Source of the DNA: Tricholoma matsutake
Taxonomy: Eukaryota; Basidiomycota; Agaricomycetes; Agaricales; Tricholomataceae
Assembly: GCA_026075535.2 (NCBI GenBank)
Contig: AP026544.2
Location: 8,308,001-8,372,000, forward strand
DNA: 64,000 nt
Direction of reading: 5' to 3'
The notes beneath the pieces were generated by a model. It saw nothing but the letters and a program-made list of their open reading frames with translations, made no database searches and was not told the origin of the DNA. The position numbers and the translations under genes are program-made. This document shows, piece by piece, positions 1 to 64,000 of this stretch (position 1 is the first letter of the stretch; every line of letters begins with the position of its first letter).

Positions 1-331
1 TGTCACGGTCACTGGTACCCCGTAACTTCGTAAGAGAAGTTCACAACCAACTGTCCACTACTGTCCATCTGGCATACCTCGACGTTGCCATTAATTGCTG
101 CCTGTCATTATTGACACCCCTTGGGCGCTCTTTATCTTAAACCTCGACGCTCCTTGGCCATTATCAATACCAGTCCATACTTGCACCGCACAAGTTTTTT
201 ACGCTCTCCATGCATTTGCCAAAACTGGTTAGAAGGTGTACTACTGTATGTGTTATTCTGGGATGCCTTGCTGCGAGGACTTCTGGTAAGGGTCAAGACA
301 GTTCTGCATGTCGAGGCTGACGTACATTTGA

Positions 332-898
332 CTAGCGTACTTCGTAATCACTGAACCAACTCTAAGTTCGCAGTGGGTGGAAGGTGGGGTACACCCAGTT
401 CGTTGGACAAAGGGTGTCGATGCTATCAATAGTTTCGATGTTGAACTGTCGCGGCTAAGCCAGGATGGGCTAATTTTTGTGGCAAGGAATGGTGAGTAGA
501 AGATATCTCGAGTTGTTTTTTTTGTGGCTCTGCTAATGTTTCGTTCATCAGTCCTAGGAAAATCTGCATCACTGAATATAAAAGTAAATGGCCTTGCGCC
601 AGGAGACGATTACTTTCTGATATTCATCAATTCCACCCATGGGGTGCTACACGCTACCTCACCGCGCTTCACTATCCTTCCCGCTTCCTCATCCCCAAAT
701 AGTTCACAACCATCACCTATCTCTGGCGCGACGACAGTAACAGTCAGTACTGGTCCAGACCCAACACAGCCGTTTGCAACAACGTTCGCCGCCATAGGGA
801 GTGGCGACCTTCCGCGGTGGGGCAGCGCCAGCGAAGCCTGGGGCCTTGGAAGTGTGGTAGTGGGATGCTTCGTTGGTGCCGCATGGACGCTATGGTGA
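332..898 (+). CDS. Kre9/Knh1-like GPI-anchored cell-wall protein (5' exon unresolved)
   Basis: Two exons are clear. The first is open from about 332 and ends at 491. An intron of 60 bp (492-551, GTGAGT...CAG) follows, then an exon to the TGA at 896-898. The joined protein has a beta-sandwich pattern (WVEGGVHPVRWTKGVD... DGLIFVARNV... GDDYFLIFINSTHG) typical of the Ser/Thr-rich GPI-anchored family that includes Kre9/Knh1. A Ser/Pro/Thr-rich linker follows, then a short hydrophobic C-terminus (LGSVVVGCFVGAAW) that fits a GPI-attachment signal. Proteins of this family are secreted and act in or on the glucan wall. The signal peptide and start codon must lie in an upstream exon; 121-300 is a candidate, but I could not fix the splice. 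This is the only convincing host gene here. Exon 2 start is set by the splice site rather than an ATG. Confidence 0.6.
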
Positions 899-3300
899 TC
901 GTTGTGGACGTCACTGTCATGCCAAGATGAGATGCGTATATGTTCGTCGCCCTTTCTATTGCACGACCTAGAACATTCCCCGGACTTCTTCTACTCAACG
1001 GACCTGACATATAATTTCTCCCATTGCCCAGCTGAGCTTACCATATGATACAGTTACATGTGATGCAGTCATATATGCATGTGCTACCCTCTTTTGGTGC
1101 GAGGACGCATGGGCAGCATTGGATATGATCTAATCGCGTTGCAACGTCTGTCATATAGCTTCATTCGTTTGTTTTTCGAGGGTTTATTGGGACTAATAAT
1201 ATAATGTATGAATTCTCGATTAACCTTGATCATACGACTAAAAGAGTCGGACTGATCAATGAATAGCTTCTGAACGACAGTGAACACGATCTTACATGCA
1301 AAACAAGATAAATAAAAAATATCTATGAACCTTTCAATCCCGCCAAGAGAGAAAAGAAAGTCATGTGTATGTATGCATCTTCTCCGCACAAACAAATCCA
1401 AAAAGGACGCCGTCAGAACTCGTCCTAGCCCGTCCCTTTTCGTAACAAGGTAATCGGTGCCGAACGGGCGATGTCAACGCTGGACACCAGCCCTAAAAGG
1501 GCGGGTCGCGCTCATCTCTCTGCACCTGCAGTTATCGTCATTGGCGATTTTGATTGTGGAAGAATCGAAGAAATTAAAGGTGTGGATGGACCTTTATATA
1601 GTATTGAGATAATCCCACAGTCAAGTGATGGCGAGGGCGCTCGGGCCACTCTGGGTATCAACAGGTGCAAATAACAAGAGAAAAACTACAATAGAAAAGA
1701 ATTGACAGCTCTCACAGCAACCACTTGTACTGGTCAAGATTACAGGTGTTGGGTTGGGATTCATCACAGTTAGTCATCCATAGATTATAGCTTGCAAGTA
1801 GGGCTGCACACTGTCTGTTATATGGACATGGCCATACATTATATGGTGACTGATGGTATATGGCACATATGTTTACCTGGCAAGAAGGCTGATGGCATGG
1901 TATGGGTATAAAGATGGCTGTCTAACAGGAGTATTGAGTCTGCCCAAAGCTTAGTCAGCTTAGTGAGGCTTAGTCAGACATCTTCAAATTGTCCTAAGCA
2001 TTTTGACTTCCTGTTGAATTGAAGAAAATGATGCAAATCCTATTCCAAAGAGGCTACCACTGGCTGCACAGCAAGATACTTCTGGGGAGGTATCATGTCA
2101 GTATTGTAGAAGTATTCTTAATACTGTCTTCATACTCACCAAGAGATATTTTGCCAGTATTCATACCAATCTAAGATACTACTTGAGTACCTTCAGTACT
2201 GTCAAAATATGATATGATACTGTCAAAATACTTCTGGCAAAGTCTGTTGACAATATTAGGAATACTGTCAGGGTACTTCCACAGTACTTCTCCAGCAGTA
2301 TTGTGCCTTGCACCCAGTGTACTATTTGCATTTGGGGTAGAGTGACTGTCATCACACTTCTCAATCCAGCCTCTTCTCATCCCCTCTATGTGGATTCTAA
2401 TTTGCACACCCAGCTTTTTGACACTGTTATTACTCATTTCTAACCAAAAAGTCCAAGACCTGTCAAGCCATGCAATTCAGTACATGTTCTTGTCACTCCT
2501 CTGTCTACAGAATGCATTCTGATGAAAAAATTAAAACATTCCTGGGATCTGAATTGCCATAGGCAGTGGCCTGAATGAGGGATGCTCAAGGCCATCATTG
2601 CAATAACACTGTATTTGGAGGAGCTGATTTCTTCTCAAATATTTGGATTGTGAATTTCTACTCCTCACTGCTGCACTGGTGGGTGTATCCATGCTCTCCT
2701 TTCAAGACATCTTTTTCCTTCATAAAATTGTGTTATTTCTCATTCATTGTTACACTGGGCTCCCAGCCCCTCTGTCTTATGGTAGTCAAAGAGCATGCTG
2801 GAATGCTTCCTCCTCTGGTGCCACTACACATTTCTATGAAGATAGGGCCTTCTATCTTGAGTTTTGAAATTTACTTCATTTGGAATTTCAGAACCAATAT
2901 ATTCAGGATACTCATGACCATGGCAAACAGCTAGTACCAAATGTTCTCCAGGAATGTGCTAGAGGGTGAAGGTGCTGCTACATGGTCCTGTGAAGGCAAG
3001 GTTCACATGTGATGCTCTGAAACTATCAGCTGATTGTCTTAGGTGGAACTTTGTCATGTACAACATTCTGAATCCCAGATGCAAGATGTTGAGGGTATCT
3101 ACAACTGCAGTAAACAGTAAGGTATGACATAGGTATGGGTAACACCATAACAATGTGGTCATGGGTATGCATGGGTATGGGATTGCCATACCTGGGCAAC
3201 ACTGTACCCTTTTCCACAGTATTATGGGTATGTGCAGATATGCCGGTACTGGGATTTCAGTCAGGTGAGTGATCATCTGACTTTGTTGATTCACTCACAA
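899..3300. other. Unassigned region without recognisable gene
   Basis: I see no conserved domain here. Small open frames at 1084-1401 (minus) and 1471-1674 (plus) have no recognisable product. From about 1680 the sequence becomes AT-rich with short internal repeats, such as TACTGTCAAAATA units near 2200-2280 and ATGGGTATG words near 3150-3230. This suggests decayed repeats rather than genes. Confidence 0.4.
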
Positions 3301-3739
3301 CACTTCCATTCTGGGCAACAACAACAACAACTGCCTACCTTGCAGCTGATGTGAGTGGAGGGGTATTTCATTCCTTTCTGGGTGACTACAACAACAATGA
3401 CTTCATTCTGAGCATCAACAGTGACAATGACCACCTCCCTCACTGCTAATGCGAGTGGAGGGGTTGTTTATTTCATTCTGGGTGATGACAATGATGACAA
3501 CTCTGTTCTGGGCAACAACAACAGCAACAACTGCCTCCCTCACTGCTAATGTGAGTGGAGGGGTTCTTTATTTTGTTCTGGGTGGTTATGACAACAATGA
3601 TGACAACTGCCTCCCTTGCTACTAACATGAGTGGAGGGGTTGTTTATTTCATTCTGGGTGACTACAATGACAACAACTCCATTCTGGGCAACAACAACAA
3701 CAACAACCATCTCCCTCACTGCTAATGCGAGTGGAGGGG
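3300..3739. repeat. CAA-rich minisatellite, left half
   Basis: Imperfect tandem units contain GAGTGGAGGGGTT, a TTCATTCTGGGTGA segment, runs of CAACAA and CTCCCTCACTGCTAAT. The array stops at 3739 inside GTGGAGGGG, exactly where the copia-1 LTR begins. The same units resume at 8890. Confidence 0.8.
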
Positions 3740-4087
3740 TCTCAAAGTGGCAGGGTAACTGGAACAAGAAGCTAGAAAGGATAACACAGTAACCTCAGTG
3801 GTGGGTAACAACACTGTTTTGGGTAGTAGTACCTAGAAAGGATAACACAGTACTACTGTGAAGTAAGTAAAGAATATAGAGAAGTAAAGTAATGGGACTT
3901 ACACCTCAGTGGTGGGTAACAACACTGAGGTGTCGAGATACAACTATGAGTGTTACATAGTAATGGGAATAGAGGTAGGCAATAAGTAAATGATGGAAAA
4001 GGTACAACATGATAATGAATAAATAAAGGTAACTGGGTATGATGGGTATGATGGAGGTGCTCAGAGAGGTGCTCAGATATAATGACA
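3740..4087 (-). repeat. copia-1 3' LTR
   Basis: This is the left copy of the 348-bp LTR. Read on minus it starts TGTCATTATATCTGAGC and ends near CTTTGAGA. The 3' end therefore lacks the usual CA. Confidence 0.9.
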
Positions 4088-4100
4088 CTCCCCCTCAAGA
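4088..4100 (-). promoter_or_regulatory. copia-1 polypurine tract
   Basis: On minus the sequence CTTGAGGGGGAG abuts the TG of the 3' LTR. This is where plus-strand DNA synthesis would be primed. Confidence 0.7.
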
Positions 4101-4111
4101 TGGACGTGGGC

Positions 4112-5806
4112 TCAGAGGATTCCAAGGAGACTGTGGAACTTCTCAAACTTGAAATGGGCAAGCAGCTTTGTAAAAACATCTGCGATCATGTCATCGGTAG
4201 GACAATACTGTAATGTGATGTGACCATGGGAGACAGTTTGACGGATGAAATGGAAGTGAACGTCGATATGTTTGGTGCAGCTGTGGAATGTAGAATCCTT
4301 GGAAAGGCGGATGGCACCTTGGTTGTTGCAGTAAAGTGTAGTAGGTACTGTAAAATGAAAGATAGAAGAAAATTCAGTAAGTAATTTATGAATCCAAATG
4401 ATATTCTTTGAAGAATGAGTGAGGGCAACATATTCAGCCTCTGTGCTTGAAAGAGTGATGATTGGTTGTTTCTTCAAGCTCCAGGAAACAGCCCCAATAC
4501 CAACAAAGGAGATGAATCCAGAAATAGAGTGGCGGTGGATCTGTGAAGCCCAATCTGCATCTGAATACCCAGATATAGCAGAGTGAGGACCCCCGAGAAC
4601 AAGTTTAAAATCCTTTGTGCCTGCGAGATAACAAAAAATTCGAGTGACTGCTTGAAGATGGGTGGTGTGAGGTGCGTCAAGGTATTGGGAAAGTGTGGAA
4701 ACCGCAAATGTGATATCTGGATGTGTCATAACAGTAGCATACATGAGGCAACCAATCATCTCACAATACTTGGTTTTCTTGGCAGGAGTAAGTAGAGTGG
4801 GTGAAAGGTGGGGTGAATCGGGATTGAGATCAAGTCCTACCTCCATTGGGGTGACAGCTGTGCGAGCGTTCTCGAGGCTGAAATGACCAAGAATTTGTTT
4901 GATATAAGCTTGCTGCCCCAATGAAAATGTGTGGGCAGTGGTGTCTCGAGTGATGCTGACTCCAAGTAGCCAATTAATGGGTCCGAGGTCTGAGATTTCG
5001 AAGCATTTTGGAAGTTGCTTCTGAATCAGGTTGTTAGTGCCCTTGGTGGAGTCTGTGATTATGGTAAAATCATCCGTGGCAGCGGCAACGATCATGTATT
5101 TGTTACCGTCAAGTTTGTAGAACACAGCCTCATCTGCAATGGAAACTGAAAACCCAAGATCAGTGAAAAGCTTCTTCACCTTGGCATACCAGTCGTGAGC
5201 TCCTTGTTTTGACCTGTCAACTGATACGAGCCATTTGCAGACTACATTGGGCTTGTCCTTGAGTTCCAGTGGTAATTTGCAGAATTGTTTGTATTTGGGA
5301 GGAAGTTCGGAGTATAGGGTGATATTGTCTTGTAGACGGGAGTTGAGGTACACATTCTTCACATCACAATGATGGACAGCGGTGCCTTTCTGAGCTGCAA
5401 ATGACAAGAGGATTCAGAGTGTAGGTGGACAAACTGTTGGAGCGAATGTTTCGATGTAATCAACACCGAATTGCTGTTTGAAGCCTTTGATGACAAGATG
5501 GGCCTTGTAACAGACAATGCTGCCTGTCTCATTATGTTTGCGGTGAAAGACGTAATGACTTGGAATGATGTTGGCATCTCGAGGTGGAATTATGGGTACC
5601 CAAGCATTGACCTTCTCCATTTGGGTAAGTTCTGCATCAATCGCATCAGACCAAGCTGAGCACTCATCACCACCTAACACCTCAGTCAAAGACAGTTTGT
5701 CTTCACTTATCACCATTGCTTGCTCTATTATTTCCCCAAACCACTCAGTTTCATCTATATTCAGCTCCACTCCCCCTGGTTCCAATGAACCTTCCTCTTC
5801 CAACAT
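4112..5806 (-). pseudogene. copia-1 reverse transcriptase and RNase H
   Basis: Two frames, 5414-5806 and 4112-5407, are separated only by a TGA; homologues have arginine there (PTL-R-ILLSFAAQ). The RT part shows WSDAIDAELTQMEK, the AHLVIKGFKQ block and HCDVKNVYLNS. The catalytic box reads ATDDFTI where YVDD is usual. The RNase H part shows SGYSDADWA and SSTEAEYVALTHSS, and CNNQGAI in place of CDNQ. The two box changes plus the stop mean it is not a working polymerase. It ends TDDMIADVFTKLLAHFKF, the standard Copia C-terminus, 25 bp before the LTR. Confidence 0.9.
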
Positions 5807-5896
5807 GAAAGCTCCCTCGAAATCAGCAACTCCGGCATTAGCGCATGATGTGGCAACTTGTTGGTGTTTTCCGTGGCCAAATTCTGTTTCTTCAAA

Positions 5897-7051
5897 CTAG
5901 GGAAGACCTTGAAGTGAGTTTTGCCTTACAGATCTTTGGTGTGGGGCTGGTATCTTGGTACTCTGAGTTGCTTTTACAGCATCAGGGCTCTGATTTGTCT
6001 TTGCAACATCGGAGGGGATGACAGGTGGATTTTTGGTCATGTTTTTGGGTTTGGGCATCTCATTTGTCATGTTTGGCACATTTTCGACAGGTGGTGAGGG
6101 TTCTAGAATGATTTGAGAGGTGTTGGATGGCTGGGGAAGGTCTGAATTGGTAAATATCTTGTATTCCCCTTCAATTGGAACTTCTTCAAGTTCTAATGCC
6201 TTGTTCTCATTGAAGTAAACATCCCTCTCGATGCTGACTCGGTTCTTTCCTGGCCAGTAGATCCTATACCCTTTTGACTCACTGTCAATGCCCATGAAAT
6301 GACCCTCCTCGGCCCTTGGCTCAAGTTTCCCAGCATTAAGTCACTTCACCCAAGCCTTAGTGCCCCAAGCACGTACAGCCGATAAATCCAGCTTCTCCCC
6401 AGTTCCCATCTCATGTGGCATCTTCATCTCAGGAAGCGCACGAGAGGGTACGCAGTTGCAGATCCACACATGGTGATGGACTGCTTCCACCCACAGGTTT
6501 TTCGGGAGTCCTGCAGCTTCCATCATGGCTCGGGCACCTTCAATGTGGGTTCGATTGGCTCATTCTGCAGCGCCATTTGATGCTGGGGAGTCATGAACAG
6601 TCAGGTGGTGAACTGTTCCGGCATTCTCGAGGTGTTCGGTAAACTCTTTACTCAAGAATTCCCCCCCCCCCCCAATCACAACCAAAAATTCATATCTGGC
6701 CACCTTTCTGGACCTTTACCCATGCTTCATACTTCTTGTAGTCAGCGAAGGTCTCCGACTTCTGCCTCAAGAAGTAAGCAAGTTCCTTGTGGCTATGAAG
6801 GTCTTGGAAGAGTGCATAGTATCGCTTCCCCCTATCAATTGAACAGCAGCTGGCCCCCACAGATCTGAAACAACCTTATCACCATATGATTTGTATTCAG
6901 TCTTGCTCTCCTTTGAGAATGGTTTACATGTTGCCTTTGCTTTGATGCAGGCCTTGCAAAATTCTGGCTTTGACATCGTGTCAAGATTAATGCCGGTTAC
7001 CATCCCCTTTTCCACCATCTGCTGTAAGTCCTCATGATTGACATGCCCCAT
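5897..7051 (-). pseudogene. copia-1 integrase (fragmented)
   Basis: From right to left: a GAG-pre-integrase block (6767-7051) with H-H and C-C zinc ligands (GHVNHEDLQQ... FCKACIKAKA) running into the core at VVSDLWGP; then SKEF and a GAAE motif carrying the catalytic Glu; then 6341-6526 (GLPKNLWVEAVHH); and at 5897-6295 the Copia-type C-terminal domain (HFMGIDSESKGYRIY). The frame is broken at a 13-base C run (6661-6673) in the GGGEF segment and by a TGA immediately after the catalytic Glu, again at a former CGA. Confidence 0.85.
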
Positions 7052-7147
7052 CCATTGATGAAGCTCACTAATTGAGACTTGTTTAACAGCGGTGCTAGCA
7101 ACGTGTGCACATGGTAAAACTAGAGAGTCACTGACACGATATAACCC

Positions 7148-8513
7148 TCAAACTTCAGGAATGCAACCGATGATGTTCGACTTCAGGCTACGAATAATGC
7201 AGGTACCACCTTTAATGAAAAGTGAATATCTGGCTCGATCAACACAAGACACGGACATTAGGGTGAATGCCATATGTGGTGAGTAGTATGCATTCTTCAG
7301 GGTAATCAGGGTCGGTTTCTGATCCCCGTTTGGTAGCTCGACCTGGATATCCCCTTTGCCAAGCGCGCTGAACATACATCCATCTGTGGCTCTTATAGGT
7401 TCGGGGTTAATGAGTTCCTGATAATTTAGAAACTTTGAGCGATCAGGAGAGAAGTGATGACTGGCACCACTATCAAGGATTGTTCCAGCATGATTGGAGA
7501 TTGCATGGGCTTCAGAGTGAAAGTCTGAGGTGCATACGAGGGCTGTTGGATCATCAGGGATGTTATAGGTGAGCATAGCATAATTCTCTGGCTTGTCGCT
7601 TGTAGGAGTACTCTCCGCAACGTTGGCGCTAGCTTGTTTACCACCTGTCTTCCACCAATCAGGAGCCTGACCTTCTTTTCCTCCCCCTTTTGACCAGCAC
7701 TGGTCCTTTGTGTGTCCACGTTGACCACAGTTTGTGTTTGTGCACAGGATGTCATTCTTTGAGGACCTGGAATTTCTGCTTTTGGCCTTGGATGTAGCTG
7801 CAAGCATTGCAGCATTGGACTTATTGATGCTGTCCTCGATCTCAGCCGATGTTGCCTCTTCAGTAAGATGCCAGATCACATCACTAGGGGTGAGCTTCTT
7901 CCCCATTTGATGAGCCGTAGCACTGAGAGTTGTAAATAGGGTTCGGAATGATGGTGTGAGTGAAAGCAATGTGCAAAGGTAAGATACAAAGGATTCATCG
8001 GATACCAGTGTATTCATCTCAGCTAACTGTTCCCTCAGTTCTGTCATCTTCGCAATGTGATCCCTCATACTCTCCCCCTCAGTGTAGCGAGTATTCTGAA
8101 GTTGCATAAGGAGATTGGTCTCATACAGGCTGCCCTTGTCAGCATGGATCGATGCAACCTTCTTCCACATGGCTGCGGCATCGGGGCTCGTTCTTGACCT
8201 GGAGGAATGTGGTGTTGTCAACAGTCCTGTATATGACCTCACGAACAGCTGCTTGCATCTGATCATAGCTATCCTGTGCTTCCTCATGCTTCTCGACATC
8301 TTCATCAGTAAGCGGAGCTAGGGAATTTTGCTTATAGAAACTCCCGTTACGCTCATTGAGTTCTTCTGGTTTGCGTGCAGTACCCAAAACATGTCAACAT
8401 AGTCCCTTCGATGTGAGGTAGTTCAAGACCCGCTCAGAATATGTAGCCCAATTAGAACAGTTGCCTCGAAGTTTAGGAAGGGATTGAACTTGGTTATTGG
8501 AAGTCGAAGACAT
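7148..8513 (-). pseudogene. copia-1 gag and protease
   Basis: The natural start is the ATG at 8513-8511 (MSSTSNNQVQSLPKLRG). A TGA near 8394 stops that frame; the surrounding codons read LC-stop-HVLG where LRRHVLG would be expected, which needs two C-to-T changes. Another frame break near 8200 is needed to reach the long frame at 7148-8305. That frame carries the capsid-like UBN2 region (MRDHIAKMTELREQLAEM), a zinc knuckle C-x4-C-x4-H-x4-C (CTNTNCGQRGHTKDQC) and the aspartic protease motif ILDSGASHHFS. Confidence 0.85.
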
Positions 8514-8525
8514 GTCAGATATATC

Positions 8526-8541
8526 TGCAGGGCCCATAACC
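8526..8541 (-). promoter_or_regulatory. copia-1 primer-binding site for a half initiator tRNA-Met
   Basis: Next to the 5' LTR the plus strand reads CAGGGCCCATAACCT. This resembles the anticodon stem-loop of initiator tRNA-Met (CAGGGCTCATAACCC in yeast). The element strand is therefore complementary to an internal tRNA segment, as in Drosophila copia, which uses a cleaved half tRNA. copia-2 has the same block. Confidence 0.65.
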
Positions 8542-8889
8542 TCTCAAAGTGGCAGGGTAACCAGAACGAGAAGCTAGAAAGGATAACACAGTAACCTCAG
8601 TGGTGGGTAACAACACTGTTTTGGGTAGTAGTACCTAGAAAGGATAACACAGTACTACTGTAAAGTAAGTAAAGAATATAGAGAAGTAAAGTAATGGGAC
8701 TTACACCTCAGTGGTAGCTAACAACACTGAGGTGTCAAGATATGACTATGAGTGTTACATAGTAATGGGAATAGAGGTAGGCAATAAGTAAATGATGGAA
8801 AAGGTACAACATGATAATGAATAAATAAAGGTAACTGGGTATGATGGGTATGACAGAGGTGCTCGGAGAGGTGCTCAGATATAACGACA
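8542..8889 (-). repeat. copia-1 5' LTR
   Basis: The right copy of the 348-bp LTR, about 96% identical to 3740-4087. Most differences are transitions. Confidence 0.9.
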
Positions 8890-9260
8890 AGGGGTTGGTT
8901 ATCTCATTCTGCATGATGACAATGACAACTCCATTCTGGGCAACAACAACAACAACAACAACCACCTCCCTCGCTGTGGAGGGGTTCTTTATTTCATTCT
9001 GGGTGGTTATGACAACAACAACCCTTCCCTTGCATCTAATACAAGTGGAGGGTTTTTTTATTCCATTCTGGCTGACAACAATGATGACAACTGCCTCTCT
9101 CACTGCTAGTGCAAGTGGAGGGGTTGTTTGTTTCATTCTGGGTGACTGACAATGATGACCCCTCCCTCACTGCTAACACAAGTGGAGGGGCTTCTGCTTC
9201 CATTCTAGGTGACAATGACAATGAGGACCCCCTCCCTCACTCCAAACATGAGTGAAGGGG
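8890..9260. repeat. CAA-rich minisatellite, right half
   Basis: This continues the array at 3300-3739 with the same GTGGAGGGG, CATTCTGGG, (CAA)n and CCTCCCTCACTGCTA words. It ends near 9260, where AT-rich sequence and a short GGGTAT run (9400-9420) begin. Confidence 0.8.
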
Positions 9261-9575
9261 GTTCTTAGTGTAGTAATATAGATAATTATATACATATATA
9301 ATAATTCTGTAGAAAAACTGAGCAGACCCACCCAAACCCATGGTAACCTCTGCAAACCCATGGTAATACTGCACCTGTACCCATGCAGGGTATGGTGTTC
9401 ATGGGTATGGGTATGGGTATAAGAAAATATACCTGAGGGTTACCTGTGTCACACCCTAGTAGACAGTTCATAATGGAAGTGACTAACAATGACAGTGCTC
9501 AGCAGGCTGAAGCTCAAAGCCTTTTGTGGAGTTTAGGGCTTGACCACACATCTTGCAAACATTTAGAGTGTCAGT

Positions 9576-10130
9576 GTGATTGTTCAAGGAGGGAGGGGAC
9601 TTGTTATTGAGCATGGTGAGAGTCAAAGAGAGACCTAGATGTCTCATATAATCCTATTGCAAGTAGTGAGCATGCTATGTTCTATATATCATGTACTTAG
9701 TGTTGCCACTGGCCCAGCCGAGGTTTTTCAATAAAATGGCTATAGCATACCAGATAAATTTTCTAAATTCACTAGGATATTTGAGCATATGGATGGGCCC
9801 ATAAGCCGAGGGGTCTTCTGCCAACATTATCTGATCGGATCCTCCGTTCCTGACATATTTACTCAGCTTTGATTTCAAGCTGAGCCATCAAGCCGAATTT
9901 TGTTTATTAAATAACTCAGGGACAATTGATTGGTTCAACTAATGTTGGCAGACAACCCCTCGGCTTATGGGCCCATCCATGTGCTCAAATAACCTGGTGA
10001 ATTTAGAAAATGTATCTGGTATGCTATAGCCATTATATTGAAAAACCTCAGCTGAGCCAGTGACAACACTACATGTACTATTAATAGCATTATTTACTTG
10101 GACTGGGCACAGCTTGCCTGTATCCCAACA
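9576..10130 (-). repeat. copia-2 3' LTR, interrupted by a MITE
   Basis: Without the 374-bp MITE (9698-10071) and one 8-bp TSD, the LTR is about 173 bp. It ends at TATCCCAACA, directly before the polypurine tract complement CTCCCCCTCAAG. Confidence 0.7.
9698..10071. mobile_element. hAT-type MITE, copy 1
   Basis: A 374-bp element with long terminal inverted repeats (about 135 bp) that start TAGTGTTGCCACTGGC and end GTGACAACACTA. It is flanked by the perfect 8-bp duplication CATGTACT (9690-9697 and 10072-10079). TAGNG termini and an 8-bp TSD are hallmarks of the hAT superfamily. There is no coding capacity. It sits inside the copia-2 LTR. Confidence 0.9.
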
Positions 10131-10141
10131 CTCCCCCTCAA
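10131..10141 (-). promoter_or_regulatory. copia-2 polypurine tract
   Basis: On minus, TTGAGGGGGAG abuts the TGTTGGG start of the LTR. It is nearly identical to the copia-1 tract. Confidence 0.65.
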
Positions 10142-10327
10142 GCCTACCATGGTTTGAGTACAGGGAAATGGTTACTTTATCCAGGTGGATCAAAACCTCT
10201 GTGAAGTGGAAAACCCTGTGGGAAAAACCTATCCACATGCAAGGAAAGCTACTGGGTTTCTAGTGCATTGGCTGGACACCCATCTCTTCTCTATGTCGAG
10301 TAAGTTTTGGCTTTGGTAGAGCTTTGG

Positions 10328-11766
10328 TTAATACATCTGCAGTTTGCTCTGATCATGACAGTTCTGTATATCAAGAACTTTTTCATTCACAAGGTCCCTG
10401 ACCCAGTGATGGTGAAGAGCGATGGACTTTGACCATTGATGGAATTGCAGGTTGTGTTTTAATACTCCAGACCCCTCATTGTCCCCAAAAATAATTGTTG
10501 GGTCATTTTGAATAAATCTGAGTTTGCCATATAGATTTATGAGCCATGTTGCTTTGTGTCCAGCCTCCAAGAGAGCCACATATTCTGCCTCTGTGGAGGA
10601 CAAGGCTATGATCATTTGTTTCCAGGTCACTGCTCCCCCTGCTGCCAGGAAAATGTATCTGATTGTGGACTTGTGGTCATCCGCATTTGAAAAGGCAGTG
10701 TCTGCATACTCATAAAAGAGGTTATTTGTTCCAGTCACATCCTGAGATGTGCAGTAAGTTATCCCAAGAGTTTTTGTACCTGAAAGGTACCTCAGTATCT
10801 GCTTTAATGCACCATGGTGTTGGAGACCTGGGTTAGTGGTGTAGGCGGCCAATTTATTCACAGCATATGAGATATCTGGTCTTGTGGAGTTAGCAATAAA
10901 CTGTAGACTTTCCAATAATTTTGCATATGAATTACTTTGGTTGGGTTCACTGTGATCTGGATTTGGTCCTAGCTTATTATTGGGATCCATAGGTATACCA
11001 ACAGGGTTCACATCAGCCATCCCCTCCTTGAGGAAAATATTCTCAATATATTTCTGTTGAGAAATAGTGATGGAATTGCTGGTATGATTTATTTCTACAC
11101 CAACAATCTTGCTTGGTTCCCCACAGTCTGTAACTCACATATGTTCCATCATCTCATCAGATGATGCAAAGAGAAGTGAGTTGTCAACCTAGATAGCCAT
11201 AATGCCAATGTCATCTCCATCCCATTGAATGTAAATGCAAGAAGCCATGAGTTAGCTGTGAGACTTGAGTTTTTTGTCAAGCTGCTTATTCCACTCTCTC
11301 CCAGCTTGTTTTAGGCCGTAGAGAGTCTTGACCAGCCAACATACTCAGTCTGTTTCATCCTTGCATCCCTCAGGTTGTTGCATGTAAATTTCTTCTTGTA
11401 AAATGCTGTTCAGGTAAGCCCCCTTGACATCCATCTGTTATAGTTGGAGTTTCTTTATTGGTACAAGGGCTAGAATTGTGCATAACATATCCATCCTAAC
11501 AACAGGTGAATAGGTTTCCACTTAATCATAACCTGGCCACTGTGTGCATTTTTTTACTACCAGTCTTGCTTGTTTCCTAATGTCATCCCCTTGTTTATTT
11601 TTTTCTTTATAAAGATCCATTTATTGGAGATAGTGACTGTGTTTAAAGGTTTCTGCACAAGTTCCCAGGTGCCCATCTTCTTTAGCAAATCCAACTCTTC
11701 CTCCATGACTATTTGCCATTTTGGCCACTCTGGGGAGTCTTTAGGCCGGTAGTTCATCTCCAGCAA
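10328..11766 (-). pseudogene. copia-2 reverse transcriptase and RNase H
   Basis: The RT start is at 11557-11766 (WPKWQIVMEEELDLLKKMGTW). The middle is decayed: the catalytic segment near 11190 reads AI-stop-VDNSLLFAS, so both the residue before V and the second Asp of the usual xVDD box are changed. The RNase H part at 10328-11020 is open and shows SYAVNKLAAYTTNP, EYADTAFSNADD, ALSSTEAEYVALLEAGHKA and FGDNEGS. Not functional. Confidence 0.88.
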
Positions 11767-12892
11767 TTATTCTGTATATCTCTTCATCTGATAGGAAGGT
11801 TTCTTCACTATCTTCCTCTTCTGCAAAGAGATTTTGAAGGTATTGATAGCTGGTACAAATTCCATGCATCTTTTGCAGTCCATTTATATCCACATCCTCC
11901 TCTATCTCATTCCATTTATGCTTGCACTGTTTGGGTTCAAGGTCTGGAGTTATATCATCAGAATCTGTTACACCCTTAGGTGGTGGTGTGCTTCCATCAG
12001 ACTTCCCCTCATGTGGCACATCAAGTGTAATAGTGACTTGCTCTGGAGGTGAAGACAGTTCTGGTGGTTTAATATTTTGGAAATTTCTAGAGGTAAGTAC
12101 CTTTCACATTTCTGCATTATAATATTTAATTACTCCAGTGCTGTCATCAAATCCAACATAGGCTCGGCACTTAGATTTCAGTAGCATTTTCCTTTCTTCT
12201 TTTTGTCCTTGTAATAAAACCCAAATGGGGGCCCTGAATTCATGTAAGCTAGATACATTTGGTTTTTTATTGTGCCAGCCCTTGTAAGGTGTTGATTTCT
12301 GAAGGGGCTTATTATACAATCAGTTCCTGAGATAAGCCACATGTAAAACTGCATACTCCCAGAGAAATTTGGGAAGGTTGTTGGAGGTGAGCATAGCACA
12401 TGATAATTCAACAAGTGTGCAGTTCATATGTTCCATGATGCCATTCTGTGAAGGTGAGTACAGTGCAGTTAAACAAATTTCCATAACATGCTCCTTGCAC
12501 CATTTCTCCAGTTTCTTGTTTACAAATTCTTTTCCACAATCAATTTGAATCCCCTTTGGTTTTTGGTTTTGAGTTATCTGGTGAGCCAAATAATTGATTA
12601 CACCTTGTGCTGCCCCTGATTTTTCCTTCAGACATTCTACAGTTATATATCTCTTCATGTTGTCCACAAATAGCAGGTAATATTGATGTCCATTAATAGA
12701 TTTGATCACATATTTTCCCCACAAGTCAATATGCATCAATTCTCCAGGTTCAGTGTTTTGTTTGGATCTTTTGGGAACCCTGGATGTTTTGGGAAAGGGT
12801 TCAATGTGTTGCTTTGCCTCAGTACATGCTATACAATCTGGCTTTGATGACTGAATGTCAACATTGAATTTGTCCACTAATTTGTTGTCCAA
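11741..12892 (-). pseudogene. copia-2 integrase
   Basis: The longest piece, 12320-12892, runs from the zinc-binding end (PDCIACTEAKQHIEPF) through the core. All three acidic catalytic positions can be seen: MHIDLWGKY, IQIDCGKEF and GIMEHMN. Further pieces at 12104-12319 (YVGFDDSTGVIKYYNAEM) and 11741-12019 are the Copia integrase C-terminus and linker to RT, separated by frame breaks. Confidence 0.87.
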
Positions 12893-12937
12893 TAATTTTT
12901 GAAGTCTGGTATACCCAAAATGTCTAAAATGTTGGTG

Positions 12938-14930
12938 TTAAGTTTCCCAATTTGGAGGTGCATCATTCTCAACAAATATTTGATGAACACGTGACCCATT
13001 GACATTTGGATAGTTATAATGTGATTGTCGAATAACCATCTTCACCTTGTATAAATGATTATCAATTTTGGTGCCATGAGCTATTGGGTTACCATCTCTT
13101 GTAATAAGAGTAATTTGTCCCTCTCCACCTGTGTGCTTTCCTCTGGCATTGTCCCATCGCCCCAATGAAATCAAGTTATTTTGTGTTCTGGGCACATGTA
13201 GAGCATTTTCCAAATGTAGAATATAACTTTGACCTTTACATGTTGACACTAATTCAGCAGTTCTGTGGCCTGCCATTTTTGCTTCTTTACCTCCTACACC
13301 TGTTACAGAAATATTTCCCAAAGGTGTGTAATCAGTATTCTTGCTGATGTGTTACATGCAAGGTTGTTGCTGAATCTTCTAACCAATCATAAAAGATCAA
13401 TTGCCATCAGTGTTACAAGCATCAAATGTATCAAAATTATAAAGTTCTTCATCAACTGGGAACACAATATGCTCCTCCCCCACATTCAACTGATCTTTCC
13501 TTCCACTGGTCCCCTTGCCTTTCTTCCCCTTGTCTTGATTCTTGTCCCTCTTCTTCTTTCAGCAATCCTTTCCATGGTGTCCATATTTTCCCACAATTAT
13601 AACATCTATTGCCCAGAAATTTGTGGAATTCACTTGTCCAGTGTCCAGGTTTCTTGCAGTGTTTGCAATATGGCTTTGTACTTTCTTTGTGATCCTTTAT
13701 ATGAGCTTCCAGGGATTTACTAGTAGCCAACTGGGTAATTACCAGGTTAGTGCTACCATTTTCACTATTCCCATTACTTTGATTAGCACATATCTTGAAT
13801 TCCTCCCTTATTGTACTAATAAATTGATCAGAAGACATACAGCATTTAGGATCTGGATCATTAGGGTCATTGGCATTCCCATTATAGGGGTCCATGAAGG
13901 TCTGCCAACTAGGGGGTAAAGACACCAAAATGGTGGACTTGAATCGTGTATCTGAAACATGGAATTCTGGGTTTGGGAATTGGTTAATGTGGTGGCAGTA
14001 GTGTTGCCATGGCTCAGCCGCATTTTTTTGCTACTTTGGGAAATAAAATAGCTAAAATTCTGAAAATATCTGAGGACCTAGATCACATGATAAGCCGAGG
14101 GGTCCTCTGCCAACTCTAAGTGATCTGACCACCGGTTCCCACATTATGTAAGCAGCTTAAAATGTGGCTTAGCAAGCCACCATCCAAGCCACTTAAATAA
14201 CATGGGAACCGGTGGTCAGATCACTTAGAGTTGGCAGAGGACCCCTTGGCTTATCATGTGATCTAGGTCCTCAAATATTTTCAGAACTTTAGCTATCTTA
14301 TTTCCCAAAGTAGCAAAAAATGCAGCTGAGCTGTGGCAACACTAGGTGGCGGAGGGACTTCATTGTATCAAGGTGTTTCAAGGGATCTCCTCCATCATAT
14401 ACTTTGGTCTCATATAATTGAGTTAATATGTATGTAACCATTTGATGCGCCATATTCTTGTGAGTCGCCAAAAGCATGCAGGACATTTTGTTTGCAGTAT
14501 CCTTTGAGCTGACATAGTTCATCTGAGTGGAGGTTATGTTTTGAATTATAACCTGTTGGGCCCAAGTGTTGTTCTTATCCAGTTATGGGCATCAACAGGA
14601 TTATTAGGTTGTTCTACATCTCCAGTAATATATTTGGTGATGTTGCAATGGATAAAAACTCTTTGCATCCTTTCCTTCCATTGAATGATCACAGTCAGAC
14701 AACTTACTGACATTCAAATATTCCTTGGTTCAGATCAGTGCAATATAGTTGTGGGGTTCTGCTGTGGGTTCATCACCATGAGCAGGTGTATCACATGGAG
14801 CATCAGCTGTGTTTCCTGGCTCTTTCACCCTTGAACCTGAAGGATATGCTCTAGCACTTTGTATAGGGGCTGCAAAGTGTATGTGCAGTACTGGTTGTTT
14901 GGGAGCTTCACCATCTGAGTGTTGTGACAT
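12938..14930 (-). pseudogene. copia-2 gag and protease remnants
   Basis: Gag begins at 14930 (MSQHSDGEAPKQPVLHIHF). A UBN2-like piece lies at 14353-14522. A hAT MITE (13999-14344) interrupts gag. It resumes at 13452-13928 with two zinc knuckles (CKHCKKPGHW, then CYNCGK) whose later ligands are lost, the first through C-to-F. A protease C-terminal piece is at 12938-13321 (LHVPRTQNNLISLGRW). The frames do not connect. Confidence 0.8.
13999..14344. mobile_element. hAT-type MITE, copy 2
   Basis: 346 bp with long inverted repeats starting TAGTGTTGCCATGGCTCAGC and ending GTGGCAACACTA. The 8-bp duplication has one mismatch (GGTGGCAG/GGTGGCGG). It shares termini and an internal AAGCCGAGGGGT word with copy 1 but differs in the centre, so they are related subfamilies. 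Inserted in copia-2 gag. Confidence 0.88.
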
Positions 14931-14966
14931 GGTAGGTCCAGATAATTAACTTGTTAAGCTAGATAG

Positions 14967-15109
14967 GGCCAGGGCCCATAACCTATTGGGATAATAATTG
15001 TTCAAGGAGGGAGGGGACTTAATTGAGCATGGTGAGAGTCAAAGAGAGACCTAGACATCTCATATAATCCTATTGCAAGTAGGGAGCATGCTATGTTCTA
15101 TATATAGCA
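14967..15109 (-). repeat. copia-2 PBS and truncated 5' LTR
   Basis: The PBS complement CAGGGCCCATAACCT (14970-14984) matches that of copia-1. LTR homology runs from about 14997 to 15109. The sequence beyond is unrelated to the left LTR, so the outer LTR end was deleted. Confidence 0.7.
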
Positions 15110-16307
15110 TGGCCTTTGACTTGGAATGCCTGATATACCTATGTCTGATTTAAGCTCATGTGGGTATGATGTGAATGCATGGCAGGCAAGATATGCTACA
15201 ACAAGCTAATTCAGAATGGTGCAGTCAGAAAAGCTGACTGGATGTGCAGAGTTCCCTATGCTCACATAGGATGTTTGGTGCATGTCAAAATTGTTGAATG
15301 AGTCAGCAACAGTGAGATCACCCATCTATGAAATTGCTGTCAAACAACTAAGCCATGGATCTAGGTCAATAGAATATTGTAAGCCTGGCTTACAACATGA
15401 TTTACACTTACTTACATATGGCTCCTTCTGATCATATATGGACACTCTAGTTGCATTTTCCTGATTATTCCCTTGATTCCCACTTTCCATTTTGATATAA
15501 CTAGTTATCTCCTGAATACCCATATCATTGTTCTCTCACTCTTGTGTGATCTTGTCAGTGAGTCTTAAGTCTTTATTCTCCTCTCTTTCATACCTAGCAT
15601 TGTCTGTGCCTGGGTATTCAGGGACAGGCTTCTAAATATGTGCCATCACACTAGTATGAGAGCAGTAAAAGTCTAAAATTTCCTTTCAGTAATACAAGAG
15701 TGCAGGATCATAACCATCAAATGGTAGTTGACAAGACCTATTGAGACATGCATCTCTACAATTCTGCAACAGCTAATTTCTGCTATCACTTACTTGCTTT
15801 CAACTATACAACCCTTTATTGTAAATCCAGTTGCCAATCTGGGGTCAATGTTTGCAAACCTCTTCAATATAACATTGACAACTGGCTAACCCCCTTATCA
15901 TCTGATTCCCAACCAGCCATTCAAGAGGCTGTTTTTCATTACTCTGCCTATAGTGAAGCTGGTGACCACTTTCAAGTCTGTATATCTATGCCAGACACAG
16001 CTGCTTGGAGTTATGGCCTAGGGACTGCCATGGATGGATGGCAATGGATATGGATATCACATGGGTGGTATCCATGGATGAACAGATGGTTACTATAAAT
16101 AAATGTGTAAATATAGATAAGGAAAGACACTGTTCCCACCCTGAACCCCATCACTACTTCCCATGGTTCATCAATGTGTGCCACTGCTTCAGCTAACATT
16201 GTGCTCGTCATCCTTGATGATGAGCATGCAATTCCACTCATTCTTTAGCTTTTCCCTTCGCTTATAATACCTATGTATATACTGTGATTATAAACATCTA
16301 TTTAAAT
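15110..16307. other. Unassigned region
   Basis: No domain is recognised. Short open frames at 15326-15523 (minus) and 15748-16098 (plus) look random. A GGATGG/CCATGG-rich stretch at 16030-16085 has a relative at 20705-20780. Confidence 0.35.
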
Positions 16308-16751
16308 TAGTGTTTGAAGGTCCAGTCCATGGTTATGTAACAGTCTTTTGGAATTTTGAGATGTAATCTGCTTGTTAAAGCCTTACAACCTATCATGGCA
16401 TTTCAGGACTATCTGTACACAATGTCAAGATATGATTGAAAAGGTTTTGTCATTATGTCTCAGTCATTTTTACAGAATTAAACATATTAAACACAAAACA
16501 ATTTTTCCAGTTCATACACTTTTCTCAAAACCTCGGAAAATGTATAGACTGGAAAAATTGTTTTATGTTTAATATGTTTAATTCTGTAAAAACCACTGAG
16601 GCATAATGACAAGACCTTTTCAATCATATCTTGACATTGTGTCCAAAAGGTCCTGAAATGCCAGGATACATTGTAAGGCTTTAACAAGCAGATTACATCT
16701 CAAAATTCCAAAAGACTGTTACATAACCATGGACTGGACCTTCAAACACTA
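16308..16751. mobile_element. Fold-back element with near-complete inverted repeats
   Basis: Two arms of about 215 bp are inverted copies with almost no spacer; the centre is near 16530. Both strands therefore encode almost the same 66-residue frame (MLKPYN...). Ends are TAGTGTTTGAAGG/CCTTCAAACACTA, again hAT-like. A clean 8-bp TSD is not seen; TCTATTTA at 16297 versus TCTATTTT at 16752 is a possible imperfect one, offset by 3 bp. Confidence 0.85.
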
Positions 16752-17639
16752 TCTATTTTCGCTTTTTCACCTATATTTAAGCATGCAATCACCATTCTCC
16801 CTTGAACAGGGGAGAAGGAAGGATCTCTTCTCCTCATTGAGGGGCTATACTACATGTACAAGGCCAGATAATGATATATATAGTTCAATACATGACAGGG
16901 AATGGTGCCACATGAGGTGGGAAGGGGGAAAGGGGGAGAAGTGACAGTGAGGAGAGAGGGGCCATATACTGAGCTTGTACATGTCCTACAGTTGCTTGGT
17001 GGTATATAGATGGATGTAAAAATGTATCTAGGGGTGGGGAGTGAAGTTGAGAGAGCTGGGAGTGAGGGACTGTGTGTCAATGCACCTGTATGGGGAGGAG
17101 TTTATCACTTACCTACTTCTCTGGACCTTCCACCCCTAAAATGCACATGAAAAGAGGGTGTAATGGTCCTAATAAATGATCTGATAGACCCCCTAAAGAC
17201 CCTACAGCTGTTAATATAGCCAGAAAAGAGAATATGGAGTCAGAAAGAGGTATGCTTACCCTGTGAGATCTGTGGCACCAAAATGTTCACTTTCTTCGAT
17301 TCCTAGGCCTGATAATAAAGTATAATGAGGGAAAATGAAGGACATAGCATGGAGGGAAGGTCTTGGCTCACCAGGGTATGGGTTCCCCATCAACAGAGGT
17401 GAACTTTGCTCACCATGAGTCACACACTTTACCTATAATCTAAAACTCCTCCTTGACACCCTTAGTAGTCCTTCCCCCTTCATTTATAGCCTACAAGTAA
17501 TCTACATAGTCAATGCTTCGTCCTACAAGGTAGGATCTTCACCTACTCACCTATTCTCTTTGTTACTCTATCCCATCTCATGGGGTTGTGGCAGTAGATA
17601 CAGAACCAGCAGTGTATTGTGAGTACAATTTCCACCTTA
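16752..17639. other. Unassigned region
   Basis: G-rich and AT-rich mixed sequence without a recognisable gene or repeat structure. Confidence 0.35.
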
Positions 17640-18460
17640 GAATGGTCTATAAATCTGCAAAAGAGAGGTGAGGAATCAATACATTGAGGTAGATTATAGT
17701 CACTCACCCAAGGCCCCTAGTACAATATTTACTTGGTGAACAGTAAATATTAGTGCCTAATAGAATGCAGAATGAGATTCACTTTGGTTAGAGACAGTTC
17801 AGATAGTGGGAGAGGCCATAGCAAGTACTAGAGTGCATGTTGAACCAGGGGTTCCAAAAAAGGCAATAACTCAAAAATATCTGAGCAGTACTGCAATGCA
17901 ATGCACTGAGGATCAAGCAGCAGGGGTGGATAGAGAAGAGTCTGTTTCATAGGATGCAAAATGACCAAAGGGAATCTGTGGAGGAACAATTGAGATACAG
18001 GCAAAACAATAGATTTAAGTGGTTGATCAGGGCAGGCATTGAGACACATCTGATCATGGATGTCATTGCACTCCTGATCATACTCTTCTTCAGCACTCTT
18101 TTGGGAGTCCTTCCTCCAGTTTATGACAGGTTCCTCTTGTCCCTTTTGTATTCTATGGAATAGACTCCCCTCTCTCCACTCTTACTGTTCGATTAATGGT
18201 GCATTGTGTTGCTGTTGAGCTATCTTTGAGTTATTGCCTTTTTGGGAATGCTTAGTTCAACCCTCTCTCTTGTGCATCCTATGGCCTCACCTCATATTTG
18301 GATGGTCTCTAACTCAAGGGAACCCAACTTACTATGAGATTATACCACTATCTCTACACTACATTGAGATATAGAAGTTCTGTAAACCTTGGGTGAGTGA
18401 CTGCATTCCAACTCAACATATTGACTCTCTACCTCTCTTGAATAGACTCAGGGACCATTT
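17640..18460. repeat. Large imperfect inverted repeat
   Basis: The left arm at about 17640-17980 and the right arm (reverse complement) at about 18130-18460 share several blocks: GTCACTCACCCAAGG, GGCAATAACTCAAA and GAGTCT(G/A)TTTCATAG. The arms are clearly more diverged than in the neighbouring fold-back element. No terminal duplication or coding was found. Confidence 0.6.
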
Positions 18461-18687
18461 CAACATGCCGATTATAATCATAATACCATGGTATATATGT
18501 ATATAGCTGTAATTTACCCTCCCCCACCTATTCTGATCGGAGTCCAGTTATTCCAACTGGAGTCCATGGAGCCAACTGGAGTCCAGTTATTCCAGATGCT
18601 CAACTTAGAGTATATACCCTAATGGATAATCAAATTTCAAGTCTTAAGTTGTCAAAGTGCCCACAAAATATATTTGTGCAGAGTAAG

Positions 18688-18762
18688 GATTGAACTCAAG
18701 ATATCTTGATTAGAGTGATCACATGATGAACCAAACATATGTGCTTAACCAGCTGAGCCACA
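18688..18762 (-). repeat. tRNA-like (SINE-type) block
   Basis: On minus an A-box-like TGGCTCAGCTGGTTAAGCAC and a B-box-like GAGTTCAATCC lie about 45 bp apart. The match to 60748-60818 continues on both sides, so it belongs to a dispersed repeat and is not a tRNA gene. No complete cloverleaf. Confidence 0.55.
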
Positions 18763-19643
18763 GGAGAATTATTAGTTGGTAATTTAGGGTGTATTTATGA
18801 CACTCAGACTCATAACTCTTTTTTTAAGGGCAAAGTTTTTTAATTAACCACATCCCTTGCATTGAATGCGAGGGACTGGGGGATGATGTGATTAAATACA
18901 TAAACTACATTATTTATATATATAAAAAGCCCTCATGTTCGGTGTGAGGGGCAAGGTAAAAACATAAAGGAAAAAAAACCCTCCCCAGGCAAAATGCAGG
19001 GGAGGGGGAGGCAACGCAGCCCTGCTGTCCTTGGTGCATCTCCTGGGTTTGCCATCCTGGGTGCCCATCATCCTGCCCACTCCCTGTGGTCCCATATCTC
19101 CCTGTTGTTGCCCTTGGTGCCTGTCATCCTCCCTGCTCTGGTGCTGGGCCTGCCATGTCGTTTGGTGCCATCATGTGGGGCTGTCCTCGTCCTCATTCCA
19201 CTCGCCATCCACCCCATGAGCAGTTGCTCTGTGGGGCTGGGGGCGGGTGGTGCATTGTTTGTTGCATGGCCTGTTTGTGTTGTTAGTTGCACCAAAAGGA
19301 AGAAATTTGAATAAAAAAAACTTACTTATGGCCCAGGAGATGTCGCTGACATCTCCTGGGCCTCTCGTTCCTGCTTTCCTGTTGTGTCCCTCCCATCGTC
19401 TGTCCCCACAATCCACCCTATGAGCAGTTGCTTGTAGGCATGGGGTGGGTGCCATGGTGCTCGTCATTGTCATTGTCTGGCCCTGGTGGTGGTGGCACCG
19501 TTCCTTGTCGTGGTGGGGCCCTGGTGCTCATTCTTTGTTGTCATTGGTGCCTACCATCATCCACTCACCCTACCCAACCTGCAAGCAGGTGCTTGCAGTG
19601 GTGCGAGTGGGTGGTAGGTCAGTGTTGTCATGGATTTCTGTTT

Positions 19644-19662
19644 GGGGGGGGGGGGGGGGGGG
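19644..19662 (+). repeat. Poly-G tract of 19 bases
   Basis: An uninterrupted run of 19 G. The length may be unreliable in sequencing. Confidence 0.9.
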
Positions 19663-20251
19663 TTGGGGCATGTCAGTGCGATGTGGTATGCTTATGGGGG
19701 GTTGGTGGGTGCTTACTAGGTAGGTATCCCCCTTCTGGGGTCTCCTGGCATCCCTCTGCACCCACCTAGCCTGTGTCAACAGCCTCACATCCCATTTGAA
19801 AGGGGAGGAGGGGATTGGGTGGCTGTGGGCATGCATTGCACATTTTTCATCACGGCAGGTCATCCCCAGTAGTATACACCTAAAAAGCAATAATTTACAA
19901 TTACTTGATTGATAAAAAGAAAAAGAAAAAAACCTTATCTATGGCCCAAATGATGTTGCTGTCATTTGGGCCCGCATTCCGTCCAGTCAACTCGTTTGAA
20001 GGTGGTGGTGATGGTGGCAGTGGGCATGGGAATGGTGGTGGTGGGTGCGCACGCAGTGGTGGTGGTAGAGTGGAGAGGAGGAGGAGGTGGCATTGACAAT
20101 GGTGGTGGTGGTGGTTGTGAGCTGGCAGTCACATGTCACATGTCATGCATGTATGCATACTTATTAAGTATTCCGTTAATGGCTGTGGTTAACTATGCAC
20201 CTTGGTTTGGTCATAAAGGTATTAAATGTATGTAGAGGAATAATTACCTGG

Positions 20252-20308
20252 TAGCTCAGTGGTTAAGCATGCTGTGATATGCAGACCCAAGGTCGAGGGT
20301 TCAATTCT
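20252..20308 (+). repeat. tRNA-like block at the other end of family Y copy 1
   Basis: TAGCTCAGTGGTTAAGC (A box) and GGTTCAATTC (B box) are spaced as in tRNA genes. The flanks do not pair as an acceptor stem, so I treat it as tRNA-derived. Confidence 0.5.
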
Positions 20309-20560
20309 TGTTGTATATTGAACTTTTATTTGGGAAAGCACATGCATTCCAGTTATTCCAGTTATTGAGGTTGTGATGAGTCTGGTCAGATTCTGGGGAT
20401 TCCAGGTGTAAATTGGATCCTTATTCTGACTGGAATTGTGCTGCATAGGGAAAACTACATACAAAAAAATTTCCACCAGATTCTAGAAATTCCAGAAATT
20501 CTGGCCAGACAAACTGGAATCCAACTGGAATAGGTGGGGGAGTGTAAAGTACTCATATAT

Positions 20561-21000
20561 AGACCCACTAGTGGGCCATGTGAATTGCCCATTTATTAAA
20601 AGAAGCAGTCTTAAGTACAAATTTTACTCAGTATAATAAATAACATCATGTGTGCCAACAAGGCACTCCAACAGGTAATTGACCTTGCTAAACCATTTTA
20701 ATAGACTATGGATGCCACCCATATCCATGGACTTTATCATCCATGGATATTCACCTGGATGGACCTGGGTCCATCCATGGTAGTCCCTAATAATATTATT
20801 AATAATATGGCCATCATTCTTGAAAGGACATTTGGTGTTTGCACTTCACAATTACTACTCTTTATTGCACTTGCAATTAAATTTTTTTTAAAATCTCATT
20901 TGTTCTCCATTGTGGCAAACCATATGTTAGAGAGTAAATATGTATGGTAGTGTGCATTAGCATGTGTCTCCTCCCTGTTTTGTTTTTTCATCATCATCTG
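20561..21000. other. Unassigned region
   Basis: AT-rich with a CCATGGATA-type short repeat at 20705-20780. No gene seen. Confidence 0.35.
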
Positions 21001-21001
21001 C

Positions 21002-21874
21002 TTAACGATACCACAGGGTGGTTTTCAAAGCACTGGTGGCACACAAATAAGTGGTACTGGGGCCATGAATAAGGTATGGTTGTTGTGGTTGTTGTTTGCT
21101 GTGTAACACTGTAACATCTCTCCTATTGTCTTTTCCTTCTCTCTCCCTGTTCTTCCTCCAGTGTTGGTAGTTCACCAAATGTTCTGTGCCAGCAGCCATT
21201 TTCAGCAACATATTAGTGCTTGGAGTGTCTTGGGTGTCATAAAGAGTTTTGTGATGCTTATGTCTCTCCCACCTGTGCTGTTGCATCCGGCTTGTCTGGC
21301 TACTTGGTGTGCTGGGCACTGTAGCAAGTACTGTTGTACTGTTTCCTCATTCTGTTGGCATGCAGGGCATATTGATGAGCCACTTTTTCTGATGCAGTAT
21401 GAGTCCTTAGCTAATGGTGCATGTTCTGTCCTTAACTGTGACAGTATGCTGGCTAGTTCCCTCAGTGGCATTGTGATGAGGTTGATGTATTTGCTTGATG
21501 GAGTGGAGGGGTTTGTCTTCTTCATACTGTTGTGAAGCCTGCCATGCTTTTTGTGCACTGTGCTTTAACTTTTCTCCATATGCCTACTTTCTTGCTGATT
21601 TACTGTGTGGTAGTGTCTTTTTGAGGAGTTTTGGTAGTTTTCTTGCTTTGGTGCTTGCTTTGGTGATTGCCTTCTTTGCTTGTTCATTGGCCTGCTCATT
21701 TCCTTCTACCCCTTTGTGCCCTGGTAGCCATTTGATTGTGATCATGATCCCTTGGTGTTTCTTTTGTAGTGCTATGATGTCTTCATGGAGGGCATCAAAG
21801 ATGTAGTGACCTGGGTTGGATTTTGTTAGGTGTGTGGCTGTAATGGATGCTTGGTTGTCAATGTAAATGATCAC
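21002..21874 (-). pseudogene. 3' end of a non-LTR retrotransposon (RNase H and zinc-binding tail)
   Basis: The frame at 21584-21874 has an RNase H signature: IYIDNQASI with a catalytic Asp, then WLPGHKGVEGNEQANEQAKKA with the late Asp position changed. The frame at 21202-21558 continues with a Cys/His tail (SSICPACQQNEETVQQYLLQC-P). This matches the end of fungal Tad-like LINE ORF2. No RT domain lies upstream, so it is 5'-truncated, as is common for LINEs. Frameshifts separate the pieces. Confidence 0.8.
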
Positions 21875-22249
21875 TGACAGTATTCCTCCTTCATTGGAGA
21901 TCAGTCTGGTTCCCAGTATTGTCCTACCCCCTCTCCTTCATATACAGTATGGTGTGTTGAAATTAATTACCATGTGAATACATGCTGCAGAACATGCACA
22001 TAACATGCACACTTGTTGCATACTGTGCATACACATAGAGAGCACACTCCCCAGGGCTCATGTGATTACCTTATATTTATGTTATATAAGGAGAACCTGT
22101 TTATAGGGATAATATAGTGTTCTTCACATCCACTAACCCTAGCAGTAAGACTAAGTACTAACAACCTGCACAGGTAAGTTGTGAGGAGTGTGTACCCTTC
22201 CTGCATAATATGGAGCCTGCTTCAACAGGTTATGGGCCTTGTGAGCACA

Positions 22250-23236
22250 TTGATAGATGCACCTTCAATGGCTGCAGTTCAACATTGTGCACAGTTGTCT
22301 CATATAATACCTGATGTACTCCCTGCAAGCTGCAAATGTGATGTGCTCTTCATGAGTTGCAACTAGCATGCTAGGCAAGTACTCTAAAGGAGTGCTTAGT
22401 CTCCATCTTTGAGACCTGTTTTTTATTGAATGTGAAGCTGACAAATGCTCAAATGTTGGGATGACTCCTGCTAGCACAGGCATTTTCTCCTTAGACGTAA
22501 CTTGTTGGACTGCATGTGGGTACTGAAGTGCTGTATCAGCCTAAAATATAAAGCCCTGATTGGTTTGGAGGAGTTACCTGAAGCACAGCAATAAACTTGG
22601 TGATGCAGATCCACTCTGCAGGTCAAAGCTTGAATTTCTCAGTATCCCTTGAGCTGTCAAGGCTCAGAAATTGATCTAGGGGCTGATAGAATGGTCAGTA
22701 GTGATGATACAAGTGCTGGAACATAAACATAGATTTGCTTGCTTGAAAGTTCTGAACCTGATGAGCATCTGATAAGTAGAGTCCCATTGAGTCTTGACAT
22801 TGCAGAGGAATTTAAAGGGCTTGATCTGCACAGGCTTGTCTAAGCTGTCTTCTGCATCCTTACACCAACTGGTGCTGTTACCACTTCCAATGACCCCATA
22901 AATCTCTGTCTGGCATTGCCAGATGCTTGAATTGTCTTAATCAAGGACCAAGGAGATCAGCAGGGATGGCATCACCTTTGTTGTTGCTGCCTTCATCGTT
23001 GATGTCAGGATTGACATCACTACTGAGAGCCTTGATTGTGGGTTGCACACAGACATTGATGATGTGTGGAAAGCAGGCGATTTGGGAATCCTAAGGATCA
23101 AAAGTGACCTCAGGCCTATGACAATGATAAATTGCTCCAAGTGAAGTCAACAGGCACCATTGTTTGATGCATTATCCAGGGTCCAGTGTCCATCCTAATG
23201 TAATTATCAATATGGAGACAAAGAGTTGATTGTCAT
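22250..23236 (-). pseudogene. hAT transposase, C-terminal part
   Basis: The minus strand reads, over several frames, DGHWTLDNASNNGA (catalytic Asp block), then IACFPHIINVCVQ, then KFLCNVKTQWDSTYQML. These three blocks in this order are characteristic of fungal hAT transposases. Stops and shifts are frequent. The preceding part of the same gene is at 56706-56950, separated by gypsy-3. At the junction, removing gypsy-3 and one GATAC leaves a short intron (GTTTGT...ACATTAG) that joins RADITSE to DGHWTLDN in frame. Confidence 0.78.
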
Positions 23237-23241
23237 GATAC

Positions 23242-23457
23242 TGTAATCGTACCCTGGAGGGGGTCCAATTCACTCAGAGGCACAGGGGCAGAATAAGACC
23301 AGGTATTATAGTGGAAGCAGCTATGGGGGAACTATACAGGTGGTGATTACGGAGGTGATGGGGAAGGAAGGTAGTTAAGTTTGTTCAATTGATAGATGTC
23401 AGTATATGTGAGAGATTGTATCAACAAGAACAACTGTTAGTAAGCAGCATGATTACA
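23242..23457 (-). repeat. gypsy-3 3' LTR
   Basis: 216 bp with perfect 7-bp inverted termini TGTAATC/GATTACA. A polypurine tract lies directly to its right. Confidence 0.88.
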
Positions 23458-23559
23458 CCCTCCCCACATCTGAAAAATTGCCTGAAAATGTAAGGAAGGT
23501 ATCATAAAACTGCTCGTCGGGTGCGTCAAAAACCCAGTGGGAAAAGCTACTGGCGGCAG

Positions 23560-23780
23560 GAACAAGAAGAAGTTGAAAAGAACAACAAGATCCTCAATGT
23601 CCTGCCAACCAGTTGTCCAATGCCGCGTTGTCTGCGAGTTCTGAACCTGAAAGCCATTCATTGTCAGCGGCACCATAACCCACCCACCTTACCAAATATT
23701 GCATTCCTCGGCCACGCCGTTGAGCATCAATTATTTTATTGATGTAGTGCTCCTCAATCCCATTTTCTGTGATGATGCCC
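23560..23780 (-). pseudogene. gypsy-3 chromodomain at pol C-terminus
   Basis: The minus strand reads IEEHYINKIIDAQRRGRG followed by MQYLVRWVGYGAADNEWL, the chromodomain pattern (Y-V-E-K-I ... YLVKW-GY ... TWEP). Such domains direct chromovirus integration to marked chromatin. The frame ends at a TGA near 23596. Confidence 0.75.
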
Positions 23781-23995
23781 CCTGGGCAAACAAGTTTGCA
23801 CCCTGGGAATAATGTGCAGTCATTCTCATTGTATGGCGTTACTTCAGAGGTGTGAAAGGTAGGGAATCAGTGTGATGCTAATGGGAATTCCAGGGTCACA
23901 GTCGACTTCTTGCGGTTGACGTCCGTAATAATGTACGGTCCATCGAATCTAGGCATAAATTTAGCAACATGTTTCTCACCTTTTGCAGCATATTC

Positions 23996-24922
23996 TCATC
24001 GCCTGTTCTCTGTTGATAGCATAACACGATCCCCAATGTCTAGCACCAGGTTGACGCCATGAGTGAGGTTTGCGAATGCAGCTTGTGTCACCTTAGCTTT
24101 CAGTAAGTTATCTTGTGCTTCATAAACATCCAGTTGTAGATGGTGAATCAACTCTCGAGCTCTGAGTTCCTTGGGCATGTTGGTAATCACAGGTGTGAGG
24201 AGTGGAGGAATTAGTCGAGGACTATGGCCCATTCGCAGTTGGAAAGGCGAAAATCCTGTGGACTTGTTTACAGTATTCATTAAGTCAAAATGCACTCGTG
24301 GCAGTGTGCAGACCCAGCCTGTCTGATTACGCACCACATGGTAACGCAGTGCCTGGTTGATTGTTTTGTTAGAGTGTTCATTTGCTCCATCAGTTTCAGG
24401 GTGATACACTGAAGACATCTTCAGTTTAATACCAGTGAGTTTGTGCAAGGCGGTCCAAAATTTCGAGACAAAAAGTTTGTCGCAATCAGATACAATATTC
24501 AAAGGTAGGCCATTTTTGCAGTACCACCAATCAAAAAAAACCTGCGCGAGCTGTTCAGCAGTAAGGTCAAACCAAGTTGGGACAATCTGCAAATCAGATC
24601 CAAGTTGGTCCATCATCGTCAGAATGCAGTTGAAGCCACTATCTTCAGGCAGTGGTCCAATGAAATCCATTGCAACAGAATCACCTTGTCCATCTGGCAT
24701 GGGTAAGGGATGCAAAGGACCTGCAGGCAACTTAGTTCTTGACTTGTTGCATTGGCATTCAGGGCAACTCAGCACATATGCCTGTTCAAGGTCATGGCGC
24801 ATGTTTGGCCAGTAGTAAGAATCTCGCAATGAACTGTAAGTCTTCTCAAATCCAAAATGCCTGAGAGAATCATGGGACAGGTGGAACAGAGCCTCCCTAA
24901 GTCCCGGTGCAGATGGTACCAC
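23996..24922 (-). CDS. gypsy-3 integrase
   Basis: An open 308-residue stretch. The zinc-binding region reads HLSHDSLRHFGFEKTYSSL with C-PEC. The core has MDFIGPLP, IVSDCDKLFVSKF (homologues have VSDRDKLF, so Arg to Cys) and a YHPETDGANEHSN block with the third acidic residue. It ends in the GDRVMLSTENRR segment before a TGA. The frame continues after the stop into the chromodomain. Confidence 0.88.
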   Translation of the reverse strand: MVPSAPGLREALFHLSHDSLRHFGFEKTYSSLRDSYYWPNMRHDLEQAYVLSCPECQCNKSRTKLPAGPLHPLPMPDGQGDSVAMDFIGPLPEDSGFNCILTMMDQLGSDLQIVPTWFDLTAEQLAQVFFDWWYCKNGLPLNIVSDCDKLFVSKFWTALHKLTGIKLKMSSVYHPETDGANEHSNKTINQALRYHVVRNQTGWVCTLPRVHFDLMNTVNKSTGFSPFQLRMGHSPRLIPPLLTPVITNMPKELRARELIHHLQLDVYEAQDNLLKAKVTQAAFANLTHGVNLVLDIGDRVMLSTENRR

Positions 24923-24925
24923 CAG

Positions 24926-26512
24926 TCACCCAGCGATAAACCACAACCCGTCATGCATCTGTACAGATGCCATGCCAGGGGCAGCGGCAATCAGTTTCTT
25001 GCACCAAGAATCAGTCAAATAACCCTCGATGATGCTCTTCTTGAGCTCCGGGTTGGCAGAGATCATCAGTGTTGCTGCGACAGGCAGTTCCATTTTCACC
25101 AAACAGTGTATGGATTGCCAAGGTGATTTTTGTGTGGCAGGCACTACCACGTTCATTGACGCGAGGTCATCATTGTAGGGACAGTATTCATATGGTGTGT
25201 GGGCTGCCTCCATTGCAGCTGAGCTGTTAGCCATGGAAGTTGTGGGCAACTGTGAAAGTGCATCAGCCACGGAGTTCTCATCCCCTCTGATATAAACAAT
25301 CTTAGCATCAAACTGGGACATGAACTCCATCCAGCAGGCCTGTCAACGGGACAAGTCAGGTTGTGAGTCAAAATTTTCCAGTGTTTTATGGTCAGTGAAA
25401 ATTGTGAAGCTACAGCCAAACAGATCAGATCACCACTTCTTCAGTGCACAAATAATGGCCAGCATTTCCTTCTCGTGAACCAGATAATTTAGTTCGGCAC
25501 CCTTAAATGTCATGGAGTCAAATGCGACCGGCCAGGCAGTCTCCCAGGTTTTACCAAAGGATAGGACAGCTCCAGAATGAACATCACTCGCATCTGTTGT
25601 CAGGAAATTTTTTTGCTCATTGTCCCCATGGTCAATCATTGTCAAGCAGTTGTGGCTGACCACAATTGTTTTGATTGCATTGAAAGCAATTTGATGGTAT
25701 GGCTCCCAAGCTGGGAAAGAGCGGGTAGCTTGGGCAGTTGTCAAAGGGGTCAGAACAGAAGTGTGTGTAGCAAGGTTCGGCAGGAAAGCAGCCAGGTAGT
25801 GTATGAGACCCAAAAAGCGATGCACATCAGTTGCATTTTGGGGTCGTGGCCAGTTAAGAATTTTCTCAACTTTACTGTTGTCTGGTTCGATTCCAGCAGC
25901 GGAGATATGATGACCCAGAAAATCAATTGAAGAGCAGTACAGGTGGGTCTTTTTGGGGTTATTAGCCTTACGCAGCACATTAAGAATCAGATGGACATTA
26001 TGGTGGTGTTCATTGATTGACTGCAACCAGATTACAATATCGTCCAGGTACACATGGCAGATCTTGCCAATGTGTTCCCACAGTGCCACTGCCACTTGGC
26101 GTTGGTGTATAGCTGGCGCATTCCGCAGGCCCATAGGCATCACCAACCATTTGTAAAGCCCAAAAGGAGTGGAAACAGCAGTCAGGTGGACATCATCTGG
26201 ATGCATTTGAGTCTGGAAGAAGCTGTCAGTCATGTCCATCGTTGCCCAGATTTTACCCTTAGCACAGTCGTTTAAGATATTGTCCACGCGTGGCAGTGGA
26301 TGTGAGTCGACCACCATGTTTGTGTTCAGTTGGCAGAAGTCATTAACCCAGTGCGGCAGGATGGTTGTATCCACCTTAGGGATTATAAACACTGGAGAGG
26401 CCCATGAAGAAGATGATGACTGTATGCACCCAGCATCCAAGTGCTTCTGAAGCAGTGTTCCCCAAGCTTCTCGAAATTTCCAAGGACACTGATAAGTCCA
26501 TGTTTTGATCAC
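24926..26512 (-). pseudogene. gypsy-3 reverse transcriptase and RNase H
   Basis: 25430-26512 covers RT: SSSWASPVFIIPK, the catalytic VYLDDIVIW with an intact YLDD, and IDFLGHHIS. RNase H starts TTDASDVHSGAVLSFG and continues in 24926-25330 (IVYIRGDENSVADALSQLP). The conserved PRWVNDFRQLN reads PHWVNDFCQLN, two arginines lost by transitions. TGA and TAG codons split the frame at 25428 and near 25340. Confidence 0.9.
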
Positions 26513-26536
26513 CTGTTCAGCCTTTTTCAGGTGGAT

Positions 26537-27640
26537 TCATGCTTGCACATTGGTGGGCAAGGCAGATGCATGGGGTATTGGCTCGAAAAGATCGTGATAC
26601 TCTGCCTTCAGCAAGTCTTCATGGTGCATAAGTTCAGCTACATGCGTCAGAATCTCAATGTGGGCTGCAATCGCACCTGCAATATCTATTGGCTTCACAT
26701 GCTCAAAATTCAGTAGATGTCGACAGCCCTGTAACACAAATTTAAGTTCTTCTATCATTAGTTCACGGTCTGTTTTTGTTTGTCGCAGCTGAGCCCGCAA
26801 TCGACATAGGGGTTTAGGTTTCTGTACAGCATGAAGTTTTGGATTCAATAAGTCAAAGCCATTTACTTTATCAATGCAAGTCCATGCGGCATGGTTGGTT
26901 ACAATATTATTTACAACTAAGAATGGCAAGCCCAGAATTACAGGGGCACAGAGGTTGGACGCTACCAGAGCCCGTACAGTATGGGAGGTCCATTCGCCAT
27001 CTACGGCGGTCACAGCAAGTTTTACCCAGTCAGTCAATACAGTCTTAGCAGCCGTCTCAGAATTCTTCACAGCGACATCAATTGTTTCGGGTTTAGGCAG
27101 GCATCGGCAGTGGAGACCAAGTTTTGTAACTAGTTCTGTGTCAATCAGTGCCACATGAGTGCCATCATCAAGCAGCATAGGCACAGAAAGCAGTAATGAT
27201 ACATTCGGGCCCTCAATAGAGCCTTGCCACCAAAGGTGGCGGCAGCTGAAAGGGGCACTCACCGAGTCATCATCACTCTCATCAGAATCGGTGCCATTGC
27301 CCAAGGCAGCAGATCCCCTCAACTGGAAATCAGCATGTTCGTCTGCCCACAAGCCCATGGCTGCTATGGGACGTGTTGCACGGGGTAGGATGGCGTTGGC
27401 CACTGTCGCAGGAATAGAAGAACTCGTGGATGGGAGGGGAGCCGTGCGATGGTCGATCAGTCCTCGGTAGGAGGCAGCTGCAGGGAAGCCATATGGGCAC
27501 TCAGCAGAATGGTGGCAGACATAAATATGCTGGCATTTTCGGCAACCCTCCTTTGCATCCAATTCGTCCTTTTCCTCCTTCGTCAGTGGAGAGAGACTGA
27601 CATGGGCGGAACTGGAGGGTGCAGCAGGGGCAGTGTTCAC
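26537..27640 (-). CDS. gypsy-3 gag C-terminus and protease
   Basis: An open 367-residue frame. The N-terminal Cys/His cluster GCRKCQHIYVCHHSAECPYGFP acts as the gag zinc motif. The retropepsin-like region has DDGTHVALIDTELVTKLGL, where Thr replaces the usual Cys/Ser-Gly after the Asp, so cleavage activity is doubtful. A conserved ILGLPFLVVNNIV segment follows. Confidence 0.75.
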   Translation of the reverse strand: MNTAPAAPSSSAHVSLSPLTKEEKDELDAKEGCRKCQHIYVCHHSAECPYGFPAAASYRGLIDHRTAPLPSTSSSIPATVANAILPRATRPIAAMGLWADEHADFQLRGSAALGNGTDSDESDDDSVSAPFSCRHLWWQGSIEGPNVSLLLSVPMLLDDGTHVALIDTELVTKLGLHCRCLPKPETIDVAVKNSETAAKTVLTDWVKLAVTAVDGEWTSHTVRALVASNLCAPVILGLPFLVVNNIVTNHAAWTCIDKVNGFDLLNPKLHAVQKPKPLCRLRAQLRQTKTDRELMIEELKFVLQGCRHLLNFEHVKPIDIAGAIAAHIEILTHVAELMHHEDLLKAEYHDLFEPIPHASALPTNVQA

Positions 27641-27800
27641 ATTTCCAGCAGGTACAGGGGTTGTACCCGAGTTAAATTGAGAATGGTGTCATTTATTGAA
27701 ATTGGTATATCCCTCCTCATTGGTATCCCATCCGCGTTTACACTCACAAAACAGTTCAGCTGCTAACTGCTGTGTGCACAGACGGTCAGCATGACGCACA

Positions 27801-27912
27801 TCATTGAGGGCCTTCAACTTTCTGGCGGAAGGTGGCCTCACACTGAAAAGAGTTAGTGTCAATGAGCAGTGGGTTTAGGGATTGCATGCGGTTGAAGTAG
27901 TCCCAGAATGTA
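27801..27912 (-). pseudogene. gypsy-3 gag, middle part (left of element X)
   Basis: Reads TFWDYFNRMQSLNPLLIDTN. The gag N-terminal part at 54639-55105 ends ...SLTLATDD. Taking out 27911-54638 with one copy of TAC joins the two in frame through a single ACA codon. Confidence 0.8.
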
Positions 27913-28059
27913 CAACTGGTGGGACATGCGGTGATAGGTTGTCTCCTTGGCTCAAAGGCCGATTCACCATTTCGACCACATTCTAAGCACATCGGATAAC
28001 TCGCATGAGGTCCCAGAAGCAGCACAACCACTCCCGACCAAGTCTACCAAGTGCAATAT

Positions 28060-28211
28060 TGTGTCAAACATGATCGAACATCGTCGAAAATCATCGAGCA
28101 TCGAGCATCGTCAAACATTGTCAAATTATGACATTATTTTTCACAAAATATTTATGGTCAAGGTCATGGTCATACTCAAAGTCATGGTGCTGAAGTCATG
28201 GTCATGGTCAA
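28060..28211 (+). repeat. Element X left subterminal repeats
   Basis: Units ATCGAACATCGTCGAAAATC / ATCGAGCATCGTC, then ATTTTTCACAAAATA, then GGTCATGGTCA-type hexamer repeats. The same components occur at 53400-53770. Confidence 0.65.
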
Positions 28212-28964
28212 TGTTAAGACTATAGGTCTTTAACTCAGCCTCGGCTTCATGTGTTACAGTTGGAGGCTTTCCAACTGTCTCGTATCGCACTAGGAGACTT
28301 TCCTAGTGTATCAGGCTTCCTGCCTTTACTTGGGTACTTCCTCAAGTAGTCACGGCTATCCATACTCAGAGGCTTTCTGAGTAGACCGTTCGTTTGTGTA
28401 TCACAGTTGGAGGCTTTCCAACTGTCAAGTTCGGGTTATCACAGCTAGGGGCTTCCTAAGCTGTCGAGTTTGAGTGTATCACAACTAAGGGACTTCCTTA
28501 GTTGTCGAGTGTTCTGGTTGAGTCTAAGACCGTTGGTTGAATTAGGTCAAGCTGGAGAATACACAGAGTGTAGCTACAGCTTATATACTGTTCCAGGACT
28601 ATCTATCGTCCAATCAGAAGGTGAGATGCTTATCAGGTAAATATAGACAAGAACAATAGAAACAATAGGCCTCATGCCTCGCATGAGGTGTCTGATGTCA
28701 AGGAGTGCTACAGCGCAGCATATCAGAGAACAATAAGAGATAAGCCTCATGCCTAGCATGAGGCGTCCAATGTCATAGATCCAATGTCAAGGATCCAATG
28801 TCACGGACCTCATGTAAAGGGGTTGTCATACCATGATGTGTGTGGGAGTGGATTCGGGTGCATGGAGTCGCCATGCATCAAGGTGTCTCCCGTCGGAAGT
28901 GAGCCAAATCAAACAAGAAAAATGAAGTGCCCAGTCTTGCGGGTCCAGATAACAAATCGTAACA
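28212..28964 (-). repeat. gypsy-outer 3' LTR with serial hairpins
   Basis: Seven short inverted repeats with different stems but a shared G(G/A)CTT loop lie at 28256-28278, 28288-28308, 28327-28348, 28363-28383, 28403-28425, 28441-28464 and 28481-28505. Three further hairpins of other types lie at 28670-28688, 28745-28763 and 28859-28877. Confidence 0.85.
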
Positions 28965-28986
28965 TCACCCTCTCTATCTTCGAAGT
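28965..28986 (-). promoter_or_regulatory. gypsy-outer polypurine tract
   Basis: On minus, AGATAGAGAGGGTGA abuts the LTR. It resembles the gypsy-inner tract AGAGAGGGGGTGA. Confidence 0.65.
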
Positions 28987-29022
28987 CACTGACTTCGATC
29001 AAAATCTCTTTCTCCTCCCTGG

Positions 29023-29481
29023 TCAGGAGGTGGGGTGGGGTTGTGGGGTTTGAGGGAATTGGTTGGAGCGCAGTAGTGTTCCCAACTCTCTGTGTTCTCC
29101 AAGCAGGAGTCTCTTCGCCAGGCTATATCCACTCTCATCATCATAGTGGGTATTCCACTGCAGGTCGATCCATAGGGGTCTGCTCACACCCACCAGTGGC
29201 CTCATACCAGGGTGAAGCCCTGTCCGGTCGACGCAGAAGTCCTCTGGGATGTAGTCTTCCCCGTCTCGCTCTTCCTCAAAACACCACTCTTCATATTGGG
29301 TCCTCACCCAGGTGTAGTCCGCCTTCGTGCTCCTCCAGGCAAAGAGGCAACATTTGGGGCAGGTCAAGGACACCCTTCTTATCCAGTTGTCCCTTGTTAT
29401 CCAGAAGGGAATCCCATGTGGGCATACCCACGAGGGTCTGCCTGGGAGTATGTTCATCAGTGGTTGTTGGTTGATGACCAT
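29023..29481 (-). CDS. Cys-rich accessory ORF downstream of gypsy-outer pol
   Basis: An open 152-residue frame between the chromodomain and the 3' LTR, out of frame with pol. It has a compact Cys/His pattern (WVCPHGIPFWITRDN, SLTCPKCCLFAWR) that could bind zinc, then an acidic, aromatic stretch (YTWVRTQYEEWCFEEE). No stops, unlike much of pol, which hints at coding use. I do not recognise the family. It could be an extra C-terminal domain reached by frameshift, or an envelope-position accessory gene. Confidence 0.45.
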   Translation of the reverse strand: MVINQQPLMNILPGRPSWVCPHGIPFWITRDNWIRRVSLTCPKCCLFAWRSTKADYTWVRTQYEEWCFEEERDGEDYIPEDFCVDRTGLHPGMRPLVGVSRPLWIDLQWNTHYDDESGYSLAKRLLLGEHRELGTLLRSNQFPQTPQPHPTS

Positions 29482-29599
29482 TCACCCAGTCCTTGCTGGG
29501 GTTCATGGCAGGTGTAGTGTCGATGGAGGGGGGAGCATCCTGTGGTTTCTTTGATTTGGTGGGTGTTTTTGGTCTTGGTTCTGGGGGGTTCTACAGCTG

Positions 29600-29857
29600 T
29601 CATCGCTGTTTATATGCTCCAAGGATTTTCTTGGCATGTTTCAGGTTTCCCTTGGGCTCCCAGGAGTTCTCCAAGGTCGGGTATCTGACCCACTTCACTA
29701 AGAAGTGCATGGTCCTTCCTTTTTTTTTCTGTCCAATGATCGCTTCCACTTCGTACTCCGATTCACCTTCTATTAGGTCCAGTGGAGGTTCTGGCAAGTT
29801 TGGACCATGCGTCTCGGTTTCTTTATACAGGGTGAGGAGTGCCGCATGGAATACCGG
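29600..29857 (-). pseudogene. gypsy-outer pol C-terminus with chromodomain (split by gypsy-inner)
   Basis: EYEVEAIIGQKKKGR followed by HFLVKWVRYPTLENSWEP is a clear chromodomain. Just before it lies VFHAALLTLYKETE. Removing gypsy-inner and one ACCGG joins WKIHP (at 35896) to VFHAALL in frame, the normal integrase-to-chromodomain connection. Confidence 0.88.
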
Positions 29858-30283
29858 TGTAAGGGGACTAGGGGGGTGCCCTGTGTGTTTTTCCTATTTT
29901 TTATGTTCATCCCATATTTTTCTCCACCTCATTTCCTTCTATTCTTCATTTTCTATGATTTTTCCGGATTTTATTACTAATTTTCCCTTGCTATCATGTT
30001 TGTACATGTTGACACTTTTATATTTAGAGGCGGAGTACCCCTTCCGACACATACCCCTTGGTATGATGTCATTCGGCAGCCTTGATCCGCCTATCTCTGC
30101 CTTTTTCTATTTTTAGGTTATATTTGATTTTTGTCATCTTCACATATACTGGGCATCAGCAAGGGGATCCTTAGAGTTTTCTCTTTGGATTTCCCTTTGC
30201 TAGGTGCGCCCCCAATCCCTGTATTATGTAGCATAATTTTAACTTCAGATTTCCCTTTGCTAGAGGCTTAGGTTGCCCTTATA
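29858..30283 (+). repeat. gypsy-inner 5' LTR
   Basis: Starts TGTAAGGGGACTAGG and ends GGTTGCCCTTATA. The usual CA end is absent. It contains a direct repeat, TTTCCCTTTGCTAG, spaced about 60 bp apart. Confidence 0.92.
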
Positions 30284-30402
30284 GTAGAAAACTCTCCCCT
30301 AAGGCCCGAAAATCGCGAACGTGCTGCCCAAGATAGGCAGGTACGGACTGGACAACGCTTCCCAAAGCTCCACAGAGTCCCTACACACCGTTCCAGATAC
30401 TC

Positions 30403-31554
30403 TTGCCTTTATTACGCCGCCATTTTCGCCAAACGTGCTCCCTAGCGACATGGACGCATCAGAACGCATCAGAACGCTTCAACGTGCTTGAAAGCGACGT
30501 TTCCGGAATGCGCGCGCAAATCGACTCGCTTAAATCTACGATTGAAAACTTCGTTAGGACCCTCCAGGCTAACCCTACGACCAATAGTTCCCCCTTTACG
30601 ACTCCAAGCGCACCCAACAATGACGTTTTGCCAAACACATCCACTAAGGAACGTGCCCAGATCAAACTGTCCCCCCCCGCCAAATTTAATGGTGCACGTG
30701 CGCAGGGACATGCATTCCTTAATTCCTGTGAGTTATACATTAGTCTCCAGTCGCATCAATTCATCGATGAGGCTGCAAAAATTTATTGGGCCTTCACATA
30801 CATGAAATCTGAACGCGCCTATCTCTATGTGGACCGTATCCTACATCAAACTAAAGAACTCGGTTCTCTACCTTTCTCCACTTGGGGTGACTTTCGAGCT
30901 GAGTTCATACGCCACTTCTGCCCCCTCAATGAACGCCACCGAGCAGTGACACGACTTGAGTCATCCGCTTACCACCAGGGACGTCGATCTGTGGACGACT
31001 ATATCAATGAGTTCAAGGATTTGGTGGACATGGCAGGATATGGGAGTGGGTTACCAGTGGTGGTGAAGTTCCGACGGGGGCTCAACCGAGAAATTCAGGA
31101 CCAGATTGCACAGATGTTGGAAGGGCGCCCAGCGGACAATGATATCCTTGCTTGGTATGAAGCTGCTTCACTCTGTGACAAGAACCGACTCACAAATGTG
31201 GCATTTAATGCTGCATTCCATGCTCCAACTACCACTCATACACCCTACACCTTCAATCGAAGCCTTCCCTGCCCTAACCCCATTCCTGTTCATCAAACTC
31301 CCACACCAGCTGTCAATGTCCCAGTACCAATGGATGTTGATGCAGCCCGCAGCCATGCACGTAAGTTGGATCTCTGCTACCGTTGTGGGGAACCTGGACA
31401 CAGGGCTGGAGCGTGTCCCCATCATCAGGATATCTGCATGCTCACCCCTGAGGGACGAGATGAACTCCTGCAAGATTTGTTGGCGCTTGTAGATGTTGAG
31501 GAAGCGAAGGATCAAGTTGTAGAGGAGCAGGATTTTCCTATTCGCAGCGAGTGA
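30403..31554 (+). CDS. gypsy-inner gag
   Basis: The open frame covers a retrotransposon gag capsid (AKIYWAFTYMKSERAYLY, FRAEFIRHFCPLNERHRA, SVDDYINEFKDLVDMAGY) and a perfect zinc knuckle CYRCGEPGHRAGAC near the C-terminus. The true start is uncertain. The ATG at 30451 begins a plausible leader (MDASERIRTLQRA) in another frame, next to a GCATCAGAAC duplication, so a small indel probably altered the N-terminus. It ends 4 bp inside the pol frame. Confidence 0.9.
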   Translation: MPLLRRHFRQTCSLATWTHQNASERFNVLESDVSGMRAQIDSLKSTIENFVRTLQANPTTNSSPFTTPSAPNNDVLPNTSTKERAQIKLSPPAKFNGARAQGHAFLNSCELYISLQSHQFIDEAAKIYWAFTYMKSERAYLYVDRILHQTKELGSLPFSTWGDFRAEFIRHFCPLNERHRAVTRLESSAYHQGRRSVDDYINEFKDLVDMAGYGSGLPVVVKFRRGLNREIQDQIAQMLEGRPADNDILAWYEAASLCDKNRLTNVAFNAAFHAPTTTHTPYTFNRSLPCPNPIPVHQTPTPAVNVPVPMDVDAARSHARKLDLCYRCGEPGHRAGACPHHQDICMLTPEGRDELLQDLLALVDVEEAKDQVVEEQDFPIRSE

Positions 31555-34500
31555 ATCGTACGCCCTCACTGCCTGTCCATAACCGCTTTGAAGTCTTGTC
31601 AGTTGAATCCCCAGAGAATGAATCCATTTCTGTGACTGCTCCCCTCTCTGACCCTTTGAAGTTGGCTAAAGACGTACCTGCTCTCCCCATCTCTCCTTCT
31701 ACTCCACGTCCCAAAATTAAATCATGGGAGCGTAAACTACCACGCAAGTATATTGTGGCATCCACTCCCTCTGCACATTCCTTAAATCTAGCCATCGAAC
31801 TGCAGACGACCAACACTGGACAGATACTTGGTGTCTCTGCGCTCCTGGACTCTGGTGCGACTGGTCTCTTCATCGATTCCCATCTGGTACAACAACATTG
31901 TCTAAATACTCGCTCACTCTCACGTCCGATACCTGTATATAATGTGGATGGATCCCCAAATGAAGCTGGTGCCATCCGAGAGGTTGCAGACCTGGTTCTC
32001 CGTTACAAAGATCATAGTGAGCGTGCCCTTTTTGCTGTCACTCAATTAGGAAAGCAAAAGGCGATTTTGGGATATCCATGGCTTCGAGACCATAACCCAG
32101 AGGTCGACTGGCGCACTGGGGAGGTTACCATGAGCCGATGTCCATCCCGCTGTCGGACGTGTTTCACAGAAGCCAGGCAAAAACGTCGTGGACAGAAGGC
32201 GGCAATACGACGAACTCAGAAGTGTTGTGCTGGACCCCTGCCTATACCTGAAGTGGAATTGGAAGGGGTTCCTGATCTAATGCCGGACTCAGATGATGAT
32301 GATGAGGACCCAGAGGAAGTGGAGGAGGGTGATCAGATCTTCTACACTGCGATTCGCTCATCGCATGAGGTGTGTGCCACATCGAACATATCCCAACGCC
32401 TCGCCGAGGCCTTCCACAAAAACAACGCTGCTAAATCCTCTACTAACTCCTTACTCCCTCATCTCCATGAGTTTGAAGACATGTTCTCCAAGGAGTCATT
32501 CGACTCTCTTCCTGCGCATAAGCCATGGGATCACGCGATCAAACTCACCCCCGGCACAACCCCTTCATCCTGCAAGGTCTATCCTCTCTCTCCGGAAGAA
32601 CAATGGCAGCTTGACCAGTTCATCGATGAGCACCTGGCCTCTGGACGTATTCGACCATCGAAGTCACCCATGGCCTCTCCCTTTTTCTTTGTCAAGAAGA
32701 AGGATGGCTCACTTTGACCGGTTCAAGACTACAGAAGACTCAACAACATCACGGTCAAAAATCGCTACCCACTACCCCTCATCTCCGAACTCGTAAACCA
32801 GCTCCGTGGAGCCCGATACTTCACCAAGCTCGATGTCCGTTGGGGCTATAATAATGTGAGGATAAAGGAGGGAGATGAGTGGAAGGCAGCCTTTCGTACC
32901 AACCGTGGTCTTTTTGAACCGCTTGTCATGTTCTTTGGCCTTACTAATAGCCCTGCCACCTTTCAGACCATGATGAACGACATCTTCCATGACCTCATCC
33001 TTGAAGGTGTTGTCTGCATCTATCTCGACGACATCCTCATCTTCACTCGCACGGTTGAAGAGCACCATCGCATCACGCGCCTCGTCCTAGAGCGACTTCG
33101 ACGGTACAAACTCTACCTTCGTCAGGACAAATGCGAGTTTGAAAGGACCAAGATCGAGTACCTCGGCCTGATTATCTCGGAGGGTCAAGTGGAGATGGAT
33201 CCTATCAAGGTAAATGGGGTCACAGCTTGGCCGACGCCCACGAACAAGAAGGAGGTGCAGTCTTTCCTGGGCTTCATCAATTTTTATCAGTGTTTTATCA
33301 AGGATTTCTCACATCATGCACGACCGCTGTTCGACTTGACAGGAAAGGAGGCATGGAGGTGGGATAATGCACAACAGGAGGCATTCGAAAAGCTTAAGGA
33401 GATGGTCACTTCCGCTCCAATCCTTACCTTTGCTGACGATTCGGGTCCTTTTTGTGTAGAAGCCGACAGTTCTGACTTTGCGACGGGCGCTGTGTTGTCT
33501 CAGCAGTCTCCGGAGGACCAGAAGTGGCATCCTGTTGCATTCTACTCCAAAAGCCTTAGTGCTGTAGAGAGAAACTACGAGATCCATGACAAGGAGATGT
33601 TGGCGATAATGCGTGCGCTTGAGGAGTGGCGACACTTCCTCGAGGGTGCCCAACACAAGGTGGAAATTTGGACAGATCACAAGAACCTCGAGTACTTCAT
33701 GACAGCCAAGAAATTGAACCGTCGTCAAGCTCGTTGGTCCCTGTATCTATCTAGATTCAACTTCTCCTTACACCACCGTCCGGGTCGCAGCATGGGGAAG
33801 ACCGATGCCCTATCCCGATGTGCAGACCATGGGGATGGCAGCGGTGACAACCAAAACATTGTGCTGTTGCAGCCAGACCTGTTCACCATTCGGGCACTGG
33901 AAGGCATCGTACCCCAGGGCGAGGAGCGGGACATCCTACGTGACATTCGTCGCGCAAACCATAGCGGTTTACATGAGGATGTTGTTGCCCGAGCTGTTAA
34001 AGAACTGAGGAAGGGATCGACCCTTTCCTTATGTGTGGCAGTGTGGGCTGAAAAGGAGGACTTGTTGTATTTCAGGGATCGCATCTATGTTCCCAATGAC
34101 CCAGACCTTCGCCGGCGCATCATATCCCAACACCATGACTCACAGATTGCTGGCCACCCTGGACGCTGGAAGACCTTGGAGCTCACCTCATGGAACTATT
34201 GGTGGCCACAAATGTCATGGCTCATTGGTCAGTATTGTCGCACTTGTGACCTTTGCTTACGCACCAAGGTCCCTCGTTGCAAGCCTATTGGTGAGCTACA
34301 CCCTCTTCCTGTTCCAGAGAGTCGTTGGGATGTCATCAGCATTGACTTTGTGGTGGAATTGCCAGAGTCAAATGGGTTTGATGCGGTGATGTGCACAGTT
34401 GACTCAGTGGGAAAACGCGCTCAATTCATTCCCACTCACACCACTGTCAGTGCCCTAGGTGCCGCTCAACTCTACCTCCACCACGTGTGGAAATTACATG

Positions 34501-35429
34501 GACTTCCTGGTGCCTTCCTCTCGGATTGTGGCCCTCAGTTCATGGCAGAGTTCACTCATGAGCTGTACTGACTCCTGGGGATCAAACTCCTCGCTTCAAC
34601 TGCTTATCACCCACAAACTGATGGCCAGACAGAGCGAGTCAACCAGGAACTGGAGCAGTACATCTGCCTCTTTGTCAATGAATGCCAGGACGATTGGGAT
34701 GATCTCCTTCCTTTGGCCGAGTTCGGGTACAACAACCATGTCCATGCTTCCACTCAACAGACCCCTTTCCTCTTAGACACTGGACGACATCCATGCATGG
34801 GATTTGAACCTCACCAAACTCCCTCACACATCGAGACAGTGAATGAGTTCACAGAACGCATGAGGGATAGCTTGGAGGAGGCAAGGGCAGCCTTAGCAAA
34901 GGCGAAGGACGACATGGCACGATTTTACAACCAATGCCACTCCCCAACCCCTCAGTACAAGGTTGGTGATCAAGTTTATCTTGACTCCAGTGACATCTCC
35001 ACTACACGTCCATCCAAGAAACTTGCTCATCGCTTCTTGGGACCTTTCCCCATTGTCAAGTGCGTTGGAACACATGCCTATCGTCTACGCCTCCCAGCCT
35101 CCATGTCCAGACTCCATCCCATCTTCCATGTCGTCAAATTGCTTCCAGCTCCCCCAGATCTGTTCCTGGGACGCCATTCACACCCACCACCACCACCTAC
35201 AGTGATCGAGGGAGAACCCCAATATGAAGTCGAGTCAATCTTGGACAGCCGTTTGCGTCAAGGAAAACTCCAGTATTTGGTACATTGGAAGGGTTATGGG
35301 TATGAGGAGAACTCATGGGTCAAAGAGTCTGACGTAAATGCCCCTCGGTTAATCAAGGAATTCCACCGACGGCACACTGCTGCACCGCGTTGCATTCAAG
35401 TCACGGACTTTGGTCGTATACGATTTTGA
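31551..35429 (+). pseudogene. gypsy-inner pol: protease, RT, RNase H, integrase, chromodomain (two stops)
   Basis: Domains in order: protease LLDSGATGLFIDS (about 31850); RT with SPFFFVKKKDGSL, catalytic YLDDILIF and LGLIISEGQ; RNase H from EADSSDFATGAVLSQQ; integrase zinc ligands (HHDSQIAGHPGRW...CRTCDLC), core IDFVVELP, SDCGPQF and QTDGQTERVNQE; chromodomain YEVESILDSRLRQGK and LVHWKGYGYEENSW. TGA at 32715 follows DGSL, where homologues have Arg, and TGA at 34569 follows HELY, also at an Arg position. SDRGPQF has become SDCGPQF. All three are single C-to-T changes, so the copy was lost recently. Confidence 0.94.
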
Positions 35430-35448
35430 ATGCATCGGGGCGATGCAT

Positions 35449-35464
35449 CTTAGAGAGGGGGTGA
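35449..35464 (+). promoter_or_regulatory. gypsy-inner polypurine tract
   Basis: AGAGAGGGGGTGA directly precedes the 3' LTR. Confidence 0.75.
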
Positions 35465-35890
35465 TGTAAGGGGACTAGGGGGGTGCCCTGTGTGTTTTTC
35501 CTATTTTTTATGTTTGTCCCATATTTTTCCCCACCTCATTTCCTTCTATTCTTCATTTTCTATGATTTTTCCGGATTTTATTACTAATTTTCCCTTGCTA
35601 TCATGTTTGTACATGTTGACACTTTTATATTTAGAGGCGGAGTACCCCTTCTGACACATACCCCTTGGTATGATGTCATTCGGCAGCCTTGATCCGCCTA
35701 TCTCTGCCTTTTTCTATTTTTAGGTTATATTTGATTTTTGTCATCTTCACATATACTGGGCATCAGCAAGGGGATCCTTAGAGTTTTCTCTTTGGATTTC
35801 CCTTTGCTAGGTGCGCCCCCAATCCCTGTATTATGTAGCATAATTTTAACTTCGGATTTCCCTTTGCTAGAGGCTTAGGTTGCCCTTATA
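35465..35890 (+). repeat. gypsy-inner 3' LTR
   Basis: About 98.8% identical to the 5' LTR by my count (5 of 426). Confidence 0.92.
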
Positions 35891-36822
35891 ACCGGGTGTA
35901 TTTTCCATTGGTTTGGTAGCTTCAGTTGGTAGGAGAGGGGGCTTAGAACCTTCTCGATGGAGAATGGTCCTTCTCTTTTGGGTGTGAGTTTCTTTGTCGC
36001 ATGCGTCGTTTTGAGGTTTTTTGCTTCTAGCCACACCCTGTCTCCTTCTTTGAATGGCGTGAAGTGCCGTGTAGTTCTTTCTGCCATCAGCTGTCTGGCC
36101 AACTTGTGAGTTGCCTTTGCTTCATCTCGGGCTCGTTGCAACGCGACTATTCGTTTCTCTATAGCCGGTATGTTTGTTTTCAGGTATGGGAGTGGGATCG
36201 CCTTTGGTTCATAGCCCATCATCAGGTAGAACGGGGAGCTTTTCTGGGTGGAGTGCATCCTTTGGTTGTGCATGAACTCTGCTGTTGGAAGGAAGTGCTT
36301 CCATTTCTCTTGGTTGTTCGAGCAGAAGATCCACAGGTAGACTTCTACTTCCTGATTCACTCGTTCTGTTTCTCCATTGGTCTGGGGGTGGTATGCCATA
36401 CTCATTGCCAGCTTGATTCTGAGCAATCTTTCTAATTCTTGGAATAGCTGCGAGGCGAATCTGGGGTCCCTGTCCAATATTATCTTGTCTGGAAGGCCGA
36501 ACCGTTTGTAGACGTAATCCAGATAGAGGGTTGCTGCTCCCAGTGCATCGATTGTTTTCTTGCAAGGGATGAAAATTACCCCCTTCGTAAGCCCATGGTC
36601 TACCACGACCATGAGTGCATCATAACCGTCGGACTCTGGTAGGTCAGTTATGAAATCAGTCATCACCATTGCAAATGGCCTTGTCGCTTCGGATTTGATT
36701 GGTTGTAGGGGCGGTGTCGTTGGGTGGGTGTTGACTTTCATCTGCTGGCATGTAGCACATCCAGCGACATAGTTCTTGATGTACGTCATCATTCCTGGCC
36801 ACCAGTAGTCCCTTCTAACCAT
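35891..36822 (-). CDS. gypsy-outer integrase
   Basis: A long uninterrupted stretch with the C-C zinc pair CATCQQMKV, core MTDFITDLPESDGYDA, ILDRDPRFASQLF and HPQTNGETERVNQE (all three acidic positions present), then the GDRVWLEAKNLK linker to WKIHP, where gypsy-inner interrupts. The upstream frame breaks at 36823. Confidence 0.92.
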
Positions 36823-36921
36823 TTCGGTTGTCTGCCATTGTCCTGGGTGTCCACTGGTTACCCCTTCATGGTATTTCTGTACCAGCTTCTTTCGTATGTC
36901 CCCACTGTCAGGGACGTAGCA

Positions 36922-38756
36922 TCAATTTTGGAAGAATAGGAGGCCATCCTTGATCTTCCAGTCTTCTAACGCCAACTTTATTGGTGGTGCTCCTTTGGTC
37001 TTTAGCGCCTCAATTGCGCTCTTCACCAGGTCATCTTTCATGATGCTCCCCGTAAGGAGGTCATGTAGTTTGGTGTCAATGAATTTCATGAATACCATCT
37101 CTGGTAACATCATGATATCTTCATTGTCATTGTCTTCTTCTGGTATGTGGTCGGCCCTTCGTGATAAAGCATCACTTTGCACCATTTGAGATCCAGGCAC
37201 GTGAACAAGCTGTAATTTGAATTCTGACAAGAATAAGCTCCATCTTGCCTGTCTCCTGTTTAGTTTCTGTGCTGTTCAGAAATATGTCAGGTTCTTGTGA
37301 TCCAAGAGAATTACTACCGGGTGATCTGAGCCCATCAGGTAGTGCCTCCAGGTTTCTAGCAATCGTACTATTGCAAGTAATTCCCTGTCATAGATTTTGT
37401 AGTTTCGTTCCATTGGTGTCAGTGCATGCGATATATATCTGCATGGGTGCCAATCTCCATTCGTGTCTCTTTGTCTCAGCACTCCTCCTGTTGCGTGTTT
37501 CGAGGCATCTGATTCAATTGTGAATGGTCTTGTTGGATCTGGCATCAGCAGTACCGGTGCTTCTGCAAATTTCCTTTTCAGCATCTGAAAGGCTTTTTGC
37601 ATTCAGTTGTCCAGTCAAACGTCTTGTTTTTCTTTGTTAGTTCATTAAGCGGTCTGCTTGTCTCTGCGAAATGTCCGATGAATTTCCTGTAGAAATTCCC
37701 AAACCCTAGGAAGGATCTGACTGCCTTCACATTAGTTGGGGTAGGCCAATCCTGTATACCTGCCAGTTTCATGTCATCCATGGCAATTTCATTGGGTCAG
37801 ATGATTAGACCCAAGAATTCCACGTTGTGGACGTCGAACTTGCACTTCTCCGGCTTCAGGTATAAGTCGTTTTCTGCCAGTCTTTGCAGTACTCTTTTTG
37901 TCCTTTCCTGGTGTTCATTCTGATCCTTAGAGAATATCAGGATGTCGTCCATGTAGATGATGAGCCATCCTTCTCCGATCATGTCGCAGAATATCTCGTT
38001 CATCATTGCCTGGAAGGTTGCCGGTGAGTTGCATAATCCAAAGACCATCACCATTGGTTCGAACAGCCCCCGATTTGTCTTGAAGGCTGCCTTCCATTGA
38101 TCCCTGTCTTTGATTCTGACATTGTGATATCCCCATTGGATGTCCAATTTTGTAAACCATTTCGCCCCTCTTAGTTTGTCCAACAGGTCCCCTACCAGCG
38201 GCAGCAGGTAGGTGTTCTTGATCGTTCCATTATTCAAGTACCTGTAATCTTGGCAAGGTCGTAGCGCATCCAAGTCCTTCTTCGCAACGAAGAAGAATGG
38301 TGATGCCATGGGCGAGTTTGATGGTCAGATGTATCCTTTCTGCAGGCTTTCGTCGAGAAACTCGTTGAGTTTCTTTTGTTCTGCTGGTGACAGTGGGTAT
38401 ACCTTGCAATCTTTTGCCGTAAAGTCCGGTTTGAGGTCTATCGCGTGATCCCAGGGTCTTGGTTCTGGGAATCTTTCTGATGCTTCCTTCTCAAATATCC
38501 ATCGGTACTCTTTGTATTGCTCTGGGAGTAGTTTGTCCAGGGTCTTCTGTTCCGGGTCTCCTTCCTTTTGATGTGCCAGGTGCTGTGAGACCAATGTCTT
38601 TGCCCTAATCCAGACGTTCTGCCCATAGATGTATCGCAGTGTTCCTTTTGCTTTTACAAGTCGGGAGATCTTCTTTGTTGATTGGGAGTACGAGTATCTT
38701 GGCTCATCATACTCTTCTGTCAGCGGGGTTTTCCTTGGTTCAAAAATGCCAATCAC
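36922..38756 (-). pseudogene. gypsy-outer RT and RNase H, copy A
   Basis: Pieces 38325-38756 (pre-RT, PWDHAIDLKPDF), 37797-38309 (RT with YMDDILIF), 37578-37781, 37276-37602 (RNase [14 protein letters not shown]) and 36922-37230 (VPGSQMVQSDALSRRAD). Breaks include LII-stop-PNE near 37796, where copy B reads LIIRPNE, direct evidence of CGA to TGA. Confidence 0.92.
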
Positions 38757-38911
38757 GGGTTCTCCTCAGATGTAGGCGATTAGTAGTTTGTTGTCCGTGA
38801 TCCCTTGCATGGGTGTCTCCTCTGGTTGTCCTGTTGTCTGTTCCATTGCCTGTTCCATTGCCTGTTCGTGGTTTGCCTGTGCTGGGTTTTCCTTCCCAGT
38901 GTCTTCTTCTA

Positions 38912-41110
38912 TCGCGAGTAGTTCCCTGTTGTAGATTTCATAGTTTCATTCCATTGGTGTCAATGCATGTGATATATATCCACATGGGTGCCAATCTCCA
39001 TTCATGTCTCTTTGTCTCAGCACTCCTCCTGTTGTGTGTTTTGAGGCGTCTGATTCAATTGTGAATGGTTTTGTCAGGTCTGGCATCAGCAGTACTGGTG
39101 CTTCTGCGAATTTCTTTTTCAGTGTCTGAAAGGCATTTTCGCATTCAGTTGTCCAGTCAAACATCTTGTTCTTCTTTGTTAGTTCATTAAGTGGCCTGCT
39201 TGTCTCCACGAAATGTCTGATGAACTTCCTGTAGAAGTTCCCAAATCCTAGGAAGGACCTAACCGCTTTTACGTTTGTTGGGGTGGGCCAATCTTGTATA
39301 CCTGCCAGCTTTGTGTTGTTGTCAAGAACCGTTCCTCACCCAATCAGAACCCGCATCCATCCGACTCTTTCCTGCATGTCAAACATGACTTTTGTCTATG
39401 CCTCCCAATTTCATTCCTGGCCGCCTTGCACTGCCCATGCTGCTGTGCATCAGGCCACCTTGTACAGCATCCACGGCTGCCTTTCCAAGGCTGCCGTCTC
39501 TATTGCAAATTTGACTATGGATTCCTGTGTGGCTCCCGTAGGTAATTTATCTATGCAGTAAAGACACTGCCACAGTCTTCGTTCCTGTTCTGCATTATTC
39601 TGGACTACAGTATTTAAGCTTAGTTAGTTTCACCTTGTATTCCTCAGTTCATATATTGACATAGACTCGACTTTACCCTGCCAATCTAAAACCTCCTTCT
39701 ACTCCAACCCCTGTCCTCTAAGAGTCTGAACTACATTTGACTCAACCTCTAGTCTCCCTCTGAAGTTCTAGTCTCATCTGAACTCAACCTAAGTCCCTCT
39801 GTACTCCTCCCCATGTTTACCCACACTTTCCTGCTCCTACCTCTAAACCCTCAACTTAAAATTAGGACACCAGACGAGGTGAAGGGTGCAGCTTCTTACA
39901 AGCTGAAGCCAAGTCCTTTCTGTTCCCCCTCCCGCAGAATCCGCATTGACCCAACAATCTCCCACTATCATCACCCGCAGTGTCCGGATGGATTCCAAAG
40001 TGGCCTCTAGGATCAGTTCTTAACAGTTGTCCATTGCAATCTCATTGGGTCGGATGATCAGACCCAAAAATTCCACTTCGTGGGCATCAAATTTGCACTT
40101 CTCTGGTTTCAGGCTTCTTGTCCTTTCCTGGTGTTCATTCTGGTCCTTGGAGAATATCAGGATGTCGTCCATGTAAATCATGAGCCATCCTTCTCCGATC
40201 ATGTCGTGGAAAATCTCGTTCATCATTGCCTGGAATGTCACCAGTGAGTTACATAATCTGAAGAACATCACCGTTGGTTCGAACAGCCCTCTGTTTGTCT
40301 TGAAGGCTGCCTTCCACTGATCACTGTCTTTGATCCTGACATTGTGGTATCCCCATCAGATGTCTAACTTTGTGAACCATTTTTGCCCCTCTTAGCCTGT
40401 CCAACAGGTCTCCTACCAGTGGTAGTGGGTAGGTGTTCTTGATCGTGCCGTTATTCAAGTACCTGTAATCCTGGCATGGTCTTAGGGCATCTGTGTCCTT
40501 CTTCACGATGAAGAAGAATGGTGATGCCATGGGTGATTTTGATGGTCGAATGTATCCTTTCTTCAGGCTTTCATCGAGGAACTCGTCGAGTTTCCTCTGT
40601 TCTGCTGGTGAGAGGTATACCTTGCAATCTTTTGCCACAAAGTCCAATTTGAGGTCTATCGCATGATCCCAGGATCTTGATTCTGGGAATCTTTCCGATG
40701 CTTCCATCTCAAATATCCGTCGATACTCTTTGTATTGCTCTGGGAGTAGTTCGTCCAGGGTCTTCCGTTCCGGGTCTCCTTCCTTTTGATGCGCCAGGTG
40801 CTGTGAGACCGATGTCTTTGCCCTAATCCAGACGTTCTGCCCATAGACGTATTGCAGTGTTCCTTTTGCCTTTATGAGTCGGGAGATCTTCTTTGTCGAT
40901 TGGGAGTACGAGTATCTTGGCTCATCGTACTCTTCTGTCAGTGGGGTTTTCCTTGGTTCGAAAATGCCAATAATGGGTTCTCCTCAGATGTAGGTGACTA
41001 GTAGTTTGTCATCCGCGATCCCTTGCATGGGTGTCTCCTCTGGTTGTCCTGTTGTCTGTTCTGTTGCCTGTTTGTGGTTTGCCGATGTTGGGTTTTCCTT
41101 CCCAGTGCTT
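38912..41110 (-). pseudogene. gypsy-outer RT/RNase H, tandem copy B (split by a solo LTR)
   Basis: The pre-RT, RT and first third of RNase H are present a second time: 40656-40980 pre-RT, 40020-40707 RT (YMDDILIF again), 38946-39209 RNase H start. The join to copy A lies near 38912, where a CCTTCCCAGTG(T/C) segment upstream of the pre-RT meets the RNase H TTCCCTG(T) segment. The unit is about 1.5 kb without the inserted LTR. Confidence 0.88.
39316..40025 (+). mobile_element. Solo LTR, family Z
   Basis: About 710 bp, TGTCAAGAACC...GGTTCTTAACA-like ends (near-inverted TGTCAAGAAC/GTTCTTAACA). The TSD GTTGT interrupts the copy B sequence CAGCTTTGTGTTGTCCATTG. It includes a TATTTAAG core-promoter-like motif near 39610. 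A diverged relative is at 62556. Orientation cannot be fixed without coding sequence. Confidence 0.8.
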
Positions 41111-41142
41111 TCTTCGTCCTGTGGCCCAATGGGCTCCACATC

Positions 41143-41970
41143 CTAAAGAGTTGTGACTGCAATCTCTTTGTCGTTCACTTCTTCTATTGTTGCCCTTCTG
41201 GTCTTGGTGGGCATTCTGTTTCCTCTTGGTTCAGTGTGGAGGGCTCCTCCCATCATCTTTGCCTTGGCAATGATTCTTTGGCATTGCTCAAGCCGTTCTT
41301 CTTTCATCAGTATCTTTGTCTTGGAAAGGAGTCTTTCTCTTTCCCTGGCGGCTAGCCTCTTGAATTGCACCCATTGCTCTTCTCTCATCTTTATTTTGAG
41401 ATCGATTTTTTCTTTTTCTCTGGCAACTATTCTTTGGCACCATGCCTGTCATTCTTCTTTTGTCATGTCGAAGGGGTTCTCCTTCTTTTTGGTTCCCTTC
41501 TGGCACCATGATAGGCACCCTTTGTTGGGTTTCTCAGTTTGCACCCTTCCGATGAGGGTTCTTCCTTTCCCATGTGAGAGTTCTGGGTGACTCTCATCCT
41601 TCGCCCTGAACTGGAAGGTTCTGGTTCTCCAGTTGATTACTGGGTTAATCTTCCTGAGCCATGGCAGGCCCAAGATGATCAATTCTCCTCCCAATCCCGT
41701 GATCAGGAAGGTCATCAGGAATGTTCACCCATTGATCGCTAGCGGTCCCCTGGCATATTGAGAGATTTCCCCTTTCTTGTTTGGGGTTCCATCCACATTC
41801 TTCACCTTGATGATTCTTTCCAGGGGGCGCAGTCTGAGTCTGTTTTCCTCTGCGAATTTGTGGCTCATGAATACTCCTCCCACCCCTGAGTCGAGTAGGG
41901 CTTCAGTTTCGATGACTTTCCTCTGCTCCTAGCACTTTGACATCTAAATGCATAGATTGATTCTTCAAAG
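41143..41970 (-). pseudogene. gypsy-outer protease and linker
   Basis: LLDSGVGGVFMSHKFAEEN near 41880 is the retropepsin active site. 41449-41715 holds GGELIILGLPWLRKINPVINW. The linker 41143-41388 is highly charged (RLAARERERLLSKTK), probably helical. Confidence 0.8.
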
Positions 41971-42189
41971 TGGCTAGTAATACAGAGCTAACGGAAAGTT
42001 CGGTGGTACCTGGCATCAAGGCAGGCCACCTCTTTAAAAACCCTCATCCTCTATTGCGGTGAGAGCCCTCATCCTGTCTTCTTCATCAAGGTCCTTTATG
42101 ATCACTCAGATCTTCGAGTAGGCCTCTTTGCCTTTCTTCTTTGGGAATGACCGGTTCTCGGTTCTCGTTTCCCCTTTCTTGTGTTTGAT

Positions 42190-42885
42190 TGCTCTGTGCC
42201 CGGGTTGGTGGCACACAAAGCATAGCCCCTTCTTCATGTGTTCGACCCTCTCCTGGTTAGAGAGTCAGTTGATTTCTAGTGGGGTTTCTTTCAGTTTAGA
42301 GTTCGTGGGCTTCTTTGCCCAGCTCTCCTGTATTTTTCCTGTTATCACTTTTGCTCTCCTCCATTGTCCATCGTATTTGGAGGCAGCATTGATCATCCCC
42401 TCAAGGGTTGTGGGGATCGTTTCCATGTTGAATACTCTTTCAAGGAGCTTGGGGTTTAACCCGTCCATGAAGAGTTCAATCAGGGTGGTATCGTCATTGA
42501 TCCCTGCCTTCTCTCGCAGGATTCAGAATTGTGCAATGTAATCCTCCAGGTCCTGTCCCTGCTTCAGTGTTTTCATTTTGGTTCTGGCTCTGCCAGCTTC
42601 ATCGATTGGGGTGAACGCTACTTTGAGCGCCGCTTCAAAGGTTGACCATGTCCCTAGGTCTTCCTTTTCTGCCCATGTCTGTGCCCAGGGCACGGCAGTT
42701 CCTCCATTCATAAATGACAGCACAAAGATGATTTTCTTTTCATCTGTGTCATAGATTCCATGGTTTACTCTCAGATAGAGTTTCACTTCTTGTAAGAACT
42801 TTGCAGTTCTAGTTTGGTCCCCTGTGAAGTTGGAGGGGGTTCGGATTCTAATCTCCTTGTTTGATGCGGTGGGTTTGGTAGACAT
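42190..42885 (-). pseudogene. gypsy-outer gag
   Basis: Start at 42885 (MSTKPTASNKEIRIRTP). Capsid motifs FTGDQTRTAKFLQEVKLYL and KVAFTPIDEAGRARTK; a TGA splits it at 42520. The second piece, 42265-42468, is followed by a zinc-knuckle-like CFVCHQPGHRAIKH whose last Cys is His. Confidence 0.85.
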
Positions 42886-43175
42886 GTTATCGGGGATGTC
42901 GTCGTTGGATAAGGAGAATGGGTCTCATTCTGGGGTTTCTTCTTTGCTTGTCGATCTGAAGTCTTCTTCAGTGAGGTATCTTGGTTCCTCGTCTTCTGTT
43001 TGCTTTGAGAACCACCTTTGTGCTGGTTCTGAGTATCGTACTAGTCGACCTTGGTATCTATACCATGAGGTTCTTCCTGATGTCGATGCTCCTGTCGGAG
43101 GTCTGTCTGGGCTTTGTCTGAAAGACGTTGTGTCTGCACCTAGGTAGGTGGACTTCGTAGATCAGCTTGACCTTT

Positions 43176-43974
43176 TGTTAAGACTATAGGTCTTTAACTC
43201 AGCCTCAGCTTTGTGTGTGACAGTTGGAGGCTTTCCAACTGTCTCGTATCACACTAGGAGACTTTCCTAGTGTATCGGGCTTCCTGCCTTTACTTGGGTA
43301 CTTCCTCAAGTAGTCACGGCTATCCGTACTCAGAGGCTTTCTGAGTAGACCATTCATTCATGTATCACAGTTGGAGGCTTTCCAACTGTCAAGTTCGGGT
43401 TATCACAGCTAGGGGCTTCCTAAGCTGTCGAGTTCAAGTGTATCACAACTAAGGGACTTCCTTAGTTGTTGAGTGTTCTGGTTGAGTCTAAGACCATTGG
43501 TTGAATTAGGTCAAGCTGGAGAATACACAGAGTGTAGCTACAGCTTATATACTGTTCCAGAACTATCTATCATCCAATCAGAAGGTGAGATGCTTATCAG
43601 GTAAATATAGACAAGAACAATAGAAACAATAGGCCTCATGCCTCGCATGAGGCATCCGATGTCAAGGAGTGCTGTGGCGCAGCATATCAGAGAACAATAA
43701 GAGATAAGCCTCATGCCTAGCATGAGGCATCCAATGTCACAGATCCGATGTCAAGGATCCGATGTCAAGGACATGCTGTGGCACAGCATGTCAATCGTGA
43801 GGGTCCGATGTCACGGACCTCATGTAAAGGGGTTGTCGTACCACAATGTGTGTGGGAGTGGATTTGGGTGCATGGAGTCGCCATGCGTCAAGGTGTCTCC
43901 CGTCGGAAGTGAGCCGAATTGAACAAGAAAAATGAAGTGCCTGGTCTTGCAGGTCCAGATAACAAATCGTAACA
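43176..43974 (-). repeat. gypsy-outer 5' LTR with serial hairpins
   Basis: 799 bp. The seven hairpins of the 3' LTR recur between about 43218 and 43469. An additional 46-bp segment includes another hairpin (ATGCTGTGGCACAGCAT). Confidence 0.88.
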
Positions 43975-44367
43975 GTCAAGGTCATGATACACGTTCAGGT
44001 AATGTTTACAGTTGTTGTCTAAGTTTTTTGCTAATGGCAATCATGGTCATACACTCTACTCGTCGAATTGTACACTGTGTAGGTGCATGAAGATCTGCCC
44101 AGTGCTCAGATCCACCCCCTGTTATTCACCCCAGCCAATGCCTGGGCCACTACCCAAGAACCAAACTCCCAAACAATGGGGCTTAGATCCGACTACACTA
44201 CACCCAATTTGGATATTCTGTGCTTGGCACTACAGTGTTATAAATTCTCGAGACGATTCAGAAAGTACAGCTACCTCATCCAACTTGAATTTCATTCATT
44301 TATCTCTTCTTTATCTGCTCTTAATACCCAACTTCGACATTCATTTCCATCAAGTATACTCTATGCG

Positions 44368-47300
44368 ATGGATCTTTCGCATCTGACTCCCGAGCAGATT
44401 GCTCAACTATGAGCATTACTTCTTCCAGAAACTCCTGCTCCTGCTTCCTCCAGCACTGATGTGACTTCTGCTCCATCTCCATTCTCCTCATCGCTACCTC
44501 CTCCAACACAGGCTCCTGCAGCAGTACCACAGCAGCAGTCTGTTTGTTTTCTGGATCCAGGCTCACTAACGACTCAAACAGCTGCAGCAACTATACCCCA
44601 CCTGATTACACAGTTATATCAGAGCCATCAACATTCTGCATCTGGACATCCCTCTTCAGGTCACCCGAGTGCACCATCTTTGTTCCAGCCATTCCTCGGA
44701 ATCAGTAGTCTTGGAATTGGTCTTGCTGCAGGACATGCCAACCAGGCCTGGCTTGCATCAGCTGCTACTACCCTACCTCGACAGCCTACTTTGAGCCATC
44801 GTACCAGTCGCTCTACTCGACCTTGGGGTCCTGCTATACAGCCTCCTTCAATTCCTGTCAAGCTTGCTCCAGGTTCTGCTTTACACCTCTGATCGTGTTT
44901 TGTGTCAGGCACTCCAGAACCTGTTGTTCAGCTGACTGTCAAAGTACATCCCCCTGCAGTGTGTTTTCTATTATCCTATCTGTCTTGTGCAGCAGCTGAC
45001 GTAACCCTAGGAACATGGTCATCGATATATTCTCTTCCGATTCCTGAAGGAGTCGTTCGATGCCTGGCTGGAAAGGTATAATCGTTTATATCAGTGGGAT
45101 GTTGCTACCAGCACACTCGTTTGTTTGTTGCCTCTACAAGTCAAGGATGGGATGGAATCAGGCCCTTCTTCATACAGGTTTGCACCTGTTCACCGTTTAT
45201 CTGGTCAGGAAGGACTACCATTGGAGGTACTTGGGGTGTTGAGCCGAGGACAGCCTTCTGGCAGTGCAAATCAGGTTTATATGAGGCCACATCCTCTGGA
45301 TCACAATGCTACCATCACACAGCTTGTTGCTGATAGACATCGTTTCACTCCACAGTCCTGTATCAATGGTGATCAAATTATCCTTCATCTTGGTATGTCA
45401 GCATTCGAGTAACTGGCATTCATTCTAACATAATATTGGTGTTCCAGCTGTCTCACTCCATCTTCTCACAGTTCTTACAGATAACTATCGGCACCAGTGC
45501 CTTGGAAGGAGGCTAGTAGCAGCATTTCCTTGTGATAGTTACTCAATGGCTGCAGATCCAGACAGCTTTGAGGATGACTGTCAGTCTGATGATGGTATCC
45601 TGTCTGGCAATGATGGTGATGATAGTGATGATTCAGAGGAAGTACAGTCTCTTCTCACCTCTATCCAAAGTACTCGAACTGAGCAAAGGATTCGCAATGC
45701 TATTGGTAATGAACCTGCTGCAGTAAGCTTCTGCCTTTTACTATTGAATACAGCTCATCGTTCTCTGATATATAGTCGCTTCCTCCTGCATCTGTGACCC
45801 CCCACTATAAATGCTGTTGCAACTGCTGAACCCTCATCGCTTTGAGTGGTGCCCCGAGACCAATCGCTAACTGATATTATAAGTTTTCTTCCACCACCAA
45901 TTTGGTTATCGCCCTGGTCAGCTCCACCAGCACCCAATGCAAATTTGTACACAGTGGACAACTTCAATTCAAAGGTTTATCATGAAGCAGCCAGACCAAA
46001 TTTCTCTGCAAGGCTGCGAGTTCATGGGAGGAATGTAACTGAAATGGCATCTATTCTTGATGCAAAACTAGCTGTAGCTGTTGGTCAGAATGATTTCAGT
46101 GAGGTGCTATCTCCTGCACGAGATTTCCAGATGTGAGTTTTATTCTTTATTTTGAAAATGTATAATTCTGACTTCTACATATACTAGTATGGGTGAAAAT
46201 GGAACACTCCTTTCAACTGGCCCTGGAATCGAACATGAAGTCATCTTCACAGCCTTTGAATCTTATCGGCGTGAGCATTCACAATGGTTTGAAACTCATG
46301 AGGATGGTATGGCAACGGTAAAAATTGTTTACCCTATGTCTGCATCCCGTTTCATCCCACAGCAGCGATTACTTTCATTAACCAAGCTTGGTGCACTCTG
46401 TGCTCTTCTTCTTATCATTGGACAGTTTCCCTCTCCTCTCGATCCCTGCATTCTCCAGTATGCTGTTCATGGCATGAATATTCATTCTCTTCATCCAGCA
46501 TTTGTTGGTGAATGGCATCCAGAAACAAGGGCTAAAGTTCTCCAGTGGCTTGATATTGGCTCCAATGGTGATATCACCCCATTCCAGAACCATCTCACAG
46601 CATATAATGCTCTAGAAGTAAGCCTGTTTATTGCTGTAAGCTCTCTGTTTATATTTCTAATTGTTCTGGTTGCTATAGATATCATTGCTCCAGATTCGAG
46701 ACGAGGGAGCACACAAGGCTTTTGCTGATGACATGTTATATCACATGATTTTTGGCCCCGAACCCCCTTACCACCCTGAGTGGAAGGCATTTTACAGAGG
46801 ATTTTCATTATCTTGTCGCAATGGCTTTAGTTTTCTTTCGGTAAGGATTGATGCACTTTTTATTACTTCTCTTATACTGTAATCCAGGTTACAAGAGGAT
46901 TTGCAGGTGGCTCCGAGACATTTTTCAGTATGAGGTGGACCTCGAGTATCAGGGGCTATGACTCTGTTGAGCCATATCTCTCAGTAACTCCACCATCACT
47001 TTCATTTTCTGAAACTATGACTATTGTAGGAAGAAATAATATGACAATTCTTCAGCGACTGGAAAAATTTCTGCAGGGTTCTGGTCTTCCCTGCCCCGAG
47101 CTTTTTAAAGCTGCCCAGGGGGGTTTCAGTTCTATCATTGATCTTTCACAGGTATTGGTTGCTTCTTTTCGGGCCAGGGTGTTTGTTTGGGTGATCACAG
47201 GCTCGCCTTTCATTGATCCAGGAACCGATGATAGGATTAGTGTAAGTCACTAGCCACTCGCCCTTTATACCACTAATGAATACTCTTACAATCCAGATTA

Positions 47301-47551
47301 TTATTTCAGAGGAAAACAACTTTTATTATGCTGAAAGCAGCGACCAGGCAAGGATCATGATGAGCCAGGGAAGAATTAGCTTTCAGACCTGCTCTCGCAC
47401 TGCCAGGTTTCCTGCAAAATATATTACTGGGCTCGCACAAGCTTCATACCCACCTACACCAGAGGAGGAACCTGCCTCATTTGACGATGCTTTTGACCAC
47501 TGGCTGCTATGCGAGCTGCTGAATGCTATCGGTGGCCACTTGATACTCTGA
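44368..47551 (+). pseudogene. Element X gene 1: HECT-like E3 ligase-type protein
   Basis: Start ATG 44368 (MDLSHLTPEQIAQL), with a TGA at 44410 where Arg is likely (CGA). Pro/Ser-rich N-terminus to 44892; an exon near 45010-45410 (SFDAWLERYNRLYQWD). C-terminal exons by GT/AG and open frame: about 45470-45722, 45776-46132, 46188-46617, 46679-46840, 46888-47241, 47297-47551. The last two resemble a HECT C-lobe: RVFVWVITGSPFID (compare FLxFVTGSxxxP) and ISFQTCSRTARFPAKYI (compare TCFNxLDLPxY), with the catalytic Cys position kept. A homopolymer C6 near 45800 shifts the frame. HECT ligases pass ubiquitin through that Cys. The match is remote and from memory. Its neighbour 0.6 kb downstream is the integrase gene. 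Confidence 0.5.
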
Positions 47552-47903
47552 TATACACTTCAAGTCTTTAGCCCACATTACTCTATTGGGTAGTACTTCT
47601 GGCTGTCTCGTTCCATTCATTGCCTAGATCCCAGAATTATACACTCATTTAATTTTCTTTTCTTTTCCTGCTTTTTCTCCCCCTAGCTACTCCCTCCTTC
47701 TATAGTTTATCTCATTTAATAGTACAATTTCTGCTAGCTTTCATTATACTTATCAAATTATGATAATAAAACCTTGCTGCTAAATTTGCAAAATGATATG
47801 AGTAGTAAAACATAATATACTGCAGGAAAACAGCCACTTACCTGGGAATTACAGACTCGTTTTACAGATTTCAGTTTTACAGACTTTTCACAACTTTGCC
47901 AGT

Positions 47904-47987
47904 AGCAGGGATCAAACTTTGTATCTAGTGTAATGCCCAACAGATGTTAACCTTGAACAGTGTTAACCAGCTAAGAACCACTAGACT
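47904..47987 (-). repeat. tRNA-like block between element X genes 1 and 2
   Basis: On minus, TAGTCTAGTGGTTCTTAGC (A box) and AGTTTGATCCCTGC (B box). Spacing is longer than in most tRNAs and no cloverleaf is evident. Confidence 0.4.
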
Positions 47988-48167
47988 AAGAGACAACTTA
48001 ATGTATGCAAATATAAGTCTTCATAACCACTATTCATCTGAGATGGAACTGCTGGGTAGAGTCACATGTAATGCTGTGTGGCAGTGGCATGCTTAATATA
48101 CTTATACCGAACAGCTCTAGGATGTTTATTCCCACCCACCCCCTGCTATAGTCTGCCTTGTATCTGT

Positions 48168-50104
48168 ATGTCTGCATTCTCTGGGCCAGAGCCTGAACCA
48201 CACCAGAATGACCTGGAGCTCTTATCAGCATTTCGTACACATTACTACCGATTTGAGCAGGCTGTACATGAAGCAACAGCTGTTTTGGCAGATTCAAATG
48301 TGTTGGCTCATTTAGGTGATGACTTGGATGAGTACTCTAATCTTGTAACCCAGGTATGTGCTGCTGTACTGCTATATTCTACTCAGATTTTTCTTAGTCT
48401 ACTTCAGCATGCAGCCATTTTTGATCCTGCAGAACTTGCCATACTGCAGGCAAATCTCATAGCCATGAGGAGTGATATACACCAGCAGCATGAGCATGCT
48501 CTGGATTCCTCACACCATGGGCATCCTGTACTTACTGAACAGGTTTATACTGGAAGAAGGGGAAGGCCAGCAATTCACATTGACCCAGATTTTCTTCAAT
48601 GGGCATATTCACTCTGTTCAACCTCCAGTATTGGCAGATTTCTCCATGTCAGCAGGCAGAGAGTCCGCAGTGCACTATTAGAGCATGGAATTGCAGTTCC
48701 ACAGGCAGATCCATTTATACATAGCAGGGAGGAGCCTGATGGTACTGATGATATCAGAGCAGATAGCACAGCTCAGACAGTTACAGCAGATAGCCTGCTT
48801 AATCCTGATCTTCCTCTGCCACCAGCCTTTCCACCAGACATTCCTGCACCAGCTAGACAGCACACAGTATCATTTACTGCACCCCTTTCTACTCTCTCTG
48901 ATGCTGAGCTGGATGAACTTATCTTGCACTTGCAGAGACATTACTGCAGGGCAGGAGTGACAATGCTTCATGGAATGCTACTACATCTGGGACACCGCAT
49001 TCCATGGGAGCGGATACGTCAGTCATTACTGAGAATTGATCCTGTTCAGTGGGTGTTTGAAAGAATCTGGATCCGATGCTGCACATATTCAGTCCCAGGA
49101 CCCAATTCTCTGTGGCATCATTATGGGCAGCATGGTAAAGGAAAGCAGTATTGGTTTATTTGGTTTCTAACAATTAATATCATTTTTAGGTCTCATTTGC
49201 TGGGGAATTGTTATCCATGGCTTTATTGATGGCTATTCCCGGTTAATTACTGGATTACAGGCAAGCAACAATAATACAGGCCAGACTGTCCTTGATCTCT
49301 TTTTGCATGCTGCTGCTGTATATGGCATTCCTTCTTGGCTCCAGGGTGATCATGGTGTTGAAAATATTCTGGTTGCAGCATGGATGGAGGCATATAGTGG
49401 AGTTCAGAGAGGTTCATATATTTGGGGCAGGTGTGTAATATAACAGAGCAACTAAACAATACTGACCAATTGTTTGCAGAAGTGTCCACAACATCTGCAT
49501 AGAATGGCTATGGGTAGATATCACAGCACAGCTTGGGTCATCATGGGCAGAAGTTTTTACTGCATTGGAGATTCATCATGGGCTCAATATTAACAACTCC
49601 TACCACATCTGGCTTCTCCACTTTCTATTCCTACCAACAATCAACCAGCAGCTATCATTTTTTGCTGAATCATGGAATCAACACCGCATACAGGTTCGGA
49701 ATGGTCCCAACTGCTCACCTGCAGATATGTTTGGATTTGACATGTTTGTGCATGGCATACGAGGGGCACAGCTTCCACCTGCAGATAATATGACTGCGGA
49801 AGAGCTGGAGGTTTTTGGTATTGATTGGCCTGCTTTCAGAGAGGAGCAGCTACTTCAATCTTTACAGGAGAATGCCCCAGCCCAGGAGGAAGCAACTTCA
49901 TGGGTTGGCCAGACTGGACCACCAGCTCATCTCAATGAGGTTCCACTTGATGCTCCAAATGTAGATATGCCTGTAGATCAGCTTCAGCTATTTCAGAATT
50001 CTCTTGAACAGTGGATTGGTATAGCTGGTGGTAATGCAACAGCTGAGTCACTATGGGTATATAGTCTAGCACTTGCAAGGCAGATTTATGGTAATAACTT
50101 TTAA
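48168..50104 (+). CDS. Element X gene 2: rve/DDE integrase-type transposase
   Basis: Exons 48168-48353, 48408-49134, 49190-49430 and 49480-50104 join into one open frame of about 590 residues (three introns of 49-55 bp). The N-terminal half has a DNA-binding-like segment (GRPAIHIDPDFLQWAY, IGRFLHVSRQRVRSALL, helix-turn-helix type). The core reads GPNSLWHHYGQHG, HGFIDGYSRLITGL, WLQGDHGVENILVA and SVHNICIEWLWVDI. The second Asp (GDHG) and Glu (CIEW), 34 residues apart, fit a D-D-34/35-E integrase. By family memory the first Asp should be in LWHHDG, which is Tyr here, and CIEW should be RIER. The C-terminal part (NQHRIQVRNGPNCSPADM) matches mushroom integrase-core proteins. Intact frame but possibly catalytically dead. 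Confidence 0.8.
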
Positions 50105-50212
50105 TTATAATGCATACATATTATAGCCTGCAGCCAAATTTTCACTAATAGATGTTTGAAATTGCTGATAAAGCTTTCATGAGAACAAATACCAGAAAAC
50201 TAATTTCATGTA

Positions 50213-51938
50213 TCAGTCTGTAACATTACCCTCACCAGCCCCTGCCCCTGACTCAACCTTTATACCCTCTACAGCAATCTTGAATGCTTCAGTGATGTGA
50301 CCTGAGAAGGTGATTGTACACATGCAGTTATGTGCACCACAAAGACAGGTAGTTCCATGAGGATACTCAGGCTGGAATGCCATAAGTGTGCCAGTAGCCT
50401 GCTGCACCACAACACCGAGAGTAATATCAACAAAATTTCCCCCACCTTCAACTGGCCAAGCAGTCTATTCTCTCCAGAACTGTTGATATGAGAGCAAGAG
50501 GCACCCTGTTTCCCATCTACAACCCGACCTACACAGTATGACAGTCCATAGCCTGCCCAGCACTTGTCAGTATGAGCCCATCTGAAATGTGAAAATAGGT
50601 CAGAAAACTGTAACATAAATAGTATGTAGGAAAATACCCCATACGCTACATAATCTTGAGAGAAATAACCCTCAGGTGGAGCTCTCTCAAAAGTAGGAAA
50701 TGAATATGTCTTCCCCTCTAGATCTAGACAGTATCCACACCCTAAGTTTATAAGTAACCAGATGCCCTGCAGACAAGTATAGATCTTACCTTCAGGAACA
50801 TTTCTTGTAGCAATCCTTGGCATTCCACTTTTCTTCAATGAATCTTCAAGATCATCCATAACTTCACTTGGCATTGATGCTTTGGCCAGTGACCAGCAAA
50901 GAGTCATGAGAGCAATTGCATCCTCATCTCGCTCAACCATTGTAGCCTTATCAATCTTCCGGTTGAAACTTTTTGCCAATCCTCATACTCTGGCATGTCG
51001 TGGACCTGCATTCCAGCCAAGCTGCACCATTGAACCATCATGATTTGGCTACTGGACTGGTAAGAAATAATTTAAAAAAATATGGGTGGAACATACTCGA
51101 ACATTGCACCTATCATAGCAGGCCTGTGCAACAACTCCAGATGCCCATTCATACAAAGCTCCAGAGTGCTCAGAAGAGTGTGCAATGCCATGGAGAACAA
51201 CAAGTTCCACCTTAACTGATCCTGCAGGAACAATATCATGAATGTTGTCCCAGTACGACCTGTCCAACTTACCCTTGGCAGGGGATGAAACAAAAATAAC
51301 TGATTCATCAGGTGCAACAATGTAAAACCCAGCCTCTGCATTCACAACAGCATCCCCAGGATAGCATGCTGTATCTGCCAGGACTGACCTAAGCTTGATT
51401 GGACTGGTGTCACTCCGCTTTCGCCACACTATTTTGATACCAACCTCTGAGTTAGAATCTAGAAGAGCCTGTAGTGAGACAGGTTTCTGGTTCAATCCAA
51501 GGGAATGTATCTTACACAGAAAACCACTTAGCAGCTGATATAGAGATGCAGTCATAGTAACTCACAAAACTTCGCTTGTCATGATGGGAAGCATCTGCTC
51601 ATGCTATCTTTTGAAGATTCTTGAGTTTGTTCAAGAAGATTTTCAGAGCAATGTATAGTGGTTTTTCCCAATGATCTTTTGCTAGTCCTAGGCCAATGTT
51701 AAGTAACCCCTCAATCTGACAAGATGTAGGACAGTGTACCAATGAGATCAGTATGTACCAGAGACTGAAAATGACTTACAGTACTGATATTTGGATCAAT
51801 CTGTTTAACCTGCTGGATGATATCTGTGATACCAGGATCACCAGGATCAGCTTTTTGGAGAACTGTAATCATGCTAGGCTGATCTAACAGCAACCAAACT
51901 GAGGTCAAGCAATAGAAGGGAATTACTGCAAAAGACAA
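50213..51938 (-). pseudogene. Element X gene 3: probable 2-oxoglutarate/Fe(II) dioxygenase (TET/JBP-like)
   Basis: Exons on minus include about 51938-51780, 51555-51097, 51051-50790, 50741-50645 and 50581-50213. The C-terminal half has WAHTDKCWAGYG (HxD metal motif), GGNFVDITLGVVVQ and GTLMAFQPEYPHGTT (distal His) followed by AHNCMCTITFSGHI. This H-x-D...G-x-L...H-G...T-x-T-F pattern is the double-stranded beta-helix core of 2OG/Fe(II) oxygenases, and the GG-F...LG...G-L spacing recalls TET/JBP enzymes. The 2OG-binding Arg expected about 11 residues after the His is Cys (TGC, perhaps from CGC). A 1-base shift at a C-run near 50440 and stops at 51052 and near 50985 break it. It converges with gene 2 (109 bp apart). 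The assignment rests on motifs only. Confidence 0.45.
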
Positions 51939-52199
51939 TCAGAAATAAGCTGCCAACATACTTGCACCATTCTTTTTATTCCGTTTTTTACCCTTGTTCA
52001 TTGATAGAGGTGATGGTTGTAGAGTTAAGCTTATCAGTGAAAACACCACAATGAGAAAACACCGACATCCCAAAGTGTCTGCACACATTCTTCATTAGAT
52101 TTTCTGAAGAATACCAATGTATATACAGGAGAAAGAATGTCCTAAGTAATACAAATTTTAAATCATCAATATCCACCCCACAGCCATTCTCCCAATCCT

Positions 52200-53250
52200 C
52201 ACTTATTGATCTCAAGTTGCCATCGGTGCTCTCCCCTGTCACCATGTGTCTCCCCCACCATGCATCTCCCTTGCCCTCTACCCCCTTGACCATCCATCCC
52301 CTCTTCTCCCACCTTTTCCACCCTGCGAGCAGTCGCTCGCAGCGGTGGTAGTGAGTGCTGGCAACATTCTCCCTCACGCATTCACAGCCCGCTGCGCAGG
52401 CACTCATAGGTAGTGTTGCATTGTTCTTCGGGTGGTCTAAAACTGGAAAATGGAAGAGAACAGTTAGTTAGTCGAATCAAACATGAAATTAAAAAATTAA
52501 AAAACTTACTGTGGCCAGATTTCAGTGTTGCTGGGTTGCTGGGTGCTGTCCTCATCCCCTAGTGCTCACCAAGCTCGTAGCACCTGCAATCCACCCTGCG
52601 AGCAGTGGCTCGCAGGCATGAGTGCAGGTGCTGTGCAAACCGCTGTTGGTGAGGCCCTGGTGCTTCGTCTGGACCGGCCCCTTGGTCCTCACATCTCGTT
52701 GCACCCACCGCCGTCGTGTGGCCATCTCCACTTGCTCCTGCCATCGCAGCATAGCCGCACCATGAGTGGACACCCATCCACCCGCTATGTACCCCATGAG
52801 CAGTTGCTCGGGGGCTTGGAGGCAGGCAGTGTGGTCCTCTTCACCTCACTGCTCACCCTTCTCCACCCTGCAAGCAGCTGCTCATAGGCGTGGCGGGGGG
52901 TGTTGTGTCGTTGGAGTCAACTGCTGGTACTGGTGCTGGTGTTCCTAGCGGATGTGGTGTGGGTAAGCAGTCAGCATAGATGTGGTGGGTGAGCGAGAGT
53001 GTGGGGGGTGCATACCTGGTGGTACCCTAATGCAAGGGCTTCCTGGCCCCTCCCTGCGTGGTCGCCATTTCGTGCTTGAAAGCATTGATGTTAGCCTAAA
53101 AAATGAAGGAAAACAGTTAGATGGTCCATAAAACAAAGAAACGAAACATACCTGTGGCCCCAATGATGATCAACATCATTTGAGTGCGAGAGAGCCCGTA
53201 TGCAACTGCAGTGGCGTTACCAGCTGTTGTTGCCATTGCCGTAGACATTG
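52200..53250 (-). repeat. Family Y gene-like segment (copy 2) inside element X
   Basis: Stem-loops of the GAGCAGT-GCTC type at 52323-52342, 52595-52616, 52792-52813 and 52866-52890. On minus, two intron-like stretches occur: one ending at the exon near 52440 (GTAAGT...GACTAACTAACTG...TTCCAG, about 52441-52512) and one at about 53098-53152 (GTATGT...CATCTAACTG...TTTTTTAG). The frames between encode LRATARRV(D/E). No full protein could be built. Confidence 0.5.
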
Positions 53251-53399
53251 CTGTTGCTGTTCACAGGGAGGTGTGGGTGGTGAGGTGAGATAGATATAAA
53301 TCAACAATATAAATCAACATAGTTATATACAGAAATTCCCACAGCACCTTTTTCAGACATTATGGACGTTTTGTTGAACATGACTCAAGTCGGCAAGGT

Positions 53400-53770
53400 T
53401 GTTTGTTTATCATGGTGATCATGAAAATGGATCATGACTGTGACCGTGACTTTGACTGTGACCATGACCAACAACCATGATCTTGATAAGGACATGTGAC
53501 CAAGGTACATGCTCTCCAAAACACTCAAAACCACCTGCTACGACTTTGAAACCACCTGCTACGACTTCGCCAAGTATTATTTTGTGAAAAATCCTTTCAT
53601 ATCGAATATCGTATCGAACACAATCGAGCATCATTGAACGTGGTCGAGCATCATCGAACGCAATCGAGCATCATATCAAACACAATTGAACATCGTCAAA
53701 CATCGTCAAACATCGTCAAGCATCATAGAATGCAGTCGAGCATCATCAAACATCGTCGATCGATATCGAG
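53400..53770 (-). repeat. Element X right subterminal repeats
   Basis: GACTGTGACCATGACC-type repeats at 53430-53475, TATTTTGTGAAAAAT at 53578-53592, and about ten CATCGTC/CAATCGAGCATCAT units at 53600-53760. Components match the left side (28060-28211). Confidence 0.65.
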
Positions 53771-53929
53771 AGACTGCGAGTGACATTGGGCACCACATTT
53801 GTTATCTAAATGGTGGAATACCATGCGCCAGGAAGGATTCCAACTCGTGCCCAAACCTGCTGATAGTAGGTTAGCCTCGTTCCAAGTCCCAATCGCGCAC
53901 AGAACCCGCTGGACAAATTTCTGTGAGAC

Positions 53930-54638
53930 TTAGCACAATTTCTACACAAAGGACAGTCCCCTTTCAGTTCCATACCCTATATTACTCTTTCATCATATGA
54001 TATATATCCTTCTTGTTCAGATTCCAGTCTCCTTTTTGGCCTTGTGCCTTAACTCATATCTTTTGCCTCATGTTCTACACATGTTTCTTATTCCATTTTT
54101 AGGAAGTTTCTTTAAAACATATAAAACTCTGTAGTATCTACTGGGAAAAAAAAAGAAATCGTCTTCACCTATCGTCTTGTATACAGTTCTAAGCATCCGA
54201 TCAACTTTCTAAAACAATCTAAGTCTCTACGGGTTTTCTCGATCGATGAGAAACCTCTGCGATCATCGCGTCCTCGATCCTCCCTCGATCCTCTCGTCAT
54301 TAGCACTAGCAACCCTTCCAACACTTCATAGCCATTTGCTGCACCCTTCGTATACTATTGACCTATCAAAAGGTCTCCAGAATTCACACATCGACCATCG
54401 ACGATAAACTCGTTCGCCATTGATCTCATCGATCACCCTCGATACTGATTGATACTCGATTGGACTGCGCCAAATGCCTTTGTCTCTCATAGCACTACCT
54501 TCACGACTAGTACCAACTGGTCATCTTCCCATCAGTTGGGCCACGAACATTCAGAATGACTCGCAACCTTCCTCTGACTCGTCACAAATATCATTGATTG
54601 CCTCATCGGCAGTTTAGGTGGTTTTCCCGGGTTGAGTA
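53930..54638. repeat. Element X right terminal region
   Basis: Ends GCAACCTTCCTCTGACTCG...GGTTTTCCCGGGTTGAGTA. A diverged version of this whole ~700-bp region is found at 55500-56272 (same GCCTCATGT, TTTTTAG, AACATATA and terminal blocks). Confidence 0.6.
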
Positions 54639-55300
54639 TCATCAGTGGCAAGAGTGAGTGAGAGCATTTCAAGGTGGATTGTGTCAACCCAGTCACATGC
54701 AAGGTAGTTGGCTCTCATCTCCTTCATGAAGTCTTCGAAGGAGAGTTTGAGCAGCTGGGCACGGTCGCCTCGCACCCAGTCCCGGATGCAGTTGTTGCAG
54801 AAACAGCCCAAAATTTTTCGCACCTGCTCGTCCTCAGCAACATTCTTCTCAGTGAAGTAATCTAGGCAAGCAAGTTTGAACGATTGCAGGACTTTCGGGG
54901 TTACATCCCCAGCAGTGAGGATCGGGGATTTCGATGAGTGGATTTGTTCACACTCTGCCAGCGGACATGTCAGGGAGTTGGTGGTAGTCATTTTGGTAAA
55001 GGCAGGATATTCATAATCAGAAGAGGAATCAGAGGCATAGCGAGTGGGGCAGAAATCAGTTTTAGGGAACGTTGCAGTGACTGTATGCACACTTTTGGGT
55101 AACAAGGGAACAGAGGGGGATGGAGGCGGTGTTTTGTCAGGAACTGGGGATGAAGGTACAGGTGAGAGTCTTGGTAGTGACGCTGTAACTCAGGAGCTAC
55201 GTGCTCGCTGATAGGTCCACTGTGCGCTCTAAACTCTGGGACTGTCTCCAGAGGCATCAAAACATCAAAACGCACGCTCCCAACCCCTATGAACCCCACA
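54639..55300 (-). pseudogene. gypsy-3 gag, N-terminal part (right of element X)
   Basis: 54639-55105 reads NSLTCPLAECEQIHSSKS, LTAGDVTPKVLQSFKLACLD and CNNCIRDWVRGDRAQLL, the capsid start of fungal Gypsy elements. An N-terminal piece (HSGPISEHVAPELQRH) is in the next frame up to about 55300. The last codons before X are ...LATDD. Confidence 0.82.
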
Positions 55301-55461
55301 ACACCGCTCCAAAACTATCTCGAATGACTTTGAACAATATTGCAGCACTTCAAACGCCTTCAGCCGCTGTACACCAATCGCACTGCCCTTGGGATACACA
55401 CAGCACACCTTGTAAGAGTTAGTGCGTCGCATATCGAGCACCACTGGACACAAGGAGATAC

Positions 55462-56272
55462 AACGACGGGATTTTAGGACACGATTGTGGTGCTTTGACA
55501 CCTCGATGATATATTAGATCAATGGGGACAGGTACCAGTGATAAATCATGTCTCTAGACGTTTCCCTTCCTATCGTCTTTCATTTATTCTATGATTTGCA
55601 AAGATTCTCTATTGTTTTATATCTTGCCTCATGTATTCCTCATGTTTTATTTCCGTTTTAGTATCACTTCTCCCAAACATATATAGCCTTGTACTAGCTA
55701 CTTAGAAGAATAGAATAGATCATCCTCTCACTTCAATTGTCTGATTTAAGAGCTATTCTCTTGAGTCCAAGCATCTTGACTTAGTCTTGAAATTCAGTGT
55801 TTTACGCCAAATTTCCTCGAACCCCTCATACTAGCTTCACGAAACTATCGCATATTGTCTATCCTCTCTAGACCCCTTTCTACATCCTCATAGTCTATCC
55901 TCAGTCACCATCAAAGGCATCTTCGTCTTCTATAAAGACCTTCGAACTTCATCGCACTTCTTCACACTTCATCGCACCTCTTCGAATACTCGTCGAACTT
56001 CATTAAATTTTCCTCAGATGTTATCGCAGCACTTGGTATGCCCTCAATTATTATCGAACTTCTCTCAAACATCATCACAGTGCTTTGAATACTTTTGAGC
56101 CTCTTCGAACCTCATTGCACCTCATTGCACCTCATCGCACACCCTTTAGAGTCGTTTTCATACCCCTGGTTTACAGCGGTAATATTTAGTACCACCTTGC
56201 AACCTTCCTCTAACTAGTGTTATACCAAGCAAGCCCTTATTGTGGGTTTTGTTTGGGTTTCCTGGTTGAGTA
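55462..56272. mobile_element. Element X-prime: short non-autonomous relative of element X
   Basis: About 810 bp in the leader of gypsy-3. Left end TACAACGACGGGATTTTAGG, right end (complement) TACTCAACCAGGAAACCC, both like the ends of X. The body matches the X right terminal region. No coding. The target duplication is unclear (GAGA versus CTAT after the shared TAC), so the exact edges are tentative. Confidence 0.45.
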
Positions 56273-56484
56273 CTATCATCGCATTACATGGGTGGCAGGA
56301 GTTGCAGGTGCAGAGCTGGTGTCTTGTGCCTGTTGTGTGTTGGCATGGGTCGGAGCAGTCGTTTGTGCCTTTGGTGGCAGGCTGGGCAGTCAAGTAACGA
56401 GAGATTGGAACTGTGCAGTGTAGGGACGGTGGTTAGCAGCTCTTCAAGGGTTACGGGGTGGCTGGTCTGTATTCAAAAAAAAAG

Positions 56485-56700
56485 TGTAATCATACCCTGG
56501 AGGGGGTCCAATTCACTCAGAGGCACAGGGGCAGAATAAGACCAGGTATTATAGTGGAAGCAGCTACAGGGGAACTATACAGGTGGTGATTACAGAGGTG
56601 ATGGGGAAGGAAGGTAGTTAAGTCCGTTCAATCGATAGACGTCAGTATATGTGAGAGATCATATCAACAAGAACAACTGTTAGTAAGCAGCATGATTACA
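56485..56700 (-). repeat. gypsy-3 5' LTR
   Basis: 216 bp, the partner of 23242-23457 by TSD and by disruption of the same hAT gene. Confidence 0.85.
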
Positions 56701-56705
56701 GATAC

Positions 56706-57060
56706 AAACTTCACTAGTAATGTCTGCCCTCTTAAGCAAAGCATACATCACAACAGCAATTGCCTTGCCACTGTGTTTCCCATGGAGAGGATGAAATGTG
56801 GGAAGAGATGATTTCAGAATGAGGCCTTGATTATTTGGCTTGTTGTTAGTGACCTAGTGCACTGTAATACAAAGATATGGCTGTCGCCATTTGTTCAACC
56901 ATATGTTGGTCATGAAGGACAAAGTGCCTAGGGTGCTCTGGGGCACACATCAGTGAATCAATGTTGTACAAATTTCAGTATATCAACTGACCTTTAGAAG
57001 CTTCTTCAACCCCATGAACCATCCCTGCATGCCTCGATAATGCCTTGCTGAATTTGGGAC
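56706..57060 (-). pseudogene. hAT transposase, central part (right of gypsy-3)
   Basis: Minus reads FMTNIWLNKWRQPYLCITVH, then LPTFHPLHGKHSGKAIAVVM, then YALLKRADITSE. This is the region between the DNA-binding domain and the catalytic DNASNN block of fungal hAT transposases; that block is at 23.2 kb. The upstream portion is decayed and ends at a microsatellite. Confidence 0.75.
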
Positions 57061-57070
57061 CTGTGAGGCA

Positions 57071-57071
<1 letters not shown>

Positions 57072-57121
<50 letters not shown>
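57072..57121 (+). repeat. (TTG)n microsatellite
   Basis: About 16 TTG units without interruption. Confidence 0.95.
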
Positions 57122-57239
57122 AGTCATCTTGAAATAGTGTCAGTAAGTCTTGAAACTGCCAGGGCATTCAGTGTATTTCACTCAGTATACATGGGGTGTC
57201 ATAGCTCATGTTACAAGGATGGGCTCATTGAGTGCATAT

Positions 57240-57406
57240 ATACCATAGAAATAGAGTGGGCCCATGGGGTATCCTACCAAATGCATTAGACCATTGGTGA
57301 TAGGTGGGCCCATAGTCTTGTCTCCCAGTACACTAGACCATGGGTGATGGATGGGCCCATAGCTATAACTACCAGTACATTAGACCATGATTGATGGATG
57401 GGCCTC
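57240..57406 (+). repeat. ~57-bp minisatellite
   Basis: About three units around ATTAGACCAT-GTGAT-GATGGGCCCATA. The last is cut by the solo LTR. Confidence 0.75.
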
Positions 57407-57772
57407 TATAAGGGCAACCTAAGCCTCTAGCAAAGGGAAATCCAAAGAGAAAACTCTAAGGATCCCCTTGCTGATGCCCAGTATATGTGAAGATGACAAA
57501 AATCAAATATAACCTAAAAATAGAAAAAGGCAGAGATAGGCAGATCAAGGCCGCCGAATGACATCATACCAAGGGGTATGTGTCAGAAGGGGTACTCCGC
57601 CTCTAAATATAAAAGTGTCAACATGTACAAACATGATAGCAAGGGAAAATTAGTAATAAAATCCGGAAAAATCATAGAAAATGAAGAATAGAAGGAAATG
57701 AGCTGGGGAAAAATATAGGACGAACATAAAAAATAGGAAAAACACACAGGGCACCCCCCTAGTCCCCTTACA
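57407..57772 (-). mobile_element. Solo LTR of gypsy-inner family with internal deletion
   Basis: Reverse complement of the gypsy-inner LTR, with TSD GCCTC (57402-57406, 57773-57777). It is 60 bp shorter: the segment between the two CTAGCAAAGGGAAATC direct repeats is gone. Confidence 0.92.
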
Positions 57773-59090
57773 GCCTCTAGAACAGGAAACCTCAAATGTC
57801 ATGCTAGCTTTGACAGTGTACTTGATCAAGGAATGAGAGCAACTATTATACTGATTGATAGTACAGAACCAGATGAATGGGACACATGATGGCATGGATC
57901 ACATGTCAGAATGGACACCATTTGAGTAACAATAACACTAGAGTGGAGACACATTGAAGAAGTCTTTACACATACACTAGAGGGAATCTTCAATGTAATC
58001 TATTACTGTCCAAAGGTTGAGGCAAGCTGTATCATGCCAGATGATGACAGAAACAGAGCAGATGAAATCATCAGAATGGATGACACTGAAATGACCAGGC
58101 CAGTAATCACATTGAAGAATGACAGAAACAGAACAGATGAAATCATCAGAATGGATGACATTGAAATGACCAGGCCAGTAACCACATTGAAGAAGCATTT
58201 ATACATGGAATCTTCAATACATTTCAGTTACCTAATAATATTCAAGACCAAGCAGAATCCTTCATTCAAAGGATGGAAGTGATGGGGTTAACAGAAGGGA
58301 TTACTTCATAAGAAGCAGGTGGCAACCAAAAAAGGATTTATACATGCAATAGTGGGGAATCCATGATCACATTTATCTACCTGATAGTCAAGACCAAGTG
58401 AAATCCTTTTATACAAAGCAGATGACCATCAGATGAGCTCATTGGACTGGATGACTCCAACAGAATGGATGACACCAAGGGAACAGATAACACCAACAGA
58501 ATGGATGACACCAATGGAATGGATGACACCAATGGAACAGATGACATCCACAGGATGGATGACATCAGACAAATGATGTAAATGGAATGGAGGACATCGT
58601 ATAATCTCAGGATGCAAACCATTCTTCTCTTAACTATGTCCACACATGCAGATTCTACTACACCAACAGTTACAGGAACTCATGTTCTTCTCAACCTCTG
58701 CTCCAGAGCAAGAGCAGCTTGTAAGGAAGCAACTTCTAATCACAGGATGTCAGGCTCAGAGGATTATTATCAAATAGGACTATCCAGAATGAAGTTGGAG
58801 ATGGTATGTATACAATCAAATTCAGCAACACCAACTGATGAATCATTCCCCACTATCAGGATCTGGCTGAGGTCTTTCTTGGTGGCTCTATCATACCATT
58901 ATGTCCCACTGTTTTTTTAAATTATACATTGCTTAACACCAGAAAATATGGGAATTGGAAAGTCCAGGGAAAAGTCCATCCATCCATCAGCCACCCATAT
59001 GGTGGCATCAGGTGTGCAGCACCTGCTCACACCTTTGACAAGCTGTCCCAGCTTCAGCAGAGCAAGCAACATTGTTCTGCACCTGAGGTC
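57773..59090. repeat. Unassigned region with GATGAC-type minisatellites
   Basis: A 66-bp unit is duplicated at about 58044-58190 (GACAGAAACAGA(G/A)CAGATG...). A 15-bp repeat around AATGGATGACACCAA runs at 58450-58565. No gene recognised; open frames here follow the repeats. Confidence 0.6.
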
Positions 59091-59094
59091 TTCG

Positions 59095-59365
59095 TCCTCC
59101 CCCACATATTCCTGGAGGAATCCTGGAGGATTATTGGGAACCAATGTTCCAGCCATTTGTCACTCAAGTATATATTCCTGACTCTTCCCATTCCAGGAGG
59201 TTCCTGGTTGATTCCTGGTAAATTACACCCTTCCAGGAGGAATTCCTGGAATTCCCCAGGACTCTGGTACCAGGAATCCACCAGGAATCCACCAGGACTC
59301 TACCAGGACTCTACCAGGACTCTACCAGGAATCCACCGGAACTCCACTGGGATTTAACCAGGAGT
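59095..59365. repeat. CCAGG/TCCTGG 15-bp minisatellite
   Basis: Repeated CTCTACCAGGA and ATCCACCAGGA units at 59270-59345, and TCCTGGAGGA units near 59110-59130. The same words make up the array at 62030-62180. Confidence 0.8.
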
Positions 59366-59676
59366 CCTTACTATTAAAAAGAAAACCTTTGAGGGTTGAA
59401 CCCTGGACCTCAGGGTTGAATTAAACAGGTGCAATATACCATTAGACCATAGTGCCATTCTTAATATACAACATAAGTTGATCTAAGTACCACATTGAGT
59501 GGCTGTGTATGACAAAGCATACAGCTGCATCATCAACGTTGCCAGCTCATCATTCAACCACCACCACCACCGTTGACAATGCCCCCTCCACCTCCCTCCC
59601 TCCCTCCTTTCTCTCACCACCAACAAACATGCCACAATGCACAGGAAATGGGCCCAAACAACTGGATGGGCCCTAT

Positions 59677-59858
59677 GTAAGTTTTTTTTTGTTTGCTTTT
59701 TGTTTTTATAAACTAACTAACTCATTTCTTTTGTTTTATAGGTTCTACTCTACTGGTAACAATGGCAAACGAGCCAACTGGATGGGCCCTATGTAAGTTT
59801 GTTTTTTGTTTGCTTTTTGTTTTTATAAACTAACTAACTCGTTTCTTTTGTTTTATAG
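59677..59858 (+). repeat. Tandemly duplicated intron with 51-bp exon
   Basis: Two near-identical introns (59677-59741, 59793-59858), each GTAAGTTT...AACTAACTAACTC...TTTTATAG, flank a 51-bp exon (59742-59792) in frame with itself. The exon start GTTCTACTCTACTGG is repeated after the second intron. Confidence 0.75.
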
Positions 59859-60369
59859 GTTCTACTCTACTGGCAACAACGGCTGGACATGAGACAACCC
59901 AACACACCCACCCCACGCCTACAAGCCTCTGCTCGTAGGGTGGATCATGAGTGTGTGCACTCGACGACAATAACAACGCCACTGCCTACCAGCACCAGAA
60001 CCCCCTACCAGCACCATAGCCCCAAGAATGCGAAGCATGGCCACCAACCACAACGGACAACAACCACAACAGACAACAACCACAATGGACAACAACCACA
60101 ATGGACAACAACCACAATGGACAACAACAACAGGGCCAATGACACACCACCCACCTCCAGCCCCATGAGCCACTGTTCATGGGGTGGATTGTGGGTGGAA
60201 TGGCGATGACAGCCACCACCACACAGCGGGAGATGGCCAGGATGGCAACAACGACCAGGAAGGGCACAGCGACCAGGAGCAGCACAGAAACGACGCCCAG
60301 GACAGCAACAATGAGGACAGCAACAATGAAGGCCCAGCACCCAGGATGACAGGGACAGGACGACAGACA

Positions 60370-60640
60370 TGACTCACCAGGCTGCCCCCACATTTTGCGT
60401 GGGGCAGTTTTTTTCATTTTTAATTTATGGTAATACCTTCCCCCTCACCCACGTTTTATGTGGGTGAGGGGTTTTTCTTTCTTTTTCTTTATAATTGTAG
60501 TGCTCCCCTTGTGTTGAACATGAGGGGAGATTAGTTTTATATGTATATATTTGTAGGACTCCCCCTCGCACCTTGTGTGGGGGAGGTTTTTTTTTATGTA
60601 ATTAATGGTGTATCCCTTGTGTCCAATGTGAGGGATGTAG
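60370..60640 (+). repeat. Hairpin cluster of family Y
   Basis: Five consecutive stem-loops, each with a pyrimidine-rich left arm and T-rich spacer: CTGCCCCAC/GTGGGGCAG (60379), CCCCTCACCCAC/GTGGGTGAGGGG (60440), CTCCCCT/AGGGGAG (60503), CTCCCCC/GGGGGAG (60560), ATCCCTT/GAGGGAT (60612). Related ones are at 18853-18876, 18930-18954 and 18978-19005. Confidence 0.8.
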
Positions 60641-60747
60641 TTAATAAATTTTATTTGATCTTAATTGTGAGCTTCAAGAGAGAAATACCTAAGTTTGAGT
60701 TTGAGGGTATAAATACACTTTTATATTGGCAGCTAATAATTCTCCTG

Positions 60748-60818
60748 TGGCTCAACTGGTTAAGCACTTGTTTGGTTTGTCATGTGATTCTTGACCATGA
60801 GTTCTAGAGTTCAATCCC
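60748..60818 (+). repeat. tRNA-like block of family Y copy 3
   Basis: TGGCTCAACTGGTTAAGC and GAGTTCAATCCC boxes. Collinear with 18688-18762. Confidence 0.55.
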
Positions 60819-60850
60819 TGCTCTGAACAAGTTTATTTTGTAGGTACTTT

Positions 60851-61360
60851 GTGAAATTCATGCAGTCTGAAGCACTTGAAACTCGTAAGATATCTCAAAT
60901 TGACTTTCCATTATGGTATTGGGGCCATGCAGCTCTCTGCAAATTTAAACTCCGACACTCGCCATGAAAAATGGTACAGTTGTAGATCTCCCTCTACACA
61001 ACAATTCAGGTATACTTTATATGGGAGAAAATACTCTAATAGATGCATATCAAAAAGTCTTCGGAGTGAAATTTTTTTAAATAGCGTAGTTCGGCCATTC
61101 TGCTGTCTTATACATGAAGATCTCAAGAATGGCACCTTAATTAAAAATTCTACACTGAAGAAATTGATGAGAGGCATTCATAATGTTGATCCTACACTTT
61201 GTTTGAGGCAAAACAGTGCTGTGAATGTCAAACTATGTTCTGCAATGTTGTCCTACAAATGTGTGTCCTGAATAGGAAACTCAACACAATCAGTTAATGC
61301 TAATTTAGTGCGTCGTGTTTTTTTTTACCCTTATACTCACTCCTGCTGGGGATGGTACGA
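60851..61360. other. Unassigned region
   Basis: A 131-residue open frame (60876-61271) has no recognisable family. The sequence is AT-rich and may be the tail of family Y. Confidence 0.25.
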
Positions 61361-61364
61361 CGCA

Positions 61365-61760
61365 GTCCCCAGCAGCAAGCACAGAGTCAAAATAAGTTAT
61401 GGAGGATCAACATGCTGGACCGTGAAAACCAGGATCCACAATCCTCACCAATATCGGCAGTACAGCAAGAACTGGCCAGACAACGAGTGCATGCAGACGA
61501 CAATGTGCGTAGATATTGAAACAAAGCATGGGAGGCATTACATGCCAAGACTACCTGTGATATTCTTCATGCTGAAAAGGCCCAAATATATCATGCATCA
61601 CATGCAAGAGCTGCTCAAGTACCACAGCAAAAACAGTGTGCAGTTTCAAAAGCTCTCGAAAAAGTCAAGGCAATACCCAATGAGTGACATCTGAAGCATA
61701 AAACGGAGTGGGAGGAAGCTGACACATTAGAAGATGCAGACATGGAAGACTGAATACTTT
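61365..61760 (+). pseudogene. Unrecognised decayed coding remnant
   Basis: One plus frame gives a long helical-looking stretch (QQELARQRVHADDNVRRY, HASHARAAQVPQQKQ, VSKALEKVKAIPNE, EWEEADTLEDADMED) interrupted only by TGA/TAG codons, a pattern of mutated coding sequence. No homologue comes to mind. Confidence 0.3.
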
Positions 61761-61871
61761 GAATACACCACTCATTACCACTAATTTCTTTCACATAGTT
61801 GACTGATACACTTCATTGATCATTATAATTTATAATACTCTTAATTCTGTATATACATTGTCAAAACATTA

Positions 61872-62420
61872 TTATACGCCCTCAAATACATTGGCAATAG
61901 TGCAACAATAGTGGATGCAAGTCTGTGTTATGTCAGCATTTCCAAAAGTGGTAATGACCAGTTTCTCTGCTACATTTTTTCCAGTGGCTCTGCCAGGCCC
62001 CAATGGTATGACTTTAGGGTACTGAGTCCCACTGGATTCCTGGTGAGTCCCATTGGAGTCCTGGTGAGTCCCACTGGATTCCTGGTGAGTCCCACTGGAG
62101 TCCTGGTGAGTCCCACTGGATTCCTGGTGAGTCCCACTGGAGTCCTGGTGAGTCCCACTGGATTCCTGGAGGATTCCTGGTCTTCCTGGTAGGACTACCT
62201 TGGGTACCACCTCCCCAGCTTTCCACTTTTTCTCTGCCTTCCTGGTGGCAGCCACCTTCTTCCGCTCCACCTCTGTGGCCCTCTTCTCTGCCTCCACTCT
62301 GGCAGCCTCTTCCATGGCTCATTGCTCCTCTGCCTCTCTCACCTCCTCCTCCATCAGCTGGTCTTGTTGGGCCTTGAGGGCCACTGTAATCTATTCTTTC
62401 CATGTGTGAGGGGAGGGAGG
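61872..62420 (-). pseudogene. Charged coiled-coil ORF running into a minisatellite
   Basis: Minus reads QLMEEEVREAEEQ, a stop, then AMEEAARVEAEKRATEVE and RKKVAATRKAEKKWKAGE. These Glu/Ala/Lys-rich helices resemble small ORFs found near fungal LTR elements. The C-terminal half is the translated repeat SSGTHQE/D. Confidence 0.4.
62033..62180 (+). repeat. 30-bp minisatellite (TCCTGGTGAGTCCCACTGGA)
   Basis: About five alternating pairs of 15-bp halves differing at ATTCC/AGTCC. Confidence 0.9.
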
Positions 62421-62555
62421 ACATGTTGAAGTTTTGGTGATGGTGGTGGTGGTTGTAGGAAGACCTGGGAACCCCGGCAAAATCAACAAACAAATTTCCT
62501 GATTCAGATTTGAACCTTCATGTGCCTCGTAGACTCAGCACTAAGGGGGAAATAC

Positions 62556-63108
62556 TGTTGGAACTGATTCCTCCAACTGGACTTCCAATTGTTTTCCGCC
62601 ATCTTTTTCAGCTGCCTTGCATCACAGCTCACCTCCTATCAGCAGCACTGCCTGGAGATGAAATTCCTTGATTTCCAATTCAAGGAAACTCTGACCACCT
62701 CTGATCCTTAGTATTTAAGCTAGCTACTTTCATCTTGTATTAGACAGTTTGTAAATCAACAAAGTCACCCAACTTAATTCCAACCAAGTTAAGCATCTCC
62801 AATCCCCTTCTAAGTCTACCTCAAACTTTACCTCATTCTCCCCAGAAAACCTCTGGATCTCTTATCTCTCTCCTAACCCTTGTCTTGAAATTAGGACACT
62901 TGATGAGGAGAAGGGCACAACTTCTTACAAGTTGAAGCCAAGTCTTTCTGTTCCCCTCACACTTGGTGCGGCACATCAAGTGGACTCTGCCCCAGAATCC
63001 CATCAGGTTCCCTTCCCTGTTTCTAACCTCCCTAACCCTTTGACTTCTACCAACCAGGTACGACCAGAAATCTGATGACTTCCTTCACCCAACTCAGAAC
63101 TTGACAGA
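62556..63108 (+). repeat. LTR-like segment related to family Z
   Basis: Shares AGTATTTAAGCT..., CTTGTATT, AAATTAGGACAC and TCTTACAAG(C/T)TGAAGCCAAGTC with the solo LTR at 39316-40025, in the same order. Starts TGTTGGAAC, ends about AACTTGACA. No TSD; the edges are uncertain. Confidence 0.5.
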
Positions 63109-64000
63109 ACTCTAGACTATTATCTATTGATTTAATGTTTGTAATGGTGTATGTGATGTACTGTGACTTGTATATCATTTTGTTACATTACCTTATTTAG
63201 CTAAATGATGATGTTGGCTCAAGACAGCTCAAGACAGCTTTAGATGGCTTGAAGCTTGGGACTAGCCAGATTTATGGCTGGCTGAGTGGTGGCTGACAAA
63301 GCCATGGTTGTGCAAGCCAGATCACCAGCTGGCTCACCCACAGCAACACCAATCCACATCATTCTCATGTACATTGTGTGCTTTCATATTCTGTGTCCAG
63401 CAACTTTCAGCCACTTTAAGGCCATCTTTTCATCATTCTCCATGACTTTTCAAAGTGGAAATTGTCTTCAAAAGAGATGAGGGGCCTTTTCTATAAAAAT
63501 TCTCTGTGCATACAAGATCAGGTTCTTGTTCTGGCTTTTGGCACTTTTTTTTGTCTTTCAGAAGTCCTCAAAGATCCAAAAAAAGAACTTTGATGTCCAG
63601 CCAGGCCAGGCCAGGCCAGGCCCTGCACACCATGGTACCTATCCCTCCTTGACAATGGACATGCAGATAATACCTATGACATCAGGACCACTTAGAAGAC
63701 AGCTTCTATCTGTAGCCTGAGGTCAAGGCTGGCAGAATGGGAAAATCAGACATCCACTCATATTCTTTTTGGCAGTCCTTTGGCCCTTCCTTCTATATAT
63801 GGTAAGTTTCTGTCACATGTTTATGTTATTCTGCAAATTACTACTAATTAGTAATCAAAAAAATTGTTCATTGAATGGATTCAACACTGCCACATGTGTT
63901 ATCTCATCTCTTCACCTGTTCTCAACTCTTGCAAAAGACACTGCTATGTGTTCTAGGTTTTAGAAAGCAAAATGTTTCACAGCAATCATGCTACATTACT
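63109..64000. other. Unassigned region
   Basis: No gene recognised. A short CCAGG(C) tandem run at 63599-63620 and a GGCTGGCTGAG-type repeat near 63270-63330 are the only structures. Confidence 0.35.

What the first reader, a model, noticed from the sequence alone, without database searches (positions are those of the whole stretch)
27911..54638. An ~11-kb transposon combining an rve integrase, a HECT-like protein and a probable TET/JBP-like oxygenase
Seen: three multi-exon genes side by side (44368-47551 plus, 48168-50104 plus, 51938-50213 minus) inside a unit whose removal with 3 bp (TAC) rejoins the gypsy-3 gag frame. The unit has matching TACAAC/TACTCAAC ends and shared subterminal repeats. 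Known: fungal TET/JBP genes have been reported with KDZ transposons, not, to my knowledge, with an rve integrase. Inference: the HECT-like and oxygenase genes travel with the integrase and may counter host silencing.
Basis: partly seen in the sequence, partly recalled or inferred. Interest (0 to 1): 0.87.

Follow-up and report, generated by a model that had tools for sequence, protein, structure and literature searches.

The report
Mushroom transposon with TET-like and HECT-like genes
A worn-out jumping gene in a matsutake-like mushroom genome carries, besides its own integrase, a relative of TET DNA-demethylating enzymes and a HECT-type ubiquitin-ligase-like gene; it sits inside a retrotransposon remnant whose ends had been mistaken for its own.

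Summary
The three genes are real. Gene 2 is a PF24764 (rva_4) integrase. Gene 3 belongs to a family whose predicted fold matches TET2, CMD1, NgTET1 and CcTet. Gene 1 is HECT-like: the model is poor, but the best 21 structural rows are all HECT ligases and the catalytic-type Cys is invariant. The claimed ends are wrong. 27932..54644 are the ends of an LTR, apparently solo, of a high-copy retrotransposon family (4-bp TSD GCGG/GTGG; 15 empty gypsy-3 sites). The transposon lies inside it: 28127..53601, 9.7 kb net of a nested retrotransposon, termini TATGA..TCATA, 6-bp flanks TCAAAT/TCGAAT, as in the IS3EU/GingerRoot superfamily. In the same 161-Mb genome (size fits Tricholoma matsutake), 17 of 34 HECT-like loci lie within 15 kb of one of 36 integrase loci (0.24 expected), 15 of 17 in the window's layout; a TET-like gene is that near an integrase at 2 of 4 TET loci. 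So HECT plus integrase looks like the core and TET a capture by one sublineage. TET-carrying IS3EU elements were published in 2025 from rusts and a truffle; my searches showed no HECT partner and no Agaricomycete case. The window copy is a fossil.

The parts
27932..54644 (+). Outer insertion in gypsy-3 gag: an LTR, apparently solo (TGATAGGTTGTC...TATCATCA), of a high-copy retrotransposon family, split by the transposon; LTR pieces 27932-28126 and 53602-54644
27928..27931 (+). 4-bp TSD of the LTR, left copy (GCGG)
54645..54648 (+). 4-bp TSD of the LTR, right copy (GTGG; differs at a CpG)
28127..53601 (+). The IS3EU/GingerRoot-like DNA transposon (TATGA...TCATA), 9,707 bp net of the nested retrotransposon
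28121..28126 (+). 6-bp TSD, left copy (TCAAAT)
53602..53607 (+). 6-bp TSD, right copy (TCGAAT; 5 of 6 equal, differs at a CpG)
28127..28159 (+). Left terminal inverted repeat (TATGACATTATTTTTCACAAAATA...)
53569..53601 (-). Right terminal inverted repeat (TATGAAAGGATTTTTCACAAAATA...)
28212..43974 (-). LTR retrotransposon nested in the transposon, TSD GTCAA at 28207-28211 and 43975-43979; itself holds another gypsy at about 29858-35764
44368..47551 (+). Gene 1, HECT-like; C-terminal exons 45846-46132, 46188-46617, 46679-46840, 46888-47241, 47297-47551; in-frame stops near 44410 and 45843
48168..50104 (+). Gene 2, rva_4 integrase/transposase, exons 48168-48353, 48408-49134, 49190-49430, 49480-50104; WHHYG where several relatives have WHHDG
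50213..52001 (-). Gene 3, TET/JBP-like dioxygenase (HxD and distal His kept; three in-frame stops in my exon model)

Best explanation
28127..53601 is an inactivated copy of a cut-and-paste DNA transposon of IS3EU/GingerRoot type. Its rva_4 integrase (DDE) acted on TA..TA inverted ends and made 6-bp target duplications (ends and flanks shown; the reaction inferred from the family). A HECT-like ligase gene, usually upstream of and on the same strand as the integrase, is the standing partner of this transposon group in this genome (shown statistically); most likely it ubiquitinates a host or transposon protein to favour expression or transposition (inferred, target unknown). One sublineage picked up a TET/JBP-like dioxygenase, which most likely oxidised 5-methylcytosine on the element's DNA and so eased silencing (fold and metal-binding residues shown, activity inferred). 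The copy jumped into an LTR inside a gypsy-3 element and was later split by another LTR retrotransposon.
Confidence: 0.76

Rival explanations
1. The whole unit 27932-54644 is the transposon, with gypsy-LTR-like TG..CA ends and 4-bp TSD (Ginger-like), and the 1.19-kb repeats are its shortened derivatives.
For: TG..CA-type ends, 4-bp TSD, many short copies sharing both ends. The two window LTR pieces fit different subfamilies: left 78% and right 92% to one set, left 91% and right 84% to L050.
Against: The 1.19-kb unit occurs as a pair around an integrase zinc domain and gag/RT-like frames; an uninterrupted LTR with the window's left type exists (L050); inner inverted ends with 6-bp flanks exist and recur with HECT or TET elsewhere; no HHCC motif by regex.
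Confidence: 0.06
2. HECT plus integrase is the transposon; the TET-like gene is a chance neighbour or was brought in by another element (for example a KDZ transposon) nested there.
For: No TET within 15 kb at 34 of 36 integrase loci; TET genes are known cargo of KDZ elements (PMC12730594, sections read).
Against: Same order and convergent orientation of integrase and TET at C11, main stretches 84-91% identical; the same terminal motif lies 495 bp before a third TET gene at C4; TET lies inside both inverted ends in the window.
Confidence: 0.12
3. Gene 1 is not a working HECT ligase but a degenerate C-lobe-like or other protein needed for transposition.
For: No Pfam match in any of 5 homologues nor in the corrected window reading; low model confidence.
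Against: Invariant Cys in a C-lobe-like setting and HECT-only top structural rows; two homologues carry the UniRef name HECT domain-containing protein.
Confidence: 0.2

Closest known systems
TET+ IS3EU transposons (Kojima 2025, PMC12730594; abstract, sections 1, 3.2 and 4.2 and passages read)
   Same: IS3-type integrase-like transposase, TA-type ends, 6-bp TSD, a TET/JBP gene inside
   Different: Published from Pucciniales and Tuber indicum, all with an alpha-kinase gene; the rust ones end TAYGG..CCRTA. Here an Agaricomycete, a HECT-like gene instead (0 of 18 alpha-kinase matches within 15 kb of 36 integrase loci) and TATGA..TCATA ends
IS3EU/GingerRoot superfamily (Kojima and Bao 2023, PMC10045372; passages read)
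   Same: TA..TA termini, usually 6-bp TSD, no HHCC zinc motif
   Different: The passages seen mention no HECT or TET partner
KDZ (Kyakuja, Dileera, Zisupton) and Plavaka TET+ elements (PMC12730594)
   Same: Transposon-borne TET/JBP in fungi, several in mushrooms
   Different: Other transposases; Kyakuja CA..TG ends with 7-bp TSD, Zisupton 8-bp TSD, TET+ Plavaka CATCA..TGATG with 2-3 bp TSD
Ginger1/Ginger2 (PMC2836005; passages read)
   Same: Integrase-like transposase in a DNA transposon
   Different: TGTNR termini, 4-5 bp TSD, H2C2 zinc finger, none seen here

Membership tests
IS3EU/GingerRoot | TA..TA termini | tested here: met
   TATGA..TCATA in the window, TATGA..TTATA in C8; a related integrase subfamily has a ...CCCATA end in three copies with different flanks
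IS3EU/GingerRoot | 6-bp TSD | tested here: inconclusive
   Window 5 of 6 with the mismatch at a CpG; C8 4 of 6. Two copies only, neither perfect, ends chosen after inspection
IS3EU/GingerRoot | DDE integrase core without HHCC motif | tested here: met
   PF24764 and weak PF00665; regex for HHCC empty; the window copy itself has Tyr for the first Asp
IS3EU/GingerRoot | Transposase falls in the IS3EU/GingerRoot clade | not testable with these tools
   No named IS3EU reference sequences were at hand
TET+ IS3EU as published | Alpha-kinase companion gene | tested here: not met
   0 of 18 PF02816 matches within 15 kb of 36 integrase loci; both lists are lower bounds
TET/JBP dioxygenases | TET-type double-stranded beta-helix fold | tested here: met
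   Model of homologue P0002, pLDDT 89.2; best 16 VIA rows all TET2/CMD1/NgTET1/CcTet
TET/JBP dioxygenases | HxD and distal His iron ligands | tested here: met
   24 of 24 members that have the region, 3 of 27 gapped; kept in the window reading
TET/JBP dioxygenases | Recognisable by sequence profile | tested here: not met
   A1 profile finds no TET chain in the PDB sequences; PF20515 only weakly (0.11) in 1 of 27 members
TET/JBP dioxygenases | Oxidation of a DNA base | not testable with these tools
   Needs enzyme assays
Kojima types AG, PU, PE | Position in the TET/JBP tree | not tested
   Reference sequences not at hand; the A1 profile does not reach CcTet, an AG relative
HECT E3 ligases | C-lobe fold with catalytic Cys | tested here: inconclusive
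HECT E3 ligases | PF00632 over its cut-off | tested here: not met
Ginger1/Ginger2 | TGTNR termini and 4-5 bp TSD of the element | tested here: not met
   Inner element has TATGA termini and 6-bp flanks
KDZ Kyakuja / Zisupton | CA..TG ends and 7-bp TSD / 8-bp TSD | tested here: not met

The most novel reading that the evidence does not exclude
Agaricomycete genomes hold a lineage of IS3EU-like DNA transposons whose core is an integrase plus a HECT-type ubiquitin ligase, one branch of which acquired a sequence-divergent TET/JBP enzyme: one mobile element with both a ubiquitin-system and a DNA-demethylation counter-defence.
Probability: 0.5. Interest if true: 0.68.

Novelty: new variant of a known kind. 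Interest (0 to 1): 0.52.

Why it matters
TET-carrying transposons are a natural test of whether mobile DNA fights cytosine methylation with its own enzyme. This adds a transposon lineage that the 2025 survey does not list for mushrooms, a TET family nearly invisible to sequence profiles but clear by fold, and a HECT-like partner gene linked to the integrase at many loci, which points to the ubiquitin system as a second front. The correction of the ends shows how a nested LTR can pass for transposon termini.

Tried and rejected
An early view that the related integrase loci lacked a HECT gene rested on flanks of about 8 kb and was overturned, which places HECT-like genes 9.5-13.9 kb upstream at three of them (C2:12983238, C3:9575569, C4:536795). 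Alpha-kinase as the partner: 0 of 18.

Unexplained: the two window LTR pieces fit different subfamilies best (left 91% and right 84% to L050; left 78% and right 92% to the common type), so the outer insertion may be a recombinant LTR or the remains of a longer element rather than a plain solo LTR. The LTR pieces show no CpG depletion (1.13).

Led nowhere: profile search with the HECT alignment returned only its own first member; hhalign to three HECT domains, E 0.13; PDB sequence searches with gene 1 and with alignments A1 and A3 gave no relevant hit; paper searches 8, 25 and 128 empty; others listed nothing in point beyond the papers cited. Co-occurrence in other fungi could not be tested: no fungal contig collection is held besides this genome.
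Full report
What the window is. It is G000:C7:8308001-8372000 of a genome of 161,040,721 bases in 13 contigs. The published Tricholoma matsutake assembly has 13 sequences and 161.0 Mb (PMC10211490, abstract seen), so this is very probably matsutake (inference).

The outer unit. A 1,187-bp insertion in another locus (C4) matches the window's right part 54644-53735 at 87% and its left part 28033-27932 at 78%. Searching the genome with the right part gave 40 scored places (of 1605 first-look candidates), the 39 besides the window at 88-93% identity. With the left part, the 39 places besides the window all match from base 27932 and fade after 163-195 bases (1214 candidates, 40 scored; 20 further short matches fall in the repeat array). 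Six fetched copies are all free-standing 1.19-kb units. Of the six, one has identical 4-bp flanks, three differ by one CpG-type transition, two do not match. Two such units 9.15 kb apart, 93% identical, enclose an integrase zinc domain (PF17921, 5.9e-14) and frames that look by eye like gag and RT, for which Pfam gave nothing over its cut-offs. I read them as LTRs of a Ty3/gypsy-like family, and 27932..54644 as such an LTR with TSD GCGG/GTGG. Joined gypsy-3 flanks matched 16 other places, 15 of them across the junction.

One point remains open: the two LTR pieces do not fit one subfamily equally well (left 78% and right 92% to the common type; left 91% and right 84% to L050). A recombinant LTR or the rest of a longer element is possible; the inner boundaries do not depend on this.

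The inner element. L050 is an uninterrupted LTR of the left piece's subfamily; L047 and L049 run across the junction too but differ further right. So 28127-53601 is extra. Its ends are TATGACATTATTTTTCACAAAATA and, inverted, TATGAAAGGATTTTTCACAAAATA, flanked by TCAAAT and TCGAAT. The pattern TATRANNNNATTTTTCACAA occurs five times in 161 Mb; its backward-read control occurs once on one strand and never on the other. With one mismatch the control exceeds the pattern (67 and 76 against 10 and 9), so only exact matches carry weight. Besides the window ends there is an inverted pair at C8:1141532 and 1163481 (flanks equal at 4 of 6) and one site at C4:3759709. Beside the right end of the C8 pair lie gene 1 stretches of 297 bp (88%) and 841 bp (81%); 10 of its 22 kb could be read, and no integrase or TET match was listed there. 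The C4 site lies 495 bp before the first matched exon of a TET-like gene. Kojima and Bao (PMC10045372, passages read) give TA..TA termini and usually 6-bp TSD for IS3EU, and mostly TA..TA with 6-bp TSD for GingerRoot.

Gene 2. PF24764 rva_4, E 1.5e-59; PF00665 rve below its cut-off. Relatives show WHHDG at C11, C7_4759000 and C3, WHHNG at C4_890000 and C2, then GDHGxEN and HNxxIExLW; the window copy has WHHYG. No HHCC motif by regex; 34 residues between the second Asp and the Glu. Protein search of the genome gave 91 matches, 36 loci after clustering at 5 kb.

Linkage. Gene 1 protein search: 74 matches, 34 loci. 17 of 34 lie within 15 kb of an integrase locus; random placement gives 0.24. In 15 of 17 HECT is upstream on the same strand, as in the window; one is downstream (C1), one opposite (C11). 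18 of 36 integrase loci have HECT within 15 kb. These counts include the window, and first-look limits make the locus lists lower bounds. TET: 17 matches, 4 loci; 2 of 4 (window, C11) have an integrase and a HECT-like gene within 15 kb. At C11 the order integrase-TET and their convergent orientation are kept (main stretches 84-91% identical), with 11.3 kb between them, and only the front part of gene 1 is seen, in the other orientation.

Mechanism. Shown: ends, flanks, gene content, linkage, TET fold. Inferred: integrase-type cut and paste; TET-like oxidation of methylated cytosines on element DNA; HECT-mediated ubiquitination of an unknown target. CpG is depleted in genes 2 and 3 (observed/expected 0.12 and 0.15; whole window 0.37), but not in the LTR pieces around the element (1.13). 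Three of the five imperfect solo-LTR flanks and both window TSDs differ at CpG, which fits deamination of methylated CpG (inference). The window copy cannot be active as read: stops in genes 1 and 3, altered first catalytic residue in gene 2, nested retrotransposon.

Literature. Kojima 2025 lists 11 TET+ lineages; in Agaricomycotina Kyakuja, Zisupton, EnSpm, Plavaka and Helitron2; IS3EU in rusts and Tuber indicum, with alpha-kinase. Among the rows listed by searches (10 of 5,948 papers; 2 of 2; 12 of 5,994; 8 of 324; 12 of 74), and in one search (none), I saw no HECT-carrying transposon. Subscription papers, including the 2014 PNAS paper on fungal TET/JBP (not held), were not seen, so priority is not established. 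That animal genomes may also carry HECT genes beside such integrases is a recalled lead, not tested.

Mended on checking: the 6-bp TSD and the HECT fold are now marked inconclusive in the membership test, and confidence went from 0.78 to 0.76, because no TSD is perfect and the LTR pieces are of mixed type.

Noticed in passing
window 28212-43974: Nested LTR retrotransposon (TSD GTCAA) inside the transposon, itself holding a gypsy with near-identical repeats at 29858-30157 and 35465-35764 (99%); with the outer LTR and gypsy-3 this makes five nested layers.
   Followed up: partly
window 27932-28126 and 53602-54644: The two LTR pieces around the transposon fit different subfamilies best (left 91% and right 84% to L050, left 78% and right 92% to the common type).
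   Followed up: partly
window 23242-23457 and 56485-56700: 95% identical direct repeat that may mark the LTRs of gypsy-3.
   Followed up: no
window 56278-55618 (minus): Two stretches about 69% similar to parts of the 1.19-kb LTR family, the first starting TGATAGTACTCAACC, inside the gypsy-3 leader: perhaps an older related LTR.
   Followed up: no
L051/L052 (G000:C8:1141532-1163481): Second element with both inverted ends, 21.9 kb, with HECT remnants beside the right end; the middle 12.4 kb could not be fetched.
   Followed up: partly
L038 (G000:C4:3759709 onward): TET-like gene behind a matching end motif; the nearest integrase match listed is 107 kb away: perhaps a non-autonomous TET carrier.
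   Followed up: partly
L009/L010 (G000:C11:8540650-8544413) and G000:C5:2118322-2162810: Gene 1 lies divergent to the integrase at these two close copies, unlike most other loci; at C5 the pieces are spread over more than 40 kb.
   Followed up: partly
window 48168-52001: CpG observed/expected 0.12-0.15 in genes 2 and 3 against 1.13 in the LTR pieces around the element.
   Followed up: partly
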